In this document: piece by piece, positions 1-42,672 of the stretch
Layout: every line of letters begins with the position of its first letter
Position numbering within the stretch: the first letter of the stretch is position 1
NCBI GenBank assembly: GCA_015490465.1
Contig: WFXS01000063.1
Span: 1 to 42,672, forward strand
Direction of reading: 5' to 3'
From: Caldifarciminota bacterium
GTDB lineage: Bacteria; Hydrothermota; Hydrothermia; LBFQ01
Length of the DNA: 42,672 nucleotides
The notes under the pieces: model-generated
What the model saw: only the letters and a program-made list of their open reading frames with translations
Databases searched by the model: none
What the model was told of the DNA's origin: nothing
Made by a program: the position numbers and the translations under genes

Positions 1-1
1 A

Positions 2-685
2 AATGGTACAATAAATGATAATCCTCAATGGACCTCTGCCATGAAAAACCTTCGTAGAACTCTTCCATACCATTACTTATACGATATAATTAAAGGCTTC
101 TGGAGCGGAACAGGAGATAAAAAAGCCATGGAAAGAGTTTATGGAGATCATAGTGATTATTATGACAGCGATAATGTTCTGAAAAAAGAGTATTGGGAGG
201 CTCTACTTTCTGAGTGGATAAATAATGAGAAAAATAAAAAGGAGAAGGCACGCAAAAATATAAATAAAACTTCAATACTATTTTTAAACTATATTTATAC
301 TCATTTACTTTCGGCTAACGATCAATTGTCTGCTAAAGAATATGAAATTGATCATATTATTCCCCTGAAGCGTCTTAGAGTTTTAGCTGAAAAAGTAAAT
401 GGACTTCCTATAAGTGCAGTCAGTAATTTAGCCCTACTTCCTGCTGAGATTAACAAAAGAAAACGAGATAAAACCATATATGAAATGAATTTAGACCCAG
501 AAACTCTTAGAGATATAGAGGAATTAACGTTTACTAATAAGGATATGTTAGCTTTTGTGAAAGATATACGTAAAGGTATTGCTGATGAAGATGTGCCTAA
601 ACTTGTTGACCAATACCTGAAGTTTTTGGATGAGAGATTTGAAATTCTTAAAGAAAAATTTTATACCCTTAACGACATAAAATAA
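2..685 (+). CDS. HNH/DUF1524-type endonuclease, C-terminal part (5' partial)
   Basis: The frame is open from base 2, so the gene runs off the left edge; the ATG at 41 is probably internal. The visible 228 residues carry an HNH-like core with the motif YEIDHIIPL (Asp-His with a following Pro) and then SNLALLPAEINKRKRDK, matching the 'xNLxLL...N..K.DK' end of DUF1524 domains. In known proteins DUF1524 follows a DUF262 domain in GmrSD-type (type IV) restriction enzymes, which cleave modified DNA; the DUF262 part would lie outside the window. Base composition is clearly AT-rich compared with everything to the right, and codons end mostly in A or T, which suggests horizontal acquisition. It converges on adk with only 18 bases between stops. 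A different HNH nuclease family is possible. Confidence 0.7.
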   Translation, partial: NGTINDNPQWTSAMKNLRRTLPYHYLYDIIKGFWSGTGDKKAMERVYGDHSDYYDSDNVLKKEYWEALLSEWINNEKNKKEKARKNINKTSILFLNYIYTHLLSANDQLSAKEYEIDHIIPLKRLRVLAEKVNGLPISAVSNLALLPAEINKRKRDKTIYEMNLDPETLRDIEELTFTNKDMLAFVKDIRKGIADEDVPKLVDQYLKFLDERFEILKEKFYTLNDIK

Positions 686-703
686 TTGCGTCTCTTGATA
701 TTA

Positions 704-1354
704 TTACCCTCTCAACACCCCCTCTATCCTCCTCAGAACCTCCTCCACTTTCCCCACACCGTTCACCTCGTAAAAGATGCCCTTCTCCCTGTAGTAGTCT
801 ATCAGAGGAGCCGTACTCTCCCTGTACACCTTCAGCCTGTTCCTTATTACGTCCTCCCTGTCGTCTGACCTCTGCACCAGAGGGGTGCCGCATACGTCAC
901 AGATCTCGTCCCTCTTCGGAGGGTTATATATCATGTTGTAAACCGCACCGCAGTTGGGACACACACGGCGGGCCGTCAACCTCTTAACTATCTCCTCGTC
1001 CGGGACGTTAACGAATATAACGTGGCTCAGAGGTTTACCCCTTTCGGAAAGGAGTCTGTCCAGAGCCTCAGCCTGCTTCATGGTACGGGGAAAACCGTCA
1101 AGGATGAAGGAGTCTACCCCCTGTATCTGCTCCTCTATAAGGCCGATTATGATATCGTCCGGCACCAGCTCCCCGGCATCCATGTACTTCTTTGCCTTCT
1201 TTCCCAGTTCCGTTCCCTTACGCACGGCCTCCCTGAGTATATCTCCTGTTGATATTTTCTTTATGCCGTACTTCTCAGACAGAAGGGAGGCCTGAGTTCC
1301 CTTACCGGCACCGGGGGGACCCAGAAAGACTATCCTATACCCGTTGTTCTCCAT
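704..1354 (-). CDS. adk: Adenylate kinase
   Basis: Catalyses ATP + AMP to 2 ADP in the cytoplasm. The 216 residues show the P-loop GPPGAGKGT (12-20), the AMP-binding DGFPR (86-90), and a long-form LID with four cysteines (132, 135, 152, 155) spaced as a structural zinc site, as in Gram-positive and many thermophile enzymes. Length is normal for the long form. The ATG at 1354 lies inside secY, giving a 25-base overlap, and an AAGG sequence a few bases upstream could act as a weak Shine-Dalgarno. It is the third and last gene of rplO-secY-adk, the usual spc-operon order, and shares the promoter in front of rplO. No terminator is visible between it and the convergent endonuclease gene. Confidence 0.97.
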   Translation of the reverse strand: MENNGYRIVFLGPPGAGKGTQASLLSEKYGIKKISTGDILREAVRKGTELGKKAKKYMDAGELVPDDIIIGLIEEQIQGVDSFILDGFPRTMKQAEALDRLLSERGKPLSHVIFVNVPDEEIVKRLTARRVCPNCGAVYNMIYNPPKRDEICDVCGTPLVQRSDDREDVIRNRLKVYRESTAPLIDYYREKGIFYEVNGVGKVEEVLRRIEGVLRG

Positions 1355-2670
1355 GATCTTACCTTCGCTTTTCCGAGAAGGCTGTCGTACCTGTACATCA
1401 CGAGGTAGGAGTTTATCTTCTGGAGCAGGTCAAGGGCCACGCCCACAATTATGAGAAGCCTCGTTCCACCGTAGTAGATGGGGATGTTCATGGCCATGGA
1501 TACGTGATACGGTACTATGGCAACAAGAGCGAAGAATATGGCGGCAGGGAAGATTATACGGGTCAGTATACGGTCAATGTACTCCGCTGTCTCCTCGCCT
1601 GCCCTTACACCGGGTATGAAGGCGCCACTGCGCTGGAGGTTATCCGCCACGTCCTTGGGGTTGAACATGATGGAGGTATACAGATAGGCGAAGAATATGA
1701 TCAGGAAGGCGTAGGTCACATCGTAAAGCCACGTGCCGGGCTGGAACATGGCTGCTATACCGGACATGAACTCCAGGTTTCCACCCCCACCCGTAAGCAT
1801 GGTCTGGGGGAAAAGCAGGATACTCTGAGCGAAGATTATGGGCATCACGCCGGCCGTATTGACCGTAAGGGGAAGATACCCCGTCTGGGTTGTCGGGCTT
1901 AAACCGACCGTCCTCTTGGCGTAACTTATGGGGACTCTCCTCTGGACTTCTGTAACGGCAACCACCGCCCCGGTTATGAGCAGGAAGAACGTCAGGGCGA
2001 ATATAAGGGCCGGCGTCTCTATCGCGCCGTTCCTCCAGAGAGTGTAGGTTGATATGATCTCGTTAGGTATGGATTCAAGTGAGCCGGCGAATATGAGAAC
2101 GGAAGCACCGTTCCCTATACCCCTGTCGGTTATCTGCTCACCCATCCACATCAAAAGGATAGCACCACCCACCAGAGATATGACCGTGGAGATCACGAAG
2201 AGCGGCCCGGGATTGGGAACTATAAGCTGGCCGGAGGGACTGGGGGGAAGGTTCGTGAGGAACGTAGTTATACCGATAGCCTGTATGGTGGATATGGCCA
2301 CCGTAAGCCACCGCGTATAACGGGTTAGTATTCTCCTTCCGGCCTCACCCTCCCTCTGGAGCCTCTCAAAGTACGGCACCGTAGCAGCCAGAAGCTGGAT
2401 AACGATGGAGGCGGAGATGTAGGGCATTATTCCGAGGCCGAAGATGGCGGCACGCGACAGGGCGCCACCTGCGAATATATCAAACATACCGAAAGCCGTA
2501 TTGGCGAGGGCCTGGCGGAAGTACTCAACGAGGGCGTGGGAGTTCACACCCGGAACGGGTATGTGAGTACCGACACGGTAGAAGAATATAATAACCAGAG
2601 TAAAGAGGATCCTATCCCTGAGTTCCTTTATCTCCCATAGACCGCTCAGGGACCTCCACAGCCTCTCCAT
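1330..2670 (-). CDS. secY: Protein translocase subunit SecY
   Basis: Central pore of the SecYEG translocon in the inner membrane. The 446-residue product has the expected ten hydrophobic segments, an N-terminal amphipathic stretch (ELRDRILFTL), the family signature around THIPVPGVN, the plug-region sequence with FAGGALSRA, and the cytoplasmic loop YAKRTVG typical of SecY. Length matches the family (about 430-450). Its ATG starts one base after the rplO stop and has a GGAGG ten bases upstream, so it is translated from the rplO message. Its 3' end overlaps adk. Confidence 0.98.
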   Translation of the reverse strand: MERLWRSLSGLWEIKELRDRILFTLVIIFFYRVGTHIPVPGVNSHALVEYFRQALANTAFGMFDIFAGGALSRAAIFGLGIMPYISASIVIQLLAATVPYFERLQREGEAGRRILTRYTRWLTVAISTIQAIGITTFLTNLPPSPSGQLIVPNPGPLFVISTVISLVGGAILLMWMGEQITDRGIGNGASVLIFAGSLESIPNEIISTYTLWRNGAIETPALIFALTFFLLITGAVVAVTEVQRRVPISYAKRTVGLSPTTQTGYLPLTVNTAGVMPIIFAQSILLFPQTMLTGGGGNLEFMSGIAAMFQPGTWLYDVTYAFLIIFFAYLYTSIMFNPKDVADNLQRSGAFIPGVRAGEETAEYIDRILTRIIFPAAIFFALVAIVPYHVSMAMNIPIYYGGTRLLIIVGVALDLLQKINSYLVMYRYDSLLGKAKVRSWRTTGIG

Positions 2671-2671
2671 T

Positions 2672-3121
2672 TTACTCTATCCTCCCACCCGCCTTCTCTA
2701 TCTTCTCCCGAGCGGTCCGGGAAAAGGCGTGAATACCTTTAAACACCAGAGCCTTCGTGAGCTCACCCTTTGCCAGAATCTTTATAAGCTTACCCTCAAG
2801 TTTTCCCTTTATCAACCCCTTCTCCTTCAAGGTCTGCGGACTTACCTCCTCCCCCTCTTCAAACTTTACCTCTATCTGGGAGAGGTTAACCACGTCGTAC
2901 ACCTTAGCAAAGGGGTTGGTGAAGCCCCTCTTGGGAATCCGCCTGTAGATGGGTGTCTGACCCCCTTCAAACCATATGGGCTTCGTCCCACCGGAACGGG
3001 ACTTCTGACCCTTATGACCCCGACCGGCCGTCTTACCGTGACCGGAACCGGGACCCCGTCCCACCCTCTTCCTTCTCTTCTTGGCTCCCGGATTCGGACT
3101 CAAATTGGAGAGCGTAAACAT
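2672..3121 (-). CDS. rplO: 50S ribosomal protein L15
   Basis: Late-assembly large-subunit ribosomal protein. The 149 residues begin with the basic, glycine-rich arm typical of L15 ([19 protein letters not shown], then SRSGG) and continue with the C-terminal core ending [13 protein letters not shown] at 3121 is chosen because a TATAAT box ends eight bases before it, leaving no room for a leader. L15 is here the first gene of its transcript; in most bacteria rpsE and rpmD come directly before it, so the spc operon is broken on this side. Confidence 0.97.
2681..2685 (-). promoter_or_regulatory. Shine-Dalgarno of secY
   Basis: GGAGG on the minus strand, ten bases before the secY ATG and inside the rplO 3' end. 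It shows that internal cistrons in this genome can use a Shine-Dalgarno while first cistrons lack one. Confidence 0.75.
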
Positions 3122-3129
3122 AGGCGGGT

Positions 3130-3135
3130 ATTATA
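3130..3135 (-). promoter_or_regulatory. -10 box of rplO-secY-adk (leaderless)
   Basis: TATAAT on the minus strand, eight bases before the rplO ATG, preceded by CCCG. The near-palindrome TATTATA also gives TATTAT on the plus strand (3129-3134), so the same bases may fire in both directions. Confidence 0.8.
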
Positions 3136-3140
3136 CGGGG

Positions 3141-3390
3141 GAAATCCACTATCATTTCGGATGAAAACACAGTTTCCAACAGCTAACCTCAGGGGTCCCC
3201 TGGGGAAGAGAGTCGCTCCGGTGAGGTACTATGCACGCGTGTCCGGAGCCGACGCCGGAATCGGGAAAGAGTAGGGGGGTTTACGTACTGGACTTCGTTG
3301 GAATACGTACCTTCGGGTCGGTATCCGGTGAATAGGACGACGGCAAACGTAGATCAATAAAGTAAACACCCCTTTATGGGTGGATCATAT
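3141..3390 (+). ncRNA. Candidate structured RNA, divergent from rplO (class unknown)
   Basis: No plausible gene lies here, but several helices can be drawn by hand. ATCCAC (3144-3149) pairs with GTGGAT (3380-3385) as a closing stem. CCTCAGGG (3187-3194) pairs with CCCTGGGG (3198-3205) around a GTC loop. GTCGCTCCGG (3212-3221) pairs with CCGGAGCCGAC (3243-3253) with one bulge. GGGGGTTTAC (3275-3284) pairs with GTAAACACCCC (3362-3372) with one bulged A. The second helix contains a U-G pair on the plus strand that would be A-C on the other, favouring the plus strand. A plus-strand TATTAT at 3129-3134 would start RNA near 3141, right at the closing stem. I could not match it to RNase P RNA, tmRNA, SRP RNA, 6S or a riboswitch I know. 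Confidence 0.45.
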
Positions 3391-3465
3391 CGTACTTCTT
3401 TATTTAAGTGCCGCATTCTCTATAAGGAGTGTAATTTTGTAAGCAAGAAAGGTGGGTAAGGTTGT

Positions 3466-3696
3466 AAATGCGGGCTTCGCGCCTCGTGTCAAGAGCGTAG
3501 ATCGGTTTTCTGTTGTTTCCAGTGATCCGCATTTCTGGACGAACATGAGGAGATACGGTCGCAAGGTATGGACGTACCCCACAGATAGGGCAGGAGGAAA
3601 GTATATACTGTACGGAACATAACCTTGAATATTGTGTGTAGTAAACCGATACGGATGGATTCCAATACCCGTAGTTTAACGACGTAGTGTCTACGG
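3466..3696. other. Further inverted repeats in the gene-free stretch before etfB
   Basis: AAATGCGG (3466-3473) is complementary to CCGCATTT (3527-3534), an 8-base perfect stem enclosing 53 bases. CCGTAG (3669-3674) is complementary to CTACGG (3691-3696). There is no coding signal in any frame. These may be a 3' extension of the candidate RNA at 3141 or a second RNA; strand is undetermined. Confidence 0.35.
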
Positions 3697-3746
3697 CAGT
3701 TAATGTAAAGTGCCGAAAAACTCGCCTCTTATGTAAATTTCAACGG

Positions 3747-3752
3747 TAAAAT
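3747..3752 (+). promoter_or_regulatory. -10 box of etfBA (leaderless)
   Basis: TAAAAT preceded by ACGG, nine bases before the etfB ATG; no Shine-Dalgarno between. Confidence 0.75.
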
Positions 3753-3761
3753 CCCCACCCT

Positions 3762-4502
3762 ATGAAGGTACTGGTATTTATAAAGCGTACCCCTGACACC
3801 GCAGCCGTCGTCAAGCCGACACCCGACGGCAAAGACATAGTCAGGGAGGGGTTGGCCTTCATCATAAACCCCTACGACGAATTTGCAGTTCAGGAGGCCG
3901 TTAACATCAAGTCGGCTAAGGGGGGAGAAACCGTGGTTATGACTGTGGGGGACGATGCATCCACCGAGCAGCTCCGCCGCGCCCTGGCCATGGGCATAGA
4001 CAGGGCGATCCTGGTTAAGCACGACAGGTTCTGGGAGCTGAACCCCTCGCAGGTTGGATACGCCATAGCAGAGATAGCGAAGAAGGAGAACCCCGACCTC
4101 ATCATCATGGGTAAGGTCACCATAGACGACTACACCTACGCCCTCGCTCCCTACGTTGCTCAAGCTCTGGGGTACAACCTCGTTACCTACGCCACCAACG
4201 TTGAGTACGGGGATAGCACGATGAAGGTGGAAAGGGAGAGCGACCTCGGTAAGGAGGTGTGGGAGGTACCTTATCCGGCCGTTATAAGCGCCGAGAGGGG
4301 TCTAAACGAACCCAAGATACCGAGCGTAATGGGCGTAATGAAGGCCAAGAAGAAGCCCCTTGACGTCGTGGAGATGGATCTGCCGTCTTACGCGTACGAA
4401 ATCGTCAGGTTCACCCCTCCGCCTCCGCGTAAGGGCGTTAAACTCCTTGAGAGCGTTGACGATCTCATAAGGGTACTCAAAGAGGAGGTGAAGATACTAT
4501 GA
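3762..4502 (+). CDS. etfB: Electron transfer flavoprotein, beta subunit
   Basis: Beta subunit of the heterodimeric ETF that carries electrons between flavin dehydrogenases and quinone or ferredoxin partners in the cytoplasm. The 246 residues start with VLVFIKRTPDTAA, the family's N-terminal strand, followed by INPYDEFAVQEAV and the GETVVMTVGD segment, then the loop AIDRAILVKHD where family members bind AMP or FAD. Length is normal. ATG at 3762 is fixed by the leaderless -10 box. The stop overlaps the etfA start in an ATGA, indicating translational coupling. No FixC/FixX or acyl-CoA dehydrogenase gene is nearby, so the partner is unknown. Confidence 0.93.
   Translation: MKVLVFIKRTPDTAAVVKPTPDGKDIVREGLAFIINPYDEFAVQEAVNIKSAKGGETVVMTVGDDASTEQLRRALAMGIDRAILVKHDRFWELNPSQVGYAIAEIAKKENPDLIIMGKVTIDDYTYALAPYVAQALGYNLVTYATNVEYGDSTMKVERESDLGKEVWEVPYPAVISAERGLNEPKIPSVMGVMKAKKKPLDVVEMDLPSYAYEIVRFTPPPPRKGVKLLESVDDLIRVLKEEVKIL
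4483..4490 (+). promoter_or_regulatory. Shine-Dalgarno of etfA
   Basis: AGGAGGTG, the ideal anti-16S complement, eight bases before the etfA ATG. It contrasts with the leaderless start of etfB in the same transcript. Confidence 0.85.
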
Positions 4503-5446
4503 AGGCTCTCGTCTTCGTTGAGACCGTAAAGGGGAAGGTAAAGGAGGCCTCGCTTGAAGCCATAGGCTTCGCCCACATGGTGTCCGACGAGGTGGTTGCC
4601 GTGGTCGTGGGCAAAGGGGTTGAGAAGAACCTTAAGGGTGTAAAGAGGGCGTACGTTTACGAAGACGACAGGTTGGAGATACCCCTGTCCGCCCCCATAG
4701 CGAAGGTGATTGAGGAGGCTCAGAAGAAGGAGGGAGCCAAATACGTTATACTATCCGCCACGCCCTTCGGTAAAGAGCTCGGCGGAAGGCTCGCCGCCCT
4801 CTTCAACGCTCCCATCCTTGACGACTTCACCGGTTACGAGGACGGCCTATTCGTAAAGGGCTTCTACTCTAACAAGGTCTTCGCCCACATAAAGGTAGAC
4901 GGGGATATGGTGGTTCTCTCTCCCCGTCCCAAGGCCTTTAAGCCCACGGATGACCAGACGGAGCCGGAGTACGTGGACCTCTCCGTGGAGCTTGACGATA
5001 GCCTCTTTGCCGCCCATCCGGTTGAGATAAAGGAGAAGTCCCCCGAGGACATAGACGTCACCGAGGCCGACATCGTCGTCTCCGGGGGCAGGGGTATGGG
5101 AAGCGCCGAGAACTACCAGAAGTGGATCCCCGCCCTCAAGGATGCCCTTGCAAAGGCAACCGGTATGAAGGTGGCCTACGGTGCCTCCCGTGCGGCGGTT
5201 GATGCCGGCTGGGTGGATCACTCCCATCAGGTCGGCCAGACCGGTAAGACGGTATCTCCCCTCGTGTACTTCGCCATAGGTATATCGGGAGCGATACAGC
5301 ATCAGGCCGGTATGCGTACGTCCAAGACCATAATCGCCATAAACAAGGATCCGGAGGCTCCCATATTCGGCCTGGCCGATTACGGCATCGTCGCCAAGTG
5401 GGAGGACGTCCTTCCGGAACTCATAGAGAAGCTGAAGGGCGAATAG
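4499..5446 (+). CDS. etfA: Electron transfer flavoprotein, alpha subunit
   Basis: FAD-binding alpha subunit of ETF. The 315 residues have the N-terminal ETF fold and a well conserved C-terminal FAD domain: VVSGGRGMGSAENY, then SRAAVDAGWVDHSHQVGQTG, then GISGAIQHQAGM, then NKDPEAPIFGLADYGIV. These are hallmark motifs of the domain. Length is typical (about 310-330). It overlaps etfB by four bases and has a perfect Shine-Dalgarno. A strong hairpin terminator follows 18 bases after the stop, so etfBA is a two-gene operon. Confidence 0.96.
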   Translation: MKALVFVETVKGKVKEASLEAIGFAHMVSDEVVAVVVGKGVEKNLKGVKRAYVYEDDRLEIPLSAPIAKVIEEAQKKEGAKYVILSATPFGKELGGRLAALFNAPILDDFTGYEDGLFVKGFYSNKVFAHIKVDGDMVVLSPRPKAFKPTDDQTEPEYVDLSVELDDSLFAAHPVEIKEKSPEDIDVTEADIVVSGGRGMGSAENYQKWIPALKDALAKATGMKVAYGASRAAVDAGWVDHSHQVGQTGKTVSPLVYFAIGISGAIQHQAGMRTSKTIIAINKDPEAPIFGLADYGIVAKWEDVLPELIEKLKGE

Positions 5447-5464
5447 GCCTATCGGTAAAGTAGG

Positions 5465-5492
5465 ACCGGGGGATCGTTTCCCCCGGTTTTTT
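5465..5492 (+). terminator. Intrinsic terminator of etfBA
   Basis: ACCGGGGG (5465-5472) pairs with CCCCCGGT (5480-5487), extended by an A-T pair, and is followed by a T run to 5492. Confidence 0.9.
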
Positions 5493-5734
5493 GAGGTCCC
5501 CTCTGCACAACCCCTTCTTGCCCCCATCAGGGCGGTTAGGATTTCTTTTGTCAATCCCTGTTCTCAGGGTAAAATATCCTTAAGTTGATCCAATTAGTGT
5601 AAACTTTCTCAATTCTAAACCATCAGCATCATACCCGTACCCGTAAAACTTTTGAAAGCGTACGGTGTATCAGAGCGGTAGGATATAGTTCCGGTTGCTA
5701 CGTTCCCCACTTTTGTTAAAAGGACGGCACAAAC
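5493..5734. other. Intergenic stretch between two terminators, no gene seen
   Basis: No open frame of note. An isolated TAAAAT (5570-5575) resembles the local -10 boxes and is followed nine bases later by a TTG (5585), but that frame stops after five codons. A CCGTAC/GTACGG inverted repeat lies around 5640-5680. It could be a short RNA or decayed sequence. Confidence 0.3.
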
Positions 5735-5765
5735 AAAAAGGCGGCAGGTTCAGGCCTGCCGCCTT
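5735..5765 (-). terminator. Intrinsic terminator of the A/V-ATPase B gene
   Basis: An 11-base perfect stem, AAGGCGGCAGG (5738-5748) with CCTGCCGCCTT (5755-5765), followed on the minus strand by TTTTTG. It ends transcription 20 bases after the stop. Confidence 0.9.
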
Positions 5766-5785
5766 ACGCAAACGGTATTCTATAC

Positions 5786-7204
5786 CTACTCCTCTTCCTC
5801 CACCTTCTTCCTCTGAAGACGCTCCTTTATGGGCTTCAGGTACTTCTCTATGTACTCCCTCTTGATACGGGTAAGTTCCGTCTCCGGGAACATCGCGAGG
5901 AGTTTCCAGCCTATCTCAAAGGTCTCCTCTATGCTCCTTGGCCTGTTCCCCTGGTTCAACATCTCCTGCTCAAACCTGTCGGCGAAGCGGAGGTATATCC
6001 TCTCGTTCTCGTCTATGGCGTCCTCACCAACGATGGAGACCAGACGACGCACGTCCTTACCGCGGGCGTAGGCGGCGAAGAGCTGGTCCGCCCAGTTCCT
6101 GTGGAACTCCGCCGTCTTCCCCTTACCTATACCGAGGTTCATCAGACGGCTAAGGGACGGCAGAGGATCAATAGGCGGGAAGACGCCGGCGGCGTGAAGT
6201 TCACGGGAAAGCACGATCTGACCCTCGGTGATGTACCCCGTCAGGTCGGGAATGGGGTGGGTTATGTCGTCGTCGGGCATCGTGAGTATGGGGATCTGCG
6301 TGACGGAACCCTTACGGCCCTTTATACGGCCGGCACGCTCGTAGATGGTGGCGAGGTCGGTGTACATGTACCCCGGATAACCGCGCCTTCCGGGAACCTC
6401 CTCACGGGCGGCGGCTATCTCACGGAGGGCCTCGGCGTAGTTGGTCATGTCCGTCAGGATTACGAGGACCTGATAACCGAGGTCAAAGGCGAAGTACTCT
6501 GCCACAGTGAGGGCAAAGCGCGGAGTGAGTAGCCTCTCAATGGGAGGGTCGTCGGCGAGGTTGATGAAGGCGATCAGACGGCTCGCGGCACCCATCTCCT
6601 CAAACTGCTGCTTGAAGAAAGCGTACTCCCTCTGCGTTATACCCATAGCAGCGAAGACGACGAGGAACTGCTCTCCCTCGCCACGGACGGTGGCGTTCCT
6701 CATTATGAAGGCGGCTATCTCGTTGGCCGGGAGACCGGCGCCGGAGAAGATAGGGAGCTTCTGCCCACGGACGAGGGTGTTGAAGCCGTCTATGGAGGAT
6801 ATACCCGTCTGTATGAAGTCCGACGGCTTGTTCCTCGCTACGGGGTTTATGGCCTCACCGATTATTGGGAGACGCTTTTCGGGGACGATGGGCGGAAGGC
6901 CGTCTATAGGTTCCCCCCTACCGTTGAAGACCCGCCCTATCAGATCTTTAGACACCCCTATCCTTACGACGTTGTCTACCAGCCTTATGCGGATGGAGGA
7001 GGCGTCAAGGCCGAGGGTACCTTCAAGCACCTGTATAACGGCGAGATCTTCGGAAACCTCCAGAACCTGACCGCTTCTACTCGTGCCGTCGGGCAAAATG
7101 ATCTCCACAAGGCTTCCGTAGGGAAGTTCCTTAGCCTTATCAACTATGATAAGGGGACCCGATATGTACTTAGCCCCTACGTACTCTTTCGTTGCAAGCT
7201 CCAT
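5786..7204 (-). CDS. atpB: A/V-type ATP synthase subunit B
   Basis: Non-catalytic regulatory subunit of the A1/V1 head of an archaeal/vacuolar-type rotary ATPase. The 472 residues show the family's N-terminal barrel, [14 protein letters not shown], the degenerate P-loop [13 protein letters not shown] (no Walker lysine, as expected for B), [15 protein letters not shown], and the [25 protein letters not shown] block, with a charged C-terminal tail. Length is normal. ATG at 7204 sits eight bases after a TATAAT box, and a terminator lies directly downstream, so the gene appears monocistronic. Subunit A (catalytic), D and the rest of the ATPase, which normally flank B, are absent from the window. 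Also called ntpB. Confidence 0.95.
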
Positions 7205-7212
7205 AAGCGGCT

Positions 7213-7218
7213 ATTATA
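7213..7218 (-). promoter_or_regulatory. -10 box of the A/V-ATPase B gene (leaderless)
   Basis: TATAAT on the minus strand, eight bases before the ATG at 7204. Confidence 0.8.
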
Positions 7219-7260
7219 CTGGGGAAAGGGTGGATAATATACCTTAATCCCTTTCCGCTT

Positions 7261-7266
7261 TAGACT
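7261..7266 (+). promoter_or_regulatory. -10 box of ankyrin gene (leaderless)
   Basis: TAGACT, seven bases before the TTG at 7274; a weaker match than its neighbours. Confidence 0.55.
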
Positions 7267-7273
7267 TTGAACT

Positions 7274-8200
7274 TTGAAAGGGAACCGTGAGATCTTTGAG
7301 GCTATTGAGAGAGAAGACGTGGAACGTCTGAGGGAACTCGTTGAAAAGGGCATAGACGTGGACCTGCCGGACGAGGAGGGATACACTCCCCTCTTCAGGG
7401 CGGCCTTTAATGGAAATCCCGGGGCTGTGAAGGTACTCATAGATGCCGGGGCAGAAGTACATACGGTCTCCCCTGTCGGGGATACGCCTCTGGAGGCGAT
7501 AATACCCCTGCTCTATTTCCCGGATTATCCGAAAGTGTTGAGGCTCCTGGTGGATGAGTACATCCGAAGGGACATGTTAGACGTTACGTTTAACGAGGGG
7601 AAGACTCTCCTTTACTTTGCCATAGTCGGAGGTTCCCTGAGACAGGTCAAACGGCTCATAGAGAACGGGATTACGAGGGTCTATGTAAACGCCCCTCCCG
7701 ATCTGGCGTTGCACGTCGCGATTGAGTTTGAACATCTAAACGTAGCGAAGTACCTGATCCGTAAGGTTGGGCTTGATCCGAACGTTAAGGACCCGGAATT
7801 CGGTGATACCCTCCTCCACCGCGCTGCCGACACGGGGAATCTGAGGATCGTTAAGTTCGTTTTGGAGGAGCTTGGCGCAAGTCTGAACGTAAGGAACAAC
7901 GAAGGTTTTACTCCACTACATACGGCGGCCTTCGCCGGCCATTTGAACGTGGTGAAGTACCTCATAGCCGCGGGAGCCAACGTAAACGCGAGAGATAAGA
8001 ACGGAAATACTCCCCTCCATCTCGCCGCCATGTGGGGGAACGGGCGTGTAGTAAGTTATCTCGTACGCAACGGCGCAAACGTAACTCTGAGAAACAGAGA
8101 GGGCAAAACGCCCTGCGATATGGCTCTGAGTCTGGACGTACAGGTTCTGATGGGCATGTGTAATACGTTCACGGTAGACGTATACTATCTGGAATCGTAG
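7274..8200 (+). CDS. Ankyrin-repeat protein
   Basis: A 308-residue protein made almost entirely of ankyrin repeats, helix-turn-helix modules that bind protein partners. About eight repeats can be read; the clearest are EGFTPLHTAAFAGHLNVVKY and NGNTPLHLAAMWGNGRVVSY, each followed by an L..xGANV turn. Weaker repeats lie at the N-terminus (EGYTPLFRAAFNGNPGAVKV) and the last is truncated (EGKTPCDMAL). I see no signal peptide or enzymatic domain, so it is probably cytoplasmic with an unknown partner. The TTG start is chosen from the TAGACT box seven bases upstream. It is divergent from the ATPase B gene across 69 bases. Confidence 0.85.
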   Translation: MKGNREIFEAIEREDVERLRELVEKGIDVDLPDEEGYTPLFRAAFNGNPGAVKVLIDAGAEVHTVSPVGDTPLEAIIPLLYFPDYPKVLRLLVDEYIRRDMLDVTFNEGKTLLYFAIVGGSLRQVKRLIENGITRVYVNAPPDLALHVAIEFEHLNVAKYLIRKVGLDPNVKDPEFGDTLLHRAADTGNLRIVKFVLEELGASLNVRNNEGFTPLHTAAFAGHLNVVKYLIAAGANVNARDKNGNTPLHLAAMWGNGRVVSYLVRNGANVTLRNREGKTPCDMALSLDVQVLMGMCNTFTVDVYYLES

Positions 8201-8229
8201 ATTACCCGACACATGGGCGACGACTTCCT

Positions 8230-8241
8230 TTCACCGGTGAA
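8230..8241. promoter_or_regulatory. Palindrome upstream of winged-helix gene (possible operator)
   Basis: A perfect 12-base palindrome, TTCACCGGTGAA, centred about 20 bases upstream of the -10 box at 8253. The position suits repressor or activator binding, possibly by the winged-helix product itself. Confidence 0.35.
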
Positions 8242-8252
8242 GGGGTCACCCG

Positions 8253-8258
8253 TATACT
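8253..8258 (+). promoter_or_regulatory. -10 box of winged-helix gene (leaderless)
   Basis: TATACT preceded by CCG, nine bases before the ATG at 8268. Confidence 0.65.
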
Positions 8259-8267
8259 GCCCATATC

Positions 8268-8852
8268 ATGAGGTGGGAACGTGCTCTGAACATCCTTCCT
8301 GATGTAGGGAATAGCCGCGCTAAATGGTTGATATACGAGATTCTGGATTCTTATCCCAACATCAATCTCAAGGATCTGTCCAAACATTTGTTCGTACCCC
8401 TCAAGGAATTGAGGGATACGGCCCGGCTCATGGAGAGCTGGGGATGGTTGAAAGATTACGGGAAGGACAAATACTACGTTACGTTAAATTACGATGCGGT
8501 TGAGGAGATCAAGTCCCGGCTGCGCCCTCAGATCATGCGCCCGTGGACGAGGGAGGACTACGAGGACTTCTACCACGACCTGACCCGCGAGGAGAGGAGA
8601 TTGCTGAACCGCATAGTGTTCTCCTCCGGTAAGGTGAGCGTCCGTACCCTTATGGGCATGATGAAGGGCGAGGGCTTCTTTAAGGTGGCCTCTCTGGAGA
8701 GGAAACTCCGGAACTTCTGTTACGACAGGGGTCTCGCCCTTCCCCTTACCAGAAGCAAGAAGTTCATCAACTTCGGAGGAGGGAGGACGCAGGCCGAGTA
8801 CGTGGTGGACCGCGGCTTCCAGAGCCATATGAGGCAGATAGTGGGGAGGTAA
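8268..8852 (+). CDS. Winged-helix-like hypothetical protein
   Basis: A 194-residue basic protein I cannot assign to a named family. Residues about 15-70 (RAKWLIYEILDSYPNINLKD, then LSKHLFVPLKELRDTARLME and WGWLKDYGKDKYYVTLN) have the helix-helix-helix-wing pattern of a winged-helix DNA-binding domain. A second half from about 95 (TREERRLLNRIVFSSGKVSV, then RTLMGMM) looks like another, possibly degenerate, helix-turn-helix. There is no signal peptide. It is likely a DNA- or RNA-binding regulator, but that is inference. The gene lies 16 bases ahead of the CCA-adding enzyme gene, which has its own promoter. A perfect palindrome lies in its own promoter region. Confidence 0.6.
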   Translation: MRWERALNILPDVGNSRAKWLIYEILDSYPNINLKDLSKHLFVPLKELRDTARLMESWGWLKDYGKDKYYVTLNYDAVEEIKSRLRPQIMRPWTREDYEDFYHDLTREERRLLNRIVFSSGKVSVRTLMGMMKGEGFFKVASLERKLRNFCYDRGLALPLTRSKKFINFGGGRTQAEYVVDRGFQSHMRQIVGR

Positions 8853-8856
8853 GCCG

Positions 8857-8862
8857 TAGAAT
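8857..8862 (+). promoter_or_regulatory. -10 box of CCA-adding enzyme gene (leaderless)
   Basis: TAGAAT preceded by GCCG, only six bases before the TTG at 8869, the shortest spacing seen. Confidence 0.75.
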
Positions 8863-8868
8863 CACCCC

Positions 8869-10020
8869 TTGAGGATAGGGGAGGTTCTGGAAAGGTTCCA
8901 CGAATGGCGGGGGAAGTTTGACGTTTATCTCGTTGGTGGTGTGGTGAGGGATCTCCTCCTCCACGGTGAGGGTTACAGGGTAAAGGACTGCGACGTCGTC
9001 CTCATAGGGGGCAGGGGAATCCTGAGGAAGTTCGTGGATCTCCTGATGGAAGAGGGGGGACACCTGAACCGTTTCAGCCGTTTCGGTACGGCCGAACTTA
9101 CCTATAGGGGGATGAACCTTGACGTGACCCTGGCCCGCAGGGAGAGGTACGCCTACCCCGGCGCCCTGCCCGACGTGGAGTTCACCGACGACCTCTACGA
9201 GGACTCTCTGAGGAGGGACTTCACCGTAAACGCCCTGTACCACGACGGGAAGGACATCTTAGACTTTCACGGCGGTGTTGAGGACCTGAAAAACGGGCTT
9301 TTAAGACCCCTCGCCTCTTTTGAGGACGATCCCACCCGCGGCCTCCGTGGGGTAAGGTACAGGCACAAGCTGGGCTTTTCATACCACGAGACCTTTTATA
9401 ACGCCGTTAAAGATGCGGCCAGATATATTTCCAACGTCTCCCACCAGAGGATACTGAACGAGCTGAGACTCACGGCCGAACTTCCCCGTAGGGTTCTTAT
9501 GGGTGCCGTAAAGGACGCCGTGAGGTTCAACCTTCTACGCACGATCCTCAAAGTTAAACCCCGATTTCCTGAAAAGATATACCTCGGAAGACCGAACGGC
9601 GCCCGATGGATAGTGCTGCTCGCTCCCTTCCTGAGGAAGGACCTTCCACTGACGAAAGAGGAAAGGCGTGTACTCCGAATAAGGGGACCGTTGAACCTTA
9701 AAACGATCTCCGATGTACATCTCAGGATGAACAGGTGGAGCGATCTGGAGATACTCGCTTACATGACGTGGTACGCTACCGACAAGGAGAGGGAAATCCT
9801 GAAGGTTTACACGAGGATACGGGACAGGGTACGGATAAGGATGTACCCGAAGCGGGAGAGGATAAAGAGCGCCATCGCCTCCATGCACGCCCTCGGAATA
9901 TCGGGGAACGTCCCCATGGAGTGTACTGAGGAACCTCCGACCCCTAAGGATAGGCAGACCTACAAACTCCGGTGCGAGGGGAGGATCATGGAGATGTACC
10001 TGAATGAACTTCGCCGGTAG
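8869..10020 (+). CDS. cca: CCA-adding enzyme / poly(A) polymerase family nucleotidyltransferase
   Basis: Class II nucleotidyltransferase that adds or repairs the 3' CCA of tRNA. The head domain shows GGVVRD (23-28), the metal-binding DxD as DCD (40-42), RRDFTVNAL (115-123) and DPTRGLRGVRYRHKLGF (154-170), which correspond to conserved motifs A to D of the family. The 383-residue length is normal. The C-terminal part is basic and poorly conserved. The TTG start is set by the TAGAAT box six bases upstream. Both tRNA genes in this window lack an encoded CCA, so the organism needs this activity. A poly(A) polymerase of the same fold cannot be excluded from sequence alone. The TAG stop is also the start of the recG -10 box. 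Confidence 0.88.
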   Translation: MRIGEVLERFHEWRGKFDVYLVGGVVRDLLLHGEGYRVKDCDVVLIGGRGILRKFVDLLMEEGGHLNRFSRFGTAELTYRGMNLDVTLARRERYAYPGALPDVEFTDDLYEDSLRRDFTVNALYHDGKDILDFHGGVEDLKNGLLRPLASFEDDPTRGLRGVRYRHKLGFSYHETFYNAVKDAARYISNVSHQRILNELRLTAELPRRVLMGAVKDAVRFNLLRTILKVKPRFPEKIYLGRPNGARWIVLLAPFLRKDLPLTKEERRVLRIRGPLNLKTISDVHLRMNRWSDLEILAYMTWYATDKEREILKVYTRIRDRVRIRMYPKRERIKSAIASMHALGISGNVPMECTEEPPTPKDRQTYKLRCEGRIMEMYLNELRR

Positions 10021-10023
10021 AAT
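10018..10023 (+). promoter_or_regulatory. -10 box of recG, overlapping the upstream stop codon
   Basis: TAGAAT whose TAG is the stop codon of the preceding gene. It lies nine bases before the recG GTG start. Confidence 0.7.
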
Positions 10024-10032
10024 AGGGCGAAG

Positions 10033-12111
10033 GTGGGCAAAATCACGGTAGATACGGACGTAAAGTACCTCAAGGGTGTGGGTCCAAAGAGGGCGAAGAG
10101 ACTGGAGAAACTCGGTGTGCGTACCGTGGAGGACCTGCTGTACCTTCTGCCGAGGAGGTACGTTGATAGGAGCAGGATCCAGAGAATAGCCCACCTGACC
10201 GGAGGAAAGGAGGTGGTGGTCAGGGGGAGGGTGGTGGAGAAGTTCAAAACTACGACTCACGGTAAGAGGGAAGCCGTAATAAGGATAAGCGACGGTACGG
10301 GCTATCTGGATCTGGTATGGAGGAACATGGACTTTATCCTCGGAACCTTCAAAGTTGGTCAGACCATATACGCCGCCGGAAGGGTTTACGTGTACGGTGG
10401 AAACAGACGGATGTACTTCCCGGAGGTTGAGGAGGAGGGGAAGGACGTCGTCGGGATAATACCCATCTATCCCCAGACGGAAGGTCTGTCCTCAAAAGCC
10501 CTGAGAAACATAATAAGAAAGGCACTTGAGAGCGTTGAGATCCCGGAGACCCTGCCCGAATACATCCTCAGATCCCGGAGGTTACCGGGAAGGGAGGAGG
10601 CCTTCAGGTACCTCCACGTACCGGAGAATCCGGATCAGATAATCCTCGGTAAGAAGAGGATAGTTTACGAGGAGCTACTGACCTTTTACCTGAGGCTCAA
10701 CCTCGGCTCCAGACTGGGGAGGAGGAGGGCGATACCCCTGAAGCGTACGGGGGAGCTGACGGACCGCTTCGTTGAGAACCTCCCCTTCAAACTGACCGGA
10801 GACCAGATGAGGGCGATCCGGGAGATAGAGGAGGACATGGCGAAGGAGGAGGCCATGCACAGGCTCCTGCAGGGGGACGTGGGATCGGGTAAGACCGTGG
10901 TCCTCCTGTACGCCTCCCTCATAGCCGTTGAGAACGGTTATCAGGCCGCCCTCATGGTCCCCACGGAGATCCTGGCGGAGCAGCTCTTCATGGTAGCCGA
11001 AAACTACCTCAGACCCCTCGGCGTGAACGTCGTCCTCCTTACCAGCTCTTTGAGCGCCCGTACCAAGAGGAGCATAAGGAACGAGGTGGCGACGGGACAG
11101 GCTCAGGTGGTTATAGGTACCCACGCCCTCATAACGGACGAGACCGTTTTCAAAAACCTCGCCCTCGCCATAGTGGACGAGCAACACCGCTTCGGCGTGG
11201 CCCAGAGGGCGCGTCTCCTTGAGAAGGGTACGAAGGATCACTACCCCCACTTCCTCGTATCAACGGCCACACCCATACCCCGCACTCTGGCACTCACGGT
11301 TTACGGAGATCTGGAGGTCTCCCGGATAAGGGAGAGGCCCTTCAAGGCGAAGGTCATAAACCGAATAGTTTACAAGGATCAGAGGGCGCAGGTTTACAGG
11401 TTCCTGTTCGGGAAGATAAGGGAAACGGGGAAACAGGCCTACGTCATAGCCCCTCTGATAGAGGAGTCGGAGAAATTAGAGGACGTTACTTCGGTACAGG
11501 ACCTGTACGACGAGCTCCGGGCGGCGGCACCGCCGGATATAAGTATCGGCCTCGTTCACGGTCGTATGTCCTTTGAGGAGAGGAAAGCGGTTATGGAGAG
11601 GTTCCGCAGGGGGGAGATACACGTACTGGTAGCGACTACCGTCATAGAGGTAGGTGTGGACGTTCCTAACGCCAAGTACATGGTGGTGGAGGATGCCAAC
11701 CGCTTTGGGATAGCCCAGTTGCACCAGCTCAGGGGCAGGATCATGAGGAGCGAGGACCCGGCCTTCTTTATAATGGTAGCACCCCGTAGGATGAGCTACG
11801 AGGCCCGGATGCGGCTCCGCGCCATAGCCAGCATAACAGACGGGTTCGCCCTCGCCGAAGAGGACCTGAAAATAAGGGGGCCGGGGGAACTCTTAGGGAC
11901 GAGGCAGCACGGGGAATTCTCCTTCCGGGGTATCAGCCTCGCCGACATAAGCTCGGATAACCGCCTACTGCGTATGGCCGAGGTCTGCCGCAAGGACGCC
12001 CGCTATATCCTGAGCAACGACCCCTACCTCAAAAGGCCGGAGAACGTCCTACTGCGAAAGAGCGTTGAGAGGAGGTTCACCAGAGAGGCCGATATCGTGG
12101 ACGTGGGATAA
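10033..12111 (+). CDS. recG: ATP-dependent DNA helicase RecG
   Basis: Remodels stalled replication forks and Holliday junctions. The 692 residues match the usual length. An N-terminal wedge/OB domain begins with a helix-hairpin-helix-like LKGVGPKRAKRLEKLGV. The helicase core has Walker A GDVGSGKT (281-288), motif II DEQH (382-385), motif III STATPIPRTLALT, VATTVIEVGVDVPNA, and RecG's QLHQLRGR (562-569). The residues after that are IMRS where most RecG and Mfd proteins have VGRG, an unusual change next to the arginine-finger region. The C-terminal TRG region (DLKIRGPGELLGTRQHG) is intact. GTG at 10033 is chosen from the -10 box, nine bases upstream. Confidence 0.96.
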   Translation: MGKITVDTDVKYLKGVGPKRAKRLEKLGVRTVEDLLYLLPRRYVDRSRIQRIAHLTGGKEVVVRGRVVEKFKTTTHGKREAVIRISDGTGYLDLVWRNMDFILGTFKVGQTIYAAGRVYVYGGNRRMYFPEVEEEGKDVVGIIPIYPQTEGLSSKALRNIIRKALESVEIPETLPEYILRSRRLPGREEAFRYLHVPENPDQIILGKKRIVYEELLTFYLRLNLGSRLGRRRAIPLKRTGELTDRFVENLPFKLTGDQMRAIREIEEDMAKEEAMHRLLQGDVGSGKTVVLLYASLIAVENGYQAALMVPTEILAEQLFMVAENYLRPLGVNVVLLTSSLSARTKRSIRNEVATGQAQVVIGTHALITDETVFKNLALAIVDEQHRFGVAQRARLLEKGTKDHYPHFLVSTATPIPRTLALTVYGDLEVSRIRERPFKAKVINRIVYKDQRAQVYRFLFGKIRETGKQAYVIAPLIEESEKLEDVTSVQDLYDELRAAAPPDISIGLVHGRMSFEERKAVMERFRRGEIHVLVATTVIEVGVDVPNAKYMVVEDANRFGIAQLHQLRGRIMRSEDPAFFIMVAPRRMSYEARMRLRAIASITDGFALAEEDLKIRGPGELLGTRQHGEFSFRGISLADISSDNRLLRMAEVCRKDARYILSNDPYLKRPENVLLRKSVERRFTREADIVDVG

Positions 12112-12203
12112 TAAAAACACCGTGTTACATCCCGGAATGATGGGCGCATCACAGGACAGCAGGGAACAGGAAGAGTACACTATCGGGGAATTCGCAGGAG
12201 TAG

Positions 12204-12570
12204 TTGACGAACGCGGAAGTCCCCGTCTCCATGAGCGCAGGGGTGGCTGAAGGTTATCCTGCCGGATTGGTACTGCGATTACCCCCAATTGAAAGGGAAC
12301 CGTGCGGTGAAGTACTGACACGAGGACTGAAGGAGGATCGTTATGGCCTACCTCAGGAGGATAGTGGAGGCCGGATTTTCAGGGGTGTGCGTGGATAAGG
12401 TGGACGCGTACGAGTACCGGCCCGATTCCCTCGGCACCGTTGAGGCTGCCCGAAGGATGTCCTTTCTCTCTTAAGGAGGTGGCCGACTCCTGCAGGGCGT
12501 GGGCAGGTGGTACGTGCATAGAGGTTACTCAGAAGGAAGACGAAGGAACCGGGCCTTATACCCTACGCGG
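12204..12570 (+). pseudogene. Decayed GH114 / TM1410-like glycosidase remnant
   Basis: Between recG and the next gene is a broken reading frame. From 12244 it reads WLKVILPDWYCDYPQLKGNR, then AVKY-stop-HED-stop-RRIVM, then AYLRRIVEAGFSGVCVDKVD and AYEYR. The last block is the 'yldrl...GFDGVYLD.vDAYEY' signature of endo-alpha-1,4-polygalactosaminidase-like (TM1410/GH114) proteins. Both in-frame TGA codons (12316, 12328) fall where the family has tryptophan (KYW...W), as expected from TGG to TGA changes. A TAA follows at 12472, and similarity continues in another frame (KEVADSCRAWAGGTCIEVTQ, then KEDEGTG). Upstream similarity around 12204-12243 is also in a different frame. Ends are approximate. 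Several frames plus three stops indicate a dead gene rather than a sequencing slip. Confidence 0.65.
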
Positions 12571-12646
12571 CCGACACGTCCCGGAGGCTGGACAGCCCCG
12601 TAGTAATTCCCGGTATTCAACTCGCCATTGAACCGCATACCGACCG

Positions 12647-12652
12647 TAAAAT
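12647..12652 (+). promoter_or_regulatory. -10 box of beta-barrel gene and lptD (leaderless)
   Basis: TAAAAT preceded by ACCG, seven bases before the ATG at 12660. Confidence 0.75.
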
Positions 12653-12659
12653 CTTCCCT

Positions 12660-13256
12660 ATGCTCTGGATAGTTTCTCTCATGGGCGTCTCCTTCGGTAC
12701 GGGATTGAGGGTACCCCTTGAGGATTACTCAAAGTACGCGGGGTACGGGATCGGGGGAGATGTGGGTTTCAGGTTCTTCTTCACGGATATCTTCGGTGTA
12801 GGCATTTCGGCGGGTGGCTACTACCACTTTCAGAGGAGGCACGCTGACTCCATAGGTGGAGTGTGGGTGAAGCAGACCACTCAGACCAGCGTATTTCCCG
12901 CCTCCCTGAACCTCGTCATGAACTTCTATCTGGCGGAGGGAGTCTCCCTGATGGTCTCCGTGGGAGGTGGCGGTAACTACGCCCTCTACAGGTACGACCG
13001 CAGGGTCGGAGTCTTTGACAGTGCAACCACGGAGTGGAGGGTGCGGGAGGAGGACGGATCTTATAAGGTCGGGGGCTATCTCATAAACTTTGAGTCCGCC
13101 TTCCGAATGGTGGACTTTGACGTCTTTATGGGGGTCAATATCCTGAATACGGAGTTGAACAGGGTGGACATGATGACGGGGGAGGAGAAGGTTGAGAAGT
13201 CCTCTTACCCCGTTCTATACCTCGGGGTGCGTTATTACATCAAGTTCGGCGTATGA
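12660..13256 (+). CDS. Small outer-membrane beta-barrel-like protein
   Basis: A 198-residue protein with a short hydrophobic N-terminus (MLWIVSLMGVSFGTG) that may be a signal peptide. Alternating aromatic/small-residue strands follow (GYGIGGDVGFRFFFTDIFGV, then GISAGGYYHF) and it ends YPVLYLGVRYYIKFGV, a C-terminal strand typical of outer-membrane barrels. The pattern fits an 8-stranded porin-like barrel. No family can be named. Its last codon overlaps the lptD start (ATGA), so the two are co-translated and probably work in the same compartment. Confidence 0.65.
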   Translation: MLWIVSLMGVSFGTGLRVPLEDYSKYAGYGIGGDVGFRFFFTDIFGVGISAGGYYHFQRRHADSIGGVWVKQTTQTSVFPASLNLVMNFYLAEGVSLMVSVGGGGNYALYRYDRRVGVFDSATTEWRVREEDGSYKVGGYLINFESAFRMVDFDVFMGVNILNTELNRVDMMTGEEKVEKSSYPVLYLGVRYYIKFGV

Positions 13257-15355
13257 TCCCCATCCTGCTCGCGGAGGTCCTCTTCAGAGGGGGCTACCTT
13301 GAGTACTTCCCCGACAGCGGGCTGGTCGTACTGTACGACAGCGCCTACGTGAAGACCTCCGAGGGAACGGAGCTGTGGGCGGACACCATAAAGTACTGGC
13401 GATACGCCGACGTGGTGGAAGCGTCCGGGGGTTTCGTCCTGAAGACCACGGAGACCAGGATAACCGGACAGTACCTGAAGTACAACCTTAAGCGCCAGAC
13501 GGGTATAGCCAGCAGGAGCCGTACGTTCGTTGAGAAGGGCTGGATAGTGGGGGATACCGTATACAAGGTGTCCGAGAACTCCATATTTACCTACAACGGG
13601 TACTTCACGACGTGCGAACTTCCGAAACCGCACTACCGTTTTGTCTCCCGCACCATGAGGGTAATTAAGGGGGATCTGGCAGTGGTCAAACCCCTGATAC
13701 TCTACATACGGGATATACCGCTCCTCTACGCCCCATTCTGGTTTATGCCCGCGGGCAAGGAGCGTTCCTCCGGCTTCCTTCCCCCTTCCGTCGGGAACAG
13801 TACGAGGGACGGCCTCTACATCCGTAATCTGGCATTCTATCTGGCCGTAAACAACTTTCAGGATATAACCCTCTTCGCCGACATCATAGAGAAGCGGGGG
13901 GTAAGATTCGGGGCGGACTACCGGTACAACGTTTACAAACTTCTCAAGGGTGGGTTCACGGGGACGTACGCCTACGACCTCGCCGAAGGGGGGAACGTGA
14001 GGAGGTGGAGTCTCAAGGGGGATCACTCGCAGCAGGTAATGGGCTTTGACATGAACGCCCACGCCGACTTCGTATCCGATTCCCGCTACTTTCAGGATTA
14101 CGCCGAGGTCCCGGATCAGTGGGTGCAGAGCGAACTGGTGTCCTACCTTTCCCTGCGCCGCACTTTCAAGCCCGGCCTGTTCTCCATGAACCTCTACAAC
14201 CGCTACGACCCCATAAGGGATATAACCCGCAGGACCCTCCCGGAACTGTCCTTCTCGTTCCTGCCGATAACCTATCTTGGCGTTTCCCTGTCCAACAACC
14301 TGTCCTTCAGGAGGGAGGAAACCGACTCCTCCGGTGTAAAGAGCCTGCGAAACCGCTTAAACACCTCCCATTCTCTGAGTACGACGTACACCCTGTTCCA
14401 TCTCACCCTTTCCCCAAACGTGTATCTGAACACCCTCGGAGAGGATACGGCCGGCGGTCGGTTCGTCTTCGGGAAGGGGTACGGTTTTTCCATACCCCTT
14501 TCCACAACCCTCTACGGCGTCTCCCTCTTCGGTCTCGGGCCAGTGGAGAAGTTCCGGCACATCTTCAAGCCCACGGTTTCCTACTACTATCGGAGAGTCG
14601 CGGACTCCATAATGGGAATACCGGGAGAGAGTAAGGGCCTCACCTTCTCCGTGGACAACACCCACGAGTACAGAATAAGGAGGGATACGGTAAAGGAGGT
14701 GAAGACCCTCCTCCAGTGGTCCGCATCAACGAGCTACGTATTCTCCGATACCCTGCAGAACAGACCCCTTAAGGAGAGGTTTACACCGGTTTCCTTCACG
14801 GCCCGGACCAATCCGGCCAGATGGATGGGGATAGTCGCGACCGGAACCTACGACCACGTAAACGGCCGCCTCGGCTCAGGTCAGGTCATCGTGAACCTCG
14901 GTCGTTTCAACCTGAACGAACTGGTAAAGGGCAGGGTGGAGGCGAAGGATACGGTTGATACCCTCAGGTCGGATACTGCTCAGGCGGATACGACTTTAAC
15001 CGAGGAGGAGGTCCTTGAGGCCAACAGACCCACCCCCTCACCGTGGACCTTCGGCCTCTCTTACTCCTACTCTCTCCCCGTTTACAGTCAGCCTCCGCTA
15101 AGTACGGTACGCTTCGGTATATCGGGCAGCCCGACTCCCTACTGGTACGTGGACTACTCCTTCACGTACGACTTTACGAACAGGAAGTACCTTGACCAGA
15201 GCCTGAGCGTCGCGAGGGACCTCCACTGCTGGAAGCTGGAGGCGAGGTGGTCATGGTTCGGAGGGTACTCAACCTACGACGTCCGGATCTACGTCAAGGC
15301 CATACCGGAGATAGCCATAAAGCGGGGCGTTCTGGACATCTTCCTTCCGAAGTAG
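13253..15355 (+). CDS. lptD: LPS-assembly protein LptD (OstA-like)
   Basis: Outer-membrane beta-barrel that inserts lipopolysaccharide into the outer leaflet. The 700 residues start with an OstA/LptA-like repeat domain (SGGFVLKTTETRITGQYLKY), then NGYFTTCELPKPHYRF with a conserved cysteine, and PLLYAPFWFMPAGKERSSGF followed by LPPSVGNSTRDGLYI, a well conserved LptD block at the barrel entry. The rest is long amphipathic strands ending in an aromatic-rich C-terminus. Length is typical for non-proteobacterial LptD. The start overlaps the preceding gene by four bases with no clear Shine-Dalgarno, so coupling is likely. No lptA, lptC or lptE is nearby. It implies an LPS-bearing outer membrane. 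Confidence 0.85.
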   Translation: MIPILLAEVLFRGGYLEYFPDSGLVVLYDSAYVKTSEGTELWADTIKYWRYADVVEASGGFVLKTTETRITGQYLKYNLKRQTGIASRSRTFVEKGWIVGDTVYKVSENSIFTYNGYFTTCELPKPHYRFVSRTMRVIKGDLAVVKPLILYIRDIPLLYAPFWFMPAGKERSSGFLPPSVGNSTRDGLYIRNLAFYLAVNNFQDITLFADIIEKRGVRFGADYRYNVYKLLKGGFTGTYAYDLAEGGNVRRWSLKGDHSQQVMGFDMNAHADFVSDSRYFQDYAEVPDQWVQSELVSYLSLRRTFKPGLFSMNLYNRYDPIRDITRRTLPELSFSFLPITYLGVSLSNNLSFRREETDSSGVKSLRNRLNTSHSLSTTYTLFHLTLSPNVYLNTLGEDTAGGRFVFGKGYGFSIPLSTTLYGVSLFGLGPVEKFRHIFKPTVSYYYRRVADSIMGIPGESKGLTFSVDNTHEYRIRRDTVKEVKTLLQWSASTSYVFSDTLQNRPLKERFTPVSFTARTNPARWMGIVATGTYDHVNGRLGSGQVIVNLGRFNLNELVKGRVEAKDTVDTLRSDTAQADTTLTEEEVLEANRPTPSPWTFGLSYSYSLPVYSQPPLSTVRFGISGSPTPYWYVDYSFTYDFTNRKYLDQSLSVARDLHCWKLEARWSWFGGYSTYDVRIYVKAIPEIAIKRGVLDIFLPK

Positions 15356-15364
15356 CCGAATAGT

Positions 15365-16336
15365 TCACCTCACGTCCGGCACCACGTCTATGGGGCCGTC
15401 CCCCACGGCGTAAGCGCCGGCGACCTCGCCGGATTCGCTGATAAGGACCACCCTGTCGTTCCCGAAGTCTGCGACGGTCAGGGTATCCCCCTTAAATCCG
15501 CATCCCATAAGGTTAAGACCCGTATCGTGGTGCGTTATAACACTCTCCGACGCCCAGTCGTATACGGTTATCCTACCCGACCATCCCGCGAGGTACAACC
15601 TGCCGTCCTCCCTCAGACAGGCATCCCCCGGAGATCCGCCGACGAATACGCTGTCTTTTACCTGTCCATCCCTTATCCTGAAGAGCCATCCCTCGCGGGA
15701 GGAGTAATCCCCGGTGGCCACGGCGTAAACGTCCCCCTCAGGATCGGCCACCACCACCTGAACGTTGGTTCCGAAGAATAGGGAATCAATAGCCCTCAGA
15801 TCATCCGTAGAGACGACGTAAAGGCGACTGCGGTAACCGTCTGAGTACCCGGTGCAGGCCACGTACAGCCGATCCCCCACCAAAGCCAGGCCCTCCGGGT
15901 TGGGTCCGACGTCTATTTCGGCCACCCGGGCATCGCCCTCAAACACGGATACGGTGTGGGTCAGGAAGTTGGAGACGAAGAGCCTATCCGTCCTCGGATC
16001 GTAGGCCGTGGACCACGGATTCCTTCCGGTACCCACGCTCAACGTATCCACGGAACCGGTGGATAGATCGTAGATCAGAACGTTGTTGTCCCCGGAGTTC
16101 GTTATAAATAGGGTGTCCCCGTGGAGGGTGAGGTCGTTGGCCCACATCCCGGCGAAGAGTACCCTGACGGCCGAATCCCCAACGTACCACAGCTCCGGTG
16201 AGAGGGTCGTAAGTACCCACACCCCCCCTTTCCCTTCCGGAATGGCCGGAGGGGAGTTCTCAACCACCTCAAACCTCTCAATACAGGAAAAAGAGAGTAT
16301 CAGCGGGAGGAGGAGGGCGCCCTTAACTTTACCCAC
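15365..16336 (-). CDS. Beta-propeller lipoprotein (YncE/NHL-like)
   Basis: A 323-residue secreted protein with a lipoprotein signal: MGKVKGALLLPLILSFSC, the cysteine at 18 in a lipobox. The rest is a run of short repeats such as DTLFITNSGDNNVLIYDLST, RLFVSNFLTHTVSVFEG and DRLYVACTGYSD, matching six or seven blades of a YncE/SMP-30-like propeller. Ligand unknown. It begins with GTG at 16336, 37 bases inside the upstream lipoprotein gene, with GGGGAGG eight bases ahead. The two form an operon, possibly a lipoprotein complex on the periplasmic or surface side. It converges on lptD with nine bases between stops. Confidence 0.75.
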   Translation of the reverse strand: MGKVKGALLLPLILSFSCIERFEVVENSPPAIPEGKGGVWVLTTLSPELWYVGDSAVRVLFAGMWANDLTLHGDTLFITNSGDNNVLIYDLSTGSVDTLSVGTGRNPWSTAYDPRTDRLFVSNFLTHTVSVFEGDARVAEIDVGPNPEGLALVGDRLYVACTGYSDGYRSRLYVVSTDDLRAIDSLFFGTNVQVVVADPEGDVYAVATGDYSSREGWLFRIRDGQVKDSVFVGGSPGDACLREDGRLYLAGWSGRITVYDWASESVITHHDTGLNLMGCGFKGDTLTVADFGNDRVVLISESGEVAGAYAVGDGPIDVVPDVR

Positions 16337-17118
16337 TTCGTCAACCTCCCCATACTCCGGGTCTCACCGAACATATCGCCGTAGTCGTAGGTGAGGCGGT
16401 AAAGGTTGACTATGTCAATACGCAGACTGTCCTTCAACCCTCCGGTTTCGGGGTCTATTAGGACGCACGCTCCCGGTATGGCCTCGTAAAGGGCGAAGGT
16501 GACCACGGGGGTGTCCACTATCTCCTCAACGTAGCAGTAGTAACTGAAGTCGTCGTACCCGATAAAGCGGATCATGTAGGAGTTGGCGAGGGTATCGGGG
16601 GACCACCTTATCGTGTAGGGCTGGCCGAGCACCACCTCGTCCGGTATGGAGTCAAGGAAGGAGCTGTCGGGAGGGTTGGGCATAACCAGTTTGAGACCCC
16701 AGCGGTGCAGGAACTCGCCGTTTATTATTATGGCTGCGCACAGGGAGTACCTATCTCCGGGGGCGACTATCGGCTCACCTGTGGCCGTATCGTAGTTGAA
16801 GAACAGTCGTCTGTGCTGGTAGTCTACCCTGTCGTCCCTCTTGAAGTAGTGTATCTCAGGGTCCTCCCCAAAGCGGTTGCAGGCGGTGTCGCTCACGTCG
16901 TTCTCCACGAGCCAGACCACGCCGCTCTTAACACCCGGCCCCAACTTGTCCGTACCCTTGTAAACCGAATCTATGTAGGAGACGCAGGAGTCAAGGGTAT
17001 CCGCCCACATCTCGGTGGACCACACGAAGGTGCCTACCCTCCCTTCCGGTGGATAGGGCCACCTGCACCCCCAGAGTACTCCCAGCACGATCATCGCTAC
17101 GAGAAGTATCCTCTTCAA
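16300..17118 (-). CDS. Hypothetical lipoprotein
   Basis: A 272-residue protein of no family I recognise. The N-terminus MKRILLVAMIVLGVLWGC is a lipoprotein signal with cysteine 18 as the lipidation site. A central part (LPNP-like loop, then DEVVLGQPYTIRWSPDTLAN and SYMIRFIGYD) resembles a fibronectin/Ig-like beta-sandwich. The TTG start at 17118 is fixed by the TAGAAT box nine bases upstream and by the signal peptide. The 3' end overlaps the propeller lipoprotein by 37 bases, so the two are co-expressed. Confidence 0.7.
   Translation of the reverse strand: MKRILLVAMIVLGVLWGCRWPYPPEGRVGTFVWSTEMWADTLDSCVSYIDSVYKGTDKLGPGVKSGVVWLVENDVSDTACNRFGEDPEIHYFKRDDRVDYQHRRLFFNYDTATGEPIVAPGDRYSLCAAIIINGEFLHRWGLKLVMPNPPDSSFLDSIPDEVVLGQPYTIRWSPDTLANSYMIRFIGYDDFSYYCYVEEIVDTPVVTFALYEAIPGACVLIDPETGGLKDSLRIDIVNLYRLTYDYGDMFGETRSMGRLTKWVKLRAPSSSR
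16345..16351 (-). promoter_or_regulatory. Shine-Dalgarno of propeller lipoprotein
   Basis: GGGGAGG on the minus strand, eight bases before the GTG at 16336; supports that start inside the upstream gene. Confidence 0.65.
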
Positions 17119-17127
17119 GCCGGGGGA

Positions 17128-17133
17128 ATTCTA
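17128..17133 (-). promoter_or_regulatory. -10 box of lipoprotein pair (leaderless)
   Basis: TAGAAT on the minus strand preceded by ACCG, nine bases before the TTG at 17118. Confidence 0.75.
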
Positions 17134-17164
17134 CGGTCGCACTACGGGTAGACGCCTGCACCCT

Positions 17165-17170
17165 TAGAAT
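17165..17170 (+). promoter_or_regulatory. -10 box of comEC
   Basis: TAGAAT whose TAG is also the in-frame stop that bounds the comEC frame on the 5' side. It lies six bases before the proposed ATC start. Confidence 0.65.
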
Positions 17171-17176
17171 GCGTTT

Positions 17177-18403
17177 ATCTATTACCCCGTAGTCGTATCG
17201 CTCGCCTTTCTTGCGGGTATCTTCTCCTTCTTCCAGCCTCTTCTGTGGGTCGTCCTTATTCCGGTAGCGGTACCGTTTCTCCGCAAACCCCTCTACGCTC
17301 TTCCCCCTCTACTCTTCTTTCTCCTTGGATTTCTGCGCGCGTACTCCGTCCTCGGCACGGGTGAGGAGGTCAGGGATGGGGAGGGATGGTACATCGTCAG
17401 CGTATACGATTGGGGAAAGGGACGGATCGTTTACAGGATAACGGACGGGAATCTTGTGAAGGCCCGGAGTGGAGATATAACCGTCCTCGCCGGAGATAGG
17501 CCGGCGTTTCCGAGGGACGAGGTCGTGGTCAGGGGCGCTTTAAGGAACGACACCCTCCGGGTCTACGAGGCCTATGTGAAGAAGGGGGTAAAGTGGTTCT
17601 ACGAGGCCGTCAGTAAGTTGTTGCTCAAACGTACCCTCTCCGAAGAGCAGTACGCCTTCGCCCTCTCCGTCGTAACCGGTGTCAGGGAACTTAAGTGGGA
17701 GGTGAAGGAGGCCTTTTACCGTACGGGGATGGGGCATATCCTCGCCATATCCGGCCTCCACGTGGGGATAATCTTTCTGGCCCTCGTCGTGATCCTGAGG
17801 TTCGTTATTCCCGGAGTTTACGTTCCGGTGGTAGCCTCAGCCGTCGTGTGGATTTACGCCTATCTGGTGGGTTTTCTTCCCTCGGTCGTGAGGGCTGCCA
17901 CCCTCTTAACCGCGTTCTCGGTGGCCTCGCTCCTCTCAAAGCCGGTTAAACCTCTCAACGTCCTCGCCCTCTCCCTCCTGCTTTCCCTCATGGTAAAGCC
18001 TCTGTGGGCGTTTTCCCCCTCCCTGTGGCTCTCGTATTCGGCGGTGGCCGGTCTCTTCGTTCTACGGGGAAAGGTGGGGGCATTATTCGGGGCCTCCCTC
18101 TTCTCCATCCCCTTCGCCCTGAAGTACTTCGGCAGGTTCGCCGTACTGTACGTTCCACTTAACCTGATAGTTATCCCGCTTATGACGGCCTTCATGTACT
18201 CCCAGATCCTCGCCCTCCTCCTTCCTTACCCCTTTACCTATTCGGCGGCCTTCTTCTACAACCTCCTTGAGTGGATAGTCCTCAAAGCGTACTCTCTGAA
18301 CCTTCCTGCCCTCCATCTCACCCCCGGCTGGCTGTCCGTCGTCATTTACGTCGTCCTGCTCTCCCTCCTCCTGATGTGGCTGAGGTGTCGTACTACCTCC
18401 TGA
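17177..18403 (+). CDS. comEC: ComEC/Rec2-family DNA uptake channel (probable AUC start)
   Basis: Inner-membrane channel protein for uptake of single-stranded DNA in transformation. The competence core is clear: FYRTGMGHILAISGLHVGII, then several transmembrane helices with LPSVVRAATLL. The C-terminal metallo-beta-lactamase domain of long ComEC is absent, so this is the short form, about 408 residues. The first conventional start (GTG at 17456) would remove the N-terminal membrane helices and the OB-like part. The same frame is open back to a TAG at 17165 and encodes a good N-terminus (PVVVSLAFLAGIFSFFQPLL). No ATG, GTG or TTG exists in that part. ATC at 17177 is the only near-cognate codon at leaderless distance from the TAGAAT box. 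An ATG at 17169 is out of frame and would need a frameshift. Confidence 0.8.
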   Translation: MYYPVVVSLAFLAGIFSFFQPLLWVVLIPVAVPFLRKPLYALPPLLFFLLGFLRAYSVLGTGEEVRDGEGWYIVSVYDWGKGRIVYRITDGNLVKARSGDITVLAGDRPAFPRDEVVVRGALRNDTLRVYEAYVKKGVKWFYEAVSKLLLKRTLSEEQYAFALSVVTGVRELKWEVKEAFYRTGMGHILAISGLHVGIIFLALVVILRFVIPGVYVPVVASAVVWIYAYLVGFLPSVVRAATLLTAFSVASLLSKPVKPLNVLALSLLLSLMVKPLWAFSPSLWLSYSAVAGLFVLRGKVGALFGASLFSIPFALKYFGRFAVLYVPLNLIVIPLMTAFMYSQILALLLPYPFTYSAAFFYNLLEWIVLKAYSLNLPALHLTPGWLSVVIYVVLLSLLLMWLRCRTTS

Positions 18404-19847
18404 TGTACTTCTTCCATCCCCTCTCCGTCCTGATGAAGAACACGCCCCTACCGCCTCCGTTCAGGTCGTTGACCTTACGGCCGTCGGAAGAGTATATCCC
18501 GAGGATCCTACCATCCGTGCCGCACCTCTTAGTCTCGCCCACGCCGAGGTCGTTATCCTGGCCAAGGGGCGTACAGAAGGTTACCGTATCGGGTACGAGG
18601 TCCTGTACGGTTACGGAGGCGTTTAAGACCGTCGTCTGGGAGGTCCTGTCGTTGAACGTGGGAAGCGAGTTGTCTAACGTGTAGGTAGGCGTTGAAACGG
18701 AAGGGGAAACCGTGGAGTACTGACTTGAGCATACCGTACCGTCTGCAAGGAACTTGACGATGAACCAGTCTGCCACGGTTGAGAACCCCTGAAGTTTGTA
18801 GGAGGTGCCGATGACCAAGAAGCCGTCGTCGGAGGACCTGTAAACGCTGTTTCCGACGTCCCCGTAGTTCTCGCTCCAGAATATGCGGGACCACTGGAGG
18901 TTCCCGGAGGCGTCAAACTTCATTATTATGGCGTCCTCAAACCCGAAGAGGTCGTGAGAGTAGGAGAAGGTGTAACCCACGGCCACGCAACCGTCATCCG
19001 ACGAGGCCGCCACGCCGAAGGCCTGATCGTCCGAGGCCCCCCCGATCTTCCTGACCCAGAGGACGTTCCCGAGGGTGTCCACCCGGAGGACGAGGATGTC
19101 GTAATCGCCGTCTGCGTTGGTGTACCCGGCCACACAGTAGTCCCCGGAGGGAGCCTGATCAACGGAGAAGAAACGGTCCTCACCGCCGAAGTCCAGCCTG
19201 AGGGACCAGAGGGGGGTGCCGGAACTGTCCGCCCTTATAAGCAGGCCGTCGTAGTTGGATCCCGGGCCCACACGCCCTACGAAAACGTACCTGCCGTCGG
19301 CGTCTACCCTTATCTCTCTGGCTATGGAAGGGTCCGTATACTCCAGGGACCTGGACCACACCAGGTTGCCCGCGGGATCCATCTTGACGAACCACACTCC
19401 GTTCCCGAAGGAGACGGCGTACCCCCCTGCGAGTATGTTCCCATCCCTGTCCTCGGTAACCCAGTAAGGGTATTCGTTGTACGACGTCCCTACGAACCGG
19501 GCCCACTGGAAGTTCCCCGAAGGGTCAAGGAGGACAATAAGGGCGTCGTACCCTCCGCTTCCGAGGGACGATAGGGTCCTTCCGGCCAGAACGTACCCTG
19601 AAGATATCTCTGCCAGCCCGTACGCCCTGTCCTCATCCGATGTTCCTATGGTCTTACCGAAGGTGAACGCACCTGAACTGTTGAACTTGACTATTCCGAA
19701 ATCCCCGTTTGCTCCGTAACTCCCCCATATACCTCCAGCGATGAAGCCACCGTCGGCCGTATTCATGCCAGCGTAGCCTTCGTCGGTACTGTTGCCTCCG
19801 TACCTGAACATGAAAGAGACGGCAGATAGTAGAAACGTATACACCAT
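18393..19847 (-). CDS. Secreted beta-propeller-like protein with T9SS-type C-terminus
   Basis: A 484-residue protein with a short hydrophobic N-terminus (MVYTFLLSAVSF). Repeats of about 50 residues follow, with the pattern 'D..LVL.LD..GN..W.R..GG...D.......DG......G', e.g. GDYDILVLRVDTLGNVLWVR. This is a common surface-protein propeller in Bacteroidetes and candidate phyla. The C-terminus reads ILGIYSSDGRKVNDL, then GGRGVFFIRTERGWKKYIRR, which fits the T9SS type A sorting domain ('iYd.sGr.v...G.Y.v......kk.vr'). It is predicted to be exported by T9SS and held on the surface. Ligand unknown. It converges on comEC with 11 bases of overlap. Confidence 0.75.
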   Translation of the reverse strand: MVYTFLLSAVSFMFRYGGNSTDEGYAGMNTADGGFIAGGIWGSYGANGDFGIVKFNSSGAFTFGKTIGTSDEDRAYGLAEISSGYVLAGRTLSSLGSGGYDALIVLLDPSGNFQWARFVGTSYNEYPYWVTEDRDGNILAGGYAVSFGNGVWFVKMDPAGNLVWSRSLEYTDPSIAREIRVDADGRYVFVGRVGPGSNYDGLLIRADSSGTPLWSLRLDFGGEDRFFSVDQAPSGDYCVAGYTNADGDYDILVLRVDTLGNVLWVRKIGGASDDQAFGVAASSDDGCVAVGYTFSYSHDLFGFEDAIIMKFDASGNLQWSRIFWSENYGDVGNSVYRSSDDGFLVIGTSYKLQGFSTVADWFIVKFLADGTVCSSQYSTVSPSVSTPTYTLDNSLPTFNDRTSQTTVLNASVTVQDLVPDTVTFCTPLGQDNDLGVGETKRCGTDGRILGIYSSDGRKVNDLNGGGRGVFFIRTERGWKKYIRR

Positions 19848-19858
19848 AGCCGGACGTT

Positions 19859-19864
19859 ATTTTA
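19859..19864 (-). promoter_or_regulatory. -10 box of T9SS-type propeller gene
   Basis: TAAAAT on the minus strand, 11 bases before the ATG at 19847. Confidence 0.6.
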
Positions 19865-19897
19865 AAGCATGAGACCCCCCGGGTGCAAGCGGATTGG

Positions 19898-20895
19898 TTA
19901 CCTTCTTACAACGCGCCGCAGTTTCCCCTCGCTCAGGATAAAGAATATGCCCTTCGTGAGGGTATAGGGACCGTTTCCGGAATAGAGGAGTCGGCCGGAG
20001 GCGTCGTACACGGAGAAGTATCCGCGGGAGACCACCCTTCCCGACTCATCAACCAGGGTGGGGTCGTCGTACCCGCTCGAGCAGTTAAAGGTCTCCGTAT
20101 CCACTGAGGTTATAGCGAGAACGCTGACGTTGGGAGATATACAGTCGGATCCACTGGACCGGAGTTCCCAGGATACTGACGTAGCCGATGGAGACACCCA
20201 CGAGGACACGTCGGCCTCCCAATAGCCGTAGTGGTTGCCCGGAACGGAGCCGTCAAAGGAGCCTATGTAGTTTCCGTTGAAGTATCCGGGGTTGTACAGC
20301 CCATCCTGAGGATCGCCTACCGTGAGGGATGCCCTCGCCTGAGGGGACGTGGTGGCCGTGAAACCGCTCTGCGTCCACGTTGCCGAGGCTCTGTTGACGA
20401 ACTCCGCACCCGCGTATACGGTTATGGTGCGCGTCGTCTCGGCCGGATCGCAGTATATTACGTAGAGGGTGGCCCCGTCTGCTCCGGGCGTGGCACTTAA
20501 GGCTCTCGGAACCCGTATGGTGTACGTTCCGTTGCCAGAGACGTAGGGGGTGACGTCGGCCACGTAGTTTATGTAATAGTTCGTTCCCCAGCACAGGGTT
20601 GCGGTCGTAGCCACCGCCGTACCCGTTACCGGGTTGCCAGCGAAGGTGATGTTGGCAAGATCCGATTGCACTCGCATCCCCAGAAGAGAAGGGCTTTTAC
20701 TACCGTGGCACCCGCAGGAATACCGGTGATATTGAAAGTTTGATATGTGGCGCTACTCCAGAAGGATACGGCATCTCCCACGAAGTTCCCCTTTAGCACT
20801 TCTCTGTAATAAAGGGAAGGAACCGCAGTAACACCGAAGGAAGGGATCCCTTCGGTTAATACACCCGATAGTGCAATTACGGATAAATGGATCAT
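19898..20895 (-). pseudogene. T9SS-type secreted protein, interrupted by a frameshift
   Basis: Two overlapping minus-strand frames make one protein. Starting at ATG 20895 (MIHLSVIALSGVLTEG), the first 73 residues end in GIPAGATVVKALLFWG, a common surface-protein motif. The frame then shifts at a run of four G (20678-20681), and continues as MRVQSDLANITFAGNPVTGT in the next frame to the stop at 19898. Joined length would be about 332. The second half holds a beta-sandwich region and ends ISVYD-type: YFSVYDASGRLLYSG, then GIFFILSEGKLRRVVRR, a T9SS type A sorting domain. One missing G would explain the break: a true mutation, phase variation, or a sequencing or assembly error. Start chosen from the TATAAT box ten bases upstream. 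Confidence 0.75.
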
Positions 20896-20905
20896 GATCG
20901 TTCGT

Positions 20906-20911
20906 ATTATA
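20906..20911 (-). promoter_or_regulatory. -10 box of frameshifted T9SS-type gene
   Basis: TATAAT on the minus strand, ten bases before the ATG at 20895. The intact promoter suggests recent or only apparent inactivation. Confidence 0.65.
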
Positions 20912-20973
20912 CAGTAGAATACGTCCCAAATACCTTCCTGTTGCAAGATCCGGTAAAACACCTTTTACGGGGG

Positions 20974-20979
20974 TAGAAT
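20974..20979 (+). promoter_or_regulatory. -10 box of bamA (leaderless)
   Basis: TAGAAT, eight bases before the bamA ATG at 20988. Confidence 0.75.
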
Positions 20980-20987
20980 AGCCGTCC

Positions 20988-23321
20988 ATGATCCTGTTGT
21001 TGATTGGACAGATGCAGGGGGCAGGTATGGACACCACCCCCAGAACCGTTTACCTCGGGGAGATCCAGTTTATGGGTGTGAAGTGGACCAACCATCAGGT
21101 ACTCCGGAACGCGGTTAAGCTCTCAAAGGGCCAGAAGATCACCGGGATGGACTTTAAGGACGTCCTGAACCGCCTATGGGAACTCGGAATATTTGACGAC
21201 GTCAGGGTCCTCGGCATGCTCCGTGGAGACACCCTTGACCTCCTCTTTGACCTGAAGGAAGCCCCTCGCATAAAGAAGTTCAAGATAGAGGGGGCGAAGA
21301 AAGTTAAGGGTAAGGTCTTCACGGACACCCTGAAAAAGCTCTTCAAGAACAGGGCGGCTACGGAGAGGAACCTCTTCAAGATGAAGCGCCTGATAGAGAG
21401 GATATACCATCAGAAAGGCTACCTGCAGGTACAGGTGGAGTACGAGGTTAGTAAGCCCGACAAGAAAGGGCAGGTGGAGATAAAGTTCAAGGTTAAGGAG
21501 GGGGAAAAGTTCAAGGTGGGGTTCATACGTTTCAAGGGGAACGAGACCTACTCCGACCGTACCCTGAGCCGGATAATACACACGAAACCTTACCGGTGGT
21601 GGATGAGGTTCACCAGCTGGTACATATTTGATGAGGATCGGTGGGAGGAGGACCTCAAGAGGATAGAGGAGTTCTACCACAACCACGGTTTTCCGGACGC
21701 ACGGGTTGACTCCTTCCGTACCTACAGGATGGAGAAGGGTTTTATGGGGCTGGTGGTTTTCCTGAGCGAAGGCAAAAAGTACCGCTTCGGGAAGTTTGAG
21801 TTTGAGGGAAACAAAGTATTTAGCGACACCGTCCTGACTTCGGTGGTTGAGAGGGTAAAAAAAAAGTTTAACCCCCTTGAGTGGTTGAAGTACCGCTTCT
21901 GGCTTCAGGCGCCCCACGCTCTGGACCCTTCCCTTTACTCCGTAAAGAAGTACTCCCTGATAAAGCAAGAGATAATGGGCCTCTACGCCGACTCCGGGTA
22001 CATATACACCCGCATAGAGGACGAGGCGAAGCGTACGGACGGCCATATAGACTACAGGTTCAACATAACCGAGAACTGGAGGGTGAAGGTCCGCCTCGTT
22101 AACATCTACGGTAATACCCGTACCTACGACCGGGTCATACGGAGGGAGTTCTGGATGTTTCCCGGTGAGTACTTCTCAAGGGCCAAGCTGATGCGGAGCG
22201 TACGGAACCTGTACTTCCTGAACTACTTTGAGGCCGTTCAGCCGGACTTCTCCCCCGTTCCCGAAGACTCCCTGTGGATAGACCTGAACGTGAGGGTTAC
22301 GGAGAGGCCAACGGGACAGATAAGCGCCGGAGTCAGTTACAGTCAGCTTGAAGGTCTATTCGGGAACCTCTCCTTCCAGCAGCCCAACTTCCTCGGAAGG
22401 GGACAGTCCATAGCCGTGGTGGTGGAGTACGGGAGCTGGAGGAAGAACTTCCGCCTCTCCTTCACGGAGCCGTGGTTCGGGGGGGAGCCGACGAGCGTTG
22501 GTGCGAGCGTGTATTACCTGACCGGGTACTACTTTGACTACTGGCAGAACAACATCGGTCTTCAGGTGAACGCCGGAAGGCGTATATTCGGAACCTACTG
22601 GGGAGTTAACGGGTTTTATAAGTTTGAGAGGATAAGGCTCTACGACATCAACCCCAAGTACGCTGGGCAGCCTTTCTACGACTACTGGCAGGAGAAGGAG
22701 GGAGGCCTTTACATGAGTACCATATCCGGAACCGTTTACTACGACTCAAGGGACAGGATATTCAACGCCATGAACGGCTACAGGGTGTCCTACGAGCTGG
22801 ACCTGGTGGGTGGCCCTATGGGTGGGGACGTGAGCTTCACCAGACACTTTCCGGAGGTACAGGCCTTCAAACCCCTTCCCTTCTTCGGCGGGGACAAGCT
22901 CATAAACGCCTTCAGGGTGAGGGGAGGTCTCCTGACGGGACTAACTACCGACAAGGACATACCCTTCTTTGAGTACTTCCTCCTCGGAGACGTCGGCTTT
23001 TACGGTCTCAGGGGCTACAACCTCAGAAGCGTGGGTACGAACGTCGGTGGAAGCGTCATAGGGGGTAAGGTGTTCACCGTACTCACCTACGAGTTCCGCA
23101 TAAGGCCGAGCGAGAACTTCTACATCCTCGCCTTCGCGGAGGCCGGGAACGCCTGGTGGGAGCCGAGGACGGTCAACTTAAGGGATCTTAAAAAGAGTGC
23201 GGGAGTGGGGTTCCGCGCCCAGATACCCATGCTCGGCATAATGGGGATAGACCTCGGATACGGATTTGACGACCCCTCCCACCGATGGGTCCCCCACTTC
23301 CAGATAGGGGCGACCTTCTGA
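20988..23321 (+). CDS. bamA: Outer-membrane protein assembly factor BamA
   Basis: Core of the machine that folds beta-barrels into the outer membrane. The 777 residues carry a short signal (MILLLIGQMQGAGM), then about five POTRA domains: IQFMGVKWTNHQVLRNAV and KLSKGQKITGMDFKDVLNRL first, then the typical VEIKFKVKEGEKFKVGFIRF and FEGNKVFSDTVLTSVV strands. The C-terminal Omp85 barrel includes RPTGQISAGVSYSQLEGLFG, GLRGYN (the conserved xRGY loop motif) and LGYGFDDPSHRWVPHFQIGATF-type last strands (quoted in part: HFQIGATF). Length matches BamA. It has its own leaderless promoter and ends directly against the mscL stop on the other strand. Confidence 0.93.
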   Translation: MILLLIGQMQGAGMDTTPRTVYLGEIQFMGVKWTNHQVLRNAVKLSKGQKITGMDFKDVLNRLWELGIFDDVRVLGMLRGDTLDLLFDLKEAPRIKKFKIEGAKKVKGKVFTDTLKKLFKNRAATERNLFKMKRLIERIYHQKGYLQVQVEYEVSKPDKKGQVEIKFKVKEGEKFKVGFIRFKGNETYSDRTLSRIIHTKPYRWWMRFTSWYIFDEDRWEEDLKRIEEFYHNHGFPDARVDSFRTYRMEKGFMGLVVFLSEGKKYRFGKFEFEGNKVFSDTVLTSVVERVKKKFNPLEWLKYRFWLQAPHALDPSLYSVKKYSLIKQEIMGLYADSGYIYTRIEDEAKRTDGHIDYRFNITENWRVKVRLVNIYGNTRTYDRVIRREFWMFPGEYFSRAKLMRSVRNLYFLNYFEAVQPDFSPVPEDSLWIDLNVRVTERPTGQISAGVSYSQLEGLFGNLSFQQPNFLGRGQSIAVVVEYGSWRKNFRLSFTEPWFGGEPTSVGASVYYLTGYYFDYWQNNIGLQVNAGRRIFGTYWGVNGFYKFERIRLYDINPKYAGQPFYDYWQEKEGGLYMSTISGTVYYDSRDRIFNAMNGYRVSYELDLVGGPMGGDVSFTRHFPEVQAFKPLPFFGGDKLINAFRVRGGLLTGLTTDKDIPFFEYFLLGDVGFYGLRGYNLRSVGTNVGGSVIGGKVFTVLTYEFRIRPSENFYILAFAEAGNAWWEPRTVNLRDLKKSAGVGFRAQIPMLGIMGIDLGYGFDDPSHRWVPHFQIGATF

Positions 23322-23762
23322 TCACCTGCCCTTCAGGGCGTCCCTTATCTCCCGCAGGAGCTTTATCTCCTCCGGAGGCTCCGGGGGAGCGGCAGGGGCC
23401 TCGGCCTCCTTCTTCCGGTTCAGAGCGTTCATGCCCTTTATCACCAGGAAAATGGCGAAGGCTATGATAAGGAAGTTCACGATGTCGTTTATCCACTGAC
23501 CGTAAGCCAGAACCGTGGCTCCAGCCTCCTGCGCCGCTTTGAGGGTCTGGTACGGGCCGGGCTTCGTACCCTCCTTCAGGAGAATGAAGAAGTTGGAGAA
23601 ATCCGTACCTCCAAGGAGCAGACCTATAGGAGGCATAAGTACGTTCTGTACGAAGGACTTCACCACCGTTCCGAAGGCCGCACCCACGACTATACCCACG
23701 GCCATGTCCACGACGTTTCCGCGCTGAACGAACTCTTTAAACTCGTTTATCCATGACCTCAT
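23322..23762 (-). CDS. mscL: Large-conductance mechanosensitive channel MscL
   Basis: Homopentameric inner-membrane valve that opens at high membrane tension to protect against osmotic downshock. The 146 residues show the N-terminal helix and TM1 signature EFVQRGNVVDMAVGIVVGAA, a periplasmic loop, TM2 (FLIIAFAIFLVIKGMNAL) and a charged cytoplasmic helix ending LLREIRDALKGR. Length is normal. The ATG is eight bases after a TAGAAT box. The stop abuts the bamA stop with no base between them and no terminator. Confidence 0.97.
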   Translation of the reverse strand: MRSWINEFKEFVQRGNVVDMAVGIVVGAAFGTVVKSFVQNVLMPPIGLLLGGTDFSNFFILLKEGTKPGPYQTLKAAQEAGATVLAYGQWINDIVNFLIIAFAIFLVIKGMNALNRKKEAEAPAAPPEPPEEIKLLREIRDALKGR

Positions 23763-23770
23763 AGTGGTTT

Positions 23771-23776
23771 ATTCTA
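23771..23776 (-). promoter_or_regulatory. -10 box of mscL (leaderless)
   Basis: TAGAAT on the minus strand, eight bases before the ATG at 23762. Confidence 0.75.
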
Positions 23777-23885
23777 TACCTGAAATGCGCTTATGCATAT
23801 ACATTTGTATTTTCGCACCGCGTTTGGCAGGGGAACGTATTTCCGGTTGGGTTCTGACGGGATGTTTTCGTCTCCTGCTCTCCCG

Positions 23886-23891
23886 TATAAT
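23886..23891 (+). promoter_or_regulatory. -10 box of small hypothetical gene (leaderless)
   Basis: TATAAT preceded by CCCG, ten bases before the ATG at 23902. It decides the start in favour of 23902 over an upstream in-frame ATG at 23764. Confidence 0.75.
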
Positions 23892-23901
23892 ACCCGCCTT
23901 T

Positions 23902-24246
23902 ATGAGAGCCGTTGATATGTACCCCTACGTCAAGGCGAACCTTCGCAAGAGGTTTCCCTACGAAGACGGGTGGATAATTCGCAAACTGGACAAGGAGAGG
24001 ACGGATAACCCGGACTTTATAGTGGAACGCCGGAAAAAAACCCACGTTGATAAGGTGGTCGTTGAGGTGGTTCCCGACTGCAAGGTGACGCAGGAGCATC
24101 TGGAGGCCCTTGAGAGGCATACGAAGAAGTTTGACGTTGAGGGAGTCCGTATACTCACGAGGATAATCGTCGTATGTACCGGGGCAGACACCTCCATCGT
24201 ACCTAAGGACGTGGATCTCATGGTCCTCAGGAGCTGCGAGTGCTGA
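23902..24246 (+). CDS. Small hypothetical protein, possibly nuclease-fold
   Basis: A 114-residue protein of unknown family. The start at 23902 is chosen from the TATAAT box ten bases upstream; an in-frame ATG exists at 23764, but its extra 46 residues look like untranslated sequence. The body has an N-terminal helix (VKANLRKRFPYEDGWIIRKL), then NPDFIVERRKK, then VDKVVVEVVPDCKVTQEHLE and a helix. The 'PD-x(n)-ExV' spacing and strand order loosely recall PD-(D/E)XK restriction-type folds, but the lysine position is not convincing. No signal peptide. The 3' end overlaps the convergent glycosyltransferase gene by 20 bases. Confidence 0.6.
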   Translation: MRAVDMYPYVKANLRKRFPYEDGWIIRKLDKERTDNPDFIVERRKKTHVDKVVVEVVPDCKVTQEHLEALERHTKKFDVEGVRILTRIIVVCTGADTSIVPKDVDLMVLRSCEC

Positions 24247-25345
24247 TTGCCCGGTAAAGTATACGGTTCAGCCTGCAGCAGGCCACGTCAAGGCGAAGTT
24301 CCCTTCTCCTACTGTTGGGTCCCGTTCCCCTCTCGTAGGCTGAGACTATAGACCGCACTATATCCTCCACGCCCGGCCGTGCGGTTGTAAGACCAAGGTC
24401 CTTCGCCCGCTTGAGCAGGAAGGGGTTTTCGGAGACTACCACCACCGGCCTATCGGCACCGACGTAGTCGTAGAACTTGATGGAGGAACCGAGCTTCCTC
24501 TTTCTCTTTGCAAGATCAAGGACGAGTAGTACATCCGCAGATACCATCTCCCTGAAAGCCTCCTTGCGGCCGAGTACCCTCCCCGTTCCCGGACCGAACA
24601 CCCTCAGAACGAAGCCCTGCGGGAGCCTTTCCGATATACCGCGAATAAGATCCCCCTGGATTGAGGAGAAAAGGGAACCCACGTACGAGACCCGGACTTC
24701 TCCCGGATGTGGCTCTCCCTCCTGTGGGTAGTCCTCCGGATCGTAGGGATGCTCCAGAAGGTACACGTTGCGATTGAAACGTACGGCCTCGTCGTATATC
24801 TCCCTGTCGTTCACCACTATAACGGCGTCGGCTCCGCTCAGTACCCACCTCTCTAAGGCGTACTTTGCCCACCGGTTGGGGCGCTGGGGGTCGTTCAGCC
24901 ACGGGTCCCTGAGATCCACGACGAACGGTAGATTGAACCTGATTGAGAGGTACCTTCCCGCCACGAGGGTAGAAAAGGGAGGAGCCGTTGCCACGAGGAC
25001 GTCGGGCCGTTCCATCCGTACTACCCTCTCCATCCTGCCGAGGTGCTTGAGGAAGAAGGGTAGCCTTGAGTCGGGAATTACGAAGAACTTCAGGAGCTCC
25101 TTTATAGGACTTTCGGCCATGGCGGGGGGTCTGTGGGGTATCCGATGAAAAAGCCTGTACACCCGTGCGTACCTCATCATCTCAATGCCCCTGTCTATAT
25201 CCTCGCCACCGAATTCGTCTCCGACGGCCGATATTACGCACACCTCATGGCCGGAGCGATGGAGACACTTAACGAGTTTGCTCCACCTCTGGGCGCCGGA
25301 GGAGTTGTTGGGCGGGAAGAAGTACGAAAGTACGCAGATCCGCAA
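24227..25345 (-). CDS. Glycosyltransferase, GT4-like (GT-B fold)
   Basis: A 372-residue putative sugar transferase for surface glycans or LPS. The N-terminus MRICVLSYFFPPNNSSGAQR and the spacing of the Rossmann-like elements are typical of GT4 enzymes with an N-terminal 'glycosyl transferase 4-like' domain. PFVVDLRDPWLND and ADAVIVVNDREIYDEA are recognisable family segments. The second domain carries VSYVGSLFSSIQGDLIRGIS and SSIKFYDYVGADRPVVVVSE, the donor-binding region (K-x-x-E/D-type loop). The TTG start is six bases after a TAGAAT box. It is divergent from the ABC ATPase gene with 34 bases between start codons. Confidence 0.8.
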   Translation of the reverse strand: MRICVLSYFFPPNNSSGAQRWSKLVKCLHRSGHEVCVISAVGDEFGGEDIDRGIEMMRYARVYRLFHRIPHRPPAMAESPIKELLKFFVIPDSRLPFFLKHLGRMERVVRMERPDVLVATAPPFSTLVAGRYLSIRFNLPFVVDLRDPWLNDPQRPNRWAKYALERWVLSGADAVIVVNDREIYDEAVRFNRNVYLLEHPYDPEDYPQEGEPHPGEVRVSYVGSLFSSIQGDLIRGISERLPQGFVLRVFGPGTGRVLGRKEAFREMVSADVLLVLDLAKRKRKLGSSIKFYDYVGADRPVVVVSENPFLLKRAKDLGLTTARPGVEDIVRSIVSAYERGTGPNSRRRELRLDVACCRLNRILYRAISTRSS

Positions 25346-25351
25346 GGGGTA

Positions 25352-25357
25352 ATTCTA
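25352..25357 (-). promoter_or_regulatory. -10 box of GT4 gene (leaderless)
   Basis: TAGAAT on the minus strand, six bases before the TTG at 25345. Only nine bases separate it from the opposing -10 box at 25367. Confidence 0.75.
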
Positions 25358-25366
25358 ACACGGCCG

Positions 25367-25372
25367 TAGAAT
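25367..25372 (+). promoter_or_regulatory. -10 box of ABC ATPase gene (leaderless)
   Basis: TAGAAT preceded by GCCG, seven bases before the GTG at 25380. Confidence 0.75.
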
Positions 25373-25379
25373 CTTTCAC

Positions 25380-26048
25380 GTGGAACTCCTGAAGGTTGAG
25401 GGATTGTACGTAGAGATAGAGGGTAAGATGGTTTTAGAGAACGTCAACCTCACCGTAAGGCGTGGGCAGGTGGTCTCCGTCCTCGGCCCAAACGGTGCCG
25501 GTAAGACCACCCTCCTGAAGGCGATAGCCGGACTCATCCCCTACAGGGGGAAGATAACCGTGAACGGGCGAATAGCCTACCTGCCTCAGGAGAAGAACTT
25601 CAACCCCTACATCCCCTTCAGCGTTGGGGATGTGGCCTACATGGGGGTAAAAGATAAGGATACGGTCAGGGGGTTCCTTGAGAAGTTCGGCCTGACGGAT
25701 ATGGGGCAGAGGTTCAAGGAGCTTTCGGGTGGTCAGAAGCAGAAGGTACTCATAGCGCGGTTTCTGGGTGTGGGGGCGGACCTCTTCCTTATGGACGAAC
25801 CCCTTACCGGTCTGGACACGGTCGCCCAGAGGGAGTTTGAGAACATACTGAGGAGCCTCAAGGGAATGGGGAAGGGGGTAGTCATGGTGAGCCACGACAT
25901 AGGCCATGCCCTCGCCGTGTCTGACGTTGTCCTGTGTCTTAACCGGACGGTCTTTTACCACGGCAGGCCGAAGTACGACCCCGTCATATTCTCCCGGACG
26001 TACGGTATAAAGGTCGTACCCCTCCCGCACCGACACAACCCGACTTGA
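25380..26048 (+). CDS. ABC transporter ATP-binding protein (ZnuC/MntB-like)
   Basis: A 222-residue ABC ATPase with Walker A GPNGAGKTT (36-44), signature LSGGQ (115-119), Walker B ending LFLMDEP (139-141) and switch histidine in VMVSHD (172). LPQEKNFNPYIPFSV around the Q-loop and the overall length resemble Zn/Mn/Fe uptake ATPases of the ZnuC/MntB/TroB type. No permease or substrate-binding protein gene is adjacent, so the substrate is inferred from similarity only. GTG at 25380 is set by the TAGAAT box seven bases upstream. Confidence 0.82.
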   Translation: MELLKVEGLYVEIEGKMVLENVNLTVRRGQVVSVLGPNGAGKTTLLKAIAGLIPYRGKITVNGRIAYLPQEKNFNPYIPFSVGDVAYMGVKDKDTVRGFLEKFGLTDMGQRFKELSGGQKQKVLIARFLGVGADLFLMDEPLTGLDTVAQREFENILRSLKGMGKGVVMVSHDIGHALAVSDVVLCLNRTVFYHGRPKYDPVIFSRTYGIKVVPLPHRHNPT

Positions 26049-26068
26049 ACTCCATCGGATTTCTACCG

Positions 26069-26074
26069 TAAAAT
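26069..26074 (+). promoter_or_regulatory. -10 box of C25 peptidase gene (leaderless)
   Basis: TAAAAT preceded by ACCG, nine bases before the ATG at 26084. Confidence 0.75.
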
Positions 26075-26083
26075 TCACCCGTC

Positions 26084-29000
26084 ATGTTGACTCTCTTCGC
26101 CTATACGGTACTTTTCCAGAGGAACGAACTTCACTCTCTGCAGAGGTTTTCACCCTACCCGGGATATCCCGAGGTTCCCGTTAAGGTCGTTACCCTTGAA
26201 CTCGCGCCCGACGAGTACGTACGGGGAATTGAGATAAAGCGAGTAAGACGTATACCTGTAAACTACGCCTTCACTTACACGGAGGTGGTGGACACTCCCG
26301 GAGGTGGTAAGGTACGCAAGGTGCTTCCGGAGAACTACCCCGAATCGGTGGTTTTCGTGGGGAATCAGGGTTTTCTGCGCGGGAGGAAGGTCGCCTTCGT
26401 AGTGGTCAGCGCCGTAACGGTTGAAGGGGGACGTACCTACTTCAACGAGGAGGTGGAGTTTGAGGTCGTAAAAGGACACGAAACGCCCGATTACGAGGTC
26501 CCAGCCCATTCCAACCTCAAGGTATGGAAGGACGTATTTGCATCGCTTAACCTCCCCCTACTTCAGGACATCTACGTACCGGGGAACTCCATAGACTTCG
26601 TGATACTCACGACGGAGGAGTTAAAACCCTTCTGGAGACCCCTCGCAGAGCTACGGAACGCCATGGGAATAAGGACGGAGATATTCACGGTTGAATGGAT
26701 AAGGGCCAGCTTTCCCGGAAGGTCCGACCCCGAGAGGATAAGGAACTTCCTCCGCTACGCTTACCGGACGTGGGGTATAACCTACCTCCTTATAGGCGCT
26801 CCACCGGAGTACGTTCCGCCTCTTCGGACCTACATATCCGTCTTTGCCGACACCACCTCTGACTGGTTCGGCAGGTACTTCCACAACCTGGAATTGACGG
26901 ATTACTACTACTCCGCTCTGGACGGGGACTGGAACCCCACGGGAGATGCGTGGGACGGCGACATGGAGGGGAGGTGGGACAGGTACATAGATCTAATGCC
27001 GGATATAATCGTGGGCAGGTACCCTGCCCGTACTCCAGAGGACGTGCAGAACTACGTCTCCTCCGTTTACGAGTACGAGACCCGGACGGACTTCAGCATA
27101 CCGAAGTACATGTTCGTCGCCTCCAACCTCTGGGGTGACACCGTGGATCCGGACAGCGCCGATGGGTGCCTCATAACCTACGACCTCGGAGCGAGTCTAA
27201 CCGTGGGAGATAAGGTATACCTGTGCGAGAAACCGGCGGTGGAGGTGAGGGACAGTATAAACTCCTTCAGGCCCACCTTCCTCTTCGGTATAGGCCACTC
27301 CAACCACAGGATAATAATGACCCGCAACACCCATTCGGCCTACGACGCCTACGATTACAACCGTGTAAGACAGATAAACTCCCCAAGGAAGTACGTGGCG
27401 GGATGGATCGGTTGCTTTATCAACGACCCCTTTGACAACTCCATAGGCCTTGAGATGGTACGTGGGGGTAAGGCGATAGCCTCAGTGGGTGCGGCCAAGG
27501 CGGATTACTCCCTGTCCGCCATAGCCTTCTGGGGACCGTTTCTGGATACCCTCGTGGGCAGGGCGGGCTTTCCCCACCTCGGAGACGTTACGTTTGAGGC
27601 GAAGGTGAACCTGATCGCCATAGCAAACCACTCTCCCCTTTACAGGCACCTCCTGTTCTCCTATCACATAATCGGCGACCCCCTCGTGAGGGTGTTCAAC
27701 GTGCCGAGGAGACCGATTGACGCCGTAGTCTCGGCCTCCTCCTCCTCCCTGCACTTCTACGTGAGAGATTCCCTGACGTCAACCCCCCTCATGGGGGCCA
27801 GGGTTGGGACCACGGACGGGAGGGTGACCTACGGCCCGGAGTACACCGACATAGCCGGCAACGTAACCCTTGACGTACCCCCCGGACGTACCGTATGGAG
27901 CGTGTGGTACCCTTCCTCCCTGATAAAGGTGGGGACCCTGAGCGTGTACGCCTCCGGCCCCTTCCTGAAGGTTGACTCCGCGTTCCTCTCATCAACCGGC
28001 GATACCGCAACCCTCAGCGTATGGGTGCGGAACAGGGGAACGAACGCCGTTAACGGTTTCCTCCCCACTCTCCTCACGTACGACTTCTACGTCCTCAGTT
28101 CTCCGCCACCTGCCGACGTCCCGGCGGGGGCCACGGTAAGGTACGACTGGACGGTGGTAAAGTCGCCCTACCTCGCTTCACCCACGGCTACGGTAAGAGT
28201 CGTCGGACCCTACCTCAACGACACCTTCCACGTTTCTGTGGCCACTCCGAGACTGGACTTCATATCGGCAACGTGGCACTCCCACTACGATACGGTGTTC
28301 CTCTTCTTCAACGTGGCCAACCACGGTACGGATACCGCCCGGGACGTTAGGGTCGTTCCCGACAGTACCACCCTCTCCGTCCTGAGTACGGACCCTTACG
28401 GGCCCCTGCCACCGGGTGCCTCAACCGATTACGCCCTTCGGATGAGACTCCTTGGTGTGCCGTCCGACGGTGAGAGAATAAGGTTCCGACTTTACGCCGG
28501 TGGTGTACTCCACGACACCTTCTCCGTAGTACTCCGGAGATCCTTTCCGGTTCCGTACCTGCGGGGATACTGGACCGAGTCCGGACAGGGGGAGATTACC
28601 CTGCGGTGGGAGTACGTACCGATAGACAGCGTAAGGGTCACCTGGAGGGTGGCCTCTGGCACCCGCACGTTGAACACTAAGGAGTTAACCGGGAGTTACT
28701 TCTCCCTCCTCAGGGATCCCCTCGTAAAGGAGACGGTCGTGGTTTACCCGGTGATAGACGGGGTTGAGGGTCCCCCTCTCTTCTCCACTGTCGTTGCTCC
28801 ACAACCGGAGATGGTGGGAAGCCGTTACCTTGAGCTTATACGCTTCTCCGCGGCACCCGTGAGAACGAGTAACTCGCAGGTCATAATGGCCCAGCTCCTG
28901 AACTACACAGCCGAACCGGAGATAGTCGTGGCTACCACTTACAACCGTATCTTCGCCCTCACGTACGACGCCCGCCGCGTGATATGGGACACCTATACCG

Positions 29001-30322
29001 ACGGCTGGATTGAGGTACCGCCCCTGGTGGCCGACGTTAACGGAGACGGGAAGTACGAGGTGGTATTCGCCACCACCTTCTACCTCTACGCCCTGAGCGG
29101 ATACGACGGGTCCGTCGTCTGGAGGACACCCATGCCCACCTTCCCCGGTGAGGTGGACTCCGTACCCTCGCCCATGTACCTCATGGTCACCCGTCCCTTC
29201 GCAGACAGTACCCCGTACGTACTGATGCTCACCCACCACGGTAGCGCCCTCCTCTTCAACGGTAGAGGCGACCTCGTTGCCTACAGGCTGGACAGCGTGG
29301 CGGCCTACGACATAAGGGATACGGCGCGCGTATCCCCTCCAGCCACGTACGACGTTGACGGGGATGGGAACTGGGAGATAATATACAGGGTGAAGGACAG
29401 CCTCTTCGTTATGGACGGCACGCTTAACCCCCTTCCCGGATTCCCGCTCTACCTCTCCGGTCTCTCAACGGGTCTCTTCGTCCACGATATGGATCACGAC
29501 TCGGAGAACGAGATCTTCCTGTGCGGCCACAGGAACTACGTCGTGGAGTTTGACGGTACTATAACCCTGTACGACGACAACGCCTACTACTCCAACTACC
29601 TCTGTTTGCCCCTTGACTTCAACGGGGACGGTAAGATGGACGTGGCCTTTTACCATCCTGTCCTGCCGAACGTCGGTGTATGGGAGGTTCAGGATACGGG
29701 TCTCGTTCCCCTAATGAGAGAGAACCTGGTCGTGAGTACAAAGGCCAAGTTCGGGATTTCGGCGGACGTGGACGGGAACGGGACGGACGAGCTCCTGATA
29801 TCCGATACCAGAAGCCGGCTCCACGCCTACTCCTACGGGTGGGACCTCCCGGACCTACCCGGTTTCCCCATAGACCTGTCGGACGGGAACGGCCTGAGGA
29901 GTTCGGAGGTGGTATCCCCTTCGGCCTTTAACTACAACGGCCACCTCTACGTCTACGGCCCGACGGAGGCCAACATCCTGTACGTATGGAGGGGCATCGG
30001 CGAGAGCGAATGGGCAACGCGCTTTGCCAACCGCTGGGCCACAAACTCCCCGATAGATTCGCTCCCCGACGAGGTACCCGTTGACGTGGCCGAACTGGTA
30101 ACTAAACCGAAGGACCTGACCTACACCCTCAAGGATCGGACGATCGTAATTTCGGGTGAGGGGAGGCTTGACGTCAGGGTGTACAGCATATCCGGGAGGT
30201 TACTCAAACATCTAACAGGGAACGACGAGGTTAAGGCTGAACTGAAGCTGCCGAGAGGAGTGTACCTGATAAAGGCGCGGGACGACCTCAGGATGCGGAT
30301 ATTCAAGGTTATAGTCAGGTAG
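26084..30322 (+). CDS. Gingipain-like C25 cysteine peptidase with T9SS C-terminal domain
   Basis: A 1412-residue secreted peptidase. Order: weak N-terminal signal (MLTLFAYTVLFQ), propeptide-like region, then the C25 domain from about 160 (VDFVILTTEELKPF-type strand). The catalytic pair is visible as His405 in FGIGHSNHR and Cys444 in WIGCFIND, in the gingipain order. An Ig-like domain and CARDB-like repeats follow. From about 940 there are five Asp-rich FG-GAP/VCBS-type motifs (DVNGDGKYEV, DVDGDGNWEI, DMDHDSENEI, DFNGDGKMDV, DVDGNGTDEL) that should bind calcium. The end is a T9SS type A domain: VRVYSISGRLLKHL, then RGVYLIKARDD and FKVIVR. Likely an exported surface or extracellular protease. 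The PorU sortase is also C25, but PorU lacks the sorting domain, so cargo fits better. Its stop overlaps the convergent antiporter gene. Confidence 0.9.
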   Translation: MLTLFAYTVLFQRNELHSLQRFSPYPGYPEVPVKVVTLELAPDEYVRGIEIKRVRRIPVNYAFTYTEVVDTPGGGKVRKVLPENYPESVVFVGNQGFLRGRKVAFVVVSAVTVEGGRTYFNEEVEFEVVKGHETPDYEVPAHSNLKVWKDVFASLNLPLLQDIYVPGNSIDFVILTTEELKPFWRPLAELRNAMGIRTEIFTVEWIRASFPGRSDPERIRNFLRYAYRTWGITYLLIGAPPEYVPPLRTYISVFADTTSDWFGRYFHNLELTDYYYSALDGDWNPTGDAWDGDMEGRWDRYIDLMPDIIVGRYPARTPEDVQNYVSSVYEYETRTDFSIPKYMFVASNLWGDTVDPDSADGCLITYDLGASLTVGDKVYLCEKPAVEVRDSINSFRPTFLFGIGHSNHRIIMTRNTHSAYDAYDYNRVRQINSPRKYVAGWIGCFINDPFDNSIGLEMVRGGKAIASVGAAKADYSLSAIAFWGPFLDTLVGRAGFPHLGDVTFEAKVNLIAIANHSPLYRHLLFSYHIIGDPLVRVFNVPRRPIDAVVSASSSSLHFYVRDSLTSTPLMGARVGTTDGRVTYGPEYTDIAGNVTLDVPPGRTVWSVWYPSSLIKVGTLSVYASGPFLKVDSAFLSSTGDTATLSVWVRNRGTNAVNGFLPTLLTYDFYVLSSPPPADVPAGATVRYDWTVVKSPYLASPTATVRVVGPYLNDTFHVSVATPRLDFISATWHSHYDTVFLFFNVANHGTDTARDVRVVPDSTTLSVLSTDPYGPLPPGASTDYALRMRLLGVPSDGERIRFRLYAGGVLHDTFSVVLRRSFPVPYLRGYWTESGQGEITLRWEYVPIDSVRVTWRVASGTRTLNTKELTGSYFSLLRDPLVKETVVVYPVIDGVEGPPLFSTVVAPQPEMVGSRYLELIRFSAAPVRTSNSQVIMAQLLNYTAEPEIVVATTYNRIFALTYDARRVIWDTYTDGWIEVPPLVADVNGDGKYEVVFATTFYLYALSGYDGSVVWRTPMPTFPGEVDSVPSPMYLMVTRPFADSTPYVLMLTHHGSALLFNGRGDLVAYRLDSVAAYDIRDTARVSPPATYDVDGDGNWEIIYRVKDSLFVMDGTLNPLPGFPLYLSGLSTGLFVHDMDHDSENEIFLCGHRNYVVEFDGTITLYDDNAYYSNYLCLPLDFNGDGKMDVAFYHPVLPNVGVWEVQDTGLVPLMRENLVVSTKAKFGISADVDGNGTDELLISDTRSRLHAYSYGWDLPDLPGFPIDLSDGNGLRSSEVVSPSAFNYNGHLYVYGPTEANILYVWRGIGESEWATRFANRWATNSPIDSLPDEVPVDVAELVTKPKDLTYTLKDRTIVISGEGRLDVRVYSISGRLLKHLTGNDEVKAELKLPRGVYLIKARDDLRMRIFKVIVR

Positions 30323-31562
30323 GCTGGGGTTCTTCGGTTCCGCTCTCTTCCTTTGGAGGGCCTTCACCTCCGGCAAAGAGGAAGACGCCCGCGGTCATAA
30401 AGAGAACGCTGAGGACGATTATACCGAGGGCGTAGGCCACCAGAACGCTGCTGAGGGACGGGAAGACGGAGGAGAGCGAGAAGGCCACGACAGCCGAAGC
30501 CAGACCGCGGGGCATCATGGACCACAGGACCTTCGCGTCCCTGTCGCTCACCTGACGGAGCAGGATTTTAAGGAGCAGGGCCACGGGGTACCTCACGGCG
30601 ACCAGCAGGACGAATACCGTTATTATCCCCAGAAGGACGAGGGGGGAGGAGAGAACCGAGGGGTCAACCGCGAGGCCAAGGAGGAGGAAGAAGAAGGTGC
30701 GGACGAGGAAGGATACCTCCTCGCTCACCCTCCGGGTGAAGTCGTCCAGGTATATGTTCACGTTCTTCAGGATGTCTTCCCTCAACACCTTCCTCAGGAT
30801 CCGGGCGTTGGATAGGACGAGGCCGAGAACGAGGGAGGAGAAGGGTCCACTCCCTCCCATTAACTCAACGGTACCGTAGGTTAGGAGGAGGACGCCGAGG
30901 GTGGTCGTGAAGGAGAGGCCCGTACCGGAGAGAAAGCGGAGGGCCTGGAGCCACAGGAATCCGACGACCATCCCCACCCCTGCCCCTATGCCGAAGGCCT
31001 GAAGGAGACGCATACCGGGGTTCACCCCTCCGTTTCCGGAGGCGAGGGCGAGGATAACGGAGAACCCAACGACCACTAAGACGTCCGTAAGGACGGACTC
31101 TAACGTGGCTATCCCCTTAACGTAGTCGGAAACTTTTAGACGTTCCACTATGGGGACGACGACGGCACCGCTCGTTCCCCCTAACATTATCCCCACGCTT
31201 ACCCCAGCCAGCCAGTCCCCGTAGAAGAGTTTCCAGAACAGGGCTACGGCCACCACGCTCAGGGTGAATACCAGAACGGTGTAGAGGGTGGCAATCAGGG
31301 AAGTACGGATCAGACTACCCAAGTTGAAGGTTATCCCTCCCGTAAACAGGATAATCGCGAAGGCGACCGCTCCGAAGTAAGGGGCGAAGGCCGCGGCCAT
31401 GGCGGGGTCAACCCACCTGAGGACCCCCGCCATAAGGAAGCCCACGAGTATGAGGGGAAGGACGGGGGCTATACCGAACCTCCTGAAAACCACCTCGGCC
31501 ACAAAGCCGAAGATGATCACCCCCCCTATTACGGTCAGGAAGAGGGAAGGGGAGAGGCTCAT
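30315..31562 (-). CDS. Cation:proton antiporter (CPA/NhaP-like)
   Basis: A 415-residue inner-membrane protein with about 12 hydrophobic segments. GGTSGAVVVPIVERLKVSDY, then TLESVLTDVLVVVGF ('ESxLxD' in the core helices) and the C-terminal MPRGLASAVVAFSL match the monovalent cation:proton antiporter 1 family, which exchanges Na+ or K+ for H+. The C-terminal regulatory domain is absent; the protein ends in a short acidic tail. It follows the M16 peptidase gene with no gap (ATG at 31562, upstream stop at 31563-31565), so the two share a transcript. Confidence 0.85.
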   Translation of the reverse strand: MSLSPSLFLTVIGGVIIFGFVAEVVFRRFGIAPVLPLILVGFLMAGVLRWVDPAMAAAFAPYFGAVAFAIILFTGGITFNLGSLIRTSLIATLYTVLVFTLSVVAVALFWKLFYGDWLAGVSVGIMLGGTSGAVVVPIVERLKVSDYVKGIATLESVLTDVLVVVGFSVILALASGNGGVNPGMRLLQAFGIGAGVGMVVGFLWLQALRFLSGTGLSFTTTLGVLLLTYGTVELMGGSGPFSSLVLGLVLSNARILRKVLREDILKNVNIYLDDFTRRVSEEVSFLVRTFFFLLLGLAVDPSVLSSPLVLLGIITVFVLLVAVRYPVALLLKILLRQVSDRDAKVLWSMMPRGLASAVVAFSLSSVFPSLSSVLVAYALGIIVLSVLFMTAGVFLFAGGEGPPKEESGTEEPQPT

Positions 31563-32885
31563 CTACCTCTCAAACTCCTGCGCCTTCTTCATCCCCTCCA
31601 TGAAGGCCCGCATGTCCTTCGGAGGGATGGGGACGAGCTTGACCACCGTATAGGCTTCCCCACCGAAGTACTTCTTTACTACGTTCCGGACGTCCTCCGC
31701 TGTAACTCTGGCTATCTCAAGGTGGTACCGGTTTACGTAGTTCTCCGGATCCCCCGTCCTTACCCAGCTCCAGCCCATGACCATGGCGAGGCCGTTGGAA
31801 CTCTCCCTCTGGTTTACCGCCCGGACGAGGGCGGACTTCTTCGCCATCTTCAGGTACCTCTCAGGCACGGTGTCCTTCTGCAGCCTCTTCAGCTCCTCAA
31901 GTACAATACTCTCAACCGTGTCGTAGTCGGCGTTGGGCTGGAGGGTGACCCATACGGTGAATATGGTGGGGTCTATACCTCCGAAGGCTCCCGCCCAGTA
32001 GGACGTGGCCAGGCCCCCCTTCACCAGTTTCTCGTAGAGGGGAGACGTCTTGGAAGATAGGTACTCCGACAGTACGTCAAGGGCGTAGTGATCCGGGTGC
32101 TTGCTCTCCGGTATGTGCCAGGCCATGACGAGGTACTTCGTAAAGCCCTCCTTCTTCACTACGGCCTCGCGCCTTCCGAGCTGCTCAGGCTCTCTGGTCC
32201 TGACATCCGGAATATCGGGAGCCGGCTCGTACTTCCCGAAGTACTTCTCGGCCCATGCGAATATATCCTCCGCCTTAACGTCCCCCACCACGATAAGGGC
32301 GGCGTTGTTGGGAGCGTAGTACGTCCTGTAGTACTCCTTCAGATCCTCCACGGTCAGGGACTGGAGGTCGCTCATCCATCCTATTACGGGGTGACGGTAG
32401 GGATGGGCTATGAAGGCCGTGGCGTACAGGGTCTCCCACGTCACACCGCTGGGCATGTTCTCCGTCCTCCACCTCCTCTCCTCCTGAACGACCTTCACCT
32501 CCTTGTCAAACCCCTCAAAGGGTATGTTCCTCATGCGGGCGGCCTCTATCTGAAGGACCTCCTCCACTCTGTTGGAGGGGATCACCTCGTAGTAGGCGGT
32601 GGCGTCGCGGGTTGTGAAGGCGTTGTCCCTTCCACCCATGCGGTCTATGTACTGGCTGAAGTCCACCCCCTTCCACTTGAAGCGGAACATCATATGCTCA
32701 AGGACGTGGGATATACCCGTTATACCGTAGCTCTCGTTTCTTGATCCTACCCGATACCACACCTGAACGGCGGCCACGGGGGCCGAATGATCCTCCACGA
32801 CGAAGACCCGCAGACCGTTCTTTAGGACCTTCCGATGCACCTTTACAGGCTGTACTTCTAACGCCATTACGCTCATCAGGATCAT
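31563..32885 (-). CDS. M16 family zinc metallopeptidase
   Basis: A 440-residue M16 (pitrilysin/PqqL/processing-peptidase-type) protein. The inverted zinc motif HVLEH is at His60, Glu63 and His64, followed by RDNAFTTRDATAYYE and a downstream Glu in VVQEERRWR (about 135) as likely third ligand. The second domain (GGLATSYWAGAFGG, then VILEELKRL-type) is the usual structural half. It is about 440 residues, the size of single M16B subunits, so it could act alone or with a partner. Only a very short hydrophobic N-terminus is present, so location is uncertain. ATG at 32885 is seven bases after a TAGAAT box. It leads an operon with the antiporter. Confidence 0.92.
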   Translation of the reverse strand: MILMSVMALEVQPVKVHRKVLKNGLRVFVVEDHSAPVAAVQVWYRVGSRNESYGITGISHVLEHMMFRFKWKGVDFSQYIDRMGGRDNAFTTRDATAYYEVIPSNRVEEVLQIEAARMRNIPFEGFDKEVKVVQEERRWRTENMPSGVTWETLYATAFIAHPYRHPVIGWMSDLQSLTVEDLKEYYRTYYAPNNAALIVVGDVKAEDIFAWAEKYFGKYEPAPDIPDVRTREPEQLGRREAVVKKEGFTKYLVMAWHIPESKHPDHYALDVLSEYLSSKTSPLYEKLVKGGLATSYWAGAFGGIDPTIFTVWVTLQPNADYDTVESIVLEELKRLQKDTVPERYLKMAKKSALVRAVNQRESSNGLAMVMGWSWVRTGDPENYVNRYHLEIARVTAEDVRNVVKKYFGGEAYTVVKLVPIPPKDMRAFMEGMKKAQEFER

Positions 32886-32892
32886 ACTCCGT

Positions 32893-32898
32893 ATTCTA
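32893..32898 (-). promoter_or_regulatory. -10 box of M16 peptidase-antiporter operon (leaderless)
   Basis: TAGAAT on the minus strand preceded by GCCG, seven bases before the ATG at 32885. Confidence 0.8.
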
Positions 32899-32908
32899 CG
32901 GCCGCCCT

Positions 32909-33730
32909 TTAGAACTCAAACAGCTCCGGCAGGTAGGTCTTGAGCATCTCGTTGATGAGGATCTTCTCCTGCTGGACGGCCACGGAGTCGTCCGTGTATA
33001 TCACCGTCCTCACCTTCGGTCCCTTCAGGGGTCCGAACTTGTCCGGAGGTACCTTTATGTTCTCCTTAATCTCAACCGCCTCAACGAATATCTGGGCGCC
33101 GCTCTCCGTCAGGACCTCCCATCCGAGGGGTATGCCCTTGTATATGAATAGGCGGATGTCCCTGCCCTTGACCTTGTAGACGTCGGCCTTCTTGCCGGCT
33201 ATCTTCTTTACGAAGAGCTGGTTCGGTTTCTGTATCATGCCCTTGTACACTATACCGAGCTGGAGCTCCTTTGCGAACTTCTCAATCTTCGGGCCAAGCT
33301 TGTTCTTCTGCTCAGGGGAGAGCTTCTCCCAGCGGCTTTTGAGGATGAGGAAGAGGTTGTTGGGTCTTGCCGAGCCGATAATGGAGTCCGGTATGTACTC
33401 GTACCTTAACTCCTTCCTAATGTAGTTCTTCTTGTACCTCCTGCCGTACGAGTACAGCCACTCCTTCGTACCTATGTCCCACCCCTCCATGGGTACGTTG
33501 CCGAACTTCACGGAGACGACGTCCCTGTGTTTATGGGTCTTGAGGCCGTACTCGTCCCACCAGAGTTCCTCGTACCCCTCCTCGTCCCCACTCACCTTGT
33601 ACTTTATGTACCCGCTCTTTACGTCGTAAGGTCTGAAGACCTCTTCAATTGAGAGTTTGGAGTAATCCTTCTTCTTACCGCAACCGACCACAAAACCCGC
33701 GAGGGCAACAGCAAGGAGTATCCGTTTCAT
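32909..33730 (-). CDS. Hypothetical lipoprotein
   Basis: A 273-residue protein with lipoprotein signal MKRILLAVALAGFVVGCGKK (cysteine 17). The mature part is rich in K, E and Y and has beta-strand patterns such as SGYIKYKVSGDEEGYEELWW; it may be a LolA-like or soluble lipid-binding fold, but I cannot name a family. ATG at 33730 gives the best signal peptide; an in-frame TTG at 33751 would add seven residues. This is one of the few first-gene starts without leaderless spacing: the TAGAAT box lies 39 bases upstream of the ATG (18 of the TTG), so the mRNA would have a short leader. Confidence 0.7.
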   Translation of the reverse strand: MKRILLAVALAGFVVGCGKKKDYSKLSIEEVFRPYDVKSGYIKYKVSGDEEGYEELWWDEYGLKTHKHRDVVSVKFGNVPMEGWDIGTKEWLYSYGRRYKKNYIRKELRYEYIPDSIIGSARPNNLFLILKSRWEKLSPEQKNKLGPKIEKFAKELQLGIVYKGMIQKPNQLFVKKIAGKKADVYKVKGRDIRLFIYKGIPLGWEVLTESGAQIFVEAVEIKENIKVPPDKFGPLKGPKVRTVIYTDDSVAVQQEKILINEMLKTYLPELFEF

Positions 33731-33769
33731 AATTGGGGAAGTCTCTTTCAACCCCCCACGGTCGGTGGT

Positions 33770-33775
33770 ATTCTA
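33770..33775 (-). promoter_or_regulatory. -10 box of hypothetical lipoprotein gene (short leader)
   Basis: TAGAAT on the minus strand, 39 bases before the ATG at 33730 and 18 before the alternative TTG at 33751. Confidence 0.55.
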
Positions 33776-33782
33776 AACCGGT

Positions 33783-34274
33783 TTATCCGTCTCTGTACAG
33801 ATCAGCCATGTCCTCGTAGGTCTCCCTGTACCCTTCGTCGTACTTCTCCGGATTCTCCAGTATGTCTTTCAGGGTTTCCACAGTCAGATCTTTCAGGGGT
33901 GTACCGTTCAGCAGGCCGGCGGGGGCGTGGTCACACAGCCCTATACACTCCACCTCCTCAACGAAGACCTTCTTGGGATCGGCGTTCTCACGGGCGAACT
34001 TGAGGAGATCGTACGCTCCCTTCTGCATACACGTGAGGTTGGTACATATGCCAACCTTGTGTTTGGGCGTCGGCTCCAGATGGAAGAAGTGGTAAAACGA
34101 GGCCACGCTAACGATGTGGGTCTCGGTGTACCCGAGTACCTCGGTTATTAACTTCAGACCGTCAGGGTGCAGCCATCCGTACTCGTCCTGCACCTCGTGA
34201 AGGGCGGCTATCAAAGCGCTGTCGGCCTTCGGGAATATCCTCTTTACGTTCTCAAGGCGCTCTCTCAGTGTCAT
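33783..34274 (-). CDS. NuoE-like [2Fe-2S] subunit (24 kDa family)
   Basis: A 163-residue protein of the NADH dehydrogenase 24 kDa / HydC family, with a thioredoxin-like [2Fe-2S] domain. The four cluster cysteines are in the canonical C-x4-C and C-x3-C pattern: Cys77, Cys82 (CTNLTC) and Cys110, Cys114 (CIGLC). The N-terminal helical part (LIAALHEVQDEYGWL) is also typical. It normally pairs with NuoF (the FMN/NADH subunit) in complex I or in bifurcating hydrogenases, but no such gene lies here. ATG at 34274 is nine bases after a TAGAAT box. It appears monocistronic. The partner may be elsewhere in the genome. Confidence 0.9.
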   Translation of the reverse strand: MTLRERLENVKRIFPKADSALIAALHEVQDEYGWLHPDGLKLITEVLGYTETHIVSVASFYHFFHLEPTPKHKVGICTNLTCMQKGAYDLLKFARENADPKKVFVEEVECIGLCDHAPAGLLNGTPLKDLTVETLKDILENPEKYDEGYRETYEDMADLYRDG

Positions 34275-34283
34275 CTGGTTGAT

Positions 34284-34289
34284 ATTCTA
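34284..34289 (-). promoter_or_regulatory. -10 box of NuoE-like gene (leaderless)
   Basis: TAGAAT on the minus strand, nine bases before the ATG at 34274. Confidence 0.75.
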
Positions 34290-34314
34290 AGGACTGACAG
34301 AACAAAAATGTTAT

Positions 34315-35391
34315 CTACACCCTCCACCAGTTCAGCAGGCTCCTTACGATCTCGTCCCTCAGGGTGGGAACTTTACTGGCGTTCAGGAGTACCCATAGGG
34401 TGAACAGCACGGCGGAAGGCAGGAATGCCCACCTTGTTAGGGGAGTCAGGAGGAAGGTCAGGTACGCCCAGTGATAGAGCCAGTCCATTTCGGAGTTCCC
34501 CCGGCCGAAGTTGAGCATGTACCACTTCCTTCCCATTCCCATGGCGAAGCTGCCCATGCCGAGGAGCATGAAGGGGACGTGGTGGTTTCGGTCGTAGGAG
34601 AAGGCGTAAACGAGGGCGATAACGAAGAAGAGTACACCGAGGGCTATGGGGTAGTTGAACACGAACTCCCTGACCTGGTAGAGAAACAGGATAAGGGCTA
34701 CACCGAGAAATATCGCCGCCAGCTTAAGGTAAAAGTAGTCGTAACTGAAGCCCACGAAGTTCAACAACATGGCGCTCTGGGTGAGGATCAGGACCGTTAT
34801 CGCGATCCACGGGGATACGTCCCGTTTGACCTTTCTGGAGAACCGTGGGAGCATGAAGTACATGCAGCCGAGGAAGGTATGCAACTGGAACCCCAGAAAC
34901 ACGAGGTGAAGGAAGGCCTTTCCTCCGGTTAACAGGGAGGCGAAACCCCAGATCGCCCCGGACAACATAAAGGATGCGGCGGCCACGTCGTAAATCCTCT
35001 TTACGCTCCTGAAACGGTAAACTATGAGGGGGATGAACTGGAAGATCAGGAACAGGACAAAGCCCACCTTGTAGAAGGGCAGGATGGTTCCGAGGTCGTG
35101 GAAAAAGGCGTAGTGAAGGATGGAACCGGTTATGAGGAGCCAGGAGAGGTCGGCCGCTATCTTAAATATCCCCCCTCTGTTTCTGGGGAAGGTTATGCTT
35201 CCGTGCTGGACGGACAGGATATAGGTCTGGACGAAACCCATAAGGAAGAGGACGTACCTACCCTCTAAGGTTTCCTGAAAGGGAGTGAGGATGAGAAAGA
35301 GTAGGGAAGAGAGGGCGAAGAGGCGGGCCCACCACATGGTCATGAAGTAGGGGAACCTCGGGTGCATCGTCGGATTGTACGGTTGTGCCAC
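34315..35391 (-). CDS. Polytopic membrane protein, unknown function
   Basis: A 358-residue protein with about 12 hydrophobic segments and little else. Several conserved-looking histidines lie in or next to helices (QHGSITFPRN, LHYAFFHDLG, HLVFLGFQLHTFLG, DRNHHVPFML). Such intramembrane histidines are seen in heme-copper oxidase-like and NnrS-like proteins, so a heme or metal role is possible but unproven. GTG at 35391 is chosen; the TATACT box ends 12 bases upstream. The promoter overlaps that of the divergent tRNA genes. Confidence 0.65.
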   Translation of the reverse strand: MAQPYNPTMHPRFPYFMTMWWARLFALSSLLFLILTPFQETLEGRYVLFLMGFVQTYILSVQHGSITFPRNRGGIFKIAADLSWLLITGSILHYAFFHDLGTILPFYKVGFVLFLIFQFIPLIVYRFRSVKRIYDVAAASFMLSGAIWGFASLLTGGKAFLHLVFLGFQLHTFLGCMYFMLPRFSRKVKRDVSPWIAITVLILTQSAMLLNFVGFSYDYFYLKLAAIFLGVALILFLYQVREFVFNYPIALGVLFFVIALVYAFSYDRNHHVPFMLLGMGSFAMGMGRKWYMLNFGRGNSEMDWLYHWAYLTFLLTPLTRWAFLPSAVLFTLWVLLNASKVPTLRDEIVRSLLNWWRV

Positions 35392-35403
35392 ATATCGTTC
35401 GGC

Positions 35404-35409
35404 AGTATA
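35404..35409 (-). promoter_or_regulatory. -10 box of membrane-protein gene, overlapping tRNA promoter
   Basis: TATACT on the minus strand, 12 bases before the GTG at 35391. It shares four bases with the opposing TATAAT. Confidence 0.55.
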
Positions 35410-35411
35410 AT
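35406..35411 (+). promoter_or_regulatory. -10 box of tRNA-Ala/tRNA-Val
   Basis: TATAAT, 13 bases before the first tRNA base; predicts a 5' leader of about seven bases removed by RNase P. Confidence 0.75.
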
Positions 35412-35424
35412 ATCCACTCGGAGC

Positions 35425-35497
35425 GGGGCGGTAGCTCAGGTGGGAGAGCGCCGGAATCGCACTCCGGAGGTCGGGGGTTCGAGTCCCCTCCGCTCCA
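35425..35497 (+). tRNA. tRNA-Ala (CGC)
   Basis: A full cloverleaf can be drawn: acceptor GGGGCGG with CCGCTCC, D stem GCTC/GAGC, anticodon stem CCGGA/TCCGG with loop ATCGCAC (anticodon CGC, reading GCG), T arm GGGGG-TTCGAGT-CCCCT, discriminator A. The acceptor has the G3-U70 wobble that is the alanine identity signal. CCA is not encoded. Three bases separate it from the next tRNA. Confidence 0.96.
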
Positions 35498-35500
35498 TAC

Positions 35501-35573
35501 GGGCGGTTAGCTCAGCGGTGAGAGCACCGGTCTTACAAACCGGGGGTCGGAGGTTCGAATCCTCCACCGCCCA
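35501..35573 (+). tRNA. tRNA-Val (TAC)
   Basis: Cloverleaf: acceptor GGGCGGT with ACCGCCC, D stem GCTC/GAGC, anticodon stem CCGGT/ACCGG with loop CTTACAA (anticodon TAC, reading GTA), T arm GGAGG-TTCGAAT-CCTCC, discriminator A. CCA is not encoded. A run of seven T follows at once and may act as the transcript end. Confidence 0.96.
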
Positions 35574-35590
35574 TTTTTTTGTTTCAACGT

Positions 35591-35596
35591 TATAAT
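35591..35596 (+). promoter_or_regulatory. -10 box of FIST-DUF4388 pair (leaderless)
   Basis: TATAAT, nine bases before the ATG at 35606. Confidence 0.75.
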
Positions 35597-35605
35597 AGGT
35601 AGTCT

Positions 35606-36739
35606 ATGTACGCAATTCCTGTTGAAAAACTGGATAAAATAGATATGGGTAGGGTGAAATGGGCCCTAGCCTTTACCAACGACTCTGCCGAAGTTGACAG
35701 GATAATCTCCCTTCCCTTTACGGTCTTCGGAATAACATCGCACGGTGGGGTCTTCACATCTCAGGGGTACGTTGACGGTACCCACCTCCTGATCGCCGAG
35801 GAGGGCGACGGCGTTGATGCTAAGGCGTACTTCGTTGAGGGGAACGTTCATACGATCGTTGACCCTCTTAAGGACGTGGCAAAAAGTATAAGGAAGGAAA
35901 TGGACGTACCGTCCATGTTGATGATCTTCCCTACACTCGGCCTTGAAGAGACCGTCGTACGTACGCTTGACGACGCCTTTTATTCAAGGGTCCGTATCTT
36001 CGGAGGTACGGCAGCGGACAACGACTTCTCAGGGGACTGGTGGACCTTCACCAACGGAAAGAAGACCAGCTCCGGTGTGGTGGTCGTGGCCTTTAAATCC
36101 CGTAATCCCCTACTCTCCACGTTCCACGCCGGGTACATACTCACGAAGAAGAAGGGAACCGTGACGAAGGCCTCACATCCGGAGACGGGTGGGACCGTGA
36201 TCTACGAGATAGACGGGAAGCCTGCTACGGAGGTGTACTCTTCGTGGTTGAAGGAGAGGGGGTTTGACATATCCGGCGTCGTGGAGAAAGGGGGGATCAT
36301 ACCCTTTGAGATAGCCGGTCTAAACCCCATAGCCCGTAAGTTCGGTGAAGATATAGTCGTATCCCACGTCTTTGAGGTCCTGCCCAGAGAGAAGGCCCTC
36401 CTGGTCCTCTCTTACATAAAGGAGGGCGAAACGATCTACCACGCGACGGCGACGGACAGCTTTCTGGTTTCCCGGACGGCTGTCACCGTCCGTAAGAGCC
36501 TTGACGACTACCTGAAGGTCCTCGGTGGCATACTGATCTACTGTGCCGGATGTATAGCCCCGATAAAGGGCCGGCTCAACGACATAGCGAACATATACTC
36601 CCGGATGGTACGTGGAGCGCCCTTCGTAGGTGCCGCTACGTACGGTGAGCAGGGAAGTCTGATAGTGAACGGAAGGATAATGAACTTCCACGCGAACCAG
36701 ATGATCCACACGGTCCTGTTCACCAGAAGGAGGGGCTGA
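35606..36739 (+). CDS. FIST-domain sensory protein
   Basis: A 377-residue soluble protein with FIST_N and FIST_C domains, a ligand-binding module (probably for amino acids or small metabolites) found in signalling proteins. Signs are the N-terminal ALAFTNDSAEVDRIISLPF with GITSHGGVFT, the middle VRIFGGTAADND ('GG.a.d' motif), and the C-terminal YCAGCIAPIKGRLNDIANIY and PFVGAATYGEQG, the FIST_C end. No transmitter domain is attached. The stop shares one base with the start of the DUF4388/receiver-like gene (TGATG), so the sensor and that protein are coupled. Confidence 0.88.
   Translation: MYAIPVEKLDKIDMGRVKWALAFTNDSAEVDRIISLPFTVFGITSHGGVFTSQGYVDGTHLLIAEEGDGVDAKAYFVEGNVHTIVDPLKDVAKSIRKEMDVPSMLMIFPTLGLEETVVRTLDDAFYSRVRIFGGTAADNDFSGDWWTFTNGKKTSSGVVVVAFKSRNPLLSTFHAGYILTKKKGTVTKASHPETGGTVIYEIDGKPATEVYSSWLKERGFDISGVVEKGGIIPFEIAGLNPIARKFGEDIVVSHVFEVLPREKALLVLSYIKEGETIYHATATDSFLVSRTAVTVRKSLDDYLKVLGGILIYCAGCIAPIKGRLNDIANIYSRMVRGAPFVGAATYGEQGSLIVNGRIMNFHANQMIHTVLFTRRRG
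36728..36733 (+). promoter_or_regulatory. Shine-Dalgarno of DUF4388 gene
   Basis: AGGAGG, five bases before the ATG at 36739 and inside the FIST gene; another internal cistron with a clear site. Confidence 0.7.
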
Positions 36740-37668
36740 TGGCCATACAGGGGGACGTAAGGGACCTTGATATACCCCTTTTGCTAAGTACGACGACCTT
36801 CAGCAGAGGGGTAATAGAGGTAGACTGCCCCCCTCTCGGCACGGTTATGATATATTTCCAGCACGGGAAGGTCATCGCCGTAGCGCGTAACGGTGAGTTC
36901 CTTGAAAACCTCCTTGAGGTTCTGGATACGATCCTCAGCGTCATAAGGTGCCGTAACGGAACCTTCATGATGGAGAGTCTTGATGACACCGAAGTGAACG
37001 TACCGGGAACGGTCTCCATAGATGCCAACCATCTTATGCTGTGGATATCTTCCCTGATAGACGAGATAAACAACAGGTCCCTTTTTATATCTGACGGTAC
37101 CCCGCTTAAGCTGGTTCCGGGGAAGGCGAAGGGTGTAAAGGACGAGCTTGCAGCCGCATTCCTTCTCCTCGCCATGGAGTATCTGGTTAAAGGCACCACT
37201 CTGAGGGAGTTGAGGAGAAACCTGCCCATAAGGGACGATACGCTTGAGTACTTCGTGTCCCGGCTTATGAAAGAAGGCGTAATCGTAGCTTACGAGGGGA
37301 AGAGCCGTCCCTCTGAGTCTGTGGAGAGTCGGCCAGCCGAACGCAGGGAGGTGAAGCCCTTAAAGGTTTTCCTGAGTACAGACGACCCCCAGGTCAGAGA
37401 TACGGTGATCGGGGTTCTGACGGATATGGGCTACGCTCCGGAGGTAATTGATGAGGGACTACCCGTGCCGGACGCGGACCTGTACATAGGGGATCTGAAC
37501 GGTAAAGGCTTCCTGTGGGCCGGATCCCTCTTCGGTCCCTTCGCGTCCCGCACCGTCCTCATAGGGTCGGAGGATCTGAAACCGGCAAGATTCGTATACT
37601 TACGCAAACCCATAGATCCTGAGAAGTTGAGGGAGGCCATTCGGAGGGTAATCGGTCAGAACATGTGA
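36739..37668 (+). CDS. DUF4388 (PATAN)-receiver-like signalling protein
   Basis: A 309-residue protein in three parts. Residues 1-85 are DUF4388/PATAN-like: GDVRDLDIPLLLSTTTFSRG, then VEVDCPPLGTVMIYFQHGK (first residues IEVDC). The middle (about 130-185) has a short winged-helix-like part (TLRELRRNLPIRDDTLEYFV). The C-terminus (about 210-309) looks like a response-regulator receiver: acidic pair in FLSTDDPQ, possible acceptor Asp in DADLYIGDL, a Ser in VLIGSED, and the K-P motif in YLRKPIDPEKL. Known PATAN proteins work in phototaxis and gliding control. It overlaps the FIST gene by one base, suggesting FIST is its sensor. Confidence 0.75.
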   Translation: MAIQGDVRDLDIPLLLSTTTFSRGVIEVDCPPLGTVMIYFQHGKVIAVARNGEFLENLLEVLDTILSVIRCRNGTFMMESLDDTEVNVPGTVSIDANHLMLWISSLIDEINNRSLFISDGTPLKLVPGKAKGVKDELAAAFLLLAMEYLVKGTTLRELRRNLPIRDDTLEYFVSRLMKEGVIVAYEGKSRPSESVESRPAERREVKPLKVFLSTDDPQVRDTVIGVLTDMGYAPEVIDEGLPVPDADLYIGDLNGKGFLWAGSLFGPFASRTVLIGSEDLKPARFVYLRKPIDPEKLREAIRRVIGQNM

Positions 37669-39377
37669 CCTATACCGAGATAGATCCTTCCCCTGTCCGT
37701 GGGGGAACGGTCCTTTAACCTTATCCCCCAGTCTAACCTTATGGGACCTATGGGCGTGAAGTACCTCAGGCCTACTCCCGCGGAGTAGCCGTAATCCTCC
37801 GAGAGGTACCCGAAGTCAAAGAACAGGACGCCTCCGATATCTTTCCATATCCTCCGTCTTATCTCGTAGTTGAAGATAACGAGGGAGGTCCCCACCCGGC
37901 ATATCGGCCCCTCGCAGTCCTCAACCTCCATTCCTATGGAGAAGCGGTCGTACCCCCTCACCTGTCCCTCGCCACCGAGGGTAAAGAGGTCGTAGAAGGG
38001 GAGGGTGTCGGATCTCAGTATTGCCCCTATCCGGCCTATCTTGAGTCGGGAGGCCCACTTCCATTCGGACAGGAAGAACTTCTGATATACGGAGATCTCG
38101 GCTGTTCCCTTCAAAAAGTCAAAATCACCGAGGTACCCCAGACCGGCCTCCTCCACGTACAGGTTAATGACCGAACCCCACGAGGGGTCAAATATGTTGT
38201 CCCGCGTATCAAAGTAAGCCCTCTCAAAGGCCTTGAAGAGCCTGTAACTTTCACCCGCATCCCCTATAGGGTACCTTATCTCAACGGAGGGACCCACGGA
38301 TAATTCCACCCTGTTAAGGATGTAGGGTTTGATTATTTCGCCGTAAACGCCGATGTACTTCATCCTCCTGTCCACGTCGTACTCCCCACGGGCCCTCAGG
38401 TTCGCCCTCAGATACAGATCCAGAAAGTACGGCTCCTGATACAGGACGTTGTACGAGAATCTCGCCATGCTCTGATCCATGAGATCCAGAAGCGAAGATA
38501 CGGATACCTGTATTCTCTGGAGGTTGTTGAAGAGGTTGAGGTGCTGGAAAGACATCTCGGAGCTGAGAAGTACCGGTCTTTCGCTCTCGCTCTGGATACC
38601 GGCCGTTATATCCATAACCCTCGGCTTACCTTCCCTTACGTAGAAGACCAGAACTGCGGACGAATCTCCGCATATCCCTTTTGAGGCCGGTCGTATACCC
38701 TCTAATTTCCAGCGTATGCTCGTAAAGAGAAGGGTCCTGTAAAGGCGGGATAGGCTCTCCTGCATCTTTTTTACAGAGAAGCACTCTCCCTTTTTTAAGG
38801 TGACCTCGCGGTAGAGTATCCTCAGGCGGGTGGTGAGCCGCGTACTGTCCGCACTTTTAAAAACGATGTCCCTTATCCCTATCTTCGGCCCGGAGTCCAC
38901 GGCGTACACGACGTCCACCAGGGTATCCTCCACGTACAGGTCCCTCTGAACCTCAACGAAGGGGAACCCCCTGTTCTGGTACCACTCTATAAGGGCCATC
39001 TCCACGGAGGACACGAAACTTTCGGAGTACGGACGGGGAAGGTTAACTTTTAAACTCCTCAGGAACCCTTCTGGAGCGATCAGTCTCCTTATAACGTACC
39101 TGGGCCCCTCCTCTACCTCCACTATCACTATCCTGTCCTTCCCCGCCACGCTATCCCTTATTCGTACTTTCGCGTCAAAGAAACCGCTGTCCCTGTATAT
39201 CTCCTCAAGTCTGATCGCTCTGTGCCTTATAAGGCCGGGGGAGTACCGGGCGTAATCGCCGAATCCGAGGAAGGGTCTCCTGTACCCGAAGACCTTTTTG
39301 ATGAAGGACGGTTTGAAGAACTTCGCACCTATAACCTTAACGTCCAACAGGTAGGTATATGCAAACAGAAGGATCAT
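37656..39377 (-). CDS. Omp85-family outer-membrane protein (TamA-like)
   Basis: A 573-residue protein with POTRA repeats and a C-terminal Omp85 barrel. POTRA-like segments: VIGAKFFKPSFIKKVFGYRR, then FDAKVRIRDSVAGKDRIVIV and VEVEEGPRYVIR-type strands. The barrel has LGGEGQVRGYDRFSIG, the conserved RGY loop motif, and ends LGIGHMF, a barrel C-terminus with final Phe. It is shorter than the BamA at 20988 (573 vs 777), with fewer POTRAs, like TamA or ShlB-type family members. ATG at 39377 overlaps the LytR_C gene stop (ATGA). It converges on the DUF4388 gene with 13 bases of overlap. Confidence 0.8.
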   Translation of the reverse strand: MILLFAYTYLLDVKVIGAKFFKPSFIKKVFGYRRPFLGFGDYARYSPGLIRHRAIRLEEIYRDSGFFDAKVRIRDSVAGKDRIVIVEVEEGPRYVIRRLIAPEGFLRSLKVNLPRPYSESFVSSVEMALIEWYQNRGFPFVEVQRDLYVEDTLVDVVYAVDSGPKIGIRDIVFKSADSTRLTTRLRILYREVTLKKGECFSVKKMQESLSRLYRTLLFTSIRWKLEGIRPASKGICGDSSAVLVFYVREGKPRVMDITAGIQSESERPVLLSSEMSFQHLNLFNNLQRIQVSVSSLLDLMDQSMARFSYNVLYQEPYFLDLYLRANLRARGEYDVDRRMKYIGVYGEIIKPYILNRVELSVGPSVEIRYPIGDAGESYRLFKAFERAYFDTRDNIFDPSWGSVINLYVEEAGLGYLGDFDFLKGTAEISVYQKFFLSEWKWASRLKIGRIGAILRSDTLPFYDLFTLGGEGQVRGYDRFSIGMEVEDCEGPICRVGTSLVIFNYEIRRRIWKDIGGVLFFDFGYLSEDYGYSAGVGLRYFTPIGPIRLDWGIRLKDRSPTDRGRIYLGIGHMF

Positions 39378-39751
39378 TTATAGTCCCGTCCGAGTATCAC
39401 GTAAACGGAGGCTATGTTGTCCGTGTCCGGCAGGTAGACGAGTTTGCCCTTTACGTACCGGGCTACCCTTTTAGCGTTGGAGAGGTTCACGCTATCCTTC
39501 CGGTCAATTATGAGGGTCTGGGCGTACATGGTGTCCGCATTACCGTAGTAGAGGACGTCTATCCCCTTCTTCCGGAGGTACCAGCTCACGCTGTAAGCCA
39601 GCCTGTTCCTCCGGGTTCCGTTGAGGACGATCACGTCCAGCCTCTCGTCCGTTACGCTCTTTTTCTCCTTTTTGCTAAAATCAACTACGTACGGTAAAAC
39701 GGTGACAGCAGAGAACAGCAGAATCAGACCGATCCATAAGGCACGAAGCAC
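39374..39751 (-). CDS. LytR C-terminal-like (LytR_C) membrane-anchored protein
   Basis: A 125-residue protein with one N-terminal membrane anchor (LWIGLILLFSAVTVLPYVV) and a LytR_C-like domain: DVIVLNGTRRNRLAYSVSWY, then KKGIDVLYYGNAD and a final VYVILGRDYK strand. This domain is often in cell-wall or envelope proteins with no known enzymatic role. GTG at 39751 is seven bases after a TACAAT box. Its stop overlaps the downstream Omp85 gene, which implies a role in envelope biogenesis. Confidence 0.7.
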   Translation of the reverse strand: MLRALWIGLILLFSAVTVLPYVVDFSKKEKKSVTDERLDVIVLNGTRRNRLAYSVSWYLRKKGIDVLYYGNADTMYAQTLIIDRKDSVNLSNAKRVARYVKGKLVYLPDTDNIASVYVILGRDYK

Positions 39752-39758
39752 GGAGTAG

Positions 39759-39764
39759 ATTGTA
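39759..39764 (-). promoter_or_regulatory. -10 box of LytR_C-Omp85 operon (leaderless)
   Basis: TACAAT on the minus strand, seven bases before the GTG at 39751. Confidence 0.65.
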
Positions 39765-39802
39765 CGGTGGTACGGTTGATATTTTTAAACAACACGCCAC
39801 TT

Positions 39803-39808
39803 TAGAAT
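39803..39808 (+). promoter_or_regulatory. -10 box of GT2 gene (leaderless)
   Basis: TAGAAT, eight bases before the TTG at 39817. Confidence 0.75.
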
Positions 39809-39816
39809 AAACTCCC

Positions 39817-40755
39817 TTGAAGGTTTCCGTTATTGTTCCCGCCTACAACGAACGCGATAACGTTCTGCCCCTCTTTGAGGAGTTTGACAGTTTCTTCAAG
39901 AAATACGGGATAAAGGACTGGGAGATAGTGTACGTGGACGACGGCTCAACCGATGGCACCTACGAGGAAGCCGTAAAGCACGCGAAGAGGTTCCCTTTTG
40001 TCAGGGTCCTGAAGCACGCCCGCAACCTCGGAAAGACGGCCGCGATAATAACCGGTTTTGAAAACTCCGAAGGGCGGTACGTAGCCATATACGATGCCGA
40101 CCTCCAGTTCGTTCCGGAGGACATCCTCCGCATGGTGAACCTTATGGAGGAAAAGGGGTACGATCTCGTGACGGGCAGGAAGGTTGGTAAGTACGAAAAG
40201 GCCTTCGTTTCTCGCGTGTACAACACCCTCAACAGGTGGCTGTTCGGGGTTCCCGTATCCGACATGAACTCCATGAAGGTTATGAGGAGGGAGGTTCTGG
40301 AGGATATACCGCTGCGCAAGGAGTGGCACAGGTACATGGTGGCTCTGGCCTGGGTGTACGGCTATTCCGTGGGGGAGATAGATATAACCCTGAGGCCCCG
40401 CAGGGCGGGGGAATCCAAGTACAGGGGGATAGGGAGGGTGTTCGTGGGTGTGGCCGATCTGATAGCCGTATGGCTTTATACCACCTTCACCCGGAAACCG
40501 CTCCTGATATTCGGTAGTATAGGTACGTTCTTCCTCACCCTTGGCTTGCTGATCGGTGGGGTAGGGGTGGCCCTCAGGATGGCCGGCCACGGGTACAGGC
40601 CCCTTCTGTTTCTCGTCGTCCTCCTCCTGATCGTAGGCACGATGTTCTGGATCCTGGCCCTCCTCGGTGAGGTGGTGGCGTCGGTGTACGACGAGGTGCG
40701 GAAACTACGGCACATGCTGAAGAGGACTTCTCAGAGGGGACGTTTTCAACCTTAG
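39817..40755 (+). CDS. Family 2 glycosyltransferase (DPM1/undecaprenyl-phosphate type)
   Basis: A 312-residue GT-A enzyme with two C-terminal membrane helices (PLLIFGSIGTFFLTLGLLIG and LFLVVLLLIVGTMFWILALL). Conserved points: VIVPAYNERDNV, VDDGSTDGT, YDADLQF (the DxD-type metal site), and AGESKYRGIGR, typical of polyprenyl-phosphate mannosyl or glucosyl transferases. It probably loads a sugar on a lipid carrier at the inner face of the membrane for glycan or LPS synthesis. The TTG start is eight bases after a TAGAAT box. The TAG stop starts the recN -10 box. Confidence 0.88.
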   Translation: MKVSVIVPAYNERDNVLPLFEEFDSFFKKYGIKDWEIVYVDDGSTDGTYEEAVKHAKRFPFVRVLKHARNLGKTAAIITGFENSEGRYVAIYDADLQFVPEDILRMVNLMEEKGYDLVTGRKVGKYEKAFVSRVYNTLNRWLFGVPVSDMNSMKVMRREVLEDIPLRKEWHRYMVALAWVYGYSVGEIDITLRPRRAGESKYRGIGRVFVGVADLIAVWLYTTFTRKPLLIFGSIGTFFLTLGLLIGGVGVALRMAGHGYRPLLFLVVLLLIVGTMFWILALLGEVVASVYDEVRKLRHMLKRTSQRGRFQP

Positions 40756-40758
40756 AAT
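40753..40758 (+). promoter_or_regulatory. -10 box of recN, overlapping the upstream stop codon
   Basis: TAGAAT whose TAG is the GT2 stop codon; nine bases before the recN TTG at 40768. Same design as the cca-recG junction. Confidence 0.7.
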
Positions 40759-40767
40759 TGAACCGTC

Positions 40768-42327
40768 TTGATAAAGAGGCTCACCGTAAAGGATTACCTG
40801 ATCTTTGAGGCTGCGAGCGTGGAGTTTGATGGAGGTTTTAACGTCCTCTCCGGCGAGACGGGGGCAGGTAAATCCCTTCTGATAGACGCCATATCTCTCC
40901 TTTCGGGAGGGAGGGTAGATTGGGACTCCGTACCCCGCAGGGCCTACCTTGAGATGGTGATGGAGGGTGACGAGACCCTCGCCCGGGCGCTGTCCGACCT
41001 CGGTATCCCCTACGATGGGGAAGTTGTCGTCAGGCGTACCCTGAACCCCGAAACCCGGAGGTCCCGCATCCTCCTTAACGACATGCACGTATCCGCGGGG
41101 GTCGTGCGGAGGCTCCTTCAGGGGAGGATATTCGTGGGATCGCAGTTCGCCCATACGGGGGTAGACGACCCCCACTTTCAGACGGAGGTTCTGGACAGGT
41201 TCGCCGGCGTAGATTACGGGGAGTATCCAATACTTTACGCCGAATACCGTGCGAAGATAAACCGCCTCAGGAAGCTTGAAAGCCGTCTCTCGGAGTTGAA
41301 GGAGAGGGAAGACTACCTGCGTTTTCAACTGGACGGTCTCAAAAAGCTGAACCTGCACGAAGGGGAGGAGGAGGAACTCCTGAAACGCAGGGAGGAACTG
41401 GAGGAGATAATAAAGGCTCAGGAGTGGAGCCTCCGCTTTCGGGAGGTGTACCCATCCTTGAGGGAGAGTATAACGTCCCTCCTCAGAGATGCCCCGGAGA
41501 GGTTCAGGGGTGACCTTGAGAACGTCCTGAACGTCCTGACCGATATGGCCATGGAGGTTCCGGACGAGGGAGAAGAGGACCTTCAGGAGGAGTTTGACCG
41601 GATAAACGCCCGTCTCTACGAGATAGGGAGACTCAAGAGCCGATTTCGTACTGACTTTGAAGGTCTATTGCGCCTTATGAATACGCTTGAGGCGGAACTC
41701 CGCTCTATAAGGGAACTGGAAGACGAGGTTGTGAGGTTAAGACACGAACTAAATGGTCTCATAACGAAGCTTGAGAAGGCTGCATCCCGCATAAGCGATC
41801 AGAGGAGTAAGTACCTGAAGGAGTTTGTCGGGTACGTTGAAGACAACCTGAGGGCCCTCGGTTTTGAGTACGTAAAGGTTGAGGTCCGTATGGAGGAAAC
41901 CGATTTCCACCCTTCGGGCAGGGATGTGGTTGTTCTTCTCGTGTCCACGGTGCCGGACGTACCTCCCCATCCGGTTTCTGGCCTTTCGGGAGGGGAACTG
42001 TCCCGTACAGCCCTCGTCCTCTTTTCAACCGGGGCGTCCCGTTTCCGCACCCTCATACTGGACGAGATAGATATGGGTGTGAGTCCGTCCGTTGCCGACA
42101 GAATAGGTCGTCTCCTTAAGGATCTCTCCGGTCAGGTTCAGGTAATAGCCATTACGCACCAGGCCTTCACGGCCATGCACGCCGATAAGCACCTTGTCGT
42201 TGAGAGGTTGTCCCCATCTGAGGCTGTCGTAAGGGAGGTTACGGGTGAAGACAGATGGAGAGAGCTGGCCCGGATGATGGGTGTAAAGGATCCAGATATG
42301 GCGAGGATAACACTGGGAGGGGAATAA
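40768..42327 (+). CDS. recN: DNA repair protein RecN
   Basis: SMC-like ATPase that helps double-strand break repair. The 519 residues show Walker A GETGAGKS (29-36), a central coiled coil (about 165-370; KRREELEEIIKAQEW, then LRSIRELEDEVVRLRHELNG), the ABC signature GLSGGELSRTALVL and Walker B TLILDEIDMGVS. It is slightly shorter than E. coli RecN (553). The TTG start is set by the TAGAAT box nine bases upstream. No terminator is obvious after the stop. Confidence 0.96.
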   Translation: MIKRLTVKDYLIFEAASVEFDGGFNVLSGETGAGKSLLIDAISLLSGGRVDWDSVPRRAYLEMVMEGDETLARALSDLGIPYDGEVVVRRTLNPETRRSRILLNDMHVSAGVVRRLLQGRIFVGSQFAHTGVDDPHFQTEVLDRFAGVDYGEYPILYAEYRAKINRLRKLESRLSELKEREDYLRFQLDGLKKLNLHEGEEEELLKRREELEEIIKAQEWSLRFREVYPSLRESITSLLRDAPERFRGDLENVLNVLTDMAMEVPDEGEEDLQEEFDRINARLYEIGRLKSRFRTDFEGLLRLMNTLEAELRSIRELEDEVVRLRHELNGLITKLEKAASRISDQRSKYLKEFVGYVEDNLRALGFEYVKVEVRMEETDFHPSGRDVVVLLVSTVPDVPPHPVSGLSGGELSRTALVLFSTGASRFRTLILDEIDMGVSPSVADRIGRLLKDLSGQVQVIAITHQAFTAMHADKHLVVERLSPSEAVVREVTGEDRWRELARMMGVKDPDMARITLGGE

Positions 42328-42535
42328 AAGGAAAGATAACGCTGGATACGGGCAGATTACTGTACTCTCCCCTGATATAAAGGTTTCGGTATTTGGCGTA
42401 TGGAGTGGTGCAGCCTCTGAGGGGCAGTTGGCGTGAAATTCCCCGTATCTCAGGAGATAACATTCTAATTCCTGAAACCCGGATTTTAATTTTTTGAATG
42501 CAGGTTGCCTCCGGTGCCGTTTAATACCCTTTCCA
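42328..42535. other. Intergenic stretch after recN, no gene seen
   Basis: No credible coding frame. The composition becomes more AT-rich towards the right-edge gene. A minus-strand TAGAAT-like sequence occurs near 42453-42458 with no gene behind it. An insertion-sequence end could lie here, but its terminal repeat cannot be defined from one end. Confidence 0.3.
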
Positions 42536-42672
42536 CTAATTAGCGCCATCATGAGATAGTGCCTCAACGATCCAGTTATAACCTGTTAAGGAGCGAACGA
42601 AATCTTTATCGTTGTAGAAGCGCTGAAGGATGCGTATCAAGTCCTCCTCAAGTTCATCAAGGGAGTTGTAGA
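42536..42672 (-). CDS. C-terminus of a possible IS630-like transposase (5' partial)
   Basis: A minus-strand frame enters from the right edge and stops at 42536 (TAG). The 44 visible residues read YNSLDELEEDLIRILQRFYN, then DKDFVRSLTGYNWIVEAL and SHDGAN. The pattern (aromatic, SL-EL, a helix, then a short 'v.sLTGy' end) resembles the tail of IS630-type DDE transposases, but the catalytic part is outside the window and the similarity is from memory. Codon use is more AT-rich than its neighbours, which fits a mobile origin. It may instead be an ordinary protein. Confidence 0.45.
   Translation of the reverse strand, partial: YNSLDELEEDLIRILQRFYNDKDFVRSLTGYNWIVEALSHDGAN

Follow-up and report, generated by a model that had tools for sequence, protein, structure and literature searches.

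In Deinococcus-Thermus, a TANNNT box located about 6–7 nt before the ORF acts as the -10 element; Deinococcus needs no -35 and uses Shine-Dalgarno (SD) sequences for its other genes, and leaderless genes make up about 30% of ORFs in Deinococcus-Thermus or, by another method, 46.1% in D. radiodurans (PMC12340547; PMC3160421). The mycobacterial -10 is likewise TANNNT, with RNA starting at the start codon (PMC3898074, PMC4633059), and about 20–25% of mycobacterial genes are leaderless (PMC9031893). Further upstream, a "Z-element" at -17/-18 has been described: the β′ zipper of Thermus touches these positions, and β′ Y34/R35 and sigma H278/R274 contact -17/-16 (PMC4593229, PMC5101437).

The genome analysed here belongs to an uncultured WOR-3/Caldifarciminota lineage, and its gene starts are very probably best explained by a compact, -35-independent promoter that would give leaderless mRNA. 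The window, i.e., the whole stretch of 42,672 nt, was analysed together with 1.06 Mb of this genome, taken as pieces no longer than 20 kb. According to our own gene calls, the window has 23 first-in-transcript (lead) genes, and 20 of them have a usable start with TANA(A/C)T 11–17 nt ahead of it. The three without it are the genes at 17456, ~20671 and ~33730, the last of which has TAGAAT 22 nt before TTG 33751. The box is also found at three internal genes lying 12–16 nt behind a same-strand neighbour (8869, 10033 and 40768). The first-pass annotation had reported the box in about 23 of 24 lead genes; its total of 23 sites agrees with ours while the share was slightly too high, and all seven hexamer and start codon pairs that it quoted are exact in coordinates and strand. 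The sites of the window are listed below, where "promoter" means a predicted one.

3130..3144, minus strand: promoter TTTCCCCCG-TATAAT, 8 nt before ATG 3121 of an L15-like gene followed by SecY/Adk-like genes; score 18.5
3738..3752, plus strand: promoter TTTCAACGG-TAAAAT, 9 nt before ATG 3762 of an ETF gene
7213..7227, minus strand: promoter TTTCCCCAG-TATAAT, 8 nt before ATG 7204 of a V/A-type ATP synthase subunit
7252..7266, plus strand: promoter TTTCCGCTT-TAGACT, 7 nt before TTG 7274 of an ankyrin-repeat gene
8244..8258, plus strand: weak match with TATACT, 9 nt before ATG 8268; score 7.8
8848..8862, plus strand: promoter with TAGAAT but no C at -18, 6 nt before TTG 8869 of a polyA polymerase-head protein
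10009..10023, plus strand: promoter CTTCGCCGG-TAGAAT, overlapping the end of the upstream gene, before GTG 10033 of RecG
12638..12652, plus strand: promoter with TAAAAT, 7 nt before ATG 12660
17128..17142, minus strand: promoter with TAGAAT, 9 nt before TTG 17118
19859..19873, minus strand: TAAAAT with C at -19 instead of -18, 11 nt before ATG 19847
20965..20979, plus strand: promoter TTACGGGGG-TAGAAT, 8 nt before ATG 20988 of BamA/Omp85
23771..23785, minus strand: promoter TTTCAGGTA-TAGAAT, 8 nt before ATG 23762
23877..23891, plus strand: promoter with TATAAT, 10 nt before ATG 23902
25352..25366, minus strand: promoter with TAGAAT, 6 nt before TTG 25345 of a glycosyltransferase
25358..25372, plus strand: promoter with TAGAAT, 7 nt before GTG 25380 of an ABC transporter ATPase
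26060..26074, plus strand: promoter TTTCTACCG-TAAAAT, 9 nt before ATG 26084 of a peptidase C25
32893..32907, minus strand: promoter with TAGAAT, 7 nt before ATG 32885 of an M16 peptidase
34284..34298, minus strand: TAGAAT without C at -18, 9 nt before ATG 34274
35374..35388, minus strand: promoter with TACAAT, 6 nt before ATG 35367
35397..35411, plus strand: tRNA promoter GTTCGGCAG-TATAAT, 13 nt before the mature 5′ end of tRNA-Ala at 35425; tRNA-Val comes next
35582..35596, plus strand: promoter TTTCAACGT-TATAAT, 9 nt before ATG 35606 of a FIST protein
39759..39773, minus strand: promoter with TACAAT, 7 nt before GTG 39751
39794..39808, plus strand: promoter with TAGAAT, 8 nt before TTG 39817 of a glycosyltransferase 2
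40744..40758, plus strand: promoter TTTCAACCT-TAGAAT, 9 nt before TTG 40768 of a RecN/SMC-like gene

The sites at 25352..25366 (minus) and 25358..25372 (plus) are divergent partners whose hexamers stand 9 bp apart within an intergenic space of 34 bp. Similar TAGAAT sites are present ahead of RecG in related loci.

A genome-wide alignment of gene starts and a motif search had been proposed as checks in the first-pass annotation. In the 1.06 Mb, with starts picked without reference to the motif, TANAAT peaks sharply 12–15 nt before lead-gene starts, and a de novo search recovers the motif. TANAAT lies at -17 to -11 in 155 of 215 divergent lead genes, against a mean of 2.1 (maximum 9) in 200 shuffles and 4–8 matches among the same genes when positions were shifted, so that chance is excluded. 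Depending on the way starts are chosen, 14–28% of divergent lead genes have no nearby hexamer. Altogether, 371 of 953 ORFs (39%) carry TANAAT at -17 to -11.

The "CCG or G" noticed earlier before the box does exist, but it belongs, as the downstream part, to a larger element, TTTCnnCC[G/T]TAnAAT, which had been missed. When the hexamer is numbered -12 to -7, the upstream C six bases before it falls at about -18, and the bases of the element are C-18, C-15, C/T-14 and G/T-13. C-18 is present in 342 of 371 promoters (92%) versus 26% of 368 coding-region TANAAT sequences, which is a sequence preference at -17/-18 of the kind expected for Z-element promoters. It is kept in 22 of 23 orthologue pairs, in which the spacer bases beside it agree about as often as expected by chance. 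TG of the extended -10 at -15/-14 is practically absent (4/314).

The remark that no -35 box is obvious holds in the sense that there is no consensus: no position between -45 and -10 exceeds 0.09 bit, TTGA occurs at the right distance in about 4% of sites, and the set does not show the TTGACA-like -35 at 16–18 bp that marks canonical sigma-70 promoters. Two separate -35 regions would not even fit between many divergent genes, because 28 of the 58 leaderless divergent pairs have hexamers at most 42 bp apart. Loss of the -35 is common to the whole order, where TTGA is found in 2–7% of excess sites versus 9–45% in the rest of the class, whose other families keep it. The sister family has C-15 only, while C-15 and C-18 occur together in one family, all eight genomes of which have C-18; the motif, its position and this phylogenetic distribution are direct results of the computation. 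A trade-off between -35 and C-18 within promoters was considered and rejected (TTGA in 1/29 without the C versus 11/342 with it, p=1).

Of 17 tRNA units, 15 have this motif in front of them, all 15 with the C, and the rRNA operon has the motif too. Because these units have no start codons, the TANAAT box is assigned as a promoter element. If the box and the upstream C were instead a translation-initiation signal in the mRNA, such as a non-SD ribosome-binding motif, this would account for their fixed distance from the start codon and for the way they and SD exclude each other, but it can hardly be true: besides the identical motif ahead of tRNA and rRNA units, of which the tRNA promoters disfavour it strongly, the motif is largely limited to transcript-first genes, is found 18–45 nt upstream of genes that then have an SD, and matches the sigma-70 -10 box. 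Given a promoter, most first-in-transcript genes very probably give leaderless transcripts, and the earlier leaderless interpretation is supported. The hexamer lies 6–9 nt ahead of the start codon's first base. A pyrimidine occupies -1 in 309/384 genes (80%) versus 155/348 internal genes (45%, p=4e-24). An SD of at least 5 nt is present in 1% of genes with the promoter box at the start (n=299), in 48% of those with the promoter 25–45 nt upstream (n=27) and in 40% of internal genes lacking a promoter (n=304); the anti-SD tail is intact. Leaderless use is probably dominant among lead genes but not exclusive, since internal genes and a minority of lead genes, having the promoter 25–45 nt upstream, use SD. 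The spacing between hexamer and start has a median of 8 for ATG and 7 for GTG/TTG (p=3e-8), a shift with the codon's first base that fits selection of the transcription start. RNA starting a few bases earlier, with a leader of 1–5 nt in many genes, is suggested by a spacing spread over 5–11 nt, by the TTG genes, which would otherwise begin with U, and by the 25% of ATG genes in which a further A occurs ahead of the start codon, from 5 nt past the hexamer onwards; we consider it unlikely, as pyrimidine excess at -1, A depletion in the discriminator and the shorter G/T spacing fit a start at the codon. Such leaders would count as leaderless in practice, because an SD cannot fit in them. TTG makes up about 9% of starts, and these starts count against the leaderless reading in that a truly leaderless mRNA would need U as its first base. 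As for riboswitch leaders, no cis-regulatory Rfam family reached the gathering threshold in 274 kb, which is too little to prove absence.

In the preferred reading, RNA polymerase with its primary, sigma-70-type factor would recognise the whole element without a -35, and RNA would begin 6–9 nt past the hexamer. For most first-in-transcript genes this position would coincide with the start codon's first base, and the leaderless mRNA would be translated without SD pairing; operon-internal genes, plus the few lead genes whose promoter lies further upstream, would use ordinary SD. From the sequence we infer both this exact start and the involvement of RpoD. The 283-aa sigma of locus L097 or the ECF of L096 might serve these promoters, as two further sigma-70-family genes are present, and would account for the unusual element, but this is improbable: serving tRNA, rRNA and housekeeping genes and the majority of transcription units is primary-sigma work, and TANAAT is a -10 box of group 1. 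The β′ zipper and sigma region 3.0 may read the C at about -15 and -18, replacing the -35 contact. The zipper is a tentative candidate for the reader of the upstream element, by co-occurrence of the C-18 family with an order-wide 13-residue insertion immediately ahead of the zipper strand. Judged from alignment extent only, every one of the 11 order members in which this region could be located has the insertion, and none of nine members of the class from other orders does. By itself the insertion does not account for C-18, because it is order-wide and C-18 belongs to one family. No family-specific change stood out in RpoD regions 2.4–3.0 across relatives, five loci, including G008 and G010 of family f2, being left out. 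The -35 recognition residues R584, E585, R588 and Q589 are retained, so that -35 reading is not obviously lost from sigma; the extended -10 residues H455, E458 and R451 (E. coli numbering) are retained as well. A separate lineage-specific DNA- or RNAP-binding factor (CarD-, RbpA- or sigma-appendage-like) would agree with the restriction of C-18 to one family, with the mismatched distribution of the β′ insertion and with the unchanged sigma region 3.0. It is somewhat unlikely, since the element keeps a fixed distance from the -10 in about 92% of promoters, those of tRNA units among them, which suits core machinery, and no stand-alone CarD is seen (PF02559 matches only Mfd- and RecG-sized ORFs). 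Returning to core polymerase with primary sigma, we can imagine, more doubtfully than for the zipper itself, that the whole order dropped the default -35 and rebuilt its housekeeping promoter near the -10 beside the β′ insertion, and that one family added a C-18 read specifically by core RNAP.

Our literature search found neither a description of this promoter arrangement (no -35 and a near-invariant C six bases before the -10) nor a paper on leaderless genes or promoters of WOR-3/Caldifarciminota. Leaderless bacterial genes are known already; what looks new is this variant of promoter architecture. To our knowledge, no earlier primary promoter class is defined by base-specific zipper (Z-element) contact; if true, this would be the first, alongside dominant use of leaderless mRNA. 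The apparent use of leaderless genes about as often as in Deinococcus, by an uncultured diderm lineage unrelated to it, bears on the ancient or convergent origin of such genes. One class here offers a natural experiment, with families having a -35, a sister with C-15 only and a family with C-15 and C-18, plus the β′ insertion, and the promoter set makes sequence reading by RNAP at -17/-18 directly testable. SD-assuming gene finders would misplace starts in these genomes, for which the 15-bp motif is usable as a start-site marker.

This lineage resembles Deinococcus-Thermus in the -10 adjacent to the ORF (39% of ORFs here) and the use of SD for other genes, and Deinococcus in an apparently dispensable -35. 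It differs in phylum and in that TANAAT is preceded by C-18 and CC[G/T] at -15 to -13; for Deinococcus-Thermus, the text of PMC12340547 describes only the TANNNT box, most often TACACT. M. tuberculosis and M. smegmatis share with it a -10-type box, RNA start at the start codon (predicted here), and dual SD and leaderless systems. Mycobacterial leaderless starts are AUG or GUG, and CarD and RbpA stabilise mycobacterial promoters; here TTG makes up 9% of starts and no stand-alone CarD was seen. Unlike the extended -10 promoter (T-15 G-14), the element has almost no TG and has C-18, C-15, C/T-14 and G/T-13 instead. Within the same class, G022 and G012 of other families also have TANAAT 6–10 nt before the start codon, but with TTGA at 17–18 bp spacing and neither C-18 nor C-15. 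Finally, the Thermus zipper is described as touching mostly the backbone (PMC5101437, PMC4593229), whereas here one base is 92% conserved.

A TANAAT-like hexamer 6–12 bases before the start codon had been claimed by the first-pass annotation for about 23 of 24 genes leading their transcripts. The seven hexamer/start sites that it quoted are each exact. In the gene calls made here, 20 of 23 lead genes of the window have TANA(A/C)T 11–17 nt before a usable start. Three further window genes, lying 12–16 nt behind a same-strand neighbour, also carry the box. In 1.06 Mb of the genome with 967 genes, whose starts, like those in the window, were set from the longest ORF or the coding score without recourse to the motif, a peak before divergent genes is found at −15 to −12: the first base of the hexamer falls there in 114 of 222 genes, with 0–3 at most other positions. 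TANAAT accompanies 155/215 divergent genes against a shuffled mean of 2.1 (maximum 9), and the proportion with a box rises to 86% when the start may lie anywhere in codons 1–60 and the hexamer is matched a little less strictly. The peak is much weaker for genes that follow a same-strand neighbour at a distance under 20 nt, which show a GGAG-type Shine-Dalgarno (SD) sequence at −12 to −10. Strict TANAAT is present at 39% of ORFs (about 45% by a looser score, summed over gene classes).

The box before lead genes is a promoter. An unprompted EM motif search recovers it, and TANAAT lies in the 45 nt upstream of 15 of 17 tRNA transcription units (chance expectation, 0.02 per unit); the mature tRNA starts 9–24 nt after the hexamer end, and a strong copy stands upstream of the 16S gene (L034:15174). 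An SD sequence is found in 48% of genes whose promoter lies 25–45 nt before them and in 1% of those with the promoter at 11–17 nt. The genome has the 16S tail GGAACACCTCCTTT and encodes a six-domain S1-type protein, so the SD and leaderless modes coexist. One promoter, with the sequence downstream of it (TTTCCCCCGTAGAATGCGCGCATG...), recurs in identical form on two contigs (L093:18189 and L034:17268), once shortly after the 16S gene, and is a duplicated or wrongly split stretch.

In promoters aligned on the hexamer, no −35 signal is seen, as had been noted from the window. Instead, C occupies the position six bases upstream of the hexamer (about −18; C-18) in 92%, C its −3 position (C-15) in 68% and G/T its −1 position in 85%, and T is favoured at −8. 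The upstream C is present in all 15 TANAAT-bearing tRNA units, and at the corresponding position of TANAAT within coding regions in just 26%. C-18 is kept in 22/23 orthologue comparisons with three relatives; the spacer bases around it agree about as often as chance would give. Among 58 divergent pairs, 28 have hexamers at most 42 bp apart (15 at most 30 bp; minimum 6 bp), and therefore no room for two separate −35/−10 promoters. One pair, in the window, lies between glycosyltransferase and ABC ATPase genes:

25352–25357 and 25367–25372, divergent: hexamers separated by 9 bp, within an intergenic space of 34 bp (25346–25379)

Hexamer-to-start spacing is 6–9 nt for most genes. A pyrimidine precedes the start codon in 80% of leaderless-type genes versus 45% of internal genes, the A of ATG is the first A at least 5 nt past the hexamer in 219/293 ATG genes, and the median spacing is 7 for GTG/TTG starts and 8 for ATG (p = 3e-8). 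These patterns are those expected of start-site choice by RNA polymerase if transcription begins at the first base of the start codon, which, judged from sequence, would be the +1. TTG starts occur in 36/384 leaderless-type genes, mostly with pyrimidines only before them and the shortest spacing; such genes would imply RNAs beginning with U, or a leader of 1–3 nt. The orthologue in L011, 69% identical, retains one of them. Those in the window are:

7274, 8869, 17118, 25345, 39817 and 40768: leaderless TTG starts

The source genome comprises 2.05 Mb in 126 contigs, C63 being the entire window. Its RecG has neighbours in MAGs labelled "candidate division WOR-3" (97%, 85% and 76% identity), filed at present by NCBI as phylum Caldifarciminota, and "Thermotogota" (82% and 73%), the latter label probably being misassigned. 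The window holds usual housekeeping and envelope genes (ETF, a V/A-type ATP synthase subunit, RecG, LptD, BamA). Two stretches, 3136–3737 (~600 bp) and 12112–12637 (~530 bp), are gene-free in an otherwise tightly spaced genome, and an Rfam search of them gave no match. An AT-rich gene at the contig edge (1–690) differs in composition from its surroundings and is possibly a recent acquisition. Elsewhere, L050:7873–7902 matches the CRISPR repeat RF01315.

Counted over the whole of each of 41 genomes, the excess TANAAT…ATG sites fall into clearly distinct groups by promoter features. The C-18 share is 0.83–1.12 in 8/8 genomes of the window's own family and does not exceed 0.35 in the other genomes. 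A TTGA spaced as a −35 makes up 2–7% of the excess in the order (this family and its sister) versus 9–45% in the other 28 class members, and 6% in the single genome outside the class. Sampled promoters, small in number, agree: those of the sister family have C-15 in 80–90% (n = 15 and 21), lacking −35 and C-18, and those of G022 have T 100%, T 91% and A 91% at the −35 position (n = 11). In other families of the class, represented by G022 (L148–L152) and G012 (L123–L127), an ordinary −35 accompanies leaderless-type starts. This suggests that leaderless genes are older than the loss of −35 from the order.

In RpoD, the residues that recognise −10, extended −10 and −35 are retained. Compared with the Thermus and E. 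coli sequences, β′ has 13 extra residues (26–38, EAERKGRERGEYG) directly before the strand of the zipper:

L188:2518–2556, minus strand: basic insertion in β′ (RpoC), residues 26–38

In line with an insertion, most PDB matches to β′ start at residue 35–37. A 51-residue segment can be aligned over its full length in each of the 11 genomes of the order where it was found, and only from segment residue 19–20 onwards in nine other class members. Taken with the promoter survey, the −35 loss, C-15 and the insertion co-occur at order level, C-18 being an addition of the window's family. β′ Y34 and R35 and σ H278 and R274 contact the −17 and −16 phosphates in the open complex of Thermus (PMC4593229), and a Z-element at −17/−18 has been described (PMC5101437).

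In the open-access papers searched, no description of this lineage's promoter form was found. The leaderless share of the genome is high, and it has precedent: by differing methods, the 39% (strict) or ~45% (looser) counted here compares with 46.1% in D. radiodurans, the bacterial maximum of Zheng et al. (PMC3160421), ~30% in Deinococcus-Thermus, the most prominent phylum in a 2025 study (PMC12340547), and ~60% in D. deserti, as cited by a review (PMC9031893).
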